Positions 1 to 64,000 of a stretch of 64,000 nucleotides of DNA are shown here, piece after piece; position 1 is the stretch's first letter, and each line of letters starts with the position of its first letter. The notes under the pieces are model-generated. The model was not told the DNA's origin. It saw only the letters and a program-made list of their open reading frames with translations, and did no database searches. The stretch spans positions 62,001 through 126,000 of the forward strand of contig CAMPDV010000845.1 in the NCBI GenBank assembly GCA_946699065.1. Reading direction: 5' to 3'. The DNA is from Loxodes magnus. Its lineage: Eukaryota; Ciliophora; Karyorelictea; Loxodida; Loxodidae. Made by a program: the position numbers and the translations under genes.

Positions 1-1244
1 AGGAAAAGAAAGTGAAGAAAATTGAAGAGGATTAACCTTTAAATAGAATACCATTTTGAATTTCTAGCAAAAATATTAAGTTTAAGACATACTAAAGTTT
101 CTTTAAAAGCAATCAACTTTAATAGATACTTAATTACAAAATTAAATAAATAAAAACTGAGGCGAAACGATTTATGTCACAAAAAAAATTAAAATAGGAA
201 ATATGTCAAAAAAACTGAAACAACTAGAAAGCAGTGACAGGAAGGAAATATGCATCAACACAACGCCATCTAGGTAGAAGATAGAAAAATATATATAGGA
301 ATATAGTATCAAGTAAAAAAATTGAAGATATAATTACAGGTAAAATAATAAACTTTAGAACGATATGGTTTTCACGCTATTAAAGAAGAGGAAGTTAAAA
401 ATGCAGTGTAGGAGGATCAAGAAAAATAGGAAGTACAAAGAAATACTAATATAATAAAATAGACAAAATTAAACATAGGCACAGCAAATGTCAGAGGATT
501 CAAATAAAACAAGGAAGAATTAAACAAGTTTATATGTGAAAAGAAGATAGAAATTATAACGATTTAAGAAATATTTGTGAATAAAACTGCTGAAATGCCT
601 TATATATACGGATTCAGAGCAATAATAAAATTGAGCACAAAACACTGCAAAGGAGTAGCATTTATATAAAAGATGAAATTATCAGCAGAACCAAAGTGTT
701 GGATATAGTGGATCTCAATCAAGCAGAATTATTTTAGAGAAGAAAATTAATAGGTTTAATACTTGATGATCAGCCAGCCAGCATAGATAAAAGTATATAG
801 CACTACAAAATCCGACTCTGATTAATTAATTTAATTAATACCCTTTTATGAAAATCTATATTAATACAAAATAGCAGTAAAGGATTATAAATTTTAGGGG
901 ATTTTAACGTGTTATTCCTCAATTTTTACCGTATGAGCAGAATAATGCAGGCTAATTCTTATTTAACTTAATGAAAGATTATCTTTTAGAAGGTAAAGAT
1001 CCAAATCAAGATACAATCTTCATCAACATAAGGGAAAGGAAAATTCAAAATAGAATACTTCTTAACGGATCAATATATCACGCCTAAAATTATCAACATT
1101 AAATTCAATCAATAGAGATCAATAGGAGATCATTAACAAGCAATATAAAGATAAAAATTGCGGAATAATAGCGAAAAAGTCCATAAATTAAAAGGATAGA
1201 AGAAGAAATCACTTTAATAAAAAGGCTAATGAAATGAAGTTACT
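1..1244 (+). mobile_element. Decayed LINE fragment (ORF1 end and endonuclease)
   Basis: Plus-strand reading in the ciliate code gives an AP-endonuclease-like start at about 470 (NIGTANVRGF), then GVAF, and GDFN near 898-910, the order expected in the endonuclease domain of a LINE ORF2. The domain is spread over more than one frame, so the copy is dead. No reverse transcriptase follows: the fragment is cut at about 1244, where a second LINE in the opposite orientation begins. It resembles the truncated LINE fragments at 17-19 kb more than the whole LINE at 35-41 kb. The start lies outside the window. Confidence 0.65.
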
Positions 1245-4200
1245 GATATCAATTAGATACTTCATTTTAATTATGTTCAAAAAGTTCAAGTATCGTTCTT
1301 TCCATCTTCAAACTTTTCCCCGTGCATTCTTGTGCTTTCTTATTGTTCTTCTTTAGGATCCAATCAATTATCTGCGTTTTGTTCTCCAATTTCAATTCTT
1401 TTTTTTCGTAGATTCTTATGAAAAATTTTTATCTGAAGATCTGCATCCATTTACTTATGAGAAGTGAACTGCTAGTTTGTGTAGAGTTAATCGTAAGTTA
1501 CTAGTTTTTCCAGGAAATTTATCAGAGATATTTCTAACTATGTCCTAATAGTAGACACATTCGAAGATATGTCTAAATGTTTCTTTTCCACCACATTACA
1601 GAAGTAATTTTTTACAGGATAATGACGCATATGTAAGTCATATTGAAAACTGTAAGAGATAGTTCATAAATTAAAGATTGAGATGATTTCTTTTTTATAT
1701 TCTTTGTTTAGTTTATTGTAATTTATTTCAGGAAATTTCAAAAGTCCTCCAAGTTACTCTCCAAATATCTGTGCAGTGGGCATATCTCTATATTGTATAG
1801 TTGCTTCTTAATAGAATTTGCTTCTTATTTTTCTTCAATAAGATTCTCAAAAGAAATTTAATTAGAAATCATGGTTTGGTCGTCATTGCTAATTCCGTAA
1901 TATTAAAACATCCTTTTAACTTACTAAAAGTACAAAGATTTTTAGTTTCAATTGCATTCAAAGAGTCTTCCTATATCGGATTCCGGATAAGTCCTAGCTT
2001 CTTTCCGTATTTTAAAGCAGAAACGGAAAAATCGACTAGCCATAATATGCTCGAAAGGAGCCAGTTAAAGTCTATGTAACAGGACTCATTAAAGACAGAG
2101 ATAGGCGACTGTAAAGCCTCCCTCGCAATTATACGCATACTTTTGTTTATCTTCTCTTTCATAGACTATGAGACTCTCATTATAGTTCAAGGAACCAATT
2201 CTCCACCGTATTCAGCCTTAGGCAACGTAAACATGCAAAGCATTTTAAATGTCAGGGAGTAATATTCTTGTATCGACTGAGAGTATAAATGCCTTTCTTT
2301 ATCGATTCTAAATATTTCAAATTCTCTATTTACAATAATTGATTAAAAGACCATTTTCTTGTATTATAACTCCAAGGTATGTCATTTGATTCTTCTATTT
2401 GATATATTAACCTTCCAGTTTCAAGTTTAATTCTATTTTTTTTAGATCTTCTTTTTTTAACAAATTGTATTGCTTCACATTTACTAGTGTTTATTTACAG
2501 AAAAATTCACTGAAAACTCTGTTACATTAATCTATTAGTTATTACATCCTTTAAGCAGAACAAGAAAGGAGTATAAGGTCATCTGCCCACACTCTGCATA
2601 CAAAGTTCATATTGTGCAGATTGATACCTAGATGTGTATTTCTTTCCTATAGATGTCTGATTACTATATCATAATATAGGAGGGAGAGTACAGGACCATG
2701 TGAACTCCCTTGCATCACTCCATTGTTGTAATGAAGTCGTCGAGTTGTTATCCATCGATTATAAAAGAGGAATTCAGGTAACTTTAGAAAGACTCTAGTG
2801 CCATTATCAATTCCAGAGGTAGTTTTATTCCCCTAAGATGTTGAAAAAGTGTTCTTCTCTCAATACTATCAAACATTTCCTCAACATCAATAAGAGTAGA
2901 AGTATCCTTGTTTAGCCTTTCCCTTCACTCTAATAGAGGTCAATTATCTGCTACAATTATCATATTTAGTGGGCCGCCTGTCTCTTCTTGAGAAATCCCA
3001 TTTATGCAAGATGTATGAGGTTTCGTTCTTAAAGAATTTTGTAAGTCCTTTCTGTTAAAGCCTTTTCGTAGATCTTCAATATAGTATTTATAAGGGAAAT
3101 TGATCTTCAGTTTTTCCAATAACTCTTACTACCTTTATTGAAAATAGGAATGATAATGGAGGTATTCAGTTTTTATGGAATTTATTAAAACCGCATCATA
3201 TTATTGATAAAACAGTGAATTATTTATTGTAACTCTTCTCCAGCATACTTGATGAGTTCGCCCTTTATTCTATCTGGTCCAGGTGCCTTGCCATTTGGAA
3301 TATGTTGAATAATTTCTTGAATTTCTTAAAATTTGAAAAGTTCAAAATTTTATAAGTGAGAATATGGGTAATTGATAAGTTAAGGATTTCTATAAATGAG
3401 ATCTATTTATCGTTTACTAAAATTAAGTTGTTCCTATATTACGTTTTAATGTTTTTTTAACACAAAGGTTTCTCAGTTATCAATAAAGGAGTTACTAAGT
3501 TCTTCATTCGAATTCATTTAATTCCTTATTTTAGGGTTTATTATCTTTTTCGCCTGACAGAACATCGTTCGTTGATTTCTATTTAGTTTTAGAAATTTAC
3601 CTTTAGCCTGAAGCTTTTTCCATTTTCAATAAGAACGCATATGTATTTTTTTTAATTTTCTGGCTACAGAATGAGCTTTAGTTACTGTTTAGTTAATTCT
3701 TCCTTGTATAAACATCAATTTCTTATACTCCTAATTTGCTCTTTTAGCAGCTATATACTTCAAAGTGATATCCCGAGGCAGTCGTTGTAATTAGTATTTT
3801 GTTTAACTACTCCTATTGGTTCATTGCACTATTCTAAAGTAAGTTCGTGATGAAACTATATTATGAGTCCAAATTGTCTGTATCTACAGTCAAAAAACAG
3901 AAAAAACTACCTTAAAATTGATTTTAGTAATTTTATCTGTCCATTGGGACAAGTAGCTTATCAATCTTATAGAGTAATTGTTGTTATCTTGGAACATTTT
4001 TGGCTGCATTTTAAGCAAGAGTCACAGATATATGAATATAATCAGTGATTAGTTTGTCATAGTGAGCCTAGAAATCGTTGAATTAATCAATGTTCAAGTG
4101 TTGGGTTGCCAAAATGTAATTATTACAATAATATTATTGATTAGCTCTATGAATGAATGTATTTGCTATAAGGTCGTCGATAATCTAAATCATTCTGTTG

Positions 4201-4505
4201 AATAAACTATTTTAATCGGGATGTATTATCGTAGTTGCTTAGAGGATTACGACCAAAGTCTTTACGTAGTGCATTAAAATCACCAAGGAAGATGTGAGCA
4301 TTATGGGCAAACGCATTAGATATTTTATTGAGAGAGTCATAGGCTTCATTTTTCATATATGTTGTCTTGTTGCTGTCTGGCATGTAGCTTGAAGTATAGA
4401 GTGTATCATCGAGTTTTATTCTGCAGAATCTGAGCTAGGCCTCTCCTTTGCCTCTTAAACTATTTAAGTTGTGCTTAGTAATAAATGTTAAATTTGATAG
4501 GATTG
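1245..4505 (-). mobile_element. Decayed 5'-truncated LINE, same family as the 35-41 kb LINE
   Basis: Read on the minus strand from 4505 downwards: end of the endonuclease with YMPDSNK and GDFNAL (about 4290), then reverse transcriptase with WKN-TGA-RSISL (about 3100), GVMQGSSHGPVLSLLYYD (about 2700) and RVWADDLILL (about 2580). These match, residue by residue, the intact element at 34946-41577, but here the frame shifts repeatedly. The tryptophan before ADD is TGG here and TGA in the intact element. The 5' end is lost inside the endonuclease, the usual LINE truncation. Boundaries are approximate. Confidence 0.8.
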
Positions 4506-7200
4506 CAAGATTAAAGAGAGATAGTATATAATAAATGAAATAAAGATAGAAATAAAAGATAAGAGAGAAAATAATGCTTATATAATTCACAGTAGCTAAT
4601 ACAGAAAATATTACAAAATATTCTATCTTTGAAAAAAGATAGCAAGAAGAAATAAAAATTAAAGAAAAAACACATAAGAAATTTAAGGAAGAATAAAGAG
4701 AAATTTATTGTAATAATTAAGAATAAGTTATAAGATAAAAATGCAAAATTAAATATAATAAACAATAAATATTAATAAGTAACTATTTGCTATAATCAAG
4801 CAATTAAAATTTTTTATACAAATTCGGAAAGTTCTGGATATTGGTGGGAAAGATGCTTAAATGTCTACAAGAAGATAAAACTTAAATATAAAATAAAGCA
4901 TATTCTATCACCACTCTATTACATTATATCTTTTAATCCTATATTCTAATATTGTCTATATTAATAAATATTAAGCTTATCTCTTTTCATTCATTATTAT
5001 TTTATTATGCTTTATATCTAAATATTAATCTTAAAATATACCTAATATATTAATATATTTATAGTTACAAGTTTTAGGTCAAAATTTAAAAGCAGCAGGG
5101 TGTTTGAAAAATATTTAAGGCTTAATTTTTATTAGTAAATTACTTAGTTATTATAAGGTTAAAAAAGTTAAGCTATAATCTTATAATAGATAATCTAAAT
5201 TAGATAGTTTTGCTTTATTTTAAATCCTTTTCACATTCTTACCCATGTTGTATTGCTTTTTTAAGGGTTTTCTCTCTGTTTCATTAGTCTTAATATTTCT
5301 GTGTACTGCTGAAATTTCATTTTTAAGACAGTGTAATCTCATTTCTTGCTCTAAAGAGCTATTTTATCTTTTTATTATAATCTAATGGCTTCCCGTAACC
5401 CTTCCAAAAGGATCGTAAAAGAGGTATTAGTTTTTTTAGAATTTATAATTTTGTTCCTTCCTTTTCTGATTTTCGTGACGTTCTTTCTCAACCTCTAATT
5501 ACCGCCATTAATCTCTTTATTCAAAGAGAATTTCAAAAAGTTTCTACAGATATGCCGTACTATCGCATTAGAAACAATACTTTTTAGGACTTGATTGAAA
5601 AATAAATTATTAAATGATTGACTATATATCTGTGTCTATAGCTTATTTACTCTGATAAGCACAAATTTTTAAAACCTTTTAATATAATATTTTTCTTAAG
5701 CTTAGAATCTTTTTAAATTATACTAGTTAAAGTTAAATATTCAATATATTCTTTATATTAGAGTGATTTGATAGCCTCAAATGGAAATTTAAAAAGTAGA
5801 AAGTCTTAAAATTCTACACAATTAATTAAATAAAAAGGTTATTAAAGAACCAAATATCATGCAATCCTTCTCTTTATGTTTTATATTATTATAAACATGG
5901 TAATTTTACAAGCCTTTTCTTTCCTACAAATCTTCGTTTATCAATTCAACTTTTACCACATTCCTAAAATGATATCTTAAGCAAATTGAATATTTCATCC
6001 TTGCCTTATGATTATAATCATTTGCCCATTATATAGACAAATAAGCAATAAGACTTCTTTCAATAATTTCTCTTAATAACCAGTATCAGATACTTTTTAA
6101 GGATTAACTTAATAATTTTATATTAGTAGCTTTAATTCTAAAATTGCTTTAGGATATTTAACTCTGTCATCACAAGCTCTAATATTTCCTGGAAGTTAAA
6201 TAAAATTGATTGTTATTTGTATTTCTTAGCAATGTATTTAGTAAACTTATTCACTTTATTAATAAAATTGCCTTTTAATCCTATAAATTTATTCTTATTT
6301 TATTACGTAATATTTTATTGATTTTTTTTAATTATTTTCCAATATTTTTTTTGTATTCTGTTGTTTTATCATTTATTTTAACTAATTTATTTAAATTTAT
6401 TTAACTTTTGTATGTTTTATAAAGATTCTTGGTCTAACCTTTATAATAACATATGCTAAAATTAATTTTAATTTTTTTAGTCTTTGCTTCTTAAATTTGC
6501 ATTCTGCCAATTTTTAAGTATATTATTACTTGCCATAGAATATATTTTATTTTTAAGTTGGTTAGTTTAATTGATAGAATGGTTATTTTAACTTTGTTAT
6601 ATGCTTCAAAAAGTATTTATTTCCCATTTTAGTGGTATAAATCTTGAGTTTATAACTTCTTTCTTATTTAAATTTTTTATTACTTTCATTCCTTTTTTAA
6701 AGAGTTTATTTTTTATGCAAGTTTAACAATTTAAAAAGATTAATCCATATTTATTTGTTTATTTGAATAGAATTTAGAAGATTCTTAATATAAGACTGTT
6801 TTTATTTATTTCTGTAATTTTATCTAAGATGTTTGAGTATAAGATAAAGAGTAATTTTTCCTAATAAATTTTATGATTAATAAAGATTTTAGAGAAGTAC
6901 TTGCTTCTATTTAAATTAGCTTAAAGAAAATCCTCTTTTGAATCCTTGTACATTTTTATGAGAAATATTAGATATTTTAAAATTTGAATATAAAGTATAA
7001 TAAAGAATTGATTGATTAACTTTTTTAATATTAGCTTTCTTAGAGTGAAATAATAATAAAGTTAAAATAGTAGTAGTAAATACTTTAAAAGCATTTAATA
7101 TTTAGTAAGTATTATCAATTAATCATCTTAATTATGTAGATTATAGTCCTTTAATACCATACTATTATATCAATATTCTCATTTTTGATCCTTTATAATC
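4506..7200. other. AT-rich intergenic DNA with one possible exon
   Basis: Mostly low-complexity AT-rich sequence. At about 5270-5617 on the plus strand there is a stretch of higher GC that stays open in the ciliate code and reads naturally (for example FVPSFSDFRDVLSQPLIT), ending at a TGA near 5617. I do not recognise it, cannot place a start codon, and it could be a terminal exon or a remnant. Nothing else stands out up to the tRNA. Confidence 0.3.
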
Positions 7201-7204
7201 AAAA
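7201..7204 (-). terminator. Pol III terminator of tRNA-Gly
   Basis: On the minus strand a TTTT run begins two bases after the tRNA acceptor stem, the expected RNA polymerase III stop. Confidence 0.75.
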
Positions 7205-7206
7205 GT

Positions 7207-7277
7207 GCGCTATCCGGGACTCGAACCCGGGTCAACTGCTTGGAAGGCAGTTATCCTAACCACTAGACTAATAGCGC
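7207..7277 (-). tRNA. tRNA-Gly (anticodon UCC)
   Basis: Seventy-one nucleotides fold as a cloverleaf: acceptor stem GCGCTAT with ATAGCGC, anticodon stem CTGCC/GCAG around the loop with TCC, and the T-arm box GGGTTCGAGTCCC. The A box (TAGTCTAGTGG) and B box (GGTTCGAGTCC) are internal Pol III promoters. The anticodon loop and T arm match the eukaryotic tRNA-Gly(UCC) pattern. No intron. It stands alone, about 490 bp downstream (on the minus strand, after the stop) of the TPR-pseudokinase gene. CCA is not encoded. Confidence 0.96.
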
Positions 7278-7762
7278 CTTAATAAATAATAAATCAAAAG
7301 CTTTTAAACCAAATTTAGGGAAAATTAATAAGGAAATTTAAAGTATAGATAATTACCAGTTTATAATGAACATCCTTATAGACATAATAATAGCAAAAAG
7401 AAGTAATTAATAAATCATTTAATCAAATATTTGTTTAAATACAAAATTGAATAATTTTGCTTATAGAATCTTGTTTAAACTGATCCTTTAATTATATAAT
7501 CAAAAATTATTTCTTAGTTTCTAGCAAATTAACTGATTCGTAAATTTCTAATACTTAAAGCATTTTGATATTAAAGTAATCTTTTGTAGACTTATATCAA
7601 TAATATCTTGTGAATAAATAAAGATTAGTTAAGTATGAATAAATAAGTAATATAAGACTTAATAATTAAATTTTAAGCTAAAATGTTTTAGTTTTTAACT
7701 CTTTCTCTTCACTTCTCTTATAATAATGATGTAGGTTAATGACTTATATCTGCATGTGGATT
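7278..7762. other. AT-rich spacer
   Basis: Spacer between the tRNA and the 3' end of the TPR-pseudokinase gene. No gene or repeat seen. Confidence 0.5.
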
Positions 7763-9503
7763 TCACTTTAATATTATATGTTCTAACTAACTTATAAAAG
7801 TATCTATGTCTGGTCTTATATTCTCGTCGAAGGCTAAACATCTGTAGAATAAATCAACTAATAAAGGTTCTTGCTATATTTCGTTTTAAAACCTAGGTAT
7901 CATTTTATCGATATAAATTATTTACTTTAACTAAGAATCTAGAACTGGATAAAGAAGTTCTTCATTGAATATTTCTACTCCTATACAACCTAAAGATCAG
8001 ATATCACTTTTTTTGCTCACTTTTTTCTCAAATTATTCAGGAGCCATTCATTGATGTTCACCTTTCTACTCTATTGTTCTTAATCAGTTATCTTTATTAA
8101 ATAATCCAAGAGTTAGTATTTTAGGAGAATCTTAATCATCTAACAGAATATTAATAGATTTAATTTCTTTATGAATTAAGTTTCTAGCGTGAATAGCCTT
8201 CAAACCTTCTGCTATTTAACTTAGTAAGTTAAGTTTCTTATAATATCTAGAATGGCAGTTTTAGAATAGTTACTTTGTCTAAATAATTTAGAATAAACTT
8301 CCTTTATTCTAAAAATCAGTTAAAAGAGCGAGTTCTTAAGTATCGATAGCAAATCCTATAAGTTTTTAAACTCTTAAGCTATTTATTAGCAGTAGTTCTT
8401 TACATTCAAATCAGAACTAATCTATTATTTTATCGTTCTATTAGTTAAATACTTTAAATCCATACATGAATCCTTAGATACATAATAGATAAGTAGTTCC
8501 GAAATCATCACAAGCAAATTTTTACAATTCCCCTAAAAATTCATTGTTAGGAACCAAATCTCTATATTTCCATATTCTTACTTCACAACTACTATCTATT
8601 TGCCATAGGAACTTCCTTATTTCTTCTTCTGTTATTTTATTATTTACTTAGTTTACTTCACTTTTAATTTTTGTTTAGGGAATTTCTAATTCAGGATTTA
8701 GTTGTTTTGCTTTGCTGAAGCATTCTAGTGCTTCTTATTCCTTGTTTAAAGCTTAAAGACAAAGTCCTTTATCATAAAAAGCATTTGAGTACTTAGGATC
8801 TAGTTAAATAACTTAGTTGAAGCATTAGATAGCTTCAAGATGATTTCCTAATTTAAAAAGAGTAAAACCCTTGAGTTTGAAATGATCTGGTAGAGTAGGA
8901 TTAAGTTTGATAGCTTAATTAAGACTTTCAATGGCTTCATTGTATTTTTCTAGCTTAATAAATATCGCTCCTTTATTAAAGTGAGCATCTACTAATCTAG
9001 GATCTAGCTACATTTAAGCTCTATATCGCCTCGACGTTCTTTCCTAATTATCCCAGCAAAGTTCCTTTGTTATAGTGAGCTGCCACTAAATTATCATTTA
9101 ATTAGAGAGCTATATCATAGTTCTATATGGCTTCGTTACATTTTCCTATTTGTTTCAGTAATGATCCTTTATTCAAATAAGCAGATACCATTTTAGGATC
9201 TAGTTTGAGAGCTACATTGTAGCTCTATATTGCTTCATCATATTTTCCTAGCATCTTCAGGACAACTCCTTTATTACAATGAGCAACTGCATCATTAGGA
9301 TTTAAATTAAGAGCTAAATCATAACTCTAGATTGCTTCATCATATTTTCCTAGTGTTTTCAATGCAACTCCTTTATAAGTATGAGCAGCACCATATTTTG
9401 GATCTAGCATGATAACTATATTAAATTACTCGATAGCCTTATGATAATTAGCTTCCTTCATAAATTTTAATCCTATTCTGTTATATTAAGTAGCTTGAGA
9501 CAT
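7763..9503 (-). CDS. TPR-repeat protein with C-terminal pseudokinase domain; one apparent frameshift
   Basis: Start ATG at 9503 (MSQATQYNRIG), stop TGA at 7763-7765 (LEHIILK-stop). About eight 34-residue TPRs (residues 1-270; repeats such as GKYDEAIQSYDLALNLNP) precede a protein-kinase fold. The VAIK-type lysine is present (YGFKVF, 8453), but the catalytic HRD is HKE (8165-8173) and DFG is TLG (about 8105-8113), so it is probably a pseudokinase; the APE and DIWSLGCIGVEI motifs are kept. Three in-frame TGA codons (8411, 8084, 8048) fit tryptophan; the last lies in QWMAPE, an almost invariant Trp. The frame changes in TPR 5 near 9008-9017, where ten bases stand in place of the expected eighteen, consistent with an 8-base deletion; the rest is clean. 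It may be a recent pseudogene, a sequence error, or a small removed segment. TPRs suggest a scaffold role. Confidence 0.85.
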
Positions 9504-9996
9504 TTTATATAATGATAACTAATAATTAATATTAATTTAAGTTTAGTAGTTGCTAATATAATGCTTATATTAGTTTTTGATTCTAAGTAATTAATACCTT
9601 TATTCTACTTTTTATTTATTTACTTTACTCTTTAGCTTCTTTATTTGTACTTATAGACCTTTAATAGTTTTTATTAATGTATTATTGCTTTTAATGTATA
9701 ATTAGTATTATTTATAATAGAAGTAATAAAGAGTTTACTGTTGCTAGTAGATAGTTACTAATAATCAAATATTTGCTTATTTATACAATTATAACTATTA
9801 GCTATTTAGTATATGTAACTATTTTATTGTTTCTTTAATTATTATTTCTTTATTCTTTTTTACCATTTACCCTACTTTTTAAGCTAGTTCCTTTAATTTC
9901 TGACTAATATTAATAATTTAGTATAGTTATAACTTTAGTTTACTTATCAATCAAATATTTTTACTATTTATTTGTTTTTAAGAGGCTTTAGCAATT
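9504..9996. other. AT-rich spacer
   Basis: Between the start of the TPR-pseudokinase gene and the next minus-strand ORF. Low complexity, nothing recognised. Confidence 0.4.
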
Positions 9997-11307
9997 TCAT
10001 TTATTATAAAAGTAGCCTTCCTTATAAACTCGTAATTTAATAATGCTTCGTTATTTTCTTTCCTGCTAATATACAATAAAATATAGTAGCTTATTATTTA
10101 ATATAGATCTTTCATCTGATAAACCAAACTTAAATTTCTTAGTATTTAAATTACTATCTACTAAGTAACTATCCTATTAAAACCTTTTAAATAAAAGACT
10201 AAGTAGGTAATCTAAATTTATTTATTTAGCTTAAAAAAATGAAAAGTAATTAGCTTTACTTAATACTGGAATAGCTTAATTATAATGATGCTAATTATAG
10301 ACTATATCTAAATTAAGGCTTATAATAGGAAATATTTATAATAATTAGCTAAAACTAAATAATTTTATTACTATACAGCTAGTATTGCTTAGTCATCTAT
10401 TTATATCCCTATAAAGATATCTTTTAATGATTTACATAATTTATAGATATTAATGATGTTTATTTGACTAATTAATTTAGCATAATACTTCTGAATAAGT
10501 TAGGAAATATTCTAAAGTTTTAGCATATAAATAATTATAAATATACCTAAGTATTTATATGATAATCAATTCTGTAATAGTCAGCTATTTAAATTCACTA
10601 AGTTTACTTTATGATTTTCTACTTCTTTAACTATCAATGATGTTATTCAGATTGTTTTAATATCGTAAGTATTATTGATTATTAAACTGAAACTATCATT
10701 ATAATTTATTTTAAGCTTTAGAAAAGTTGTATTGTAAAAGGCTTTTTGAAACTGAGTTTATCTAATTAATCAGATGTTAGAATACATACACTTAACTTGT
10801 CATTTTGTAAATTATTTCTTCAATTAAGTGGAAAAATTACAGATCAGATTATTCTCACCTAGCTTCTCTTAATTAAGTATATTAATATCACTCTACAAGC
10901 ATTTTCGTTACCTATCTTTTTTATATAATTTCAGAACAGATCTGCTTACATTTCTTATCTTTTCTTATTATTATATAAAAGAATCCATTTAAGACTCCAA
11001 ATAATATCATTCTTAGGTTTTTAATTTACTGTTACTAATAGCTTAAAATGAGAAACAATTACTTGTACTAATCATGCTATCTGAACTTCGATTTTAAGAT
11101 TATTTTACCTAAATATTTTAAGCTAGCATATAATTTATCTATCTGCTCAATTGAGTAATTCCAACATAGGACTAAGAATGTTAAATGTGATATTTCAAGT
11201 GAGATGAATGAAGTAGAGCCAATGATGTTAGAGACAACTTTATTATTTCTCCTGAGAGATAAAAGATAAATATGAGACGAAAAATAATTAATTAATTCCA
11301 CATTCAT
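9997..11307 (-). CDS. Hypothetical protein, 436 residues
   Basis: ATG at 11307 (MNVELINYFSSHIYLL) and TGA at 9997-9999 are in the same frame, 436 codons apart, with TAA/TAG read as Gln and four internal TGA codons read as Trp. The first 76 codons contain no TAA or TAG and have higher GC than their surroundings, which supports real coding; the rest is rich in Q, N, I, L and Y. I see no known domain or clear membrane segment. It lies upstream of, and on the same strand as, the TPR-pseudokinase gene, about 490 bp away. In such AT-rich DNA a frame of this length could be chance, so confidence is limited. Confidence 0.42.
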
Positions 11308-11752
11308 AAAGAATGCTATAAGAGCTGTAATGTTAAGAAAATTACATTTATTAGGATTTTAATTAGTTAACTGTTCTTATATATCTCCTTTCTTTTCTTT
11401 AGACTAATAAGAACTTAAATTATTAATAAAAGCTTTTCAATTAAGTAATGAAAAACATAGGAACTTATTATGATTTAGTTAGTTAAAATATAAATATTTT
11501 ATTTGACTATATGCAGGGAAATGATAAATTATAGAAAGAAAATAGTAAAATAAGTATTCTAAAGTAAGTTACTTAAAAGTATATTTCATGATATCTAGTT
11601 TAAAGTATCTTATTAATAATCTAGGCTTAAATATTAACACTATCACTAAATTTTATTATATTAATAAAATAGCTTCTAAGAAATAACAGAACTTTGAACA
11701 AAATATTTAAGCAGGAAAATTCTCTAAAAAATAAAAAAGCGAAATAATTACA
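11308..11752. other. AT-rich spacer
   Basis: No gene, RNA or repeat recognised between the hypothetical gene and the zinc-knuckle retroposon. Confidence 0.4.
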
Positions 11753-12520
11753 ATGAGTGAAAGTGAGAAATATGATTGATATGACGAACATTAACCACTT
11801 GGAAATCCAGAATTAAAGAAACTTCCGACACAAACTCAAATAGAAAATATTATCTAAGTTATTAAAAGAGTTTATGTTTAAAAATAGACACCTCACTGAT
11901 AAAGTAGAAAAATTAGAAAGACTAATAAAGTCTTTACTTGAGAAACAATATTAATCAGCATAAGAAATAGAAAACAAATTGGAACAAAGAATTCTTTAAA
12001 TTTAATAATAAATTCAGGTAACGCGATTTTCGTTTTAACAGAATTAATCAGATCCTATGGAAATAGAAAATGAAGCCTCAAATTAAAATAAATAGTAAAC
12101 ATTATTTTAAAATAACTAGTAAATTTAAATTAAATAAGTGTTACAGGAATAATAGTTTAAAAGAAGAATAAAATGTTACGTGTACAATAAATAACACCAA
12201 TGAAAATATTGTCACTAACTAAGCGAAATTTAAAGAAGGAATAAATAAGATATTTTTAAAAAACTATTTAGGATATATCCAACATAAAGCGGGAAAATTT
12301 AAAGAACAAATTCTTTAATTCAAATCTTAATCCTTGGAGAAATAATTAGGAACGCTACATGCAAGATCAAAATTATTCAGAATATTAAAGGATGGTGTAC
12401 TAATGAAGTGCTACACCGCCTAAGTAAGCCTAGTAGGAATTCATGAAAATCTAATGGAGACAAGCTGATAGAATAGGTCAGATGGCTGACTACTAAGACT
12501 TTAACAAAGCTTTTTAACTT
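11753..12520 (+). mobile_element. Zinc-knuckle (ORF1-only) retroposon, decayed
   Basis: An ATG at 11753 (MSESEKYDWYDEHQPLGNP) opens a Q/K/E-rich coiled-coil region followed by a degenerate CCHC knuckle (KCYVYNKQHQWKYC; one cysteine replaced) near 12175-12215 and a short C-terminal tail. The order coiled coil, knuckle, tail matches the other elements of this family in the window (16.1, 19.2, 19.9, 23.0 and 24.1 kb). No endonuclease or reverse transcriptase follows. The frame is broken, so this copy is inactive. Its last 130 bp are GC-richer than the surroundings and end in a T run. Confidence 0.55.
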
Positions 12521-13407
12521 TTAGCTTTAAATATTTTTACAGTAAAATGTTTAATAATTGAATATAAAATATAATAAAAATATATATTTTATTAATTATA
12601 AATATTTTAAAATTATTAAAATAGCTTAAAATTTTACATTATATATAATTTTAAATTTCAAGCTATAATAACAAATATCCTTGTTTAATATAAAAAATAG
12701 AAATTTTACTTTCATATTAATTAATTTTTCAAACCTAAGTATTTAAATTTATAATTATAATTATTTTGATCAAACTAATTAATTATAAATACAGATAATT
12801 TATATCTAAAAACTTTTTACTATAAATAAAATTTTATTTCAATTCCAGTTTAATTTTAACTACTTTTTACTATAAAGAGATATTTCTTATACTTATTTAA
12901 AATAAAATAATTTATTAGTGTTAATAACTAATTTTCTATTATTTATGATGCATTGTAGATAAATCAAAATTTTTAATTTTCAAGATAAAATTATTTTAAT
13001 ATTTGATTGTTTCAAATAATTTACTATGATATAACGAAATAAATTAAAATGATAGCTAGAGTTAAGATATAATTAATGTCACTCTTATAAAATCTAATTA
13101 AAATTTTAATTAGTTAAAGAAATTAAAAATATATTTACTTTTAATTAATTAATAAATCTAATAAGCTTCTAATTAATTTAGTGCTTTAATAACTGGAAAA
13201 TATATAATATTGATGTTAATACTGCAACTAGTAATTTTAAATAAGTGAATTTAATATATTAATAATTAGCTAATTAAGTATTTAAATATTATGTATATTA
13301 AATGATAAACTAAATTAATTAAAATATTATATTCTTAAACTTTAAATTACTTAAATGCTAATAATCTAAGCTTTTATAAACCATAACTTATTAATATAAT
13401 AATTAAA
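12521..13407. other. Very AT-rich spacer
   Basis: Almost pure A/T low-complexity sequence. Nothing recognised. Confidence 0.5.
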
Positions 13408-14160
13408 ATGCAAGTGAAGATACTATGCTAACGCTGCTTATATCCATTTAACTTACAAGGGCAGTAAAAGAAAATAACTTAGTTATAATAAATAATTAGC
13501 TAATACTTAACACTTAAAGACATTGATTGCTTAATATAGAAACAGAATAAATTAAAGAGGTTAAAATAAATATCTAAATTCAAAAATTTAGTAGAAGTAT
13601 TAATTTCCTTTTGAAATAATAGTTTAGAAATTAGAAGCAGATAAAAGAGAAGAAAATATATAATCATTTAGCGGAGTAAATTAAAAAAAGTTATAAATGA
13701 TATATAAAATTATAATTTAAAGAATGATAAATGGAGTTAGTATTATTTCAATCTTCTTGAAGTTCTTTGTTTTCCGTTAGTGTTATTAGAACCTATTATT
13801 ATGGTAGGAGGAATGGGAAATTGAATTAAAATAGAATATTCCAAAAAAATTATAAAAGAAAGAATGAATAATGATAATAAATAGAATTTAAACTTATTAT
13901 TATAATTTATCAGGATTTAGAACTCATTAAAGATTTGCTTATTCTTTTATTCTAGATTTATCAAACCTTTTAGCGTTGAGAATAGATGTAGAAAGCTAAA
14001 AATAAAAGACTATAAGAATAACATAAGAGAGAAAACTAAATACTTAAGTATTTTTATGATTAAAAAGTATTTTAAAATAGCAATTTAGATATAATAAATA
14101 GATAAAAGATGTTAATTACTTATTAATATTTTGACTGAATTATTATATATTATTTTTTAA
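13408..14160 (+). CDS. Possible hypothetical protein, 3' end uncertain
   Basis: An ATG at 13408 (MQVKILCQRCLYPFNLQG) opens a frame free of implausible breaks to at least 14160 when TAR is Gln and TGA is Trp (for example LEPIIMVGGMGNWIKIEYSK at 13789). It then runs into the structured repeats without an early TGA, so the true end is unclear. CxxC near the N-terminus (CQRC) is the only visible motif. I do not recognise a family; it could be an open frame by chance. Confidence 0.25.
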
Positions 14161-14193
14161 AACCGCCATAGTTGTTCGAAGGTGAACAACAAG

Positions 14194-14305
14194 GTCGTCT
14201 TCATCAGAGGTTGGGGAAGTTAAATATCCATAATCGACTTTATGTCTTTCTCTGCTTTGGTTTGGCCTCGAGACATAAGATTCTTAGACCTTCAGCACTG
14301 GCTTA
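14194..14305. repeat. Structured repeat, copy a
   Basis: First of two imperfect direct repeats of about 112 bp. It holds a nested inverted repeat: outer arms CAGAG/CTCTG and inner arms CATAA/TTATG. GC content is well above the surroundings. The reading frame differs between the two copies because of a one-base length difference, which argues for RNA or DNA structure rather than protein. Confidence 0.55.
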
Positions 14306-14348
14306 ATTTAAATTTAATTTAATTCTGGAACGAAAAAGAAATAATATT

Positions 14349-14462
14349 GCGAGCTTCATCAGAGGTGGGGAATTTAAGTACCCATAATTGACATTATGTC
14401 GTCCTCTGCTTTAGTGATGCAATGAGACACAATCCTACCATGTCCTTGGACCTCCAGCAAGT
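14349..14462. repeat. Structured repeat, copy b
   Basis: Second copy. The outer arms are extended to CAGAGG/CCTCTG and the inner arms to CATAAT/ATTATG, so both pairings are kept although the bases differ from copy a. Strand of transcription, if any, is unknown. Confidence 0.55.
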
Positions 14463-14492
14463 ATTAAAGATTACGAGTATTCTAAAATTATA

Positions 14493-14580
14493 TCAGTATT
14501 GAACATTTTTATCAGTACTGAATAATTATACCAGTATTGAGCAAGGTTTATCAGTAACAAACATTCTTGTCAGTATGAAA
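14493..14580. repeat. Five short direct repeats with 19-20 bp period
   Basis: The core (T/C)CAGTA recurs at 14493, 14512, 14531, 14551 and 14570, each followed by AT-rich filler (best copies TCAGTATTGAACA, TCAGTACTGAATA, CCAGTATTGAGCA). The steady 19-20 bp spacing is about two helical turns. It is too short and too variable for a CRISPR array. Confidence 0.6.
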
Positions 14581-14593
14581 CATTTTTTTTTAA

Positions 14594-14627
14594 AGAGCTG
14601 CGCACCAACGAGAGTGCTACGCGCTCT
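14594..14627. other. GC-rich hairpin
   Basis: AGAGC-t-GCG pairs with CGCGCTCT across a 16-base loop. It is an island of GC between T-rich DNA and sits 4 bp beyond the stop of the minus-strand ORF at 14632-15219. It could be a 3' end signal of that gene or part of a small RNA. Confidence 0.4.
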
Positions 14628-14631
14628 ATAA

Positions 14632-15219
14632 TCAAATTTATTTATTTATTTATTATAGACAAACTTTTAGTAGCTGAATTACTTTTTTCCATGCTAAACT
14701 CTTCTTTAATCAATAAATGTATTTTTAAGTTTTTTATACATTTAATGATAGTAATTGATGAATACTTCTAAAGCTTCTCTAAATAAATTCGTAGTCTTGA
14801 AGTAAATTTTTTATTTTATTTAAATTTTTTTCAATTTCCATATTATCTGCTTGAGGTTAATTTTTTATTGATAATTTAAATTCTTCTTTAATTTTCATAG
14901 GATTTGATGCTATGTTTTTACTATTAATACAAATTTGGAAGTTAAAGATTCTTCTTAAAATTAAACTTAGCTTACTTAGCCTTAATTTTCCTTTCTTTAT
15001 CTTACAAAAGTTGCCGAAGATTTTTTTTTCGCCTTCAGGATATATTTTTCTGTATTAATTTTCTCAATTAAGTAATAAAACTGAATAATGTTTTACTCAT
15101 AAAGTTTCTCAAGCTTTTTGAGTTTGTTATGAAATTCGTTATTTCTCAATCCTTAAGAGGAGTAGATTTATCTTATTGAATTTTTGATTCTTGTTAGTTA
15201 ACTGAGACTAAAGATCCAT
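14632..15219 (-). CDS. Hypothetical basic protein, 195 residues
   Basis: ATG at 15219 (MDLQSQLTNKNQKFNKIN) and TGA at 14632-14634 share one frame, 196 codons. The product is strongly basic with a natural-looking central part (YRKIYPEGEKKIFGNFCKIR) and a C-terminal amphipathic stretch (EIEKNLNKIKNLLQDYEFI). No known family seen. An overlapping frame starting at 15278 reads less naturally. The gene ends a few bases from the GC-rich hairpin. Confidence 0.38.
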
Positions 15220-16025
15220 CAATTAGGCTAGAATTTAAGGTTTAAATTAACAAGTTTTTTACCCATTTTTTTATGCATAACATTCATAAAGTACTTATAT
15301 TTTAAAATAAAAAAATAATTTTAGCAGTAAAATGTTAATACAAAAAATAAATATTAAAAATAGCAACTAAAAATATATAAAAAATAGAAATAAAATAAAT
15401 AATTATTAATAGCATATTGATTACAATATGTATCATTTATTAATAAAAAACTTTTATTATATATTTTTTAATTACTATTCTTTTATAGTTTTATTTTAAT
15501 ACAATAAGCAAAAATTTAAACTAAATTTAATTATAATGTTTTTTTTAGATTATTTAATTTTTTTAATGTTAATGATACAATATTAGAATAAAATTAATTA
15601 TTTGAAAAATATATAAAAATAAATAAAGATAAATAAAAATAAATAGCAATATTTTCAATTATTAATTAGATTTTTAGAATAAGAATATTTAAAATTATTA
15701 AATTAAATATATTTTAGGCACTTTAGTTATTGTTATGATTATGTTTATGAATGGTAAATTTTTAATTTATTTTTATAACGTGATTGATTTATGTCCTTCT
15801 TTTATATTTTAGTATTTGAGGATTTTTTTTGATTTTATTTAGAAAAGGATATGATTTTTTCTAATTCAATGATCTTTTTGAATTTTTAAATGAAAATATT
15901 TTATCTCTAAACAAAACAGTATTAGATTATAAATTAAGATATTAATTACAGCTTAAACTCCTAAGAATAGCCTTAAAAGCAGACTAATTAAGTTTAAATT
16001 AAGATTATAACATCTACTATTTTTA
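15220..16025. other. AT-rich spacer
   Basis: No gene or repeat recognised. Confidence 0.4.
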
Positions 16026-16840
16026 ATAATATTAATATACTAAATTAAAGTGTTCGTATCTTCAAGGATTTAAACCCCTTCAATACATACCTTCAGAGTT
16101 CGTTTCTTGAGATTTAAAATAAAAGTTCGGGACTCCCAGTTTTTTTGGGGTTAAGGACTCCCTTGAAAAAACCTCCTTCTAAATATTCTTCCATCCTTGT
16201 CTACATAAATTCTTGACAGTTCTCTCCAAATCTCTTCTTTGTTTCTTTTCTTTTATCCAAATATATTTTGCATCTCTTGTATGTGTGGAATTTTGATTTG
16301 CATAGGTAGCACAGCTTGACGATCCTTCCGGGAGGAGTTGTCTCTATGGGTTTTATGTATTCTAGATCCATTTTATTTTCAGCTAAAGTTTAAGGTTAAA
16401 TTATTTTTTCTCCCAAAAGTTTCTCTTCGATTTCCTGTTTCATTAATCTTTCTTCATTGTTATAACTTTTCTATAATAATTTTTGATTTTCTTTCTTTAA
16501 TATTTAAACTTCTTCTTATAGGTTACGGATAGATTTCATAAGTTATTCTATTATTAGCTATGCATCAATTTTTCTATTTTTACATTATTTTTTAGTTACC
16601 ACTTTTCATGTATTTGCTTGATCGTGGCTATGGGAGTAAAAAATCTCGCTTGCTTTAGTCAGTTTCTGCTGATTTAATTTAAGATTATCTTTATTTTTCA
16701 AATTTTGGGGGTTAAAGAACCTAAGAAAATTATTATGTTATTAAAAAAGAATTAGAAGTCTCTGGTTTCCTTTCCTTTTTTTATGAAGTTGGAAAAAACC
16801 CTTCTTGATGCCTTCTGCCATTTAATTTGAAAAATGGATT
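16026..16840 (-). mobile_element. Zinc-knuckle (ORF1-only) retroposon
   Basis: Whole-looking member of the family; contains the ORF listed next. Its 3' part (minus strand) shares the block GSPELLF with the homologous GRPELLY block of the element at 19933-20878, showing common descent. The 5' edge lies just upstream of the ATG. I could not find a convincing target-site duplication, so the outer limits are approximate. It lies 80 bp left of the 28.8-kb repeat unit. Confidence 0.55.
16093..16821 (-). CDS. ORF of zinc-knuckle retroposon (coiled coil + CCHC)
   Basis: ATG at 16821 (MAEGIKKGFFQLHKKRKGNQ) and TGA at 16093-16095 are in frame, 243 codons. A predicted coiled coil in the middle (SIRNLQEEVQILKKENQKLL) is followed at about residues 171-184 by CYLCKSKFHTYKRC, an exact C-x2-C-x4-H-x4-C zinc knuckle, then a basic tail. 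The start MAEGIKKG is homologous to MVEGFKKG of the 24.1-kb element. The likely role is nucleic-acid binding and chaperoning of a retroposon RNA, as in LINE ORF1 or Gag-type proteins; it has no enzymatic domain. Confidence 0.6.
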
Positions 16841-16919
16841 AGATAGGTAAATTGAAATGAATTATGAATGATATTTTGATATTAATTGAATTATATTGGA
16901 GTAAAATACTAATAGTAAT

Positions 16920-19180
16920 ATATTATAGTATTTACTATTTTATTCTGTTTGAATAATGGTAATAAATAGCGTATTTAGTATATGATTTGATTGGTTTTAG
17001 TTACTAATAAAGACTAATTTAGATAACTTAAAGGATTTAAATATTATGCATTTTATTAATAATTTATAATATATTTACTAAGTTATCAGCTTATAGTTTT
17101 AAACTTTATTTTAACTTTTGTAAATTTTCCTTATTAGCTAGTATTTCTTCAATACTATCATTATAATGGATTTATAGAATTAATTATTATATTTAATTGA
17201 TTAGTTATAGAATTCAAGTCACTTTTCTTTACTCAAAAGTATTTTCTCAATAACTTATAAAGTAAGAGTTAATCAAATAGGCTAATATAGCTAAATATTT
17301 TCTTAAGTTTAAAGAAATTATTTATGTTCTTACCTTTTAATTAGATATTAAATAGTAAGATAATTACAGTTTAATGGTGAAAACATATCTGTTTGCTATT
17401 CAAATTACCTTTATTTATTTAGTCCATTAAAATGTTTAATTTTTCAATCCATTATCTCCTGTTTGTTATCTTATGTTAGTATACAATATTTTCTTTATCT
17501 CATTAAACTTATTTTTGATACTTTTTTAATTCATTTCTTAAACGTTTTCTTTCTTCTTTTTAAGTATCAGCAACATATCCACAAGTTAATTTAACTTCTT
17601 ATTTTTGCTATATCATTATCTAGCTTAACCAGCTTCAAAGAATATGTAGCTCATTGTGAAGCTTTTCCAATATTTTTCCAATTTTCAGTTTTTAGTAATA
17701 TAACCTTCTTACTTATGATCTATATCTGCTATTTTAACAATTAATAGATATCATCTAGTATTCTTTCCTAAACAATTCTTATGCTAATTATGCTATTAGT
17801 CCCTTAAAAAATAGTCTTAAACTTTCTTTTGTAGTAATCTAGGTTGGATCTTATGCTGAATTATTGCATTATAGTTTTAATTAATTCTAATAGCTACTAT
17901 CCTACTGGATTTAGTTTATTTGCTACAAATTATGTATATGTGCATTAAATCTCATACTATACTTATAAACTTAAATTGCTTTTAATTAGGCTTTCATAGA
18001 AACCGATTCATTATTCCTCAAGTAGGCGCATATACATTAAGTAAGATTCATACAAATTACAACCCTTCCAGTATTTCATTTTATTCCATTTACTTCATAC
18101 TCTCTCCATATCAATTCTTCTTTAATATATAAAGCCACTCCTTTACTAAGTCTAGTTCCTTCTTGAGTCACCATAATATATCTTTTTCAAGCATTAATTT
18201 ACATAACTCTTCTTTGCTCGACCTCTTATATTATCAGTTCTTATGTTTAATTAATTTAAAATATTCAATTTTCTTGATCTTCATTGTTTGATTCTTTCTA
18301 TTTAGTATCATCAATTTAGCTTAGTCTTTTTCAAAACCAAAATACTCTAATGTTTGTATTTATGTTCAGGTTTTATGTATGCTATCTTTTCTGATATTAT
18401 TTCTTGTTTATTATTAAAAATAATTGCATCAGTTATGGAAGTTAGTTAGTTACTTATTGAAGCTTATTTTTTCAAAAGGTTCTGACAATTCCATTTTTCT
18501 CTCATGGTGTTAAGTTTTGGCTTTTCCATATATCTAAGTAGCAGAAATCATTTTATCTCAGCATTTATTCAGTTAAATAATTTTTTATATATCTTCAATT
18601 GTTGCCTATCTCGCATATAATTATTTAAGCAATTTTATACTTTAGGATCCAAATTTTTGCATGCTACTTTTCTTTGTAATTTCTTTAGTTTTTCTATTTT
18701 TATTTATATATCTCAGTGTGTTATTTCTTGTTACATATTTACCACTTTTTTGATATTCCAATATAACTGATTATTAGCTTGATTTATTTTTTATCTTCTA
18801 TATTACTTAGTACTGTGTCTAATTTCTTACAGTTTACATATCATCATATTGCTAATTGATTTAACTTTACACGTAAATTTTTTTCTTCCAGTCAAGTAGG
18901 AATATTTTCTGGATAAGTGGTTCGAATATTTCTAGGTACATAGTTGTTCCTCCATTAAGTCCTATTGTTCCTTTTGTTGTAAGCAAAACTGTTTTTTTTA
19001 TATTTCCAAAGGCTTTTAGCTATTTTTATGTTTGAGCTAAGCAGTTATCTAAACCTAAAGAATATTTTATTAGTTCGTCATATTTTCCTTGCTTTTTTTC
19101 TCCATTCTAAAAACTTGATTTGGATGTTACTGAGTAGTTCTTAGTGGTTTATCATATTAATCTCGAAAATTTATTATATA
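16920..19180 (-). mobile_element. Truncated LINE fragment, module 1
   Basis: Minus-strand ORF1-like start at 19105 (MEKKSKENMTNQQNILQVQI, Q/K-rich coiled coil), then an endonuclease-like segment near 18400-17950 (NIRTDNIRG; TRLSKGVALYIKEELIW). No reverse transcriptase follows, so the 3' half is missing. Frames change along it, so it is inactive. The same fragment, differently disrupted, lies at 33.0-34.9 kb and in unit 2, and is the left half of the duplicated module. Confidence 0.6.
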
Positions 19181-19918
19181 GAAAAATGGTCTCACCTATC
19201 TAGCAAAGCTCAAAATGATTACTTAATCGATCTGGAATTTCTCTTAAGTGAGAACCAAAAGCTATAATATTCGTTTCAAGAGCGACAGAGAAATATAATA
19301 GTCCTATAGGAAAGCATCACTGGAATTCACATCAATAGTAATTAGATCAAATAGCACTTAACCTTATTCATTCGACTGAACAAATTAATTAGAGAATTTA
19401 AGCGACGGAAGCAAAATTAGAGTTTTTCCGATAATATACTCAACAAATTTGTGAAATGGATTTCTTAGATCATGTAAAATCAAGGAAACGATCGGATGGA
19501 CATAGAAGCAAAAGACCCATAGTAATTTATTATCAGGAAAAGAAAAATGCTGATACTGTAAAAAAATGGGACACAAGATAAGAGACTGTTGGTAGTTATT
19601 AAAAAAACAAGAATATAAAAGTCAAAAATAATGGTATAATTTAAACAAGTTGTGATGCACGCAAGATGGCAGAATATTCAGAAAAAATGATTGTAAATCA
19701 CTTAGAATGCTCCTAAATTCAAGCGGCTGAAGTAATTTCAACAAAAGTTGGTTAGGATTCGACACAGAAGAGATACTGAGAAAGAAAAGATGTAGATTGT
19801 CAAGAGATATGATAACGAAGATCGGAACAAATTTAAAGTAGAAGGTGAATTTATTAAGCTTAACAAAAAATTTGATTTGTGACAAAATAATAATGTTGAA
19901 GTTAAGATAATCTATTAT
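19181..19918 (+). mobile_element. Zinc-knuckle retroposon, decayed, plus strand
   Basis: ATG at 19186 (MVSPIQQSSKWLLNRSG) begins a Q/E/K-rich region (HSTEQINQRIQATEAKLEFF), and CWYCKKMGHKIRDC at about 19540, a perfect CCHC knuckle whose Trp is TGA, is found in another frame. It interrupts the LINE-fragment/RING-Kelch module: the uninterrupted join is visible at 34855-34900. The next element (19933-20878) is inserted at its right end in the opposite orientation. Confidence 0.5.
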
Positions 19919-19932
19919 ATTATCTTATCTTA
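19919..19932. repeat. Target-site duplication, left (14 bp)
   Basis: attatcttatctta, repeated exactly at 20879-20892, flanks the minus-strand zinc-knuckle element. Confidence 0.8.
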
Positions 19933-20878
19933 ATAATAATATTAATTTTAAGTTTTCCGTTTTAGGGATTTCCAACCCCGTCAGGAAGACAGCAGTTCAT
20001 GCTCTCTGCTGTTAAATATAAAAGTTCGGGTCGCCCAATTTTAGCGAGATTGGGAACTCAGATTTTTCCAGGTTTTCCCTCCTTTAACTTGCCTTGATTC
20101 CATCTTAATCTTGTATATTGAACCATCCAGATTGCAATACATTCTTTTCATTCTTGCTTCTTCTTTTTTCTTCTTTTGTTGTTCTTTTATCCAATAATTT
20201 CTTTATTTCTATTAGAATTTCTAACACTTCCGATAAAAATGTCATACGCTTCCACAGCAGAAACATTTCTTTTTTATTTTTAATTATTTTTCTTGATTTG
20301 TTTGCTCTTTCTAGGCTTCGATTTCCATTTGTATAGCTCCAGTTTCGCTTTACTCTTTCTTAAAAGTTTACAACTTCTCTTCTACTTTTCCAAGTCTGTT
20401 TCTAAAGTTTATTTTAGGATTCGTTAGTCTGACTTTGTGAGATATTCCAAAAGGCGTTAAGATCTCTTTCCTAGGACATAAGTCTTGACTCAATTCCTTC
20501 TGCTAGGTCTATCTTTGTCATCAGCATATCATTGTCCTTCTTCAATCTCTTGACTTCTTCCTGGAGGTTCAGTACCACTTTGATGAGCTACTCCATGCTC
20601 ATCTGGCCAGAGGGGTTGAACTCTGATACCTCCTGATGGAGAACAGACATCATCTATTTCCTCGATTTCTCGCTTGAGGTTGGAGTTTCCGTGTGTATAT
20701 TCTTCAAGGTTGGCTTTCGTTCGTTTTGTTAGATTCCAAGTTGTTAGTTCAGTGTTGGTTAAGGTTGTGATAGAGAAGATTGCTAAGATTATTAAGACTT
20801 GGTTTCTTGCTTCCTCCCTTCCTTTTTGGCTTAGGAAGAGGTGGTATAGAAGCCTGACTTGAAACCTTCAACCATTTT
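19933..20878 (-). mobile_element. Zinc-knuckle (ORF1-only) retroposon with 14-bp target duplications
   Basis: ATG at 20875, four bases from the element edge (MVEGFKSGFYTTS). The N-terminal part is Q/S/T-rich, followed by EFNPSGQMSMEQLIKVVLNL and a coiled coil, which match the 24.1-kb element closely, then a CFCCGSVWHFYRKC knuckle (Trp = TGA) and the GRPELLY block near 20028. The frame is interrupted. There is no poly(A) tail; the 3' end on the minus strand is AT-rich. Exact 14-bp direct repeats at both ends show insertion by target-primed reverse transcription or a similar process. Length is 946 bp. Confidence 0.75.
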
Positions 20879-20892
20879 ATTATCTTATCTTA
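20879..20892. repeat. Target-site duplication, right (14 bp)
   Basis: Exact partner of 19919-19932. Confidence 0.8.
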
Positions 20893-21416
20893 TGATTGAT
20901 TTTTTATCGAGAGTATAGGTGTTATAATGGCTTGGCTTTATTATTGATTATAAAAGGGACATTTTTAAGTTATAGATTTTAGTTTAAATGATTAAAGGAA
21001 ATATGTATTTTAAATTTGAAGATGTTGATTTGATGATAGTAGTGATGATTTAATTAGTATTTAGATAAAGTATAGCTTAATGATAATTTGATTATAGTTT
21101 TGATTTGATTAAATAATAATAGAGTAATCTAAGTAGTATTTATATAATTTGAATTTAAGGATATAATTAAAGATAGTTTTTTTGACTGAGTTGAATATGT
21201 TTTAGTATGCTATAAGCTGAATGTTTTATCTGAATAATAATAATATTTAAATAAAAAATTTTGAAGATGTTTAGATAAAATTTAATTCTTTATTTATTTC
21301 AGACACTTTAAATATTTAATAACATATTTACCTAATTATAGATCTTTAAACTACTTCTTTATTAATGAGATTATATTTAAATATCATTAATAATATAGAT
21401 ATTATTATTATGTTTA
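20893..21416. other. 3' flank of RING-Kelch gene 1
   Basis: AT-rich DNA shared by all four modules (compare 34870-34945 joined to 41578-42050, 49733-50255 and 63815-64000). No gene seen. Confidence 0.6.
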
Positions 21417-22811
21417 TCAGTTATGACTTCTAATACTTCTATAACTCAATTTTTCTAAATCAATCCTCATTATTGAAACTCTTTTCTATTCCACAGCAAA
21501 AGCATATCCATAGTTATTTCTTATTTTCATCTCCGTTAAAGCTACAACATCTTTAAAAATTTAACTTTACTATCATTATTCTTTGTTTCTTTTATATATT
21601 CTTCTTGAATATTATTTCGTAAACGAATTTTTCATACCTCCAAATATGACAAGAGGCTCTAAAGAAACTATAGGATAAGCAATAGCTTCAGGAAGATTCA
21701 AACTTTACTTACTCCATCTATCATTCTATATGTTATATTTTCATATATCTTTTAAACTTTAACTTTTCTAATTTAACCCTCCAAAAGAATAAATATTTTA
21801 TTCATCTTTATCTACTACTAAAGTTTAATCCCCTATTTTAAATGGAAATTAAGAGCAGTTTTATCATTTACTTTAGTTTCCTATCTATAACTTTTCTACT
21901 GATTATAATATTTGATTATTATTAGTAAATCCTCCAACCACATAAAGATAATTTTACGCTGCTGCTATTCCAAACCCACCTCTTCCTTCATTTAGATCAC
22001 AAAGTTTTATTCTATTACCTTCATAATCAAATTATCAAGTTTCTTTTATTCCTTTCTTTTAATTTAAGTTATATCCTCCTATTAAATATAACTTATTTTA
22101 ATATTCTATACTTTTATTTTCAGCAGGAATAATAATTTAAACTTAGACTTATCGTAATTACTCTGTTTAAATATTAAATAAGCTTAATCTTTAAATCCAT
22201 TAATCAAAGAAGTGAATATAGTTAGATTATTTGGAGTGGTAGCTTAGTTTATGTTAATTAGTCTAAATCTTATTTGGCTACTTAGTATTGTATTATAGTT
22301 TTTATCTTATTAGATTGTAAGTTAATTTAGAGTTTAGTATTGTAGGTGGTTATGAGTTATATTAGAGTATAGTTGGTTTTAGTGATTAGTAGAATTAGAT
22401 AATATTTGAGTGTTATTTTTGGTAGATAAATGTTGGTTAATGATTGATGATGATATTAGTTAGTGGTATTATGAGAGTATTACTAATGTTTGATTATTTG
22501 GTTGTAATGGTTTTAGATTTTTCCATAATTTACCTCCTTATCTCTTTTAATTTCTATCTAGCATCTTAAATCTTTTATATGTATTATTAGTTTTAAAATA
22601 TCACTCTTATTAAATCACTTTCTTAAGGTAAATCATCAAATCTAAAATGGAATCCTTTTTAACAAATAGGACATTACATTATGCCTTATAATCAGTACTG
22701 AGTATTCAAACACAAACCACAGTAAATATGTCCACAAGGTAAGACAGTTGGAAGAGCATTAGTTAAGTTGTAATCTTCTAAGCAGATTAAGCATTTTGGT
22801 AACGCTTACAT
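21417..22811 (-). CDS. RING-Kelch protein, paralogue 1
   Basis: ATG at 22811, TGA at 21417-21419, 464 residues, one uninterrupted frame in the altered code. Residues 7-50 form a canonical C3HC4 RING: C7, C10, C26, H28, C31, C34, C47, C50. Residues about 75-205 are an N/Q/I/P-rich low-complexity linker. Kelch repeats follow, with GG pairs at 245-246, 293-294, 344-345 and 391-392 and typical D-I-W-K-Y and D-R-W motifs. In-frame TGA codons fall at Trp positions 40, 259, 316, 357 and 413; 205 and 366 are TGG. RING plus Kelch suggests an E3 ubiquitin ligase in which the Kelch propeller binds the substrate. The number of blades visible is small (about four), so the propeller may be completed by diverged repeats in the linker or tail. 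Start chosen as the only ATG just before the RING. Confidence 0.93.
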
Positions 22812-22989
22812 TTTTATTATTATTTAGACTACAAAAGCTATAAAGCTAATTTATAACAGTTACCATCAAAAATACAGTCAATAGTATCTATTATTACATT
22901 ATTACTTTATTTAGTATCTAATTATATATTTTGGTATAAGTATAAAATAAATAAATGTATATAAGTAAATTAGATGATTAATACAAGCA

Positions 22990-23830
22990 ACGTATATAAC
23001 ATAAAATAATTTATTAAAGTGACTTCACCTTTATTTGGTTTACTAATTAGTCTTTGAGTTTTAAGATGTAAATGAATCCTTCAGGTCTTCTTCAGAGCTT
23101 GCTTCTTCTATTGCATATCGTGTTGTACAGATTTAACCTTTCTTGATTTTAGCAATTTTTCTTCAATCTCAATTAGGTCCCAATATCTTCCTCGTCCTTC
23201 TTTTTTGAGCATTTACTATATCCAATAGTAATTAATCTCCACTGTATAATTTTTTCTTGTAAAATTTTCCTTCTGGAGAACAGTATAATTTTGTCATATT
23301 ATTTCATATCTTTCAATTATTAGATTCTTGCTTCTTCTGAAATACCAGAATCTTCTAAAGATGTATCTAACCTTTTAGCAATAAAAACATCTTATTTTAC
23401 AATATTTCGAGTTATGTCCTATTTTTAAGCATTTTATTCATTTTTGGAATTTTAAAAAATTGACAATTTTTTTCTGATCCGAAAAAGAATTTAAATTTGT
23501 TCTTCTATTACCATAGGATCATTATTAAGATTAGAATTGTATGGTTTATTAATTTCTACTATTTTTTGCTCCGTTTTTTCCAGTTTTTAATTACCTTGCA
23601 ACATCAAGGCTTTAGTGCTTATTTCCGTTTTTAACCATTAATTTTCCTTTTATAATTATTGCACAGTAAAAGTTAGAGAATCTAATCGTTAAATCAAGTC
23701 TAGAAGTGATTGTTGCATTTTTTTGTTTTCCGCTTCTAGAGAGTATATTTCGATTAGAGAGTTTGATTGCTCGATTTCCTGTTAGTTTTTGGTCGATTAT
23801 TTCTTAGGAGCCATTTGATTTATATAATAT
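22990..23830 (-). mobile_element. Zinc-knuckle retroposon, decayed
   Basis: ATG at 23814 (MAPKKQSTKN) opens a coiled-coil region (SLIEIYSLEAENKKMQQSLL). A degenerate double knuckle follows near 23385-23440 (KCLKIGHNSKYCKIRCFYC), then a conserved basic tail (LKKEGRGRYWDLIEIEEKLL, about 23200). A tail of the same type ends the remnant at 43.7 kb. It sits immediately 5' of RING-Kelch gene 1, between its start and the plus-strand retroposon at 24.1 kb. Frame broken; ends approximate. Confidence 0.5.
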
Positions 23831-24059
23831 TTTGAATTAAAATAAAGTAAATTTAAGGTTTATTAATAATTTTATATTGTTGTATTTTACTTAATTTAAA
23901 TATATAGTATTATTTATATATAATATTATTTATATTTTAGTAGCTTAAGTTATTTATAAACAGCTTATTTATATAATTATGCTTAATAATTTTTAGGCAC
24001 TTAGAGAAATATATTTAAAAGATAATCTAAATTTATATAAAATAATAATTATAACTTAG

Positions 24060-24075
24060 ATAAATAAATTAAATA
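24060..24075. repeat. Target-site duplication, left (16 bp)
   Basis: ataaataaattaaata; repeated exactly at 25038-25053. The sequence is simple, but exact 16-bp identity at both edges of a coding element is unlikely by chance. Confidence 0.7.
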
Positions 24076-25037
24076 ATAAAAAAATGGTTGAAGGTTTCAA
24101 AAAGGGAGTTTATACCACCTCCGCAAAAAAGGAGACAAATCCAGAAACAACTTCTCATCAATCTTCTTACACCTAACCCTAATCTTTTTCTTCTTAATAA
24201 CCTGGATTATAACAAGAAGATCGGAAACAGCCTAAAAAAGCGACACATACTGAAACGCCAACGTCGGAGGAGTAAACAAGGACGCAGATGAAGGCTGCCC
24301 TTCACCAAAATGTCTCTGATGTAAATCCTTCTGGCTAGATGAGCATGGAGCTGCTCATCAAAGTGGTCCTAAACCTCTAGGAAGAGGTCAGGAAACTCAG
24401 GAAGGAGAACGAGAAGCTATCAAGCAGACCCAGCATGGATTGCAGGATACTTTAGATCTCAGAATGTCTAACACTGAAAGGGAGATTGATGTCCTATGGA
24501 AGTATCAGCAGGAGCAGTTTAACCAGACTAACTCTTAAGTGCAAAGGATACAAGATTAGAGCCAGCAGATTGAAAGCATCTTGCAAAGTCAGAGAAGTTA
24601 GCAGATCCCATTAGAGTAGGTAAATTCTGATAAGATGGAGATTGAGAATAATCCTCACCAAGAAAAAATAATTGAACCAAAACTCAAGATTTAGAAATTT
24701 TGCTACTACTGTAAAAGTAAATAACATCTTTGGAAGAATTGTAACGGCTTTAGAAAACTCAAGGAGAAACCTTGGAAGAGATAATTATAATAATAAATAC
24801 GAAAAAAGAAAAATTAGATCTGGTGCAATGAAAAAGGGTTAGTTTATAGAATTAAGAAGCCTTCTGAATAAAAAGAACCAGAAGAATTAATTTGAATTAA
24901 TACCGGAAGGAGAAAGAGAATTTGAAATACAAGACTCGCGAGTGTTAGGGCTCGTAAAAAGCTAGATTTAAACTCAAAAACCTTTATTAAGTGGTGATTA
25001 GTTAGACACCACAGACACTTTTTAATAATATTATTAT
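24076..25037 (+). mobile_element. Zinc-knuckle (ORF1-only) retroposon with 16-bp target duplications
   Basis: ATG at 24084 (MVEGFKKGVYTTSAKKE), followed by a T/Q/S-rich N-terminus, NPSGQMSMELLIKVVLNLQE and a coiled coil, then CYYCKSKQHLWKNC near 24700 (exact C-x2-C-x4-H-x4-C) and a short tail (IWCNEKGLVYRIKKPSEQKE). The frame is interrupted, and both unit copies share the same state, so decay predates the 28.8-kb duplication. Length is 962 bp, close to the 946 bp of the element at 19933. No enzymatic domain. Confidence 0.75.
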
Positions 25038-25053
25038 AAATAAATTAAATATA
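25038..25053. repeat. Target-site duplication, right (16 bp)
   Basis: Exact partner of 24060-24075. Confidence 0.7.
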
Positions 25054-25839
25054 TAATTTGTAATAAAAGAAAAGTAATAAAAGAGAAATATATAATATGA
25101 GATAAGAATTAATAAAATAATTATATAAATATACAGATATAAAATATATATGCTTTTAGTAAATACAAGTATTAGTAATAGATTTATAAATTATTATAAA
25201 ATAATATCATCTAAAGCTAAAAAAATTAAGCAATAAACTGCAGAAGGATTTTAGTTAATTAAAAGAGTTAAAAAAGGAAAATAAAATTATTATAATATTT
25301 AAATTTTGTCAAGTTAGATTCAATTTTTAAACTAAAGGTAAAAATACATTTTTTAAGACCCTTTCTGTCTAAATTAATTTATAAAAAGTTAAAAATATAA
25401 AAGGCAACAATATTTTATTAATTTAAAAATAAAACAAATAAAAAGAAACCATTAATTAAAATAAATAAGATAGTTATAAATTTTATTTATGTTATTTTTA
25501 CATATAACATAAATAAAAAATATATAGTTTAATATAAAATTCATTAATTAAACTAAAATTTCTTAATCAGTTAGATATTTATAAGATTTTTAGTTGGCCA
25601 TTAATATTTCAATAGTATAATTTCTTTTTAGAATTTTCTAATATGATATATATTACATGAAATGGAACAATAGCTAATAAAAATTGAAAATAAAATTGAA
25701 ATTGATATACAATAAAATTAACAAAAATATTTTATAGATATTTATTAAGTTAAATAGATATCCTTTTATTAAATTTAATAGCTTCAATTATATTTAAATT
25801 AATTATATAATTAATTTTTTAACTTAACTAAAAATATCT
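25054..25839. other. Very AT-rich spacer
   Basis: Nothing recognised; conserved in unit 2 with small indels. Confidence 0.5.
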
Positions 25840-26580
25840 TGATTAATAGGTACTCTTTCTTATGAATTTTCCCTGTTTAAACAAAGTTTCTCCTCTCTCA
25901 AATATAGCTCATCTTCATCCATAAAATGTCTGTTTCGACATTCCTATATAAACTTCCTCGCCATCAGATCCAATACATTAATTTTACTAATTGAGTTCTT
26001 CTTGGATTTATTTTAGTTTCTCATTCATTAATTTTATTTTATTCTTTAGAACTTTAATTTATTTTTTCAGTTCTTCTATTTCCTCTTTCATTATCTATAT
26101 TTTATTCTGTCAGTTCTGTTACACTAAGGATACCTTGCTCCTATAAATTCTAATAGAATTGCAGTAAAGCTCGTTGTATTTTATTAGGTCTTTTTAATGT
26201 GCTTCTTCAGAGTTAGTTTATACTTTTTGTATTATTATTATAGGAGAGAGGCTTGCTGTTACATTAACTCAATTTTTTTCTTTTTTGAGAATCATTGTTT
26301 GCTCAATTTTCTATAGGTATTGATATTCTTACTCGCTTAAATCCAATTTATTCAATTGCTTTTTCTATCTTTTATCTAATTCATCAGTTTCTAATCAATC
26401 TTTTATAGATTTATAATTTCTTTCTTATAAGGCCTTCATTTAATCTCTAGCTTTTGTAGATATATTTCTGACCGATATAAAGTTAGTTTGAATCAGGAGC
26501 TTTTTATTTTGATTAGATGATTCCAAAAAGCGTGGTTTGATTCCAGAATAATATAAATGGTATTGTCGGTCACTTGATAA
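25840..26580 (-). CDS. Possible coiled-coil protein
   Basis: One minus-strand frame reads without implausible breaks from about 26580 (SSDRQYHLYYSGIKPRFLES) through a long coiled coil (MKEEIEELKKQIKVLKNKIK, about 26070) to GSDGEEVYIGMSKQ near 25950. TGA codons fit Trp. The start codon is not clear. The unit 2 copy (about 54670-55420) carries extra bases that change its C-terminus, so selection is doubtful. It could be another retroposon ORF without its knuckle, or a host coiled-coil gene. Confidence 0.3.
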
Positions 26581-26599
26581 AAAAATAGTTTTCTTTTAC

Positions 26600-27798
26600 T
26601 CTTGATATTAATATTGGCTAAATGTTCTGATATTTCTAGTATTTAGTCTTAAGCCTTATATTAGTTAATAAGCTGCTTATAAATCTAAAATATATAAGAT
26701 GGAGAGTAATAGGGTATAGTTTCTAGACTATGATATGTATAATAAAAATGAGTAAATATCTAGTTTAAATAATAGTAAATTTAGTAATTTAGATATATAA
26801 TGATTTTAGTTAATATTTATACAACTAAATATAAAACTTACATTTAAATTAGCTTATAAACAAATACAATATATATAAACATTACTAATTTAACATTATT
26901 AATAGATCTCATATTTTAAAATTAATTAATCATCATCCACAATTTATAAGAAAGCGTTATATTACTTTAATTCTAAAAATTTAATAGCTTTATAAATAAT
27001 ATTAAATAGAATTAAATAATAAACCAATCATTTTAAGACTATTAGCACAATTTATCCAAAGTCAGCCAAATTCTATATTCTATTATTTTTATGTCATCAG
27101 TCAAATTTATTTTTTCATGTCAATATATAAAAAGTAAAAGAATATATTCTTATGAAAGCGCTCTTTAGATTAAAATTTATTAAAGCAATTTTATTAAACA
27201 AATCAATTAATTATATCTTTTTTATCACCCTGCTGCAAATTAAAAAACATTACTAGAAAGTTTAAATTTTAAATTAATAAGATAAAAAGTAAAATTTAAT
27301 GCTTTAATTTAAAATTTATTTTGTTTAATTCTTAGATAATTTAAATTAACTGAAAAACTAGTTTCAAATTTTATTTTAAACAATTTAATAATCTTACAAC
27401 AATTTAAATAAATTTATCTATCTACTTAATATTTTTAAGTTTAACTGATAATATGAAAAATTAAAAAAATGATAAATAAATTAATTAAATTTATAAAGTG
27501 ATTTAAAAAAATTTAATAATATAATTTAAAATAAACAGAAAGTTTAGAAATGGGAAAAACTAATTAGAGCAACTGTTTAAGGATTTATTTTTACAACATT
27601 TCTTTTCTCTCGTTACCTTTCATATTATGATTTTTGATTTATTTGATTAATTATAACTATTTAAACAAATTTTTTCTATAAAGAACTTTATATTAAATGA
27701 GTAGTTCTTTATTCAATTATTTCAATCTTTTCTATAGAAATAAATTATGCTTCTTTTTAATTATTATCTGTTTTATTTTTATATTTTAATAAAATAAT
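26600..27798. other. Very AT-rich spacer
   Basis: No gene recognised. Unit 2 differs here by indels, including an extra block of about 100 bp near 55870-55950. Confidence 0.45.
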
Positions 27799-28371
27799 AT
27801 GACACAGATTAAATCAGGAATTTTCGAGGCTCAAAAAAGGAGTTATCAACATCTAGAGAGACTAGGGCTAACAAGGAGGCATAAAAAGATCACCCAACCG
27901 AATCAAGAATACTATTATTGAAGAGAACCTTATGAATTAGTTTAAATATATAATTAATTCACTGTTTCTGATTTCACTGCAAAATAGTAAATAAACTATT
28001 TATTAGCTGATTAAAAGTGTCTTTAAATTTATTGAATCTTTTTTGAATTTTTCTCGACTCAATTTGATACAACCTTAAGACATTCCAGTTTCTCCAAATG
28101 GGATTCTTATGTGATCTTGAACCTTGGATTTTTTCAAAACAAGCAATTATTTTAATAGGTATTAATTTTAGAAAAGTGTAAGTTTCCTCAAAACTTAACA
28201 TAATCATCTTTAATATTTGCCTTATTATACGACATGTGAAAAAGGAGATTTTAATCAAGAACCAGGAATCATAGAATAGGAGCAAACCGTCAATCGAGCT
28301 TTAAAACATACGATAATCTTGAATAAGTTAAGTCTATCCTCTAGAGACCGTCGATCCTAATCTACAGTTGA
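27799..28371 (+). CDS. Hypothetical protein, 190 residues
   Basis: ATG at 27799 (MTQIKSGIFEAQKRSYQHLE) and TGA at 28369-28371 are in one frame. The N-terminal 45 residues are basic (LERLGLTRRHKKITQPNQEY), the middle is hydrophobic and aromatic (FSKWDSYVILNLGFFQNKQL), and the C-terminus is again basic (MWKRRFQSRTRNHRIGANRQ). Internal TGA codons read as Trp. GC content is above the flanks. I do not recognise a family. The unit 2 copy (56750-57323) has one extra base and is out of frame, so if this is a gene only the unit 1 copy is whole. Confidence 0.45.
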
Positions 28372-31300
28372 TAGCTTATAGACCAAGCTGAAAGTAGCTA
28401 TAAATAAAATTTTAAATTAAAATAAATATAATATAAATATCAAATTGATTAAATATACAAAATTATGAACAAAAATAATTAAAAAAATAAAATATTCTAA
28501 TAAAATTCTATCCATTATAAAATATATGTAAAAGCAAAAAATCTTAATTTTGGTATTAAAAGAAAAATAATAAGAGTAAAACATATAAAGGAATTTTAAA
28601 GCATTAGAATTAATAGAATTAAATAAAATGTAAAAAACGATAAAAAATTGAGATTGAGCATAAAGGAAATATAAAACTAAAAGAAATAAAATAAATAATT
28701 TAAAAAATTTAATTTAAAAATAAAATTAGATATATTAACACTATTGCTAACAGTATATTATCAATAATTTTTGAATAATATAAATAAAATTTTTAATTTT
28801 ATTATATTTTTAAAGTTATAATGACTTTTATATATTTATCTTTAAAATAATATAAATAATAACATATAAAAAAGCTTAAGTAGGAGTACTATTTGATCAA
28901 ATTAGATGGAAATTATTTATTTGTAAACTGTTCTGATGAATAGCAACATAATTATAGCAGTCGAAAATTTTACCATCGTTGTTGCGCTTTCTACAAAGCT
29001 GGAAATTAAATATTCAAATTTGAAAATTAGGTAATATTTTAAATAAAGCTCTGTTAATTTCACTACTTTGCCAAAAATTTTTTAAAGTATTTGAAATGGT
29101 TCTGATAAATTCAATTAACTGAAGAGGCAAAAAGAAAATAAAGCTCAAAGAAAATGGAATATATGTCCAAGCCATGTAGTTGATATAATTATGATTAGCT
29201 TTATATTTCTTTTATGACACAGTCATTTTTTAAAAAACAAGCAAATTTAAATCGGTCCCATCAAGAGCAAAAAAGCCTGAATTATGATCCTAATATCCAA
29301 TGTTTTTAAACGCTTCTGAATTGAAGCACAAGTAATTTGGAAGAAATACAAATAAACAAAAGTCTAGGTTGAACAACTGCTTCGGACTTCTTATGAAACC
29401 TATATTTGATAGACTTTAAAAATTTCATAATATTTTTTAATCTTTAATATCCGAAAAACAAGAAAAAAAAGGACATTTTAGCACAACCTCTATATTTTTT
29501 CTATCTTTTTGGAGTGTAATTACATTATCTGAATTATTTTATGTAGCTTAATTATTCTCATTTGGAAGAAAGAAATATATTCCTTTAAATCTTTACTGTT
29601 TTCTATTCAGTAATTAAGCACAGCGTACTACTTTAGATTTACAATCTTAAATTACACCCTTTTACCATACTTCATACTGAAATTTGATTCTATATTTATA
29701 TTATCACACTTGGGTAAATATTCATTTCTTCACTGGATCAAAAAGAAAAAATACTAGAATAAACTTTTTTCACTCTAGCAAATTTTTTTCTGTAGTTATC
29801 TTAGCTTAATAATGTGTTATCTAATACCTTTTAGCATTTTCAATCCTAACCATATATTAAAAATATATTTAGTAGCAGTTAAAACATTTCTTTACGTAGA
29901 CTAAAAGGATTTTTTATCATATAATCAAGTTAAAATTTCAGCTAAAATGTTTCTAGTTTTTTTTATCTCTGATCATAATAAGCTACTTAGCCCATCTATA
30001 GAAATAATAAGTATAAAATATCAATTTGAAATTCCAATATTCTCTTATTTAGGTCTAATTAGTACTTATGTAAATTTTAACTATCTAGTTTATATTAAAT
30101 AAGATTTATTTTAGTTCTAGATGATTTTAAATGTAGAAATCTCATTAGACAAGCAAAGCAAGTTTATATATTAGTTTTAATTATTTTTGTTTTTCTTACT
30201 TTAAGTTATTAATTATATTTACCGAATTTCTCTTTGCTCATCTTAAATAAAAGTTGAGTTTAGTTTTTATTTTCTTAAAATATTTAATTATTAGTTTTTG
30301 TTAGCAATATATTCTACATTTTTATTTTACTGGTTGCTTTAAACCTGTAATCTGTGTGACGATATTATAAAATGCAAGAAATTTTGAAAAGTTATTAATA
30401 ATACTATTCAATTCTATAATGGCTTTTTTACACTATTTTATCTTATTCTTCGATCTTTAACTTATATTAAATATATTAAATTACAAACATTTTGCTTTAT
30501 TTCAATTCTGAATTTAGTATCTTTAACTTTAGGAAAACAAAAAGTTGCTCCTTATTTAGAATCTTACTTTATAACCGTTTTTAATTACGTTTATCTTAGG
30601 GGAAATTGTTTTTGCTCAGTTTTGTAACAAGAGCTTCTATTAATCTAATTTTAAGTATATATTACTTTTATTATTTAGCAAGCTTTATCTTATCTCAAAA
30701 GAACTATCTTTAATTTCAATTATAGCTTATTTGCTATTAACTTTTACTCCAAATTACTATTTGACAGTCTGTTAAGTACATTTTATAGTTTAGTAAATAT
30801 CATAAGTAAAAGAGCTCTCTTTAATATGTATATTTTGCTATAAAGTTTAGAATGAGAGCAAATTCTAATCCTAGTCTTTCTCTTATTCCTTTATTTATCA
30901 AGTTTAATATAATTTAATTTTAGATTTTTATAATATATAGTTTTGCTAATAATCATCCTTTCTATCTTATTCTTTTAAAATATTATATCTACTATCTAAG
31001 GCAAAAATAACTGTATTCTCTCTTCTATTAGCTAAATCGAATCTTTGGCAATCTTATAAGATATTATATAAAATATTTGAAGGCGAGAATAAAGAAACAC
31101 TTATATATTTTGTATATTTTATGCCTTACATTACTCTTATCTTTCAAACTCTTTTAAACCTTCTTATTTAATCTTGATTTTTCTCAGAAAATCTTTCATT
31201 TTATTCGAAAATGATTTTTAATTAGCTTAGCTAGTTATTTAGTGTCTATAATTTAAGTTTGCTTATAATATTTTACTTTTGTTAATCTTTAGTTTAATTA

Positions 31301-33000
31301 AGACCAAGAAGTTCCCCAACCTCTTTCTTTTAAAAATTAGCTAGATTGGATTATATACTTAGAGTTTTTATATTTAATTCTATATTCTTTGCGCAGAAAA
31401 GGTTTATTGAATATTCATTTTCTAAAAGGTTAATGAATTTTTAGATCTGATTTGTAACTTGAAATTGACATTTAATGAGGTGGTATGGGTTATCTACTTA
31501 AAGACAAGGCTCGAACTTAGAAAGAAAAGAGCGTCAGGTCTGATTATCGAGCCGTTTTATGATTATTTTAAAATTGAAGTATATATAGCTAAAATTTTAA
31601 TGGTATATTTACCTAATTAATTCTTTGAGGCTATTCTTTTACTTCCTTATAACGTCAGAGAAATTTATTAGAAAGTAACTAAATTTATTACAGCCGAGAA
31701 TTTTATATCTTTAGATACTTTCACTTAAAACACCAAATTAGTTTTAGTCCTCAAAAGAGCTTTACTTCAGCCTGATATATTGAGCTAGAAATTATCTAAA
31801 ATTGATTGATCTCGCAAGGTGTGTCAAAAGTTGAAAGAGCTGCATCTCATATAGCATTTTTCTTCAAATGCTGCTCTATTAGAGTTATTAAAACTATCAA
31901 TTTAATAATCTGAAATGACTTGAAAGTTAGACTTAGTTGATGGTGCTTTAGGTTTTTTATAATAAATTGACCCTAAAAGAAAACGCAGACTTCGTTGAAA
32001 AGAATGATAGTCCTGAAAAGATAAGCATAAGATATAATTTTTTATCGTAATATTACTCAAACTTAGAGTAGATACGATATTTTTAGAAAATAAATCAGCT
32101 AAAATTAACTAATTTTAGTAAAATATGAGTAACTGTAAAAAAGAAGAGTTTAATGCAGCTAGTTTATAAAAAAAACTACAGTTTAATTATTTTAAAATAG
32201 CATGGAAGAATTAAATATGGTTGCATTTAAGTAGAGTAGAACTAACTTAATTAATAAAAAACTAAACTGAAAAAATTTGTTTTAAGCAGCATGAGCTGAA
32301 AAATTAAATTAAAGATGTTGGCGAAGTAACTAAGTGAATAATTTTAAAGTTTATTTGAAGTTAACGTGTCTCAAAAATAAACTTGCAAAAGTAATACTGA
32401 AGAATTAATCAAGCTACTGCTAATTAATTAAAAGCTTCTTGAGGATTAATCATTATCTCCTATTATTTTTCTCACTTTCTACCTTCTGATCTGCTTAAGG
32501 ATACTTATTAAAGTAAAGAGATAGAATAAAAAGGGATTAAAGAAACGTCAAATTAAAATAAGAGTTCTATTTCAAGCTTTTATATTTTTATTTGACCTAC
32601 TCGATTATTAACCGAAATAAAGATAAATTAATAGGAATTATAAATTATAATAAATCAAATAAATATCTAATTCATTGTCAAAGAAAAACAGTAAAATGCA
32701 TTTTAATATTTAATCTTAAATAGCTATGACTAGTTTTAAATCGAATTCTGTTTGAACTGGTTTTAAATTTCTTTATTATAGCATAATTAGATTTATTAAA
32801 AGTATTTTATTTCTACTTTGAATCCGATAAAACTCGCTTTGAGAATTTTACTACGAATATAACTACATTCTCACTTGATATCATATTAATAATTTTAAAT
32901 TAAATACTCGCCTAACAAAATTTCTACTTCATATGTCTATGAAACTTTATTCTTTGTTTAAGTTTATATGAATTTTATGGTGCTGAAATAATTTGGAGCC
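28372..33000. other. AT-rich region with long open frames but no secure gene
   Basis: On the minus strand one frame stays open over most of 28890-31480 with TGA as Trp (for example FFALDGTDLNLLVFQ near 29260, ENTVIFALDSRYNILKEQ near 30980), and another continues above 31560. A plus-strand frame at 28905-29500 also looks plausible. Differences between units 1 and 2 at 28.9-29.4 kb and at 31.9 kb include indels of one and thirteen bases and many non-synonymous changes in every frame, so coding is not supported there. By contrast about 29.7-31.5 kb is nearly identical between units. I cannot assign a gene. Confidence 0.3.
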
Positions 33001-33570
33001 AATTACTCAGAGATTGATCTTACATTAAACTCTTAATTTAAAAATTAGCTATAAGTCTAAATTATTTACTTTGATTATTTAAAGCATTTCTTTAATTGAA
33101 TCTATTACAATTTTCTTTAATTACCATAATATTTTAATCTTTTTCTAGCATGAATTTACATAGCATTTCTTTGTTCAACTTGATTCCTCTTAAATTATCA
33201 GTTCCTTTAGTTAATTAGTTTGATTCTTCCTATTTAATATCAACTATTAATTTAGGGTTGCTTGTTTAGTCTTTTTCAAAGCAAAATTACTCTAATGTTT
33301 GTATTTATGTTCAGGCTCAATAAAAGCTATTTTTTCCGATATTGATTTTTTATTTATTATTAAAAGGGATTACATCTATTAGTTGTGGAAGTGAGCTAGT
33401 TACTTGTTGGAACCTATTTTGTCTAATGGATTTTGTCAATTACACCTTTTCATCATGGTGTTAAACTTTGGCTTTTCCATAAATTAAGGTAGCTTAAATT
33501 ATTTTATCGCAGAATTTATTAAGTTAAATTATTTTTTATTATTCTATCAATTGTTGCCTATCTCGCCCAT

Positions 33571-33584
33571 CATTCAAATTATTA
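33571..33584. repeat. Target-site duplication, left (14 bp)
   Basis: cattcaaattatta, repeated exactly at 33897-33910 around the GC-richer insertion. Confidence 0.8.
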
Positions 33585-33896
33585 ATTCATTTCAACTAAA
33601 AAAGTTTTTAGACCGGAAACTCCTTTCCGATTGCACGACCCAACGCTCTCTTTTTATGGAATAACGGGGATATCCTGTTGTGCTCCAGGCACAGCTGCTA
33701 GGGAGCTCCATCGCTATGAGCAGCCAGGCTTCAAGCCCCTACCAAGACCGGATAATCTCAAAGACAGTGTTCCCTTCAGAAAATGACTCTGACCAGGGAC
33801 TTTCTCAGCGACAGGAAAGGAACTTGTTCCTAGCCATAAAACCAGAAAGTGTTGTCACGAAGGTCATTCTCAGTTCCCACCATCTTTTCAATTATT
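33585..33896 (-). mobile_element. SINE-like 312-bp GC-richer insertion
   Basis: A compact block with about half G+C in a region of about one quarter. It is bounded by exact 14-bp direct repeats, and the homologous LINE fragment at about 18610-18650 shows the uninterrupted site. I found no Pol III A or B boxes and no tRNA, 5S or 7SL resemblance, so SINE is by size and behaviour only. On the minus strand a 91-residue Trp-rich frame runs from ATG 33867 to TGA 33592 and spans almost the whole insert. Also present in unit 2 at 62542-62853 with a few substitutions. Confidence 0.6.
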
Positions 33897-33910
33897 CATT
33901 CAAATTATTA
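33897..33910. repeat. Target-site duplication, right (14 bp)
   Basis: Exact partner of 33571-33584. Confidence 0.8.
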
Positions 33911-34929
33911 GTTAAGTAAATTTTATTCTTTAGGATTCAAATTTTTGCATGCTATTCATCTTTACTATTTCTTATAATTATTTAAAATTTCTTTAGGTTT
34001 TCTATTTTTGTACCTGTATCTTTTATTTTAGAGTGTTATTTCTTGATACGTATTCTACCACTTTAATTGATATTTCAATATAACTGATTATTAGCTTGAT
34101 TGATTTTTATCTTCTGTATTACTTAGTACTTTTTATAATTTTTAGACTGCACATCATCATATTGCCGAATGACTTAACTTTGCACTTAAATTTTTTCTTA
34201 CAGTCAAGTAATAATATTTTCTGTTTAAGTGGCTTTTAATAATTCTAAATACATAATTTTTCTATCATCAAGTTATTATTTTCCTTTTATTTTAGTTAAA
34301 ATTATCTGCTTGATATTTCTGAAGGCTTTTAGTTATTTTTTTGTTTAATTAAACTTTTGTTTATATCTAAAGAGTAGTTAATTAGGTAACTATTATTATT
34401 ATAGTATCAATTAATAATTCACTTCTTGATAGAAATATCAAAAAATTAATATTATCATTTTTTGTTAGATAATTTATTAAGTTATTCTTAATCAAAGAAA
34501 ACAGTTAGAATAAGTCTAGTTGGTATTATTCGTACATAATCTACATGTTATCCAAATTCTCTCTATAGGCATCTGAAGAGTTCCGTTGATGATACACATT
34601 ATTTTATTTTTGCTTTGCTTGTGTTATAACTTTTTAAATGTCTCACTATATTAAGATGAGATAGATTATTCTTATTTTTTAGATGGAGTTTTATACTTTA
34701 TTTCTTTTAAAGTTGCTTATTTTATAAAATTTTATTTTCTGCTAGTTTTATTAGTTTGACATATTTTTCTAGCTTTTTTCACCCTTAGACATCCCTCCTA
34801 AAAACTTGATTTCGATGCTGTTTTAATCTTATTGGTCTATCATATTAATCTCGAAAAGTTATTATGATTGAGTTTTTATCAAGAGTATAGGAGTTATAAT
34901 GGCTTGATTTTATTATTAGCTATAGAAGG

Positions 34930-34945
34930 ACATTTTTAAGTATAT
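34930..34945. repeat. LINE target-site duplication, left (16 bp)
   Basis: acatttttaagtatat, repeated exactly at 41578-41593. The single empty copy lies at 63884-63899 in unit 2. Confidence 0.95.
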
Positions 34946-37900
34946 TTAAATTTAAATTTAACAAAAAAATTTGTGGTACCTTCAATTTTCAGAATATGTT
35001 CTTCCAATTGAAGGTATTATATTGTTTTTAAATGTTATTGTATATCAAGTTTATTGCTCTTCAGAACTAATTTTCTAGTTTAGGTTTTTTTTTTCTTCTA
35101 AGTATTTCCTTTCTTGTTCATTTTCAAGCTAACTTTCATTTTTTTCTATTTTCTGTTGTCAATCTTCTTCTTCTTCATCTTCGCTATCGTTTTCCTCTTC
35201 GTTCCAATCTTCTTCTTCCTCATCATTTTACATCTAATTTTGTTGGACATCTTATTCTTTGTTTTCTTGTTTTTATTATTCTTCATTCTCTTCATTAAAA
35301 TTTTCTATTCTTAGATTTGCTTCTTTTTATTATTTCTCGTATTGCTCTTCTTCTTTCTCTTGTTATAGAATTTCTCGACTCCTTTTAATAAACATTTGAA
35401 TGAATATTTTTATTTATTCATCCACCATTTCTATTTTTTTCTTAGGAAAAGAGTTTATATATAGTTAATCGTAACTTATTAGTTTCAAAATATCACATTA
35501 ACCAATTTTGGAGACCAATCATTCTCTTATATCAATGTAATATATACATTCCATTACATGTTGGAGAGTGTCATATTCTCCGCATATACAAAAAGGGTTT
35601 TCAATAATATAATTTCGATCTTTCAGAGTCTTTCGAAATGCGTAAGACTGGCTTCTAATCTTATAGATACAAATTATTTCTTTCAAATATTTTTTGTTTA
35701 ATTTCGTGTATGTTATTTTGGGGAATTATCTTAGGTTTTAAAATTGTTCTGTATATATTTATGCAGTAGGCATTCTGCTGAATCTTGAAAGAGCTAATTC
35801 AAAATATGTCTTTTATATTTATGTCTGCACATATTTACTGAATTAAATTAAGTTGTTATTGTGCTCTTTATTATCAATTTCTATTTTATAAAATGAGGCC
35901 AGTTTCTAAACTTCATCATAATATTGATATCCCTCTTTATAATTATTCTCAAACAATATTCCAATAGATGATTAAGGTTGATTTTAGCTTTCATTTCTAA
36001 TCTTAAAGAAAAACCTGAAATACTTAAGAGCCATCATGTGTTTGAATGGCATCCAATTGAGGTCTACAAAGCATGATTCATTAAACGTATTTCCTGCTGA
36101 TTAGAAGGCTTTTCTGGCTATTAATCTCATGCTCTTTTCAATTTTGTTCAAGATTCCATTTATTCCATACTGCACAGTCCAAGGTATTAAGTCCCCACCG
36201 TATTCTGCTTTAGGAAGCGTGAACAGTCTACAAAGCATTTTGAAATTTCAAGGTGTTACGTTTCTATATCTTGATAATGCAAATACTGCCTTTTTAATTG
36301 CTGAAAGATAGTTTGCAGCAACGTATTTGCAATGGTTAATTAGATTCTTCTTTTGGTGAAGGATCACCCCTAAATATGTGACTTGCTGTTTCTAAATTAT
36401 TGCTTGGTCTCCTATTTTTAAGTCTATTTTTGTTTCTTTGCTTTTCTTTTTTAAAAACTATAACGTTTCGCATTTGGAGACATTTATTTTAAGAAATGTC
36501 TAATTGAAAATGGAGTTTGCTTCATTAATAAGTGACTACATATTTTTTTATGAGTTCGATAATAGTATTAAATCGTCAGCTCAACCTCTACAAGTGAACC
36601 TATTCTTAAAATTAGCACATCTGAATCCTAATATTTCTCCTTTGTTTTCTATATGTCTAATGACAATGTCATAGTATAATAATGCAAGCACAGGTCCATG
36701 CGAACTTCCTTACATCACTCCATTGCTAAATTTCAATTTCTTAGAATTTGTTCCGTCTATAATAAAGGAAGTAGTTAAGTTATTATAAAATGATTCTAAA
36801 GCCAAGATGAGACCTAGTGGTAATTTGACTCTTCTTAGTTATTTAAAAAGAATTCTTCTTTCAATAGAATCAAACATTTTCTCTACGTCAATTAAAGTTG
36901 CAATCAGTTTAGTTTTTCCTTTCGCTTGTTTTCGATAAAGATCTATGATTTATTGGATCACTCATATTTATTAGGTGGTTTATTTGTTCTTCATAAACCC
37001 CATTTAGCTTGAGTGGATTAACTGTCTTTCATAAATTATTGAGTAGAGTCTCTTCGTAAGGGCCTTATCATATAATTTCAAAATAGTATTGATAAGGGAA
37101 ATAGGGCGTCAGTTTTTTCAATCGTCTTTACTTCCTTTTTTGAAAATGGGGATTATGATAGAAGTATTAAGCTCTTCAGGAATCCTTCCAATTCTAAGCA
37201 TGTTATTTATAAAAGAATGAAGCATCAACGCTAGATAATATCCTGCATATTTTAGCAGTTCTCCTTTTATTCCATCTGGCCCTGCTGCTTTACCATTAGG
37301 AATTAGACTTATAAGTTAGATAATATCTTCTATTGTAAAAGGATCGAAATTTTATAAGTAAGAAAAGGGTTAATTTTGAATTTCTATGTTATTTTCATAA
37401 ATTGCATCTATTTTCTAGTTACTTAGTTCAATCTATTGGTTAGTTAAATTCGAATGCTTGCTAAATACCTAATTTTCCCATGCTTCTACAAATTAGTCCT
37501 TCAATTCCTTATTAAAGTTCATCAAATTTCTTTGTCTAGGGTTAAGTATTTTCTTTGCTTAAGAAAACATATCTTTTGTGGTTTCATTGAGGAGTAGGAA
37601 TCTGTTTTTGGCCTTTTGTTTTTTAAATTTTCATAAATTATGCTAAAAGCTTTTTCATAATGTGTTCGCTCTTTAGTGAAGATCAATGATTTCTTAGTTA
37701 TTCCTCCCTATATATGCTAAAGTTTCTTTGTACAATTAATTTGCTCTCTTTGCTTCGATATATTTTTATGTGAGGTCCTTAGGAAGTCTATTATACTTCG
37801 GGTCTGGGATAAATGAGCCTAAAACTTAATCTGCATTGTTCTAAATGCAGTCTCTAATATAAGTGTATTAATCTTCTAAGTTATCTCTATCAATTAGGAA

Positions 37901-40900
37901 GAATACTTCTACTTAATCTTTGAATGAATTCTAATAGATAAATCTATCAATAGGATCCTATAGTCTACTTATTTTGTACTTTCTCACTTTTATTTTTTCA
38001 GTTTGAAGATGAGTATGGTATACAAATTCAACTGTGAATGGAATATGATCTGAAAATAAGCTATAATTATGAACCTGAAAATTTCTAAATTAATTCATAT
38101 TCAAGTGATTACTGATGACAATATAATCGTTGCAATACATATTTTTATTCCCTTTATGTAAACATGTGTTCATATTTGCATCGTTTATTATTTCTAAATC
38201 GTTTTAGAGAATGAATTCTTAGAATCTATTTGTATTGTCATAGTTGTTAATAGGGTTATCCCCAAAGCCTTATAGTAGTGCGTTAAAATCTCCTAATAAT
38301 ATATGTGAGTTGTCAGGAAAAGAATTAAGGAATACATTTATATATTCATATGCTTCGTCTTTTATATTTTCACTCTTGCTGTTATCTGGCATGTAACAAG
38401 ATGTTATGAATATATTATCTAGTTTGATTGTAACGAACCTCTCTTGAGCTAATTGTTATATGCTATTCTATTCCGTGCTATTAAGTTAATCTCTAACAAT
38501 TAAGCAAACTCCTCCTCCTTTTCCTGAGTTCTTGAAATAGGTCCTATATCCATTAATAAGTATTGGAGGATAGTCTTATTTTTATCACGTTTCATTAATT
38601 GAGAAAATGTCTAAGTCATTATTTCGTATAAATTCTTCCACGTTTAATTGCTTGCTTCCAATTCCATTTATGTTAATATGTCCAAGCTTTATTATGCCTA
38701 TCTCTCTTTGCTTATCGATAGGCATCTTTATTTCTTAATTCTCAAATTCTTGTTTGCATTAATACGGTTATTCTACATTGTTCTCTACACCTCCTTTGAG
38801 TCTTAGTTATTTTTAAAGGACAATATAGTTAATTCTAAAATCAGTTTATAGCAGCGTTTTAACTATATAATTTCCGTTTTTTATAAATCGATGAATTTCT
38901 TATGATGAAGTCAAAACTCCTCCTTTTATTCCTGGTTCATAAATACAGAGAATCTTCTCATTTTGATGAATTTATATGTTAAGCAATTTGGGGCAATTTT
39001 TGATATATTACCTGTAACTTATTATAATGAATAATGTCAATGAATCGTACTTTTCACTCAATTTATTATCGATTTTTATATCTATTTCATTTCCATCACA
39101 CGTAGCATGGCTTAGTTTGCAAGATAAAGTTATAAATCTATTGCCTACTAAAGTGAAAAGATTCTAATTTCATCATTTATTGGACCTTATAAATTGAATT
39201 AGTTAGGCGTCTTTAAATTCGTATTTATTTAAAATCTCTTCAATATTTATTTCATTAAACCCAAATTTTGACTATTTTAAGTTTAAAGTGTCTTGGTTAA
39301 ATTTGGCATCTCTTCAACTTCTCTTTCCAAATTTTGTTTGGCTATCCCAATTCATCACATATGATGTCTAGATATTTGAATTTTCTAAAATTTCAATCTG
39401 CTAATCTTCTTAAATTTAATCACTTAAAAATGTTTATGTTGAAGCATTTCATTTTATTTCTTTCAAGTAAGATTGAGTTTTAACATCTTATTATTTTCTC
39501 TATATTTCTGAAATTTATGCATAGACATTTAGCTTCAATTCTACTTGATGCTCATAATCCTGCATGAGTTAAACATATAATCCGTTTAATTCATTATATT
39601 ACTCTTACAGTTTTCCATTATTCTATTTTGTGATTTATAGTTCTTGTTAAGAAGCAACTAGCTAATGATTGGTAACTACTGTTATTGTTCCTTCATCCTT
39701 AGCATTGATAGAATTTTAAGTCTAAATAACCTAATTCTTTAACTCCATGATTCTTGTCTAACTATAATTGCTTATTAATTTCCCTTTTTTTGTTCATGTT
39801 CAAGCATCTTTGCTATTAATTTTTAAACAGGTTTGTGTTTCCTTTTCTCAAAACTATTTTTATTAACACGAGACAAGCCTTTAGTAGACACTCTATATAT
39901 CTTAATTGATAAATTATTTGTTTAATTTATCATATAAATTCTACAACTTTGTATACTTCAATTCAACGAAGTCGCACTAGGTAGATTGATCTAAGAATAA
40001 TAAGTCTGTACCAGTAGTTAAATCTAAAGTCGATATAGTTGCTTGAGAAATTTAGTTGCTGAATTGAATTTCAATTTATGTTTATTCATTCTATGCCTGA
40101 GGAGTGATTGTTTATGTAAAAATGCTTTTGACTGATTTGGCATATTTATTTTTTTGAAAGCTCAGTTCCTATGATATTTAATAATTCTCATTTTGTAATA
40201 ATTAACACTAAGCCTGTTGTTACTAGCAATTGACTGTGAGTGAATGTACCTTTTAGTCGATCTGATCTATTTTGCTTAATAAATGAAAATTTTCACCTTT
40301 GAGATTTTAGTTAAGAGTTTCTACCTCCCTAAGATGTTATTATACTTCATTATGTCTCAAATTACATTTACTCAATTCAGCTTGAATGAATTAAATTTGA
40401 GTAACCAAGTTGTTTATAATATTTTGGGCTTCTTACTTGGAAGCAAGTATTGCCTCATCTTGTAGTTTAAATGATAGTGTCATGTTCATTAGCTCCTCAC
40501 TAAGCATAGCTTGTTTTACTATACTTTGCTATTAAGTCTAAGTGAGAAGTTAACTCTAAGTTTCCAATTCTTATATTTAAGTTAAAGAAAGATCAGTATT
40601 CGTTTATATTGATTATTATTTATTTGTAGCATTATTTACAAATTATTTGGACTAAAGCATTAACTATTTCTACTAATTATCAAACCTTAAGATTTAATTT
40701 TTATTCTAGATTTTCTTAATTTACTTTTGAGCTTTAAATAAATAATTTTGGTATTATTCTAAGTGTATTTTATATTGTGATTTAATGTTTAAAGTTTCTT
40801 TATTGTGTTACTCATATATATGTATTAGCTTTTCTTACAGAGAATTATTTTTAGTTATGAGTTTTTAAATTCGAAATTTAAGATTTTTGCTTTCATTTAT

Positions 40901-41577
40901 CCTTTAATTTTCAAAAGTATTTGCCTCTTCTATCTTGCTTTAAATTTTATATTTTAATTTTGCAATTTTTTCTTAAAGTTACGCATTTTAAATCTCAAGA
41001 TCAGTTAAATATGTAATATCAAACTTCTCTTAGTAATCAGTTTAAATGTCTATTGAAATCTGCTATTGACTTTTTATGTTATTTTGTGTATTGAATTGTT
41101 GAATTTTTATAGTCTCTTATTAATTTTGTATTTAAATTTAATTTTAGTTTTTAATTAAAGAAATATCTTAAATATCCTAAGTATCTAAAGTATCTTACTG
41201 TATATTGGATATTTTAGATACCATCGTAGAGGTTGAAGTAACAAGCTAGTCTTTTTACCTATAAGTATATTTCCTATATTTGAGATTAGTCTTCAATTAA
41301 TGTCCCCGTTTTAAAGAATTGCCAAGCTGTCTTAGTGGAATTCGAAGATATCTATTAATTTGGCATTAACTGCAGCTCTTTAGCAAATTTCTTAGTAATT
41401 TCATGATATTATCAACGGATTTAAGTTGCAGCGATTCCATGTCTATTTCATAAAAGTAGTTGAGCATCTGCCTATACTCATCGTTTTAGAAAGCAGCTTC
41501 TTTATTTTTAGATAAAGAAGAGTCGCTAAGAAAGAAATTTTGCGAATTTTAGTACATGTCCATTTTTTTTTTTTTTT
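34946..41577 (-). mobile_element. Whole-looking LINE (non-LTR retrotransposon), 6.6 kb
   Basis: Bounded by perfect 16-bp target duplications and absent from the equivalent site in unit 2. On the minus strand it begins with 14 A residues directly before the ATG and ends with a 99-bp AT-rich 3' UTR without a poly(A) tail. It contains one ORF of 2173 codons. The decayed LINE at 1245-4505 belongs to the same family. Insertion after the 28.8-kb duplication, full length, intact frame and perfect duplications all indicate recent activity. If the ORF is expressed, it may also be the source of machinery for the zinc-knuckle and SINE-like inserts. Confidence 0.93.
35045..41563 (-). CDS. LINE polyprotein: coiled coil, endonuclease, reverse transcriptase, zinc finger
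   Basis: ATG at 41563 (MDMYQNSQNFFLSDSS), TGA at 35045-35047, 2172 residues; I checked the frame at ten points along it. Residues about 1-700 are Q/N/K-rich coiled coil. An uncharacterised globular part around 740-900 contains KFGFNEINIEEILNKYEF. An AP endonuclease follows at about 950-1170 (HININGIG; NETW; GDFNAL). The reverse transcriptase spans about 1480-1750 with DWKNWRPISL, LIDVEKMFDSI (motif A), GVMQGSSHGPVLALLYYD (motif B) and GWADDL (motif C, Asp pair at 36572-36577). A C-terminal CxCGEYDTLQHVMEC zinc finger lies near 1995, then an E/Q-rich acidic tail. Trp codons at NETW (38585), both in DWKNW (37118, 37109) and before ADD (36581) are TGA. Coiled coil and enzymes in a single frame is unusual, since most LINEs use two ORFs. 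Confidence 0.88.
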
Positions 41578-41593
41578 ACATTTTTAAGTATAT
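41578..41593. repeat. LINE target-site duplication, right (16 bp)
   Basis: Exact partner of 34930-34945. Confidence 0.95.
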
Positions 41594-42050
41594 ATAGTAG
41601 TTAATTAAATGATTAAAGAAATAATATATTCTAAATTTGAAAATGTTGATTTGATGATAGTAGTTATTACTTAATTAGTATTTAGATATAGGTATAGCTT
41701 AATGATAATTTGATTATAGTTTTGGTTTGATTTGATTAGATTAGATAAATAATATAATCTAAGTAGTACTTATATAATTTGAATATAAGAAGGTATTTAA
41801 AAATAGTTTTTTGACTGTGTTGAATATGTTTTGGTATATTATAACCTGTATGTTTATATCTTAATAATGATTTTATTTGAATAATAGATTTTTAAAAATG
41901 CTTAGATAAAATTTGATTCCTTACTTATTTCACACGCTTTAAATATTTTAATAAGTTTAACATATTTAACTAATTATAGATCTTTAAACTACTTCTTTAC
42001 ATATAAAACTATATTTATTATTAATAATATAGATATTATTATTATGTTTA
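41594..42050. other. 3' flank of RING-Kelch gene 2
   Basis: Homologous to 20970-21416 and to the last 100 bases of the window. No gene seen. Confidence 0.6.
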
Positions 42051-43445
42051 TCAGTTATTACTTCTAATACTTCTATAACTCAATTTTTCTAAATCAATCC
42101 TCATTATTGAAACTCTTCTCTATTCTATAGCAAAAACATATCCATAGTTATTTCTTATTTTCATCTCCGTTAAAGCTACAACATCTTTAAAAATTTAACT
42201 TTATTGCCATTACTCTTTGTTTTTTTTATATATTCTTCTTGAATGCTCTTTAGTAGAATAATTTTTACCACCTCCAAATATGACAAAAGGCTCTAAACAA
42301 ACTATGGGCCTTGCAACAGCTTCAGGAAGACTCAAATTTTACTTATTTCATCTATCATTCTATATGTTATACTTTCATATATCTTTTAAAGTTTAACTTT
42401 TCTAATTTCCACCTCCAAAAGAATAAATATTTTATTCATCTCTATCTACTACTAAAGTTTAAAAAGCTATTCTAAATGGAAACTAGGAGCAGTTTTATCA
42501 TTTACTTTAGTTTCCTATCTTTAACTTTTCTACTGATTATAATATTTGATTATTATTAGTAAATCCTCCAACCACATAAAGATAATTTTAAGCAGCTGCT
42601 ATTCCAAAGTAACCTCTTCCCTCATTTAGTTCACTAAGTTTTATATTATTACCTTCATAATCGAACTACCAAGTTTCTTTTATTTCTTTCTTTTAATTTA
42701 AGTTATATCCTCCAATTAAATATAACTTATTTTAATATTCTATACTATTATTGTCTAAAGGAATTATAATTTAAACTTAGACTTATCGTTATTACTCTGT
42801 TTAAATATTAAATAAACTTAATCTTTAAATTGTTCAATCAAAAAAATGAATATAGTTAGATTATATAAAGTGTTAGCTTAGTTTATGTTAATTAGTCTAA
42901 ATCTTATTTGGTTACTTAGTATTGTATTATAGTTTTTATCTTATTAGATTGTAAGTTAATTTAGAGTTTAGTATTGTAGGTGGTTATGAGTTATATTAGA
43001 GTATAGTTGGTTTTAGTGATTAGTAGAATTAGATAATATTTGAGTGTTATTTTTGGTAGATAAATGTTGGTTAATGATTGATGATGATATTAGTTAGTGG
43101 TATTATGAGAGTATTACTAATGTTTGATTATTTGGTTGTAATGGTTTTAGATTTTTCCATAATTTACCTCCTTATCTCTTTTAATTTCTATCTAGCATCT
43201 TAAATCTTTTATATGTATTATTAGTTTTAAAATATCACTCTTATTAAATCACTTTCTTAAGGTAAATCATCAAATCTAAAATGGAATCCTTTTTAACAAA
43301 TAGGACATTACATTATGCCTTATAATCAGTACTGAGTATTCAAACACAAACCACAGTAAATATGTCCACAAGGTAAGACAGTTGGAAGAGCATTAGTTAA
43401 GTTGTAATCTTCTAAGCAGATTAAGCATTTTGGTAACGCTTACAT
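42051..43445 (-). CDS. RING-Kelch protein, paralogue 2
   Basis: Same length as paralogue 1 (464 residues) and open throughout. The RING and linker half is almost identical to paralogues 1 and 3; the Kelch half has many substitutions. Trp codons swap relative to paralogue 1: 413 (42207) and 259 (42669) are TGG here and TGA there, while 366 (42348) is TGA here and TGG there. The C-terminus ends RSIRSNN-stop. It lies just upstream (on the + coordinate, right side) of the whole LINE, which inserted 460 bp beyond the gene's 3' end. Role as for paralogue 1: probable E3 ligase with Kelch substrate receptor. Confidence 0.92.
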
Positions 43446-43675
43446 TTTTATTATTATTTAGACTACAAAAGCTATAAAGCTAATTTATAACAGTTACCAT
43501 CATAAATACAGTCAATAATATCTAAAACTACATTATTACTTTATTTATTATAAAATTAGATATTTTTGCATACTCATTTATAATTAAAATATAATTAGAT
43601 TATTATGCAAATCATATTACTATCTAAATTAGTTTACATATATTATACTTCTTAATCTTAAAAATAATACAACTA

Positions 43676-44900
43676 TCAAATTTATTTAAAATTATCATTT
43701 ATCTTTGATATAACATAATCACAGTTATATTAAATGAAGTCATCTCTATTCAGTTAATCACAAATCAAGTTTATAGAAGTTTTTATCTTCAAAAGTTTTA
43801 AATCAATTTCTTCTGATTTCTCTGTGTCGTTAATTCTTATAACTTGCTTTTCTCTTCCTCTTTTTAGTGATTGAAAATAAACTGCATATCATTTCTCAAA
43901 TAGTCTCAGTGCTTCTATAATCTTGTAGCTTCTAAATATGATTACATTTTTTTAATAAAGACTTCCGCGTATATAATTTAAATTTGGAGTCTTCAGTATT
44001 AGTGCTTCTTCTATTCCTAGACTTGGTTACTAGCATGTATGCAGTATCCTTATTCGAAGCCAAATTGAATTATCCGGTATACCATCGATAGAGGCTTGAC
44101 GACAGGCAATAAATAGCGATGGGTTTCCCTGAATGCAGGTATCCAAACATCAACTGCCTATCCCCGGTAATGGGTAGTACTTAAAGGCCGTATATTAGGA
44201 GTTATGGCTGAGTAAGGTGTGAAGCTTCCGAGCAGAATAGATAAAATATATGAGTTTAAAAAATAAATAAAGTCTCCTATTTAGCGTGCAATAAATATTA
44301 AAAAGGTTGTAAATTAATTTTCTGCTGGTAAGTCTTACTTTAATTAAAATCTATAGCAATTTCTTATCTTGTGACCATATTTTTTGCAATACAACGTTTA
44401 ATTTTCTTTTTTAATATATGAAGCCTAAGTAAGAATTGCTTTTTCCCTCTTGACTCTTGATCAGTTCGTAAATTGGAGGATTCCAAGTGATTAATTCTCT
44501 GATCCAAATTTGGTCTTAAACTGGTTTGGATTTCATTAGATCTATTAGTTAATTTCTTATCTTAGGTTGCATTTATTGATAAGTCTATTGAACATAAGTG
44601 ATAAAGTAATTGATTGACTTAAAATAATCTGATTAGGTTCTAATAATGGAATTAAAGCATAATGACTTAAGTGTATTTTAAGTGTTTTCTTTGAAAAGAT
44701 ATAAATTTATAAATAATAGTATAATAACATAATTGACTATTGTCACAGTGCCTTTATTTTTCATTTATTAGTTTATAAAAAGTCTCAAGAATCATCCAAA
44801 AACTCATTGAAATAATTAATTTCTTCTCCAGATTAATATTTTTGAATTATATATCTATGGCTGCTAATTTATCCTTTATTTAACCTTGGTATTTTATTTA
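43676..44900 (-). mobile_element. Zinc-knuckle retroposon remnant with GC-richer C-terminal part
   Basis: A degenerate knuckle (LYCKKYGHKIRNC, about 44360-44395) follows a coiled-coil-like N-terminal region. In another frame a long open stretch ends at TGA 43676-43678 with a basic tail (FQSLKRGREKQVIRINDTEK) resembling the tail of the 23.0-kb element. Between 44020 and 44240 G+C rises sharply and one frame reads PLPGIGSWCLDTCIQGNPSL. That segment is not recognised and might be a separate insertion. It follows the upstream side of RING-Kelch gene 2, as the 23.0-kb element follows gene 1. Confidence 0.4.
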
Positions 44901-45753
44901 AATCTGATTCTTTTTCCAAACAATTGCTTGGTATTTGTTTTTTGATTGTCTACTATTTGCTAGAGTAATTAGTCTGCTTGGATAATTATTGGTTATATAA
45001 GTCACCTTAATACAATAAATGTAAGTTTTTTAAAGAAATAGTTTATTTTTGGCAATTGTATCTTAGAATTTTTTGATATGTGCTAAGGTTGTACAGAATA
45101 GATATTTTTTGAAATAAGTTGATGATCTAAATTTTGAATATTTGGTTAGTATTTAAGTTTGATTATTGAATCTACATTGGATGATTATAGGCTGATTGGT
45201 TATTGGTGATTGATTGAGATGATTAATATTGAATTGAATTTGAAGTTCTTTTAATTTCTTAATTAAATAGATGTGTAGAAGATTTTAAGCTAAATTCTGT
45301 GTTAAATGTTTGATTATAATTTTAGAGTTACTTAATTTTAATTAACTGCTGTTTATTTGCTTAATTAATTGCTAAATTGCATCCTATAGTTTTTTACCCT
45401 ATAAGTAACAAATCAAGCTTATAGTTAATTAGGAGCTTTTAGGTGAATTGCTAGGTGCCTATATACCATTATATTATTAATAAGATAAATTTCTTTAAAA
45501 ATAGATTAAAAGTGAACTAAAAGGGGAAATTATAATTAATCAAACTCAGCCATTTAGATTTCCTTGGATTCAAAAAATTCTATTATTTATTTGAGTAAAT
45601 TAGTATACTAAATCATCAAAACTAACTGCTATATCTATTTCTTATCAATCAAACATTATACAGCTACTACCTCAAAGCCCTTTTTTTAAAAACATTAACC
45701 TTTAAAAACTTTAAATCTTTCCCATTCCCTTATAGGGCCGTGATTGAAATGAC
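44901..45753. other. AT-rich spacer at the end of unit 1
   Basis: No gene recognised. The next repeat unit starts at 45754, 24 bp after a short GC patch (tagggccgtg). Confidence 0.45.
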
Positions 45754-48020
45754 ATATTATAGTATTTACTATTATATTCTGTTTGAATAATGGTAATAAA
45801 TAGCGTATTTAGTATATGATTTGATTGGTTTTAGTTACTAATAAAGACTAATTTAGATAACTTAAAGGATTTAAATATTATGCATTTTATTAATAATTTA
45901 TAATATATTTACTAAGTTATCAGCTTATAGTTTTAAACTTTATTTTAACTTTTGTAAATTTTCCTTATTAGCTAGTATTTCTTCAATACTATCATTATAA
46001 TGGATTTATAGAATTAATTATTATATTTAATTGATTAGTTATAGAATTCAAGTCACTTTTCTTTACTCAAAAGTATTTTCTCAATAACTTATAAAGTAAG
46101 AGTTAATCAAATAGGCTAATATAGCTAAATATTTTCTTAAGTTTAAAGAAATTATTTATGTTCTTACCTTTTAATTAGATATTAAATAGTAAGATAATTA
46201 CAGTTTAATGGTGAAAACATATCTGTTTGCTATTCAAATTACCTTTATTTATTTAGTCCATTAAAATGTTTAATTTTTCAATCCATTATCTCCTGTTTGT
46301 TATCTTATGTTAGTATACAATATTTTCTTTATCTCATTAAACTTATTTTTGATACTTTTTTAATTCATTTCTTAAACGTTTTCTTTCTTCTTTTTAAGTA
46401 TCAGCAACATATCCACAAGTTAATTTAACTTCTTATTTTTGCTATATCATTATCTAGCTTAACCAGCTTCAAAGAATATGTAGCTCATTGTGAAGCTTTT
46501 CCAATATTTTTCCAATTTTCAGTTTTTAGTAATATAACCTTCTTACTTATGATCTATATCTGCTATTTTAACAATTAATAGATATCATCTAGTATTCTTT
46601 CCTAAACAATTCTTATGCTAATTATGCTATTAGTCCCTTAAAAAATAGTCTTAAACTTTCTTTTGTAGTAATCTAGGTTGGATCTTATGCTGAATTATTG
46701 CATTATAGTTTTAATTAATTCTAATAGCTACTATCCTACTGGATTTAGTTTATTTGCTACAAATTATGTATATGTGCATTAAATCTCATACTATACTTAT
46801 AAACTTAAATTGCTTTTAATTAGGCTTTCATAGAAACCGATTCATTATTCCTCAAGTAGGCGCATATACATTAAGTAAGATTCATACAAATTACAACCCT
46901 TCCAGTATTTCATTTTATTCCATTTACTTCATACTCTCTCCATATCAATTCTTCTTTAATATATAAAGCCACTCCTTTACTAAGTCTAGTTCCTTCTTGA
47001 GTCACCATAATATATCTTTTTCAAGCATTAATTTACATAACTCTTCTTTGCTCGACCTCTTATATTATCAGTTCTTATGTTTAATTAATTTAAAATATTC
47101 AATTTTCTTGATCTTGATTGTTTGATTCTTTCTATTTAGTATCATCAATTTAGCTTAGTCTTTTTCAAAACCAAAATACTCTAATGTTTGTATTTATGTT
47201 CAGGTTTTATGTATGTTATCTTTTCTGATATTATTTCTTGTTTATTATTAAAAGTAATTGCATCAGTTATGGAAGTTAGTTAGTTACTTATTGAAGCTTA
47301 TTTTTTCAAAAGGTTCTGACAATTCCATTTTTCTCTCATGGTGTTAAATTTTGGCTTTTCTATATATCTAAGTAGCAGAAATCATTTTATCTCAGCATTT
47401 ATTCAGTTAAATAATTTTTTATATATCTTCAATTGTTGCCTATCTCGCATATAATTATTTAAGCAATTTTATACTTTAGGATCCAAATTTTTGCATGCTA
47501 CTCTTCTTTGTAATTTCTTTAGTTTTTCTATTTTTATTTATATATCTTTTATTTTAGTGTGTTATTTCTTGTTACATATTTACCACTTTTTTGATATTCC
47601 AATATAACTGATTATTAGCTTGATTTATTTTTTATCTTCTATATTACTTAGTACTGTGTCTAATTTCTTACAGTTTACATATCATCATATTGCTAATTGA
47701 TTTAACTTTACACGTAAATTTTTTTCTTCCAGTCAAGTAGGAATATTTTCTGAATAAGTGGTTCGAATATTTCTAGGTACATAGTTGTTCCTCCATTAAG
47801 TCCTATTTTTCCTTTTGTTGTAAGCAAAACTGTTTTTTTTATATTTCCAAAGGCTTTTAGCTATTTTTATGTTTGAGCAAGCAGTTATCTAAACCTAAAG
47901 AATATTTTATTAGTTCGTCATATTTTCCTTGCTTTTTTTCTCCATTCTAAAAACTTGATTTGGATGTTACTGAGTAGTTCTTAGTGGTTTATCATATTAA
48001 TCTCGAAAATTTATTATATA
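45754..48020 (-). mobile_element. Truncated LINE fragment, unit 2 copy of module 1
   Basis: Nearly identical to 16920-19180, including the endonuclease-like part; one visible difference is an extra stretch of about 10 bp near 47550. Inactive. Confidence 0.6.
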
Positions 48021-48758
48021 GAAAAATGGTCTCACCTATCTAGCAAAGCTCAAAATGATTACTTAATCGATCTGGAATTTCTCTTAAGTGAGAACCAAAA
48101 GCTATAATATTCGTTTCAAGAGCGACAGAGAAATATAATAGTCCTATAGGAAAGCATCACTGGAATTCACATCAATAGTAATTAGATCAAATAGCACTTA
48201 ACCTTATTCATTCGACTGAACAAATTAATTAGAGAATTTAAGCGACGGAAGCAAAATTAGAGTTTTTCCGATAATATAATCAACAAATTTGTGAAATGGA
48301 TTTCTTAGATCATGTAAAATCAAGGAAACGATCGGATGGACATAGAAGCAAAAGACCCATAGTAATTTATTATCAGGAAAAGAAAAATGCTGATACTGTA
48401 AAAAAATGGGACACAAGATAAGAGACTGTTGGTAGTTATTAAAAAAACAAGAATATAAAAGTCAAAAATAATGGTATAATTTAAACAAGTTGTGATGCAC
48501 GCAAGATGGCAGAATATTCAGAAAAAATGATTGTAAATCACTTAGAATGCTCCTAAATTCAAGCGGCTGAAGTAATTTCAACAAAAGTTGGTTAGGATTC
48601 GACACAGAAGAGATACTGAGAAAGAAAAGATGTAGATTGTCAAGAGATATGATAACGAAGATCGGAACAAATTTAAAGTAGAAGGTGAATTTATTAAGCT
48701 TAACAAAAAATTTGATTTGTGACAAAATAATAATGTTGAAGTTAAGATAATCTATTAT
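48021..48758 (+). mobile_element. Zinc-knuckle retroposon, unit 2 copy (decayed)
   Basis: Copy of 19181-19918, with the same CWYCKKMGHKIRDC knuckle near 48380. Confidence 0.5.
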
Positions 48759-48772
48759 ATTATCTTATCTTA

Positions 48773-49718
48773 ATAATAATATTAATTTTAAGTTTTCCGT
48801 TTTAGGGATTTCCAACCCCGTCAGGAAGACAGCAGTTCATGCTCTCTGCTGTTAAATATAAAAGTTCGGGTCGCCCAATTTTAGCGAGATTGGGAACTCA
48901 GATTTTTCCAGGTTTTCCCTCCTTTAACTTGCCTTGATTCCATCTTAATCTTGTATATTGAACCATCCAGATTGCAATAAATTCTTTTCATTCTTGCTTC
49001 TTCTTTTTTCTTCTTTTGTTGTTCTTTTATCCAATAATTTCTTTATTTCTATTAGAATTTCTAACACTTCCGATAAAAATGTCATACGCTTCCACAGCAG
49101 AAACATTTCTTTTTTATTTTTAATTATTTTTCTTGATTTGTTTGCTCTTTCTAGGCTTCGATTTCCATTTTTATAGCTCCAGTTTCGCTTTACTCTTTCT
49201 TAAAAGTTTACAACTTCTCTTCTACTTTTCCAAGTCTGTTTCTAAAGTTTATTTTAGGATTCGTTAGTCTGACTTTGTGAGATATTCCAAAAGGCGTTAA
49301 GATCTCTTTCCTAGGACATAAGTCTTGACTCAAGTCCTTCTGCTAGGTCTATCTTTGCCATCAGCATATCATTGTCCTTCTTCAATCTCTTGACTTCTTC
49401 CTGGAGGTTCAGTACCACTTTGATGAGCTACTCCATGCTCATCTGGCCAGAGGGGTTGAACTCTGATACCTCCTGATGGAGAACAGACTTCATCTGTTTC
49501 CTCGATTTCTCGCTTGAGGTTGGAGTTTCCGTGTGTATATTCTTCAAGGTTGGCTTTCGTTCGTTTTGTTAGATTCCAAGTTGTTAGTTCAGTGTTGGTT
49601 AAGGTTGTGATAGAGAAGATTGCTAAGATTATTAAGACTTGGTTTCTTGCTTCCTCCCTTCCTTTTTGGCTTAGGAAGAGGTGGTATAGAAGCCTGACTT
49701 GAAATCTTCAACCATTTT
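48773..49718 (-). mobile_element. Zinc-knuckle retroposon, unit 2 copy, with 14-bp target duplications
   Basis: Copy of 19933-20878; starts MVEDFKSGFYTTS at 49715. The flanking 14-bp duplications (48759-48772 and 49719-49732) are kept exactly. Confidence 0.75.
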
Positions 49719-50255
49719 ATTATCTTATCTTATGATTGATTTTTTATCGAGAGTATAGGTGTTATAATGGCTTGGCTTTATTATTGATTATAAAAGGGAC
49801 ATTTTTAATTATAGATTTTAGTTTAAATGATTAAAGGAAATATGTATTTTAAATTTGAAGATGTTGATTTGATGATAGTAGTGATGATTTAATTAGTATT
49901 TAGATAAAGTATAGCTTAATGATAATTTGATTATAGTTTTGATTTGATTAAATAATAATAGAGTAATCTAAGTAGTATTTATATAATTTGAATTTAAGGA
50001 TATAATTAAAGATAGTTTTTTTGACTGAGTTGAATATGTTTTAGTATGCTATAAGCTGTATGTTTTATCTGAATAATAATAATATTTAAATAAAAAATTT
50101 TGAAGATGTTTAGATAAAATTTAATTCTTTATTTATTTCAGACACTTTAAATATTTAATAACATATTTACCTAATTATATATCTTTAAACTACTTCTTTA
50201 TTAATGAGATTATATTTAAATATCATTAATAATATAGATATTATTATTATGTTTA

Positions 50256-51650
50256 TCAGTTATGACTTCTAATACTTCTATAACTCAATTTTTCTAAATC
50301 AATCCTCATTATTGAAACTCTTTCCTATTCTTCGGCAAAAACATATCCATAGTTATTTCTTATTTTCATCTCCGTTAAAGCTACAACATCTTTAAAAATT
50401 TAACTTTACTATCATTATTCTTTGTTTCTTTTATATATTCTTCTTGAATATTATTTCGTAAACGAATTTTTCATACCTCCAAATATGACAAGAGGCTCTA
50501 AAGAAACTATAGGATAAGCAATAGCTTCAGGAAGATTCAAACTTTACTTACTCCATCTATCATTCTATATGTTATATTGTCATATATCTTTTAAAGTTTA
50601 TCCTTTCTAATTTTACCCTCCAAAAGAATAAATATTTTATTCACCTTTATCTACTACTAAAGTTTAATCCCCTATTTTAAATGGAAATTAAGAGCAGTTT
50701 TATCATTTACTTTAGTTTTCTATCTTTAACTTTTCTACTGATTATAATATTTGATTATTATTAGTAAATCCTCCAACCACATAAAGATAATTTTACGCTG
50801 CTGCTATTCCAAACCCACCTCTTCCTTCATTTAGATCACAAAGTTTTATTCTATTACCTTCATAATCAAATTATCAAGTTTCTTTTATTCCTTTCTTTTA
50901 ATTTAAGTTATATCCTCCTATTAAATATAACTTATTTTAATATTCAATACTTTTATTTTCAGCAGGAATAATAATTTAAACTTAGATTTATCGTAATTAC
51001 TCTGTTTGAATATTAAATAAACTTAATTTTTAAATAGTTCAATCAAAGAAGTGAATATAGTTAGATTATTTGGAGTGGTAGCTTAGTTTATATTAATTAG
51101 TCTAAATCTTATTTGGTTACTTAGTATTGTGTTATAGTTTTTATCTTATTAGATTGTAAGTTAATTTAGAGTTTAGTATTGTAGGTGGTTATGAGTTATA
51201 TTAGAGTATAGTTGGTTTTAGTGATTAGTAGAATTAGATAATATTTGAGTGTTATTTTTGGTAGATAAATGTTGGTTAATGATTGATGATGATATTAGTT
51301 AGTGGTATTATGAGAGTATTACTAATGTTTGATTATTTGGTTGTAATGGTTTTAGATTTTTCCATAATTTACCTCCTTATCTCTTTTAATTTCTATCTAG
51401 CATCTTAAATCTTTTATATGTATTATTAGTTTTAAAATATCACTCTTATTAAATCACTTTCTTAAGGTAAATCATCAAATCTAAAATGGAATCCTTTTTA
51501 ACAAATAGGACATTACATTATGCCTTATAATCAGTACTGAGTATTCAAACACAAACCACAGTAAATATGTCCACAAGGTAAGACAGTTGGAAGAGCATTA
51601 GTTAAGTTGTAATCTTCTAAGCAGATTAAGCATTTTGGTAACGCTTACAT
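50256..51650 (-). CDS. RING-Kelch protein, paralogue 3
   Basis: ATG at 51650, TGA at 50256-50258, 464 residues, fully open. Closest to paralogue 1 (its positional partner), with scattered substitutions in the Kelch half and an almost unchanged RING and linker. TGA at Trp 413 (50412) as in paralogue 1. RING cysteines and histidine all kept. It is the third complete member of the family; a fourth module starts at the window end. Confidence 0.92.
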
Positions 51651-51829
51651 TTTTATTATTATTTAGACTACAAAAGCTATAAAGGTAATTTATAACAGTT
51701 ACCATCAAAAATACAGTCAATAGTATCTAAAACTACATTATTACTTTATTTAGTATCTAATTATATATTTTCGTATAAGTATAAAATAAATAAATGTATA
51801 TAAGTAAATTAGATGATTAATACAAGCAA

Positions 51830-52670
51830 CGTATATAACATAAAATAATTTATTAAAGTGACTTCACCTTTATTTGGTTTACTAATTAGTCTTTGAGTTT
51901 TAAGATGTAAATGAATCCTTCAGGTCTTCTTCAGAGCTTGCTTCTTCTATTGCATATCGTGTTGTACAGATTTAACCTTTCTTGATTTTAGCAATTTTTC
52001 TTCAATCTCAATTAGGTCCCAATATCTTCCTCGTCCTTCTTTTTTGAGCATTTACTATATCCAATAGTAATTAATCTCCACTGTATAATTTTTTCTTGTA
52101 AAGTTTTCCTTCTGGAGAGCAGTATAATTTTGTCATATTATTTCATATCTTTCAATTATTAGATTCTTGCTTCTTCTGAAATACCAGAATCTTCTAAAGA
52201 TGTATCTAACCTTTTAGCAATAAAAACATCTTATTTTACAATATTTCGAGTTATGTCCTATTTTTAAGCATTTTATTCATTTTTGGAATTTTAAAAAATT
52301 GGCAATTTTTTTCTGATCCGAAAAATAATTTAAATTTGTTCTTCTATTACCATAGGATCATTATTAAGATTAGAATTGTATGGTTTATTAATTTCTACTA
52401 TTTTTTGCTCCGTTTTTTCCAGTTTTTAATTACCTTGCAACATCAAGGCTTTAGTGCTTATTTCCGTTTTTAACCATTAATTTTCGTTTTATAATTATTG
52501 CACAGTAAAAGTTAGAGAATCTAATTGTTTAATCAAGTCTAGTAGTGATTGTTGCATTTTTTGTTTTCCCCTTCTAGAGAGTATATTCGATTAGAGAGTT
52601 CGATTGCTCGATTTCCTGTTAGTTTTTGGTCGATTATTTCTTAGGAGCCATTTGATTTATATAATATTTT
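51830..52670 (-). mobile_element. Zinc-knuckle retroposon, unit 2 copy (decayed)
   Basis: Copy of 22990-23830, ATG at 52651, with a few further changes. Confidence 0.5.
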
Positions 52671-52912
52671 GAATTAAAATAAAGTAAATTTAAGGTTTAT
52701 TAATAATTTTATATTGTTGTATTTTACTTAATTTAAATATATAGTATTATTTATATATAATATTATTTATATTTTAGTAGCTTAAGTTATTTATAAACAG
52801 CTTATTTATATAATTATGCTTAATAATTTTTAGGCACTTAGAGAAATATATTTAAAAGATAATCTAAATTTATATAAAATAATAATTATAACTTAGATAA
52901 ATAAATTAAATA

Positions 52913-53872
52913 ATAAAAAAATGGTTGAAGGTTTCAAAAAGGGAGTTTATACCACCTCCGCAAAAAAGGAGACAAATCCAGAAACAACTTCTCATCAATC
53001 TTCTTACACCTAACCCTAATCTTTTTCTTCTTAATAACCTGGATTATAACAAGAAGATCGGAAACAGCCTAAAAAAGCGACACATACTGAAACGCCAACG
53101 TCGGAGGAGTAAACAAGGACGCAGATGAAGGCTGCCCTTCACCAAAATGTCTCTGATGTAAATCCTTCTGGCTAGATGAGCATGGAGCTGCTCATCAAAG
53201 TGGTCCTAAACCTCTAGGAAGAGGTCAGGAAACTCAGGAAGGAGAACGAGAAGCTATCAAGCAGACCCAGCATGGATTGCAGGATACTTTAGATCTCAGA
53301 ATGTCTAACACTGAAAGGGAGATTGATGTCCTATGGAAGTATCAGCAGGAGCAGTTTAACCAGACTAACTCTTAAGTGCAAAGGATACAAGATTAGAGCC
53401 AGCAGATTGAAAGCATCTTGCAAAGTCAGAGAAGTTAGCAGATCCCATTAGAGTAGGTAAATTCTGATAAGATGGAGATTGAGAATAATCCTCACCAAGA
53501 AAAAATAATTGAACCAAAACTCAAGATTTAGAAATTTTGCTACTACTGTAAAAGTAAATAACATCTTTGGAAGAATTGTAACGGCTTTAGAAAACTCAAG
53601 GAGAAACCTTGGAAGAGATAATTATAATAATAAATACGAAAAAAGAAAAATTAGATCTGGTGCAATGAAAAAGGGTTAGTTTATAGAATTAAGAAGCCTT
53701 CTGAATAAAAAGAACCAGAAGAATTAATTTGAATTAATACCGGAAGGAGAAAGAGAATTTGAAATACAAGACTCGCGAGTGTTAGGGCTCGTAAAAAGCT
53801 AGATTTAAACTCAAAAACCTTTATTAAGTGGTGATTAGTTAGACACCACAGACACTTTTTAATAATATTATT
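52913..53872 (+). mobile_element. Zinc-knuckle retroposon, unit 2 copy
   Basis: Copy of 24076-25037 with the same CYYCKSKQHLWKNC knuckle. The left target duplication (52897-52912) is unchanged; the right one (53873-53888) has one substitution, consistent with the insertion being older than the unit duplication. Confidence 0.7.
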
Positions 53873-54669
53873 ATAAATAAATAAAATATATAATTTGTAA
53901 TAAAAGAAAAGTAATAAAAGAGAAATATATAATATGAGATAAGAATTAATAAAATAATTATATAAATATACAGATATAAAATATATATGCTTTTAGTAAA
54001 TACAAGTATTAGTAATAGATTTATAAATTATTATAAAATAATATCATCTAAAGCTAAAAAAATTAAGCAATAAACTGCAGAAGGATTTTAGTTAATTAAA
54101 AGAGTTAAAAAAGGAAAGTAAAATTATTATAATATTTAAATTTTGTCAAGTTAGATTCAATTTTTAAACTAAAGGTAAAAATACATTTTTTAAGACCCTT
54201 TCTGTCTAAATTAATTTATAAAAAGTTAAAAATATAAAAGGTAACAATATTTTATTAATTTAAAAATAAAACAAATAAAAAGAAACCATTAATTAAAATA
54301 AATAAGATAGTTATAAATTTTATTTATGTTATTTTTACATATAACATAAATAAAAAAGTTATAGATTAATATAAAATTCATCAAATAAACTAAAATTTCT
54401 TAATCAGTTAGATATTTATAGGATTTTAGTTGCCCATTAGTATAATTTCTTTTTTAGAATTTTCTAATATGATATATATTACATGAAATGGAACAATAGC
54501 TAATAAAAATTTTAAATAAAATTGATCTTGATATACAATAAAATTAATAAAAATATTTTTTGGATATTTATTAAGTTAAATAGATATCCTTTTATTAAAT
54601 TTAATAGCTTCAAATTATATTTAAATTAATTATATAATTAATTTTTTAACTTAACTAAAAATACCTTGG

Positions 54670-55420
54670 TTAATAGGTACTCTTTCTTATGAATTTTCCC
54701 TGTTTAAACAAAGTTTCTCCTCTCATAAATATAGCTCATCTTCATCCATAAAATGTCTGGTTTCGATATTCCTTATGTAAATTTCCTCGCCATCAGATCC
54801 AATACATTAATTTTACTAATTGAGTTCTTCTTGGATTTATTTTAGTTTCTCATTCATTAATTTTATTTATTCTTTAGAACTTAAATTTATTTTTTCAGTT
54901 CTTCTATTTCCTCTTTCATTATCTATATTTGATTCTGTCAGTTCTGTTACACTAAGGATACCTTGCTCCTATAAATTCTAATAGAATTGCAGTAAAGCTC
55001 GTTGTATTTTATCAGGTCTTTTTAATGTGCTTCTTCAGAGTTAGTTTTTACTTTTTGTATTGTTATTATAGGAGAGCAGGTTTGCTGTTACATCAACTCA
55101 ATTTTATTCTTTTTTTGAGAATTATTGTTTGCTTAATTTTCTATAGGTGTTGATATTCTTACTCGCTTAAATCCAATTTATTAAATTGTTTTTTCTATCT
55201 TTTTTCTAATTCATCAGTTTCTAATCAATTATTTATAGATTTCTAATTTCTTTCTTATAAGGCCTTCATTTAATCTCTAGCTTTTGTAGATATATTTCTA
55301 ACCGTTATAAAGTTAGTTTGAATCAGGAGCCTTTTATTTTGATTAGATGATTCCAAAAAGCGTAGTTTGATTCCAGAATAATATAAATGGTATTGTCGGT
55401 CACTTGATAAAAAAATAGTT
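54670..55420 (-). pseudogene. Unit 2 copy of the possible coiled-coil ORF
   Basis: Homologous to 25840-26580, with small insertions near 54760-54775 that change the C-terminal frame. Function unknown. Confidence 0.3.
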
Positions 55421-56749
55421 TTCTTTTACTCTTGATATTAATATTGGTTAAATGTTCTGATATTTCTAATATTTAGTCTTAAGCCTTATATTAGTTAATA
55501 AGCTGCTTATAAATCTAAAATATATAAGATGGAGAGTAATAGGGTATTGTTTCTAAACTATGATATGTATAATAAAAATGAGTAAATATCTAGTTTAAAT
55601 AATAGTAAATTTAGTAATTTAGATATATAATTACCTTAGTTAATATTTATACAACTAAATATAAAACTTACATTTAAATTAGCTTATAAACAAATACAAT
55701 ATATATAAACATTACTAATTTAACATTATTAATAGATCTCATATTATAAAATTAATAAATCATCATCCACAATTTATAAGAAAACGTTAAATTACTTTAA
55801 TTCTAAAAATTTAATAACTTTATAAATAATATTAAATAGAATTAAATAATAAACCAATCATTTTAAGTCTATTCATCTTTATTCTTATATCTTTATAATC
55901 TTCTTTTTATTTCTACTTTACATTTCTTATTTAAAACTACTTTAATCCAACACATTTTATCCAAAGTCAACCAAATTCTATATTCTATTATTTTTATGTC
56001 ATCATTACTATTCAAACAGTGCTATTCTAAAATAAAAAATCAATTATTGTCAGTCAAATTTGTTTTTTCATGTCAATATATAAAAAGTAAAAGAATATAT
56101 TCTTACGAAAGCGCTCTTTAGATTAAAATTTATTAAAGCAATTTTATTAAACAAATCAATTAATTATATCTTTTTAACACCCTGTTAAAAATTAAAAAAC
56201 ATTACTAGAAAGTTTAAATTTTAAATTAATAAGATAAAAAGTAAAATTTAATGCTTTAATTTTAATTTTATTTTGTTATTTTCTTAGTTAATTTAAATTA
56301 ACTAAAAACTAGTTTCAAAGTTTATTTTAAACAATTTAATAATCTTACAACAATTTAAATAAATTTATCTATCTACTTAATATTTTTAAGTTTAACTGAT
56401 AATATGAAAAATTAAAAAAATGATAAATAAATTAATTAAATTTATAAAGTGATTTAAAAAAATTTAATAATATAATTTAAAATAAACAGAAAGTTTAGAA
56501 ATGGGAAAAACTAATTAGAGCAACTGTTTAAGGATTTATTTTTGCAACATTTCTTTTCTCTCGTTACCTTTCATATTATGATTTTTGATTTATTTGATTA
56601 ATTATAACTATTTAAACAAATTTTTTCTATAAAGAACTTTATATTAAATGAGTAGTTCTTTATTCAATTATTTCAATCTTTTCTATAGAAATAAATTATG
56701 CATCTTTTTAATTATTATCTGTTTTATTTTTATATTTTAATAAAATAAT

Positions 56750-57323
56750 ATGACACAGATTAAATCAGGAATTTTCGAGGCTCAAAAAAGGAGTTATCAA
56801 CATCTAGAGAGACTAGGGCTAACAAGGAGGCATAAAAAGATCACCCAACCGAATCAAGAATACTATTATTGAAGAGAACCTTATGAATTAGTTTAAATAT
56901 ATAATTAATTCACTGTTTCTGATTTCACTGCAAAATAATAAATAAACTATTTATTAGCTGATTAAAAGTGACTTTAAATTTATTGGATCTTTTTTGAATT
57001 TTTCTCGACTCAATTTGATACAACCTTAAGACATTCCAGTTTCTCCAAATGGGATTCTTATGTGATCTTGAATCTTGGATTTTTTCAAAACAAAAAATTA
57101 TTTTAAATAAGTATTAATTTTAGAAAAATGTAAGTTTCCTCAAGACTTAACATCATCATCTTTAATATTTGCCTTATTATACGACATGTGAAAAAGGAGA
57201 TTTGAATCAAGAACCAGGAATCATAGAATAGGAGCAAACCGTCAATCGAGCTTTAAAACATACGATAATCTTGAATAAGTTAAGTCTATCCTCTAGAGAC
57301 CGTCGATCCTAATCTACAGTTGA
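56750..57323 (+). pseudogene. Unit 2 copy of the 190-residue hypothetical gene
   Basis: Start and stop correspond to 27799 and 28371, but the span is one base longer (an extra A near 57105), so the frame does not close on the same stop. Several other substitutions. Either a decayed copy or evidence that neither copy is coding. Confidence 0.45.
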
Positions 57324-60300
57324 TAGCTTATAGACCAAACTGAAAGTAGCCATAAATAAAATTTTTAATTAAATTAAAATAAATATAATATAAATATCAA
57401 ATTGATTAAATATACAAAATTATGAACAAAAATAATAAAAAATAATAAAATATTTTAATAAAATTCTATCCATTATAAAATATATGTAAAAGGAAAAAAT
57501 CTTGATTTTGGTATTAAAAGAAAAATAATAAGAGTAAAACATATAAAGGAATTTTAAAGCATTAGAATTAATAGAATAAAATAAAATGTAAAAATTGATA
57601 AAAAATTGAGATTGAGCATAAAGGAAATATAAAACTAAAAGAAATAAAATAAATAATTCAAAACATTTAATTTAAAAATAAAATTAGATATATTAACAGT
57701 ATATTATCAATAATTTTTGAATAATATAAATAAAATTTTTAATTTTATTATATTTTAAAAGTTATAATGGCTTTTATATATTTATCTTTAAAATAATATA
57801 ATTAATAGCATATACAAAAGCTTAAGTAGGAGTACTATTTGATCAAATTAGATGGGAATTATTTATTTGTAAACTGTTCTGATGAATAGCAACATAATTA
57901 TAGCAGTCGAAAATTTTACCATTGTTGTTGCGCTTTCTACAAAGCTGGAAATTAAATATTCAAATTTGAAAATTAGGTAATACTTTAAATAAAGCTCTGG
58001 TAATTTCACTATTTTGCCAAATATTTTTTAAGTATTTGAAATGGTTCTGATAAATTCAATTAACTGAAGAGGCAAAAAGAAAATAAATCTCAAAGAAGAT
58101 GGAAGATATGTCAAAGCCAAGTAGTTGATATAATTATGATTAGCTTTATATTTCTTTTATGACACAGTAATTTTTTTAAAAAACAAGCAATTCAGATCGT
58201 CTTCATCAAGAGCAAAAAAGCCTGAATTATGATCCTAATATCCAATGCTTTTAAACGCTTCTGAATTGAAGTACAAGTAATTTGGAAGAAATACAAATAA
58301 ACAAAAGTCTAGGTTGAACAACTGCTTCGGACTTCTTATGAAGCCTACATTTAATAGACTTTAAAAGTTTCATAATATTTTTTAATCTTTAATATCCGAA
58401 AAACAAGAAAAAAAAGGACATTTTAGCATAGCCTCTATATTTTTTCTATCTTTTTGGAGTGTAATTACAGTATCTGAATTATTTTATGTAGCTTAATTAT
58501 TCTCATTTGGAAGAAAGAAATATATTCTTTTAAATCTTTACCGTTTTCTATTCAGTAATTAAGCACAGCGTACTACTTTAGATTTACAATCTTAAATTAC
58601 ACCCTTTTACCATACTTCATACTGAAATTTGATTCTATATTTATATTATCACACTTGGGTAAATATTCATTTCTTCACTGGATCAAAAAGAAAAAATACT
58701 AGAATAAACTTTTTTCACTCTAGCAAATTTTTTTCTGTAGTTATCTTAGCTTAATAATGTGTTATCTAATACCTTTTAGCATTTTCAATCCGAACCATAT
58801 ATTAAAAATATATTTAGTAGCAGTTAAAGCATTTCTTTACGTAGACTAAAAGGATTTTTTATCATATAATCAAGTTAAAATTTCAGCTAAAATGTTTCTA
58901 GTTTTTTTATCTCTGATCATAATAAGCTACTTAGTCCATCTATAGAAATAATAAGTATAAAAATATCAATTTGAAATTCCAATATTCTCTTATTTATGTC
59001 TAATTAGTACTTATGTAAATTTTAACTATCTAATTTATATTAAATAAGACTTATTTTAGTTCTAGATGATTTTAAATGTAGAAATCTCTTTAGACAAGCA
59101 AAGCAAGTTTATATATTAGTTTTAATTATTTTTGTTTTTCTTACTTTAAGTTATTAATTATATTTACCGAATTTCTCTTTGCTCATCTTAAATAAAAGTT
59201 GAGTTTAGTTTTTATTTTCTTAAAATATTTAATTATTAGTTTTTGTTAGCAATATATTCTACATTTTTATTTTACTGGTTGCTTTAAACCTGTAATCTGT
59301 GTGACGATATTATAAAATGCAAGAAATTTTGAAAAGTTATTAATAATACTATTCAATTCTATAATGGCTTTTTTACACTATTTTATCTTATTCTTCGATC
59401 TTTAACTTATATTAAATATATTAAATTACAAACATTTTGCTTTATTTCAATTCTGAATTTAGTATCTTTAACTTTAGGAAAACAAAAAGTTGCTCCTTAT
59501 TTAGAATCTTACTTTATAACCGTTTTTAATTACGTTTATCTTAGGGGAAATTGTTTTTGCTCAGTTTTGTAACAAGAGCTTCTATTAATCTAATTTTAAG
59601 TATATATTACTTTTATTATTTAGCAAGCTTTATCTTATCTCAAAAGAACTATCTTTAATTTCAATTATAGCTTATTTGCTATTAACTTTTACTCCAAATT
59701 ACTATTTGACAGTCTGTTAAGTACATTTTATAGTTTAGTAAATATCATAAGTAAAAGAGCTCTCTTTAATATGTATATTTTGCTATAAAGTTTAGAATGA
59801 GAGCAAATTCTAATCCTAGTCTTTCTCTTATTCCTTTATTTATCAAGTTTAATATAATTTAATTTTAGATTTTTATAATATATAGTTTTGCTAATAATCA
59901 TCCTTTCTATCTTATTCTTTTAAAATATTATATCTACTATCTAAGGCAAAAATAACTGTATTCTCTCTTCTATTAGCTAAATCGAATCTTTGGCAATCTT
60001 ATAAGATATTATATAAAATATTTGAAGGCGAGAATAAAGAAACACTTATATATTTTGTATATTTTATGCCTTACATTACTCTTATCTTTCAAACTCTTTT
60101 AAACCTTCTTATTTAATCTTGATTTTTCTCAGAAAATCTTTCATTTTATTCGAAAATGATTTTTAATTAGCTTAGCTAGTTATTTAGTGTCTATAATTTA
60201 AGTTTGCTTATAATATTTTACTTTTGTTAATCTTTAGTTTAATTAAGACCAAGAAGTTCCCCAACCTCTTTCTTTTAAAAATTAGCTAGATTGGATTATA

Positions 60301-62000
60301 TACTTAGAGTTTTTTATTTAATTCGATATTCTTTGCGCAGAAAAGGTTTATTGAATATTCATTTTCTAAAAGGTTAATGAATTTTTAGATATGATTTGTA
60401 ACTTGAAATTGACATTTAATGAGGTGGTATGGGTTATCTACTTAAAGACAAGGCTCGAACTTAGAAAGAAAAGAGCGTCAGGTCTGATTATCGAGCCGTT
60501 TTATGACTATTTTAAAATTGAAGTATATATAGCTAAAATTTTAATGGTATATTTACCTAATTAATTCTTTGAGGCTATTCTTTTACTTCCTTATAACGTC
60601 AGAGAACTTTATTAGAAAGTAACTAAATTTATTACAGCCGATAATTTTATATCTTTAGATACTTTCACTTAAAACACCAAATTAGTTTTAGTCCTCAAAA
60701 GAGCTTTACTTCAGCCTGACATATTGAGCTAGAAATTATCTAAAACTGATTGATCTCGCAAGGTGTGTCAAAAGTTGAAAGAGCTGCATCTCATATAGCA
60801 TTTTTCTTCAAATGCTGCTCTATTAGAGTTATTAAAACTATCAATTTATTAAAATTATTTAATAATCTGAAATGACTTGAGAGTTAGACTTAGTTGATGG
60901 TGCTTGAGGTTTTTTATAATAAATTGACCCTAAAAGAAAACGCAGGCTTAGTTGAAAAGAATGATAGTCCTGAAAAGATAAGCATAAGATGTAATTTTTT
61001 ATCGTAAATATTACTCAAACTTAGAGTAGATACGATATTTTTAGAAAATGAATCAGTTAAAATTAACTAATTTTAGTAAAATATGAGTAACTGTAAAAAA
61101 GAAGAGTTTAAATGCAGCTAGCTTAAAAACAAACTACAGTTTAATTATTTTAAAATAGCATAGAAGAATTAAATTTGGTTGCATTTAAGTAGAGTAGAAC
61201 TAACTTAATTAATAAAAAACTAAACTGAAAAATTTGTTTTAAGCAGCTTGAGCTGAAAAATTAAATTCAAGATGTTGGCGAAGTAACTAAGTGAATAATT
61301 TTAAAGTTTATTTGAAGTTAACGTGTCTCAAAAGTAAACTTGCAAAAGTAATACTGAAGAATTAATCAAGCTACTGCTAAGTAATTAAAAGGTTCTTGAA
61401 GATTAATCATTATCTCCTATAATTTTTCTCACTTTCTACCTTCTGATCTGCTTAAGGATATTTATTAAAGTAAAGAGATAGAATAAAAAGGGATTAAAGA
61501 AACGTCAAATTAAAATAAGAGTTCTATTTCAAGCTTTTATATTTTTATTTGACCTACTCGATTACTAACCGAAATAAAGACAAATTAATAGGATTTATAA
61601 ATTATAATAAATCAAATAAATATCTAATTTATTGTCAAAGAAAAACAGTAAAATGCATTTTAATATTTAATCTTAAATAGCTATGACTAGTTTTAAATCG
61701 AATTCTGTTTGAACTGGTTTTAAATTTCTTTATTATAGCATAATTAGATTTATTAAAAGTATTTTATTTCTACTTTGAACCCGATAAAACTCGCTTTGAG
61801 AATTTTACTACGATTATAACTACATTCTCACTTGATATCATATTAATAATTTTAAATTAAATACTCGCCTAACAAAATTTCTACTTCATATGTCTATGAA
61901 ATTTTATTCTTTGTTTCAGTTTATATGAATTTTATGGTGCTGAAATAATTTAAAGCCAATTACTCAGAGATTGATCTTACATTAAACTCTTAATTTAAAA
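57324..62000. other. Unit 2 copy of the AT-rich region
   Basis: Homologous to 28372-33000. No secure gene. The stretch 58.6-60.5 kb is almost unchanged relative to unit 1, the flanks are not. Confidence 0.35.
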
Positions 62001-63883
62001 ATTAGCTATAAGTCTAAATTATTTACTTTGATTATTTAAAGCATTTCTTTAATTGAATCTATTACAATTTTCTTTAATTACCATAATATTTTAATCTTTT
62101 TCTAGCATGAATTTACATAGCATTTCTTTGTTCAACTTGATTCCTCTTAAATTATCAGTTCCTTTAGTTAATTAGTTTGATTCTTCCTATTTAATATCAA
62201 CTATTAATTTAGGGTTGCTTGTTTAGTCTTTTTCAAAGCAAAATTATTCTAATGTTTGTATTTATGTTCAGGCTCAATAAAAGCTATTTTTTCCGATATT
62301 GATTTTTTATTTATTATTAAAAGGGATTGCATCTATTAGTTGTGGAAGTGAGCTAGTTACTTGTTGGAACCTATTTTGTCTAATGGATTTTGTCAATTAC
62401 ACCTTTTCATCATGGTGTTAAGCTTTGGCTTTTCCATAAATTAAGGTAGCTTAAATTATTTTATCGCAGAATTTATTAAGTTAAATTATTTTTTATTATT
62501 CTATCAATTGTTGCCTATCTCGCCCATCATTCAAATTATTAATTAATTTCAACTAAAAAAGTTTTTAGACCGGAAACTCCTTTCCGATTGCACGACCCAA
62601 CTCTCTCTTTTTATGGAATAACGGGGATATCCTGTTGTGCTCCAGGCACAGCTGCTAGGGAGCTCCATCGCTATGAGCAGCCAGGCTTCAAGCCCCTACC
62701 AAGACCGGATAATCTTAAAGACAATGTTCCCTTCAGAAAATGATTCTGACCAGGGACTTTCTCAGCGACAGGAAAGGAACTTATTCCTAGCCATAAAACC
62801 AGAAAGTGTTGTCACGAAGGTCATTCTCAGTTCCCACCATCTTTTCAATTATTCATTCAAATTATTAGTTAAGTAAATTTTATTCTTTAGGATTCAAATT
62901 TTTGCATGCTATTCATCTTTACTATTTCTTATAATTATTTAAAATTACTTTAGGTTTTCTATTTTTGTACCTGTATCTTTTATTTTAGAGTGTTATTTCT
63001 TGATACGTATTCTACCACTTTAATTGATATTTCAATATAACTGATTATTAGCTTGATTGATTTTTATCTTCTGTATTACTTAGTACTGTTTATAATTTTT
63101 AGACTGCACATCATCATATTGCCGAATGACTTAACTTTGCACTTAAATTTTTTCTTACAGTCAAGTAATAATATTTTCTGTTTAAGTGGCTTTTAATAAT
63201 TCTAAATACATAATTTTTCTATCATCAAGTTATTATTTTCCTTTTATTTTAGTTAAAATTATCTGCTTGATATTTATGAAGGCTTTTAGTTATTTTTTTG
63301 TTTAATTAAACTTTTGTTTATATCTAAAGAGTAGTTAATTAGGTCTATTATTATTATAGTATCAATTAATAATTCACTTCTTGATAGAAATATCAAAAAA
63401 TTAATATTATCATTTTTTGTTAGATAATTTATTAAGTTATTCTAATCAAAGAAAACAGTTAGAATAAGTCTAGTTGGTATTATTCGTACATAATCTACAT
63501 GTTATCCAAATTCTCTCTATAGGCATCTGAAGAGTTCCATTAATGATACACATTATTTTATTTTTGCTTTGCTTGTGTTATAACTTTTTAAATGTCTCAC
63601 TATATTAAGATGAGATAGACTATTCTTATTTTTTAGATGGAGTTTTATACTTTATTTCTTTTAAAGTTGCTTATTTTATAAAATTTTATTTTCTGCTAGT
63701 TTTATTAGTTTGACATATTTTCCTAACTTTTTTCACCCTTAGACATCCCTCCTAAAAACTTGATTTCGATGTTGTTTTAATCTTATTGGTCTATCATATT
63801 AATCTCGAAAAGTTATTATGATTGAGTTTTTATCAAGAGTATAGGAGTTATAATGGCTTGATTTTATTATTAGCTATAGAAGG
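62001..63883 (-). mobile_element. Truncated LINE fragment, unit 2 copy of module 2
   Basis: Homologous to 33001-34929 and carrying the same SINE-like insertion, so that insertion predates the unit duplication. Confidence 0.6.
62542..62853 (-). mobile_element. SINE-like GC-richer insertion, unit 2 copy
   Basis: Copy of 33585-33896, flanked by the 14-bp duplication at 62528-62541 and 62854-62867, with only a handful of substitutions over 312 bp. Confidence 0.6.
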
Positions 63884-63899
63884 ACATTTTTAAGTATAT
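63884..63899. other. Empty target site of the LINE
   Basis: acatttttaagtatat occurs once here, followed directly by the sequence that lies to the right of the LINE in unit 1 (41594 onwards). It is the pre-insertion state. Confidence 0.93.
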
Positions 63900-64000
63900 A
63901 TAGTAGTTAATTAAATGATTAAAGAAATAATATATTCTAAATTTGAATATGTTGATTTGATGATAGTAGTTATTACTTAATTAGTATTTAGATATAGGTA
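63900..64000. other. Start of a fourth RING-Kelch module
   Basis: Matches 41594-41694, the 3' flank of RING-Kelch gene 2. The coding region of a fourth copy should begin about 360 bp beyond the window, if intact. Confidence 0.8.

Follow-up and report, generated by a model that had tools for sequence, protein, structure and literature searches.

The reading of TGA under genetic code 27 in Loxodes magnus and a very large RING-Kelch family with a constant half and a hypervariable half, most likely ubiquitin ligases

The 64,000-nt window of the Loxodes magnus genome considered here raises the question of how TGA is read where, according to the first-pass annotation, this codon encodes tryptophan within genes and serves as the stop where they finish, and of what the RING-Kelch genes that display it might be. 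Three RING-Kelch ORFs of equal length (465 codons) are located on the minus strand: copy A at 21417..22811, consisting of 464 codons and a TGA stop and showing RING and Kelch matches in Pfam, copy B at 42051..43445, which represents a second lineage with 94% identity to A across the ORF, and copy C at 50256..51650, a duplicate of A (98%). The exchanges of TGA and TGG proposed for them were confirmed codon by codon: at codon 413, TGA at 21573 and 50412 stands against TGG at 42207; at codon 259, TGA at 22035 (also at 50874) stands against TGG at 42669; and at codon 366, TGG at 21714 (also at 50553) stands against TGA at 42348. The internal Trp codons of copy A are TGA at 40, 259, 316, 357 and 413 and TGG at 205 and 366, and those of copy B are TGA at 40, 204, 316, 357 and 366 and TGG at 259 and 413, with codons 40, 316, 357 and the final codon 465 being TGA in all three copies alike. 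Although the three ORFs are indeed present, the window holds two RING-Kelch lineages rather than three, since copies A and C lie inside one 18 kb segmental duplication, the first copy of which (16920..34948) pairs with the second (45754..63902) at 97.7–98.5%. This recent duplication, as well as the size and the variability of the family, had been missed in the first-pass annotation.

Fifty-nine of the more than 1,100 places with RING-Kelch sequences in the assembly were analysed, and the ratio of TGA to TGG over these copies is 320:95. Leaving aside the hypervariable set, six codons have a Trp majority; of their 354 cells, 263 are TGA, 82 are TGG and 9 are something else, the cells not being independent as the copies are related. 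Genome-wide, the exact 35-base context of codon 40 holds TGA at 738 places, against a single place with any of TGC, TGG or TGT, namely TGG, a clean count that supports code 27.

A single G-to-A change is sufficient to turn TGG into TGA, the genome is AT-rich and some RING-Kelch copies are frameshifted, all of which would suit pseudogenes carrying nonsense mutations in a ciliate with table 6, where TAA and TAG mean Gln and TGA means stop. We regard this explanation as extremely unlikely, because TGA at the Trp-majority codons swaps with TGG and seldom with any other codon, and because the coding constraint persists beyond the internal TGAs and ceases with the TGA of codon 465: between the internal TGAs and downstream of them omega of the ordinary codons stays under 1, and as far as codon 465 most indels preserve the frame.

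Domain profiles bear on the same choice. The protein kinase gene segment at 7475..8548 (minus strand) matches PF00069 with 104.1 bits when TGA is translated as Trp; the TGA noticed earlier at 8048 in HQ*MAPE (QWMAPE) is present, and there is a second one at 7997 in SDI*SLGC (SDIWSLGC), a position at which we take kinases to have Trp. For both Pfam families of the kinase Trp at TGA scores best, followed by Tyr. Copy B was subjected to hmmscan with ten alternative residues put in at TGA, and Trp gave the top score for Kelch_1, Kelch_4, Kelch_6, ATRN-LZTR1, NANM, zf-RING_UBOX and zf-RING_2, as well as for zf-RING_5 by a margin of 0.1 bit, with Kelch_2 and Kelch_3 being reported with Trp only. That the kinase and Kelch motifs score best in this way also argues against pseudogenes of a table-6 ciliate. 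Two families speak against Trp: for PF24681 the scores with Leu, Arg and Gly exceed that with Trp, while zf-C3HC4 was reported, at the cut-off used, with Arg, Gln, Ser and Lys and not with Trp.

The LINE at 34502..39499 (minus strand), with an endonuclease at ~38045-38677 and a reverse transcriptase at ~36359-37132, has in-frame TGAs at 37118, 37109, 36962 and 36581 and is related to a decayed and frameshifted relic at about 1300..4480 (minus strand). TGA 37118 aligns with TGG 3116 of the relic and TGG 37478 with TGA 3473, and four further positions are TGA in both. The pair cited in the first-pass annotation, TGA 36581 before ADD against TGG 2587, was seen, but only in one of the three frames of the relic. 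Against Trp, TGA 37655 of the LINE aligns with AAA and 35519 with TAG, and many TGAs of the frameshifted relic align with other codons, these stray TGAs being a further point in favour of the pseudogene explanation.

The frequent use of TAA and TAG for Gln is borne out by copy A, which has 53 TAA/TAG and 3 CAA/CAG codons, and by eRF1, in which the Gln residues of GGQ, GENGFNQ and EGSQF, which we take to be eRF1 motifs, are encoded by TAA/TAG. Genes do end in TGA: codon 465 is TGA in 59 of the 59 copies, and the eRF1 genes terminate with it too. In L. magnus, code 27 has TAA and TAG as Gln and TGA as Trp inside genes and as stop near the transcript end. The suggested karyorelict code agrees with the tests made, that is, the Trp-position tallies, the context of codon 40 and the Pfam scoring with the two exceptions named; a segmentation by HMM over-called coding and was used only for the choice of frame. 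According to excerpts from PMC11441545, table 27 has been published for Loxodes with these same meanings, and that of TGA is reported there to be set by the distance to the poly(A) tail. Code 27 in L. magnus is therefore already known, and the window adds an independent confirmation from DNA only; it is the same code as in the karyorelicts Loxodes and Parduczia, and nothing different was found.

How TGA could be decoded was followed in sequences of tRNA-Trp and eRF1 read from the assembly, while the competition between the two is taken from the literature. The tRNA-Trp(UCA) gene proposed earlier was not found by a search confined to canonical spacing and loop bases, which yielded 1 match against 11 control matches. 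The tRNA-Trp called by ARAGORN (RNAfold alone yields no cloverleaf) has the anticodon CCA, and in the C67 copies, the only ones in which position 27 was seen (40 scored, identical), the 27:43 pair is mismatched (A.C), leaving a 4-bp anticodon stem. Such a tRNA-Trp(CCA) of Loxodes is said to have been reported by Swart et al. The usual form of the eRF1 motif is TASNIKS; here it is RAQNIKS, and the expected change in eRF1 was found in both copies, L010 and L011, as a replacement of Ser70 by Ala (human numbering, counted by eye from NIKS). This replacement is hereby recorded beside the short-stem tRNA. Both eRF1 copies have TGG for all four of their Trp residues. It is likely that UGA is read, as a near-cognate codon, by the tRNA-Trp(CCA) with the mismatched 27:43 pair and the 4-bp stem, and that termination at UGA by an eRF1 carrying Ala at Ser70 is inefficient unless the poly(A) tail is close. 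Blastocrithidia and Condylostoma combine a 4-bp-stem tRNA-Trp with a change of eRF1 Ser70, which resembles the situation in Loxodes with its 27:43 mismatch, no UCA tRNA found and Ser70 replaced, although residue 70 in Blastocrithidia is Gly according to an excerpt of PMC12153298, as opposed to Ala in Loxodes.

The RING words of the RING-Kelch family occur at 1,100-1,201 places in the assembly. Among the places listed, the copies form same-strand arrays with a spacing of mostly 7-20 kb, more distant copies have a unit of ~2 kb in common, and in the large contigs seen the arrays are situated close to contig ends. A subtelomeric location was considered and is unsupported, as the terminal 600 bases of six contigs contain no telomere-like repeat. 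Breaks or gaps occur in some copies (L081 with a 2-base deletion; L063, L065, L071 and others). Such copy numbers might come from transposition or array growth and not from selection for a repertoire if the ORF were carried by a mobile element or belonged to a large satellite, which would suit the shared ~2 kb unit and the genomes of L. magnus, full of repeats according to excerpts from PMC11441545. This is rather unlikely: the same-strand arrays look more like unequal crossing-over, there is no transposase among the few neighbouring ORFs scanned (of 10 compared with Pfam at E 0.01, 9 had no match and 1 was a TPR gene), and passive cargo would not be expected to have a hypervariable ligand side.

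The two halves of the ORF differ in their diversity. The constant island of copy A (22272..22861, minus strand) covers positions ~-50 to +540 of the ORF with the start, the RING and the linker; the RING domain was found with zf-RING_UBOX (1.9e-09) and zf-RING_2 (3.8e-08). According to the diversity profile, made together with indel counts on 37 copies, ~590 nt are homogeneous between variable flanks, with diversity of about zero within copy classes, silent sites included. There is not a single variable site, silent sites included, at nt 12-450 in 29 copies, a set biased toward likeness to copy A, consisting of the 3 window copies and 26 of the 38 further best matches; the sequences L042-L061 start at nt 12. 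A further set of 30 loci was defined by an exact 40-mer in the constant part, taking those with the lowest contig numbers among 1,201 places. Invariance at silent sites, together with nt 300-450 of the coding strand being almost without G, could indicate selection on the nucleotide sequence (an overlapping RNA or a DNA signal) in place of gene conversion, but we doubt this, since the copy classes have fixed differences at nt 112 and 208 and, besides, copies on two backgrounds share a 41-nt patch of alternative RING sequence, so the island sequence is changeable and is copied in blocks. An artefact of assembly or polishing might be suspected in long repeats lying near contig ends; it is very improbable, as polishing should homogenise the whole repeat and not ~590 nt between variable flanks, and the assembly was built from HiFi/CCS reads (excerpts from PMC11441545). 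Gene conversion remains the preferred reading of the constant half.

The Kelch half of copy A (21420..22250, minus strand, codons ~188-464) contains 22 codons that are hypervariable in the sampled copies (entropy >1.5 bits). Kelch motifs and a six-bladed propeller fold were found by Pfam and in the predicted structure, respectively, on which 21 of the 22 codons are predicted to lie on one propeller side (with strands merged and trimmed from the DSSP list), the side we take to bind the substrate in KEAP1. Compared with DSSP non-strand residues the hypervariable codons show no enrichment (12/22, p 0.22). The structure input comprised 42 of the 45 available sequences (all but L003, L043 and L081); of the five AlphaFold models, four were failures (pLDDT 33-38), and a full-length model from 3 sequences was useless and was discarded (pLDDT 27.9). 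Over the whole Kelch half omega does not reach 1 (0.59 in pairwise comparison and 0.66 on a tree of 44 distinct sequences), and it is 1.92 for the 22 hypervariable codons, sites preselected for their variability; ten site tests are below 0.05, uncorrected. The Kelch half is shuffled by recombination over short tracts in the sampled copies, linkage having been computed on those 47 of the 59 copies that are ungapped over codons 188-465; r2 stays higher in the 13 class 2 copies (0.11-0.14 beyond 10 bases). A diversity-generating retroelement was considered as a source; the codon lists appear not to be restricted to one template base.

Given the RING-Kelch architecture, we infer that the proteins would most likely act as E3 ubiquitin ligases whose substrate pockets form a repertoire directed at changing targets, and we read the family, provided that it is expressed, as a diversified E3-ligase recognition repertoire. 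The Kelch domains of KEAP1 and KLHL12, substrate receptors of ubiquitin ligases, share 13-19% identity with that of Loxodes, which, unlike them, is fused to a RING and occurs in very many near-identical paralogues; KEAP1/KLHL proteins have BTB-BACK. In the fungal het-d, het-e and hnwd, repeats within one gene are homogenised and shuffled, whereas in Loxodes whole genes combine a RING half that is constant with a Kelch half that varies. NACHT-type NOD and WD40/TPR/ANK are absent from the RING-Kelch proteins, for which Pfam gives RING and Kelch-type domains only. The fungal NLRs, whose WD40 repeats show high internal conservation, resemble the Loxodes family in beta-propeller recognition, hypervariable positions and concerted evolution, a likeness that is of principle only.

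Taken together, it is highly probable that code 27 with the tRNA/eRF1 mechanism is used by a RING-Kelch family with a homogenised 5′ half and a diversified Kelch propeller, most likely an E3 repertoire. More tentatively, and with somewhat less than an even chance, these ~thousand RING-Kelch ubiquitin ligases may constitute a germline-encoded recognition system, with a gene-converted constant effector half and a sensor half diversified on its substrate side and reshuffled over short tracts, similar to an innate immune or allorecognition repertoire. This very large family with a hypervariable recognition face is apparently undescribed: no published account of it in Loxodes was found, the main text of PMC11441545 does not contain the word 'kelch', and none of the literature matches listed on the subject, judged by title or word, deals with ciliate kelch families. 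Genes of this type would go unseen after repeat masking or with a gene finder that treats TGA as stop. Immune and antigenic systems are known to include very large hypervariable families in which one half is constant, and if the recognition reading is true, a family of this kind built from ubiquitin-ligase genes in a free-living ciliate would allow one to test whether single cells maintain a repertoire in the germline that is directed against parasites, symbionts or mobile elements.

The window holds three RING-Kelch ORFs on the minus strand, namely copy A (21417-22811), copy B (42051-43445) and copy C (50256-51650), each of 465 codons counting the final TGA. Their positions and the TGG/TGA swaps noted at codons 259, 366 and 413 in the first-pass annotation proved exact on a codon-by-codon check, but of the three paralogues described there copies A and C represent a single lineage, because both sit in a segmental duplication inside the window (16920-34948 versus 45754-63902, identity 97.7-98.5%). 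Copy B shows 94% identity to copy A across the ORF. A diverged Kelch fragment with about 73% identity to the RING-Kelch genes lies on the plus strand at 13600-13881.

The reading of TGA as Trp at the swapped codons was borne out in 59 copies, comprising the three from the window, 26 best matches and 30 found by pattern: at the six codons that have a Trp majority and do not belong to the hypervariable set (22 codons of the Kelch half, codons about 188-464), TGA fills 263 of 354 cells, TGG 82 and other codons nine. Genome-wide, TGA stands at 738 places where the surroundings of codon 40 match exactly over 35 bases (C or G being allowed at one of them); these places are not independent, since the context sits in a homogenised part of these genes. 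A search for TGC, TGG or TGT in that context gave a single place, which has TGG. When copy B was profile-scored with TGA set in turn to ten residues, Trp gave the top Kelch_1 score (55.7, followed by Phe with 49.0) and was also best for Kelch_4, Kelch_6, ATRN-LZTR1, NANM, zf-RING_UBOX and zf-RING_2, as well as for zf-RING_5 by a margin of 0.1 bit; the exceptions were PF24681, for which Leu (87.4), Arg and Gly each outscored Trp (73.8), and zf-C3HC4, reported for Arg, Gln, Ser and Lys and absent for Trp. In the kinase gene segment (7475..8548), where TGA had likewise been read as Trp, this residue scored best (Pkinase 104.1 versus 102.4 for Tyr). The adjoining TPR-repeat gene (8937-9764, minus strand) contains 102-base tandem repeats. 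In the LINE (34502..39499), compared with the related relic (1300..4480), TGA and TGG are exchanged at three positions and TGA is found in both at four, but two positions pair TGA with AAA or TAG, and the relic, decayed and frameshifted, has many unrelated TGAs.

Genes were also said to end in TGA, and coding constraint is indeed lost at the codon 465 TGA. In 36 copies, with indels counted per copy against copy A, 11 indels fall within the ORF (eight of them multiples of three, none in the final 300 bases), versus 78 in the 104 bases past codon 465, 72 of which are not multiples of three. Internal TGA positions divide the ORF beyond codon 188 into seven segments, in each of which omega for ordinary codons lies within 0.09-0.66, including 0.44 after codon 413. 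Mostly in-frame indels and low omega through the internal TGAs indicate that selection sees the frame until the last TGA and not beyond it. Both eRF1 genes carry a terminal TGA at what we take, from human eRF1, to be the expected C-terminus, and TAA/TAG inside the GGQ motif placed in the same way. These two genes (L010 and L011, contig C196) are 35 kb apart and have TGG at all four Trp codons, in which the RING-Kelch family differs.

The change expected in eRF1 is present, as the motif reads RAQNIKS with Ala in place of Ser70 in both copies, whereas UGA read-through in Blastocrithidia is accompanied by Ser70Gly, according to PMC12153298. The suggested tRNA-Trp(UCA) gene was not found, the canonical-spacing pattern giving one match over the genome versus 11 in controls. 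A Trp-type anticodon-arm pattern matched 140 places versus 11 in the reversed control, and one CCA arm is common to 94 of the 100 matches listed, 48 on contig C67 and 46 on contig C148. These arms form long tandem arrays (C67:482293-491201 and C148:155464-167931) that repeat about every 187 and 241 bases. ARAGORN called tRNA-Trp(CCA) at three C67 loci and no tRNA at three checked of the six other matches listed. The 40 C67 copies scored (174 candidates) are all identical across 72 bases, and in them A27 lies opposite C43, so that the anticodon stem has four pairs; a short stem in Loxodes tRNA is cited as reported in PMC12005148 and PMC13092985. The first-pass observation is correct, and the code behind it is already known: PMC11441545 assigns karyorelicts table 27, with UGA as the sole stop, also decoded as Trp where the poly(A) tail is sufficiently distant, and describes the Loxodes magnus MAC assembly as 706 Mbp, repeat- and LINE-rich (705.73 Mb in 7,843 contigs as used here).

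With up to three mismatches, a 40-base and a 46-base RING word occur at 1,201 and 1,100 genome places, respectively (controls 0), and an exact 200-base word at 281; whole-gene status was established for the 59 copies read among the RING-word places. Those listed form same-strand arrays with a spacing of mostly 7-20 kb. In 37 copies, which form two classes, diversity is near zero inside each class between about -50 and +540; further upstream it is 0.1-0.3, and the Kelch half shows 0.04-0.12. Nt 12-450 are one sequence in 32 of the 59 copies and the same with two fixed differences in 18. The nearly G-free linker of copy A (22252-22511, minus strand; nt 301-560; coding strand 1-5% G, 18-25% C) falls within this constant island. 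An alternative RING patch (nt 97-137) is found in three copies on two backgrounds, with 17 of its 18 differing sites alike in all three and few differences beyond it, a pattern that bears the signature of short-tract gene conversion. The patch (L077, L087, L091) shifts Trp from codon 40 to 39, and codon 46 is likewise Trp, both being TGA. In the Kelch half (47 copies), r2 is 0.17 for sites up to 10 bases apart and drops to about 0.04 at distances above 50 bases, remaining at 0.11-0.14 in class 2 alone; the decay, to which recurrent mutation would add, again points to short tracts.

The 47 copies give 42 distinct residue combinations. The constant half is probably catalytic and the variable half would be the receptor, so that the simplest function suggested by this arrangement is a putative ubiquitin-ligase repertoire against changing targets. 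Among the matches listed in open-licence PubMed Central text, no report was found of Kelch proteins in Loxodes or karyorelicts, or, for ciliates or protists, of hypervariable Kelch ligases. What appears to be new is the RING-Kelch gene family itself, which served by chance as evidence for a code already known.
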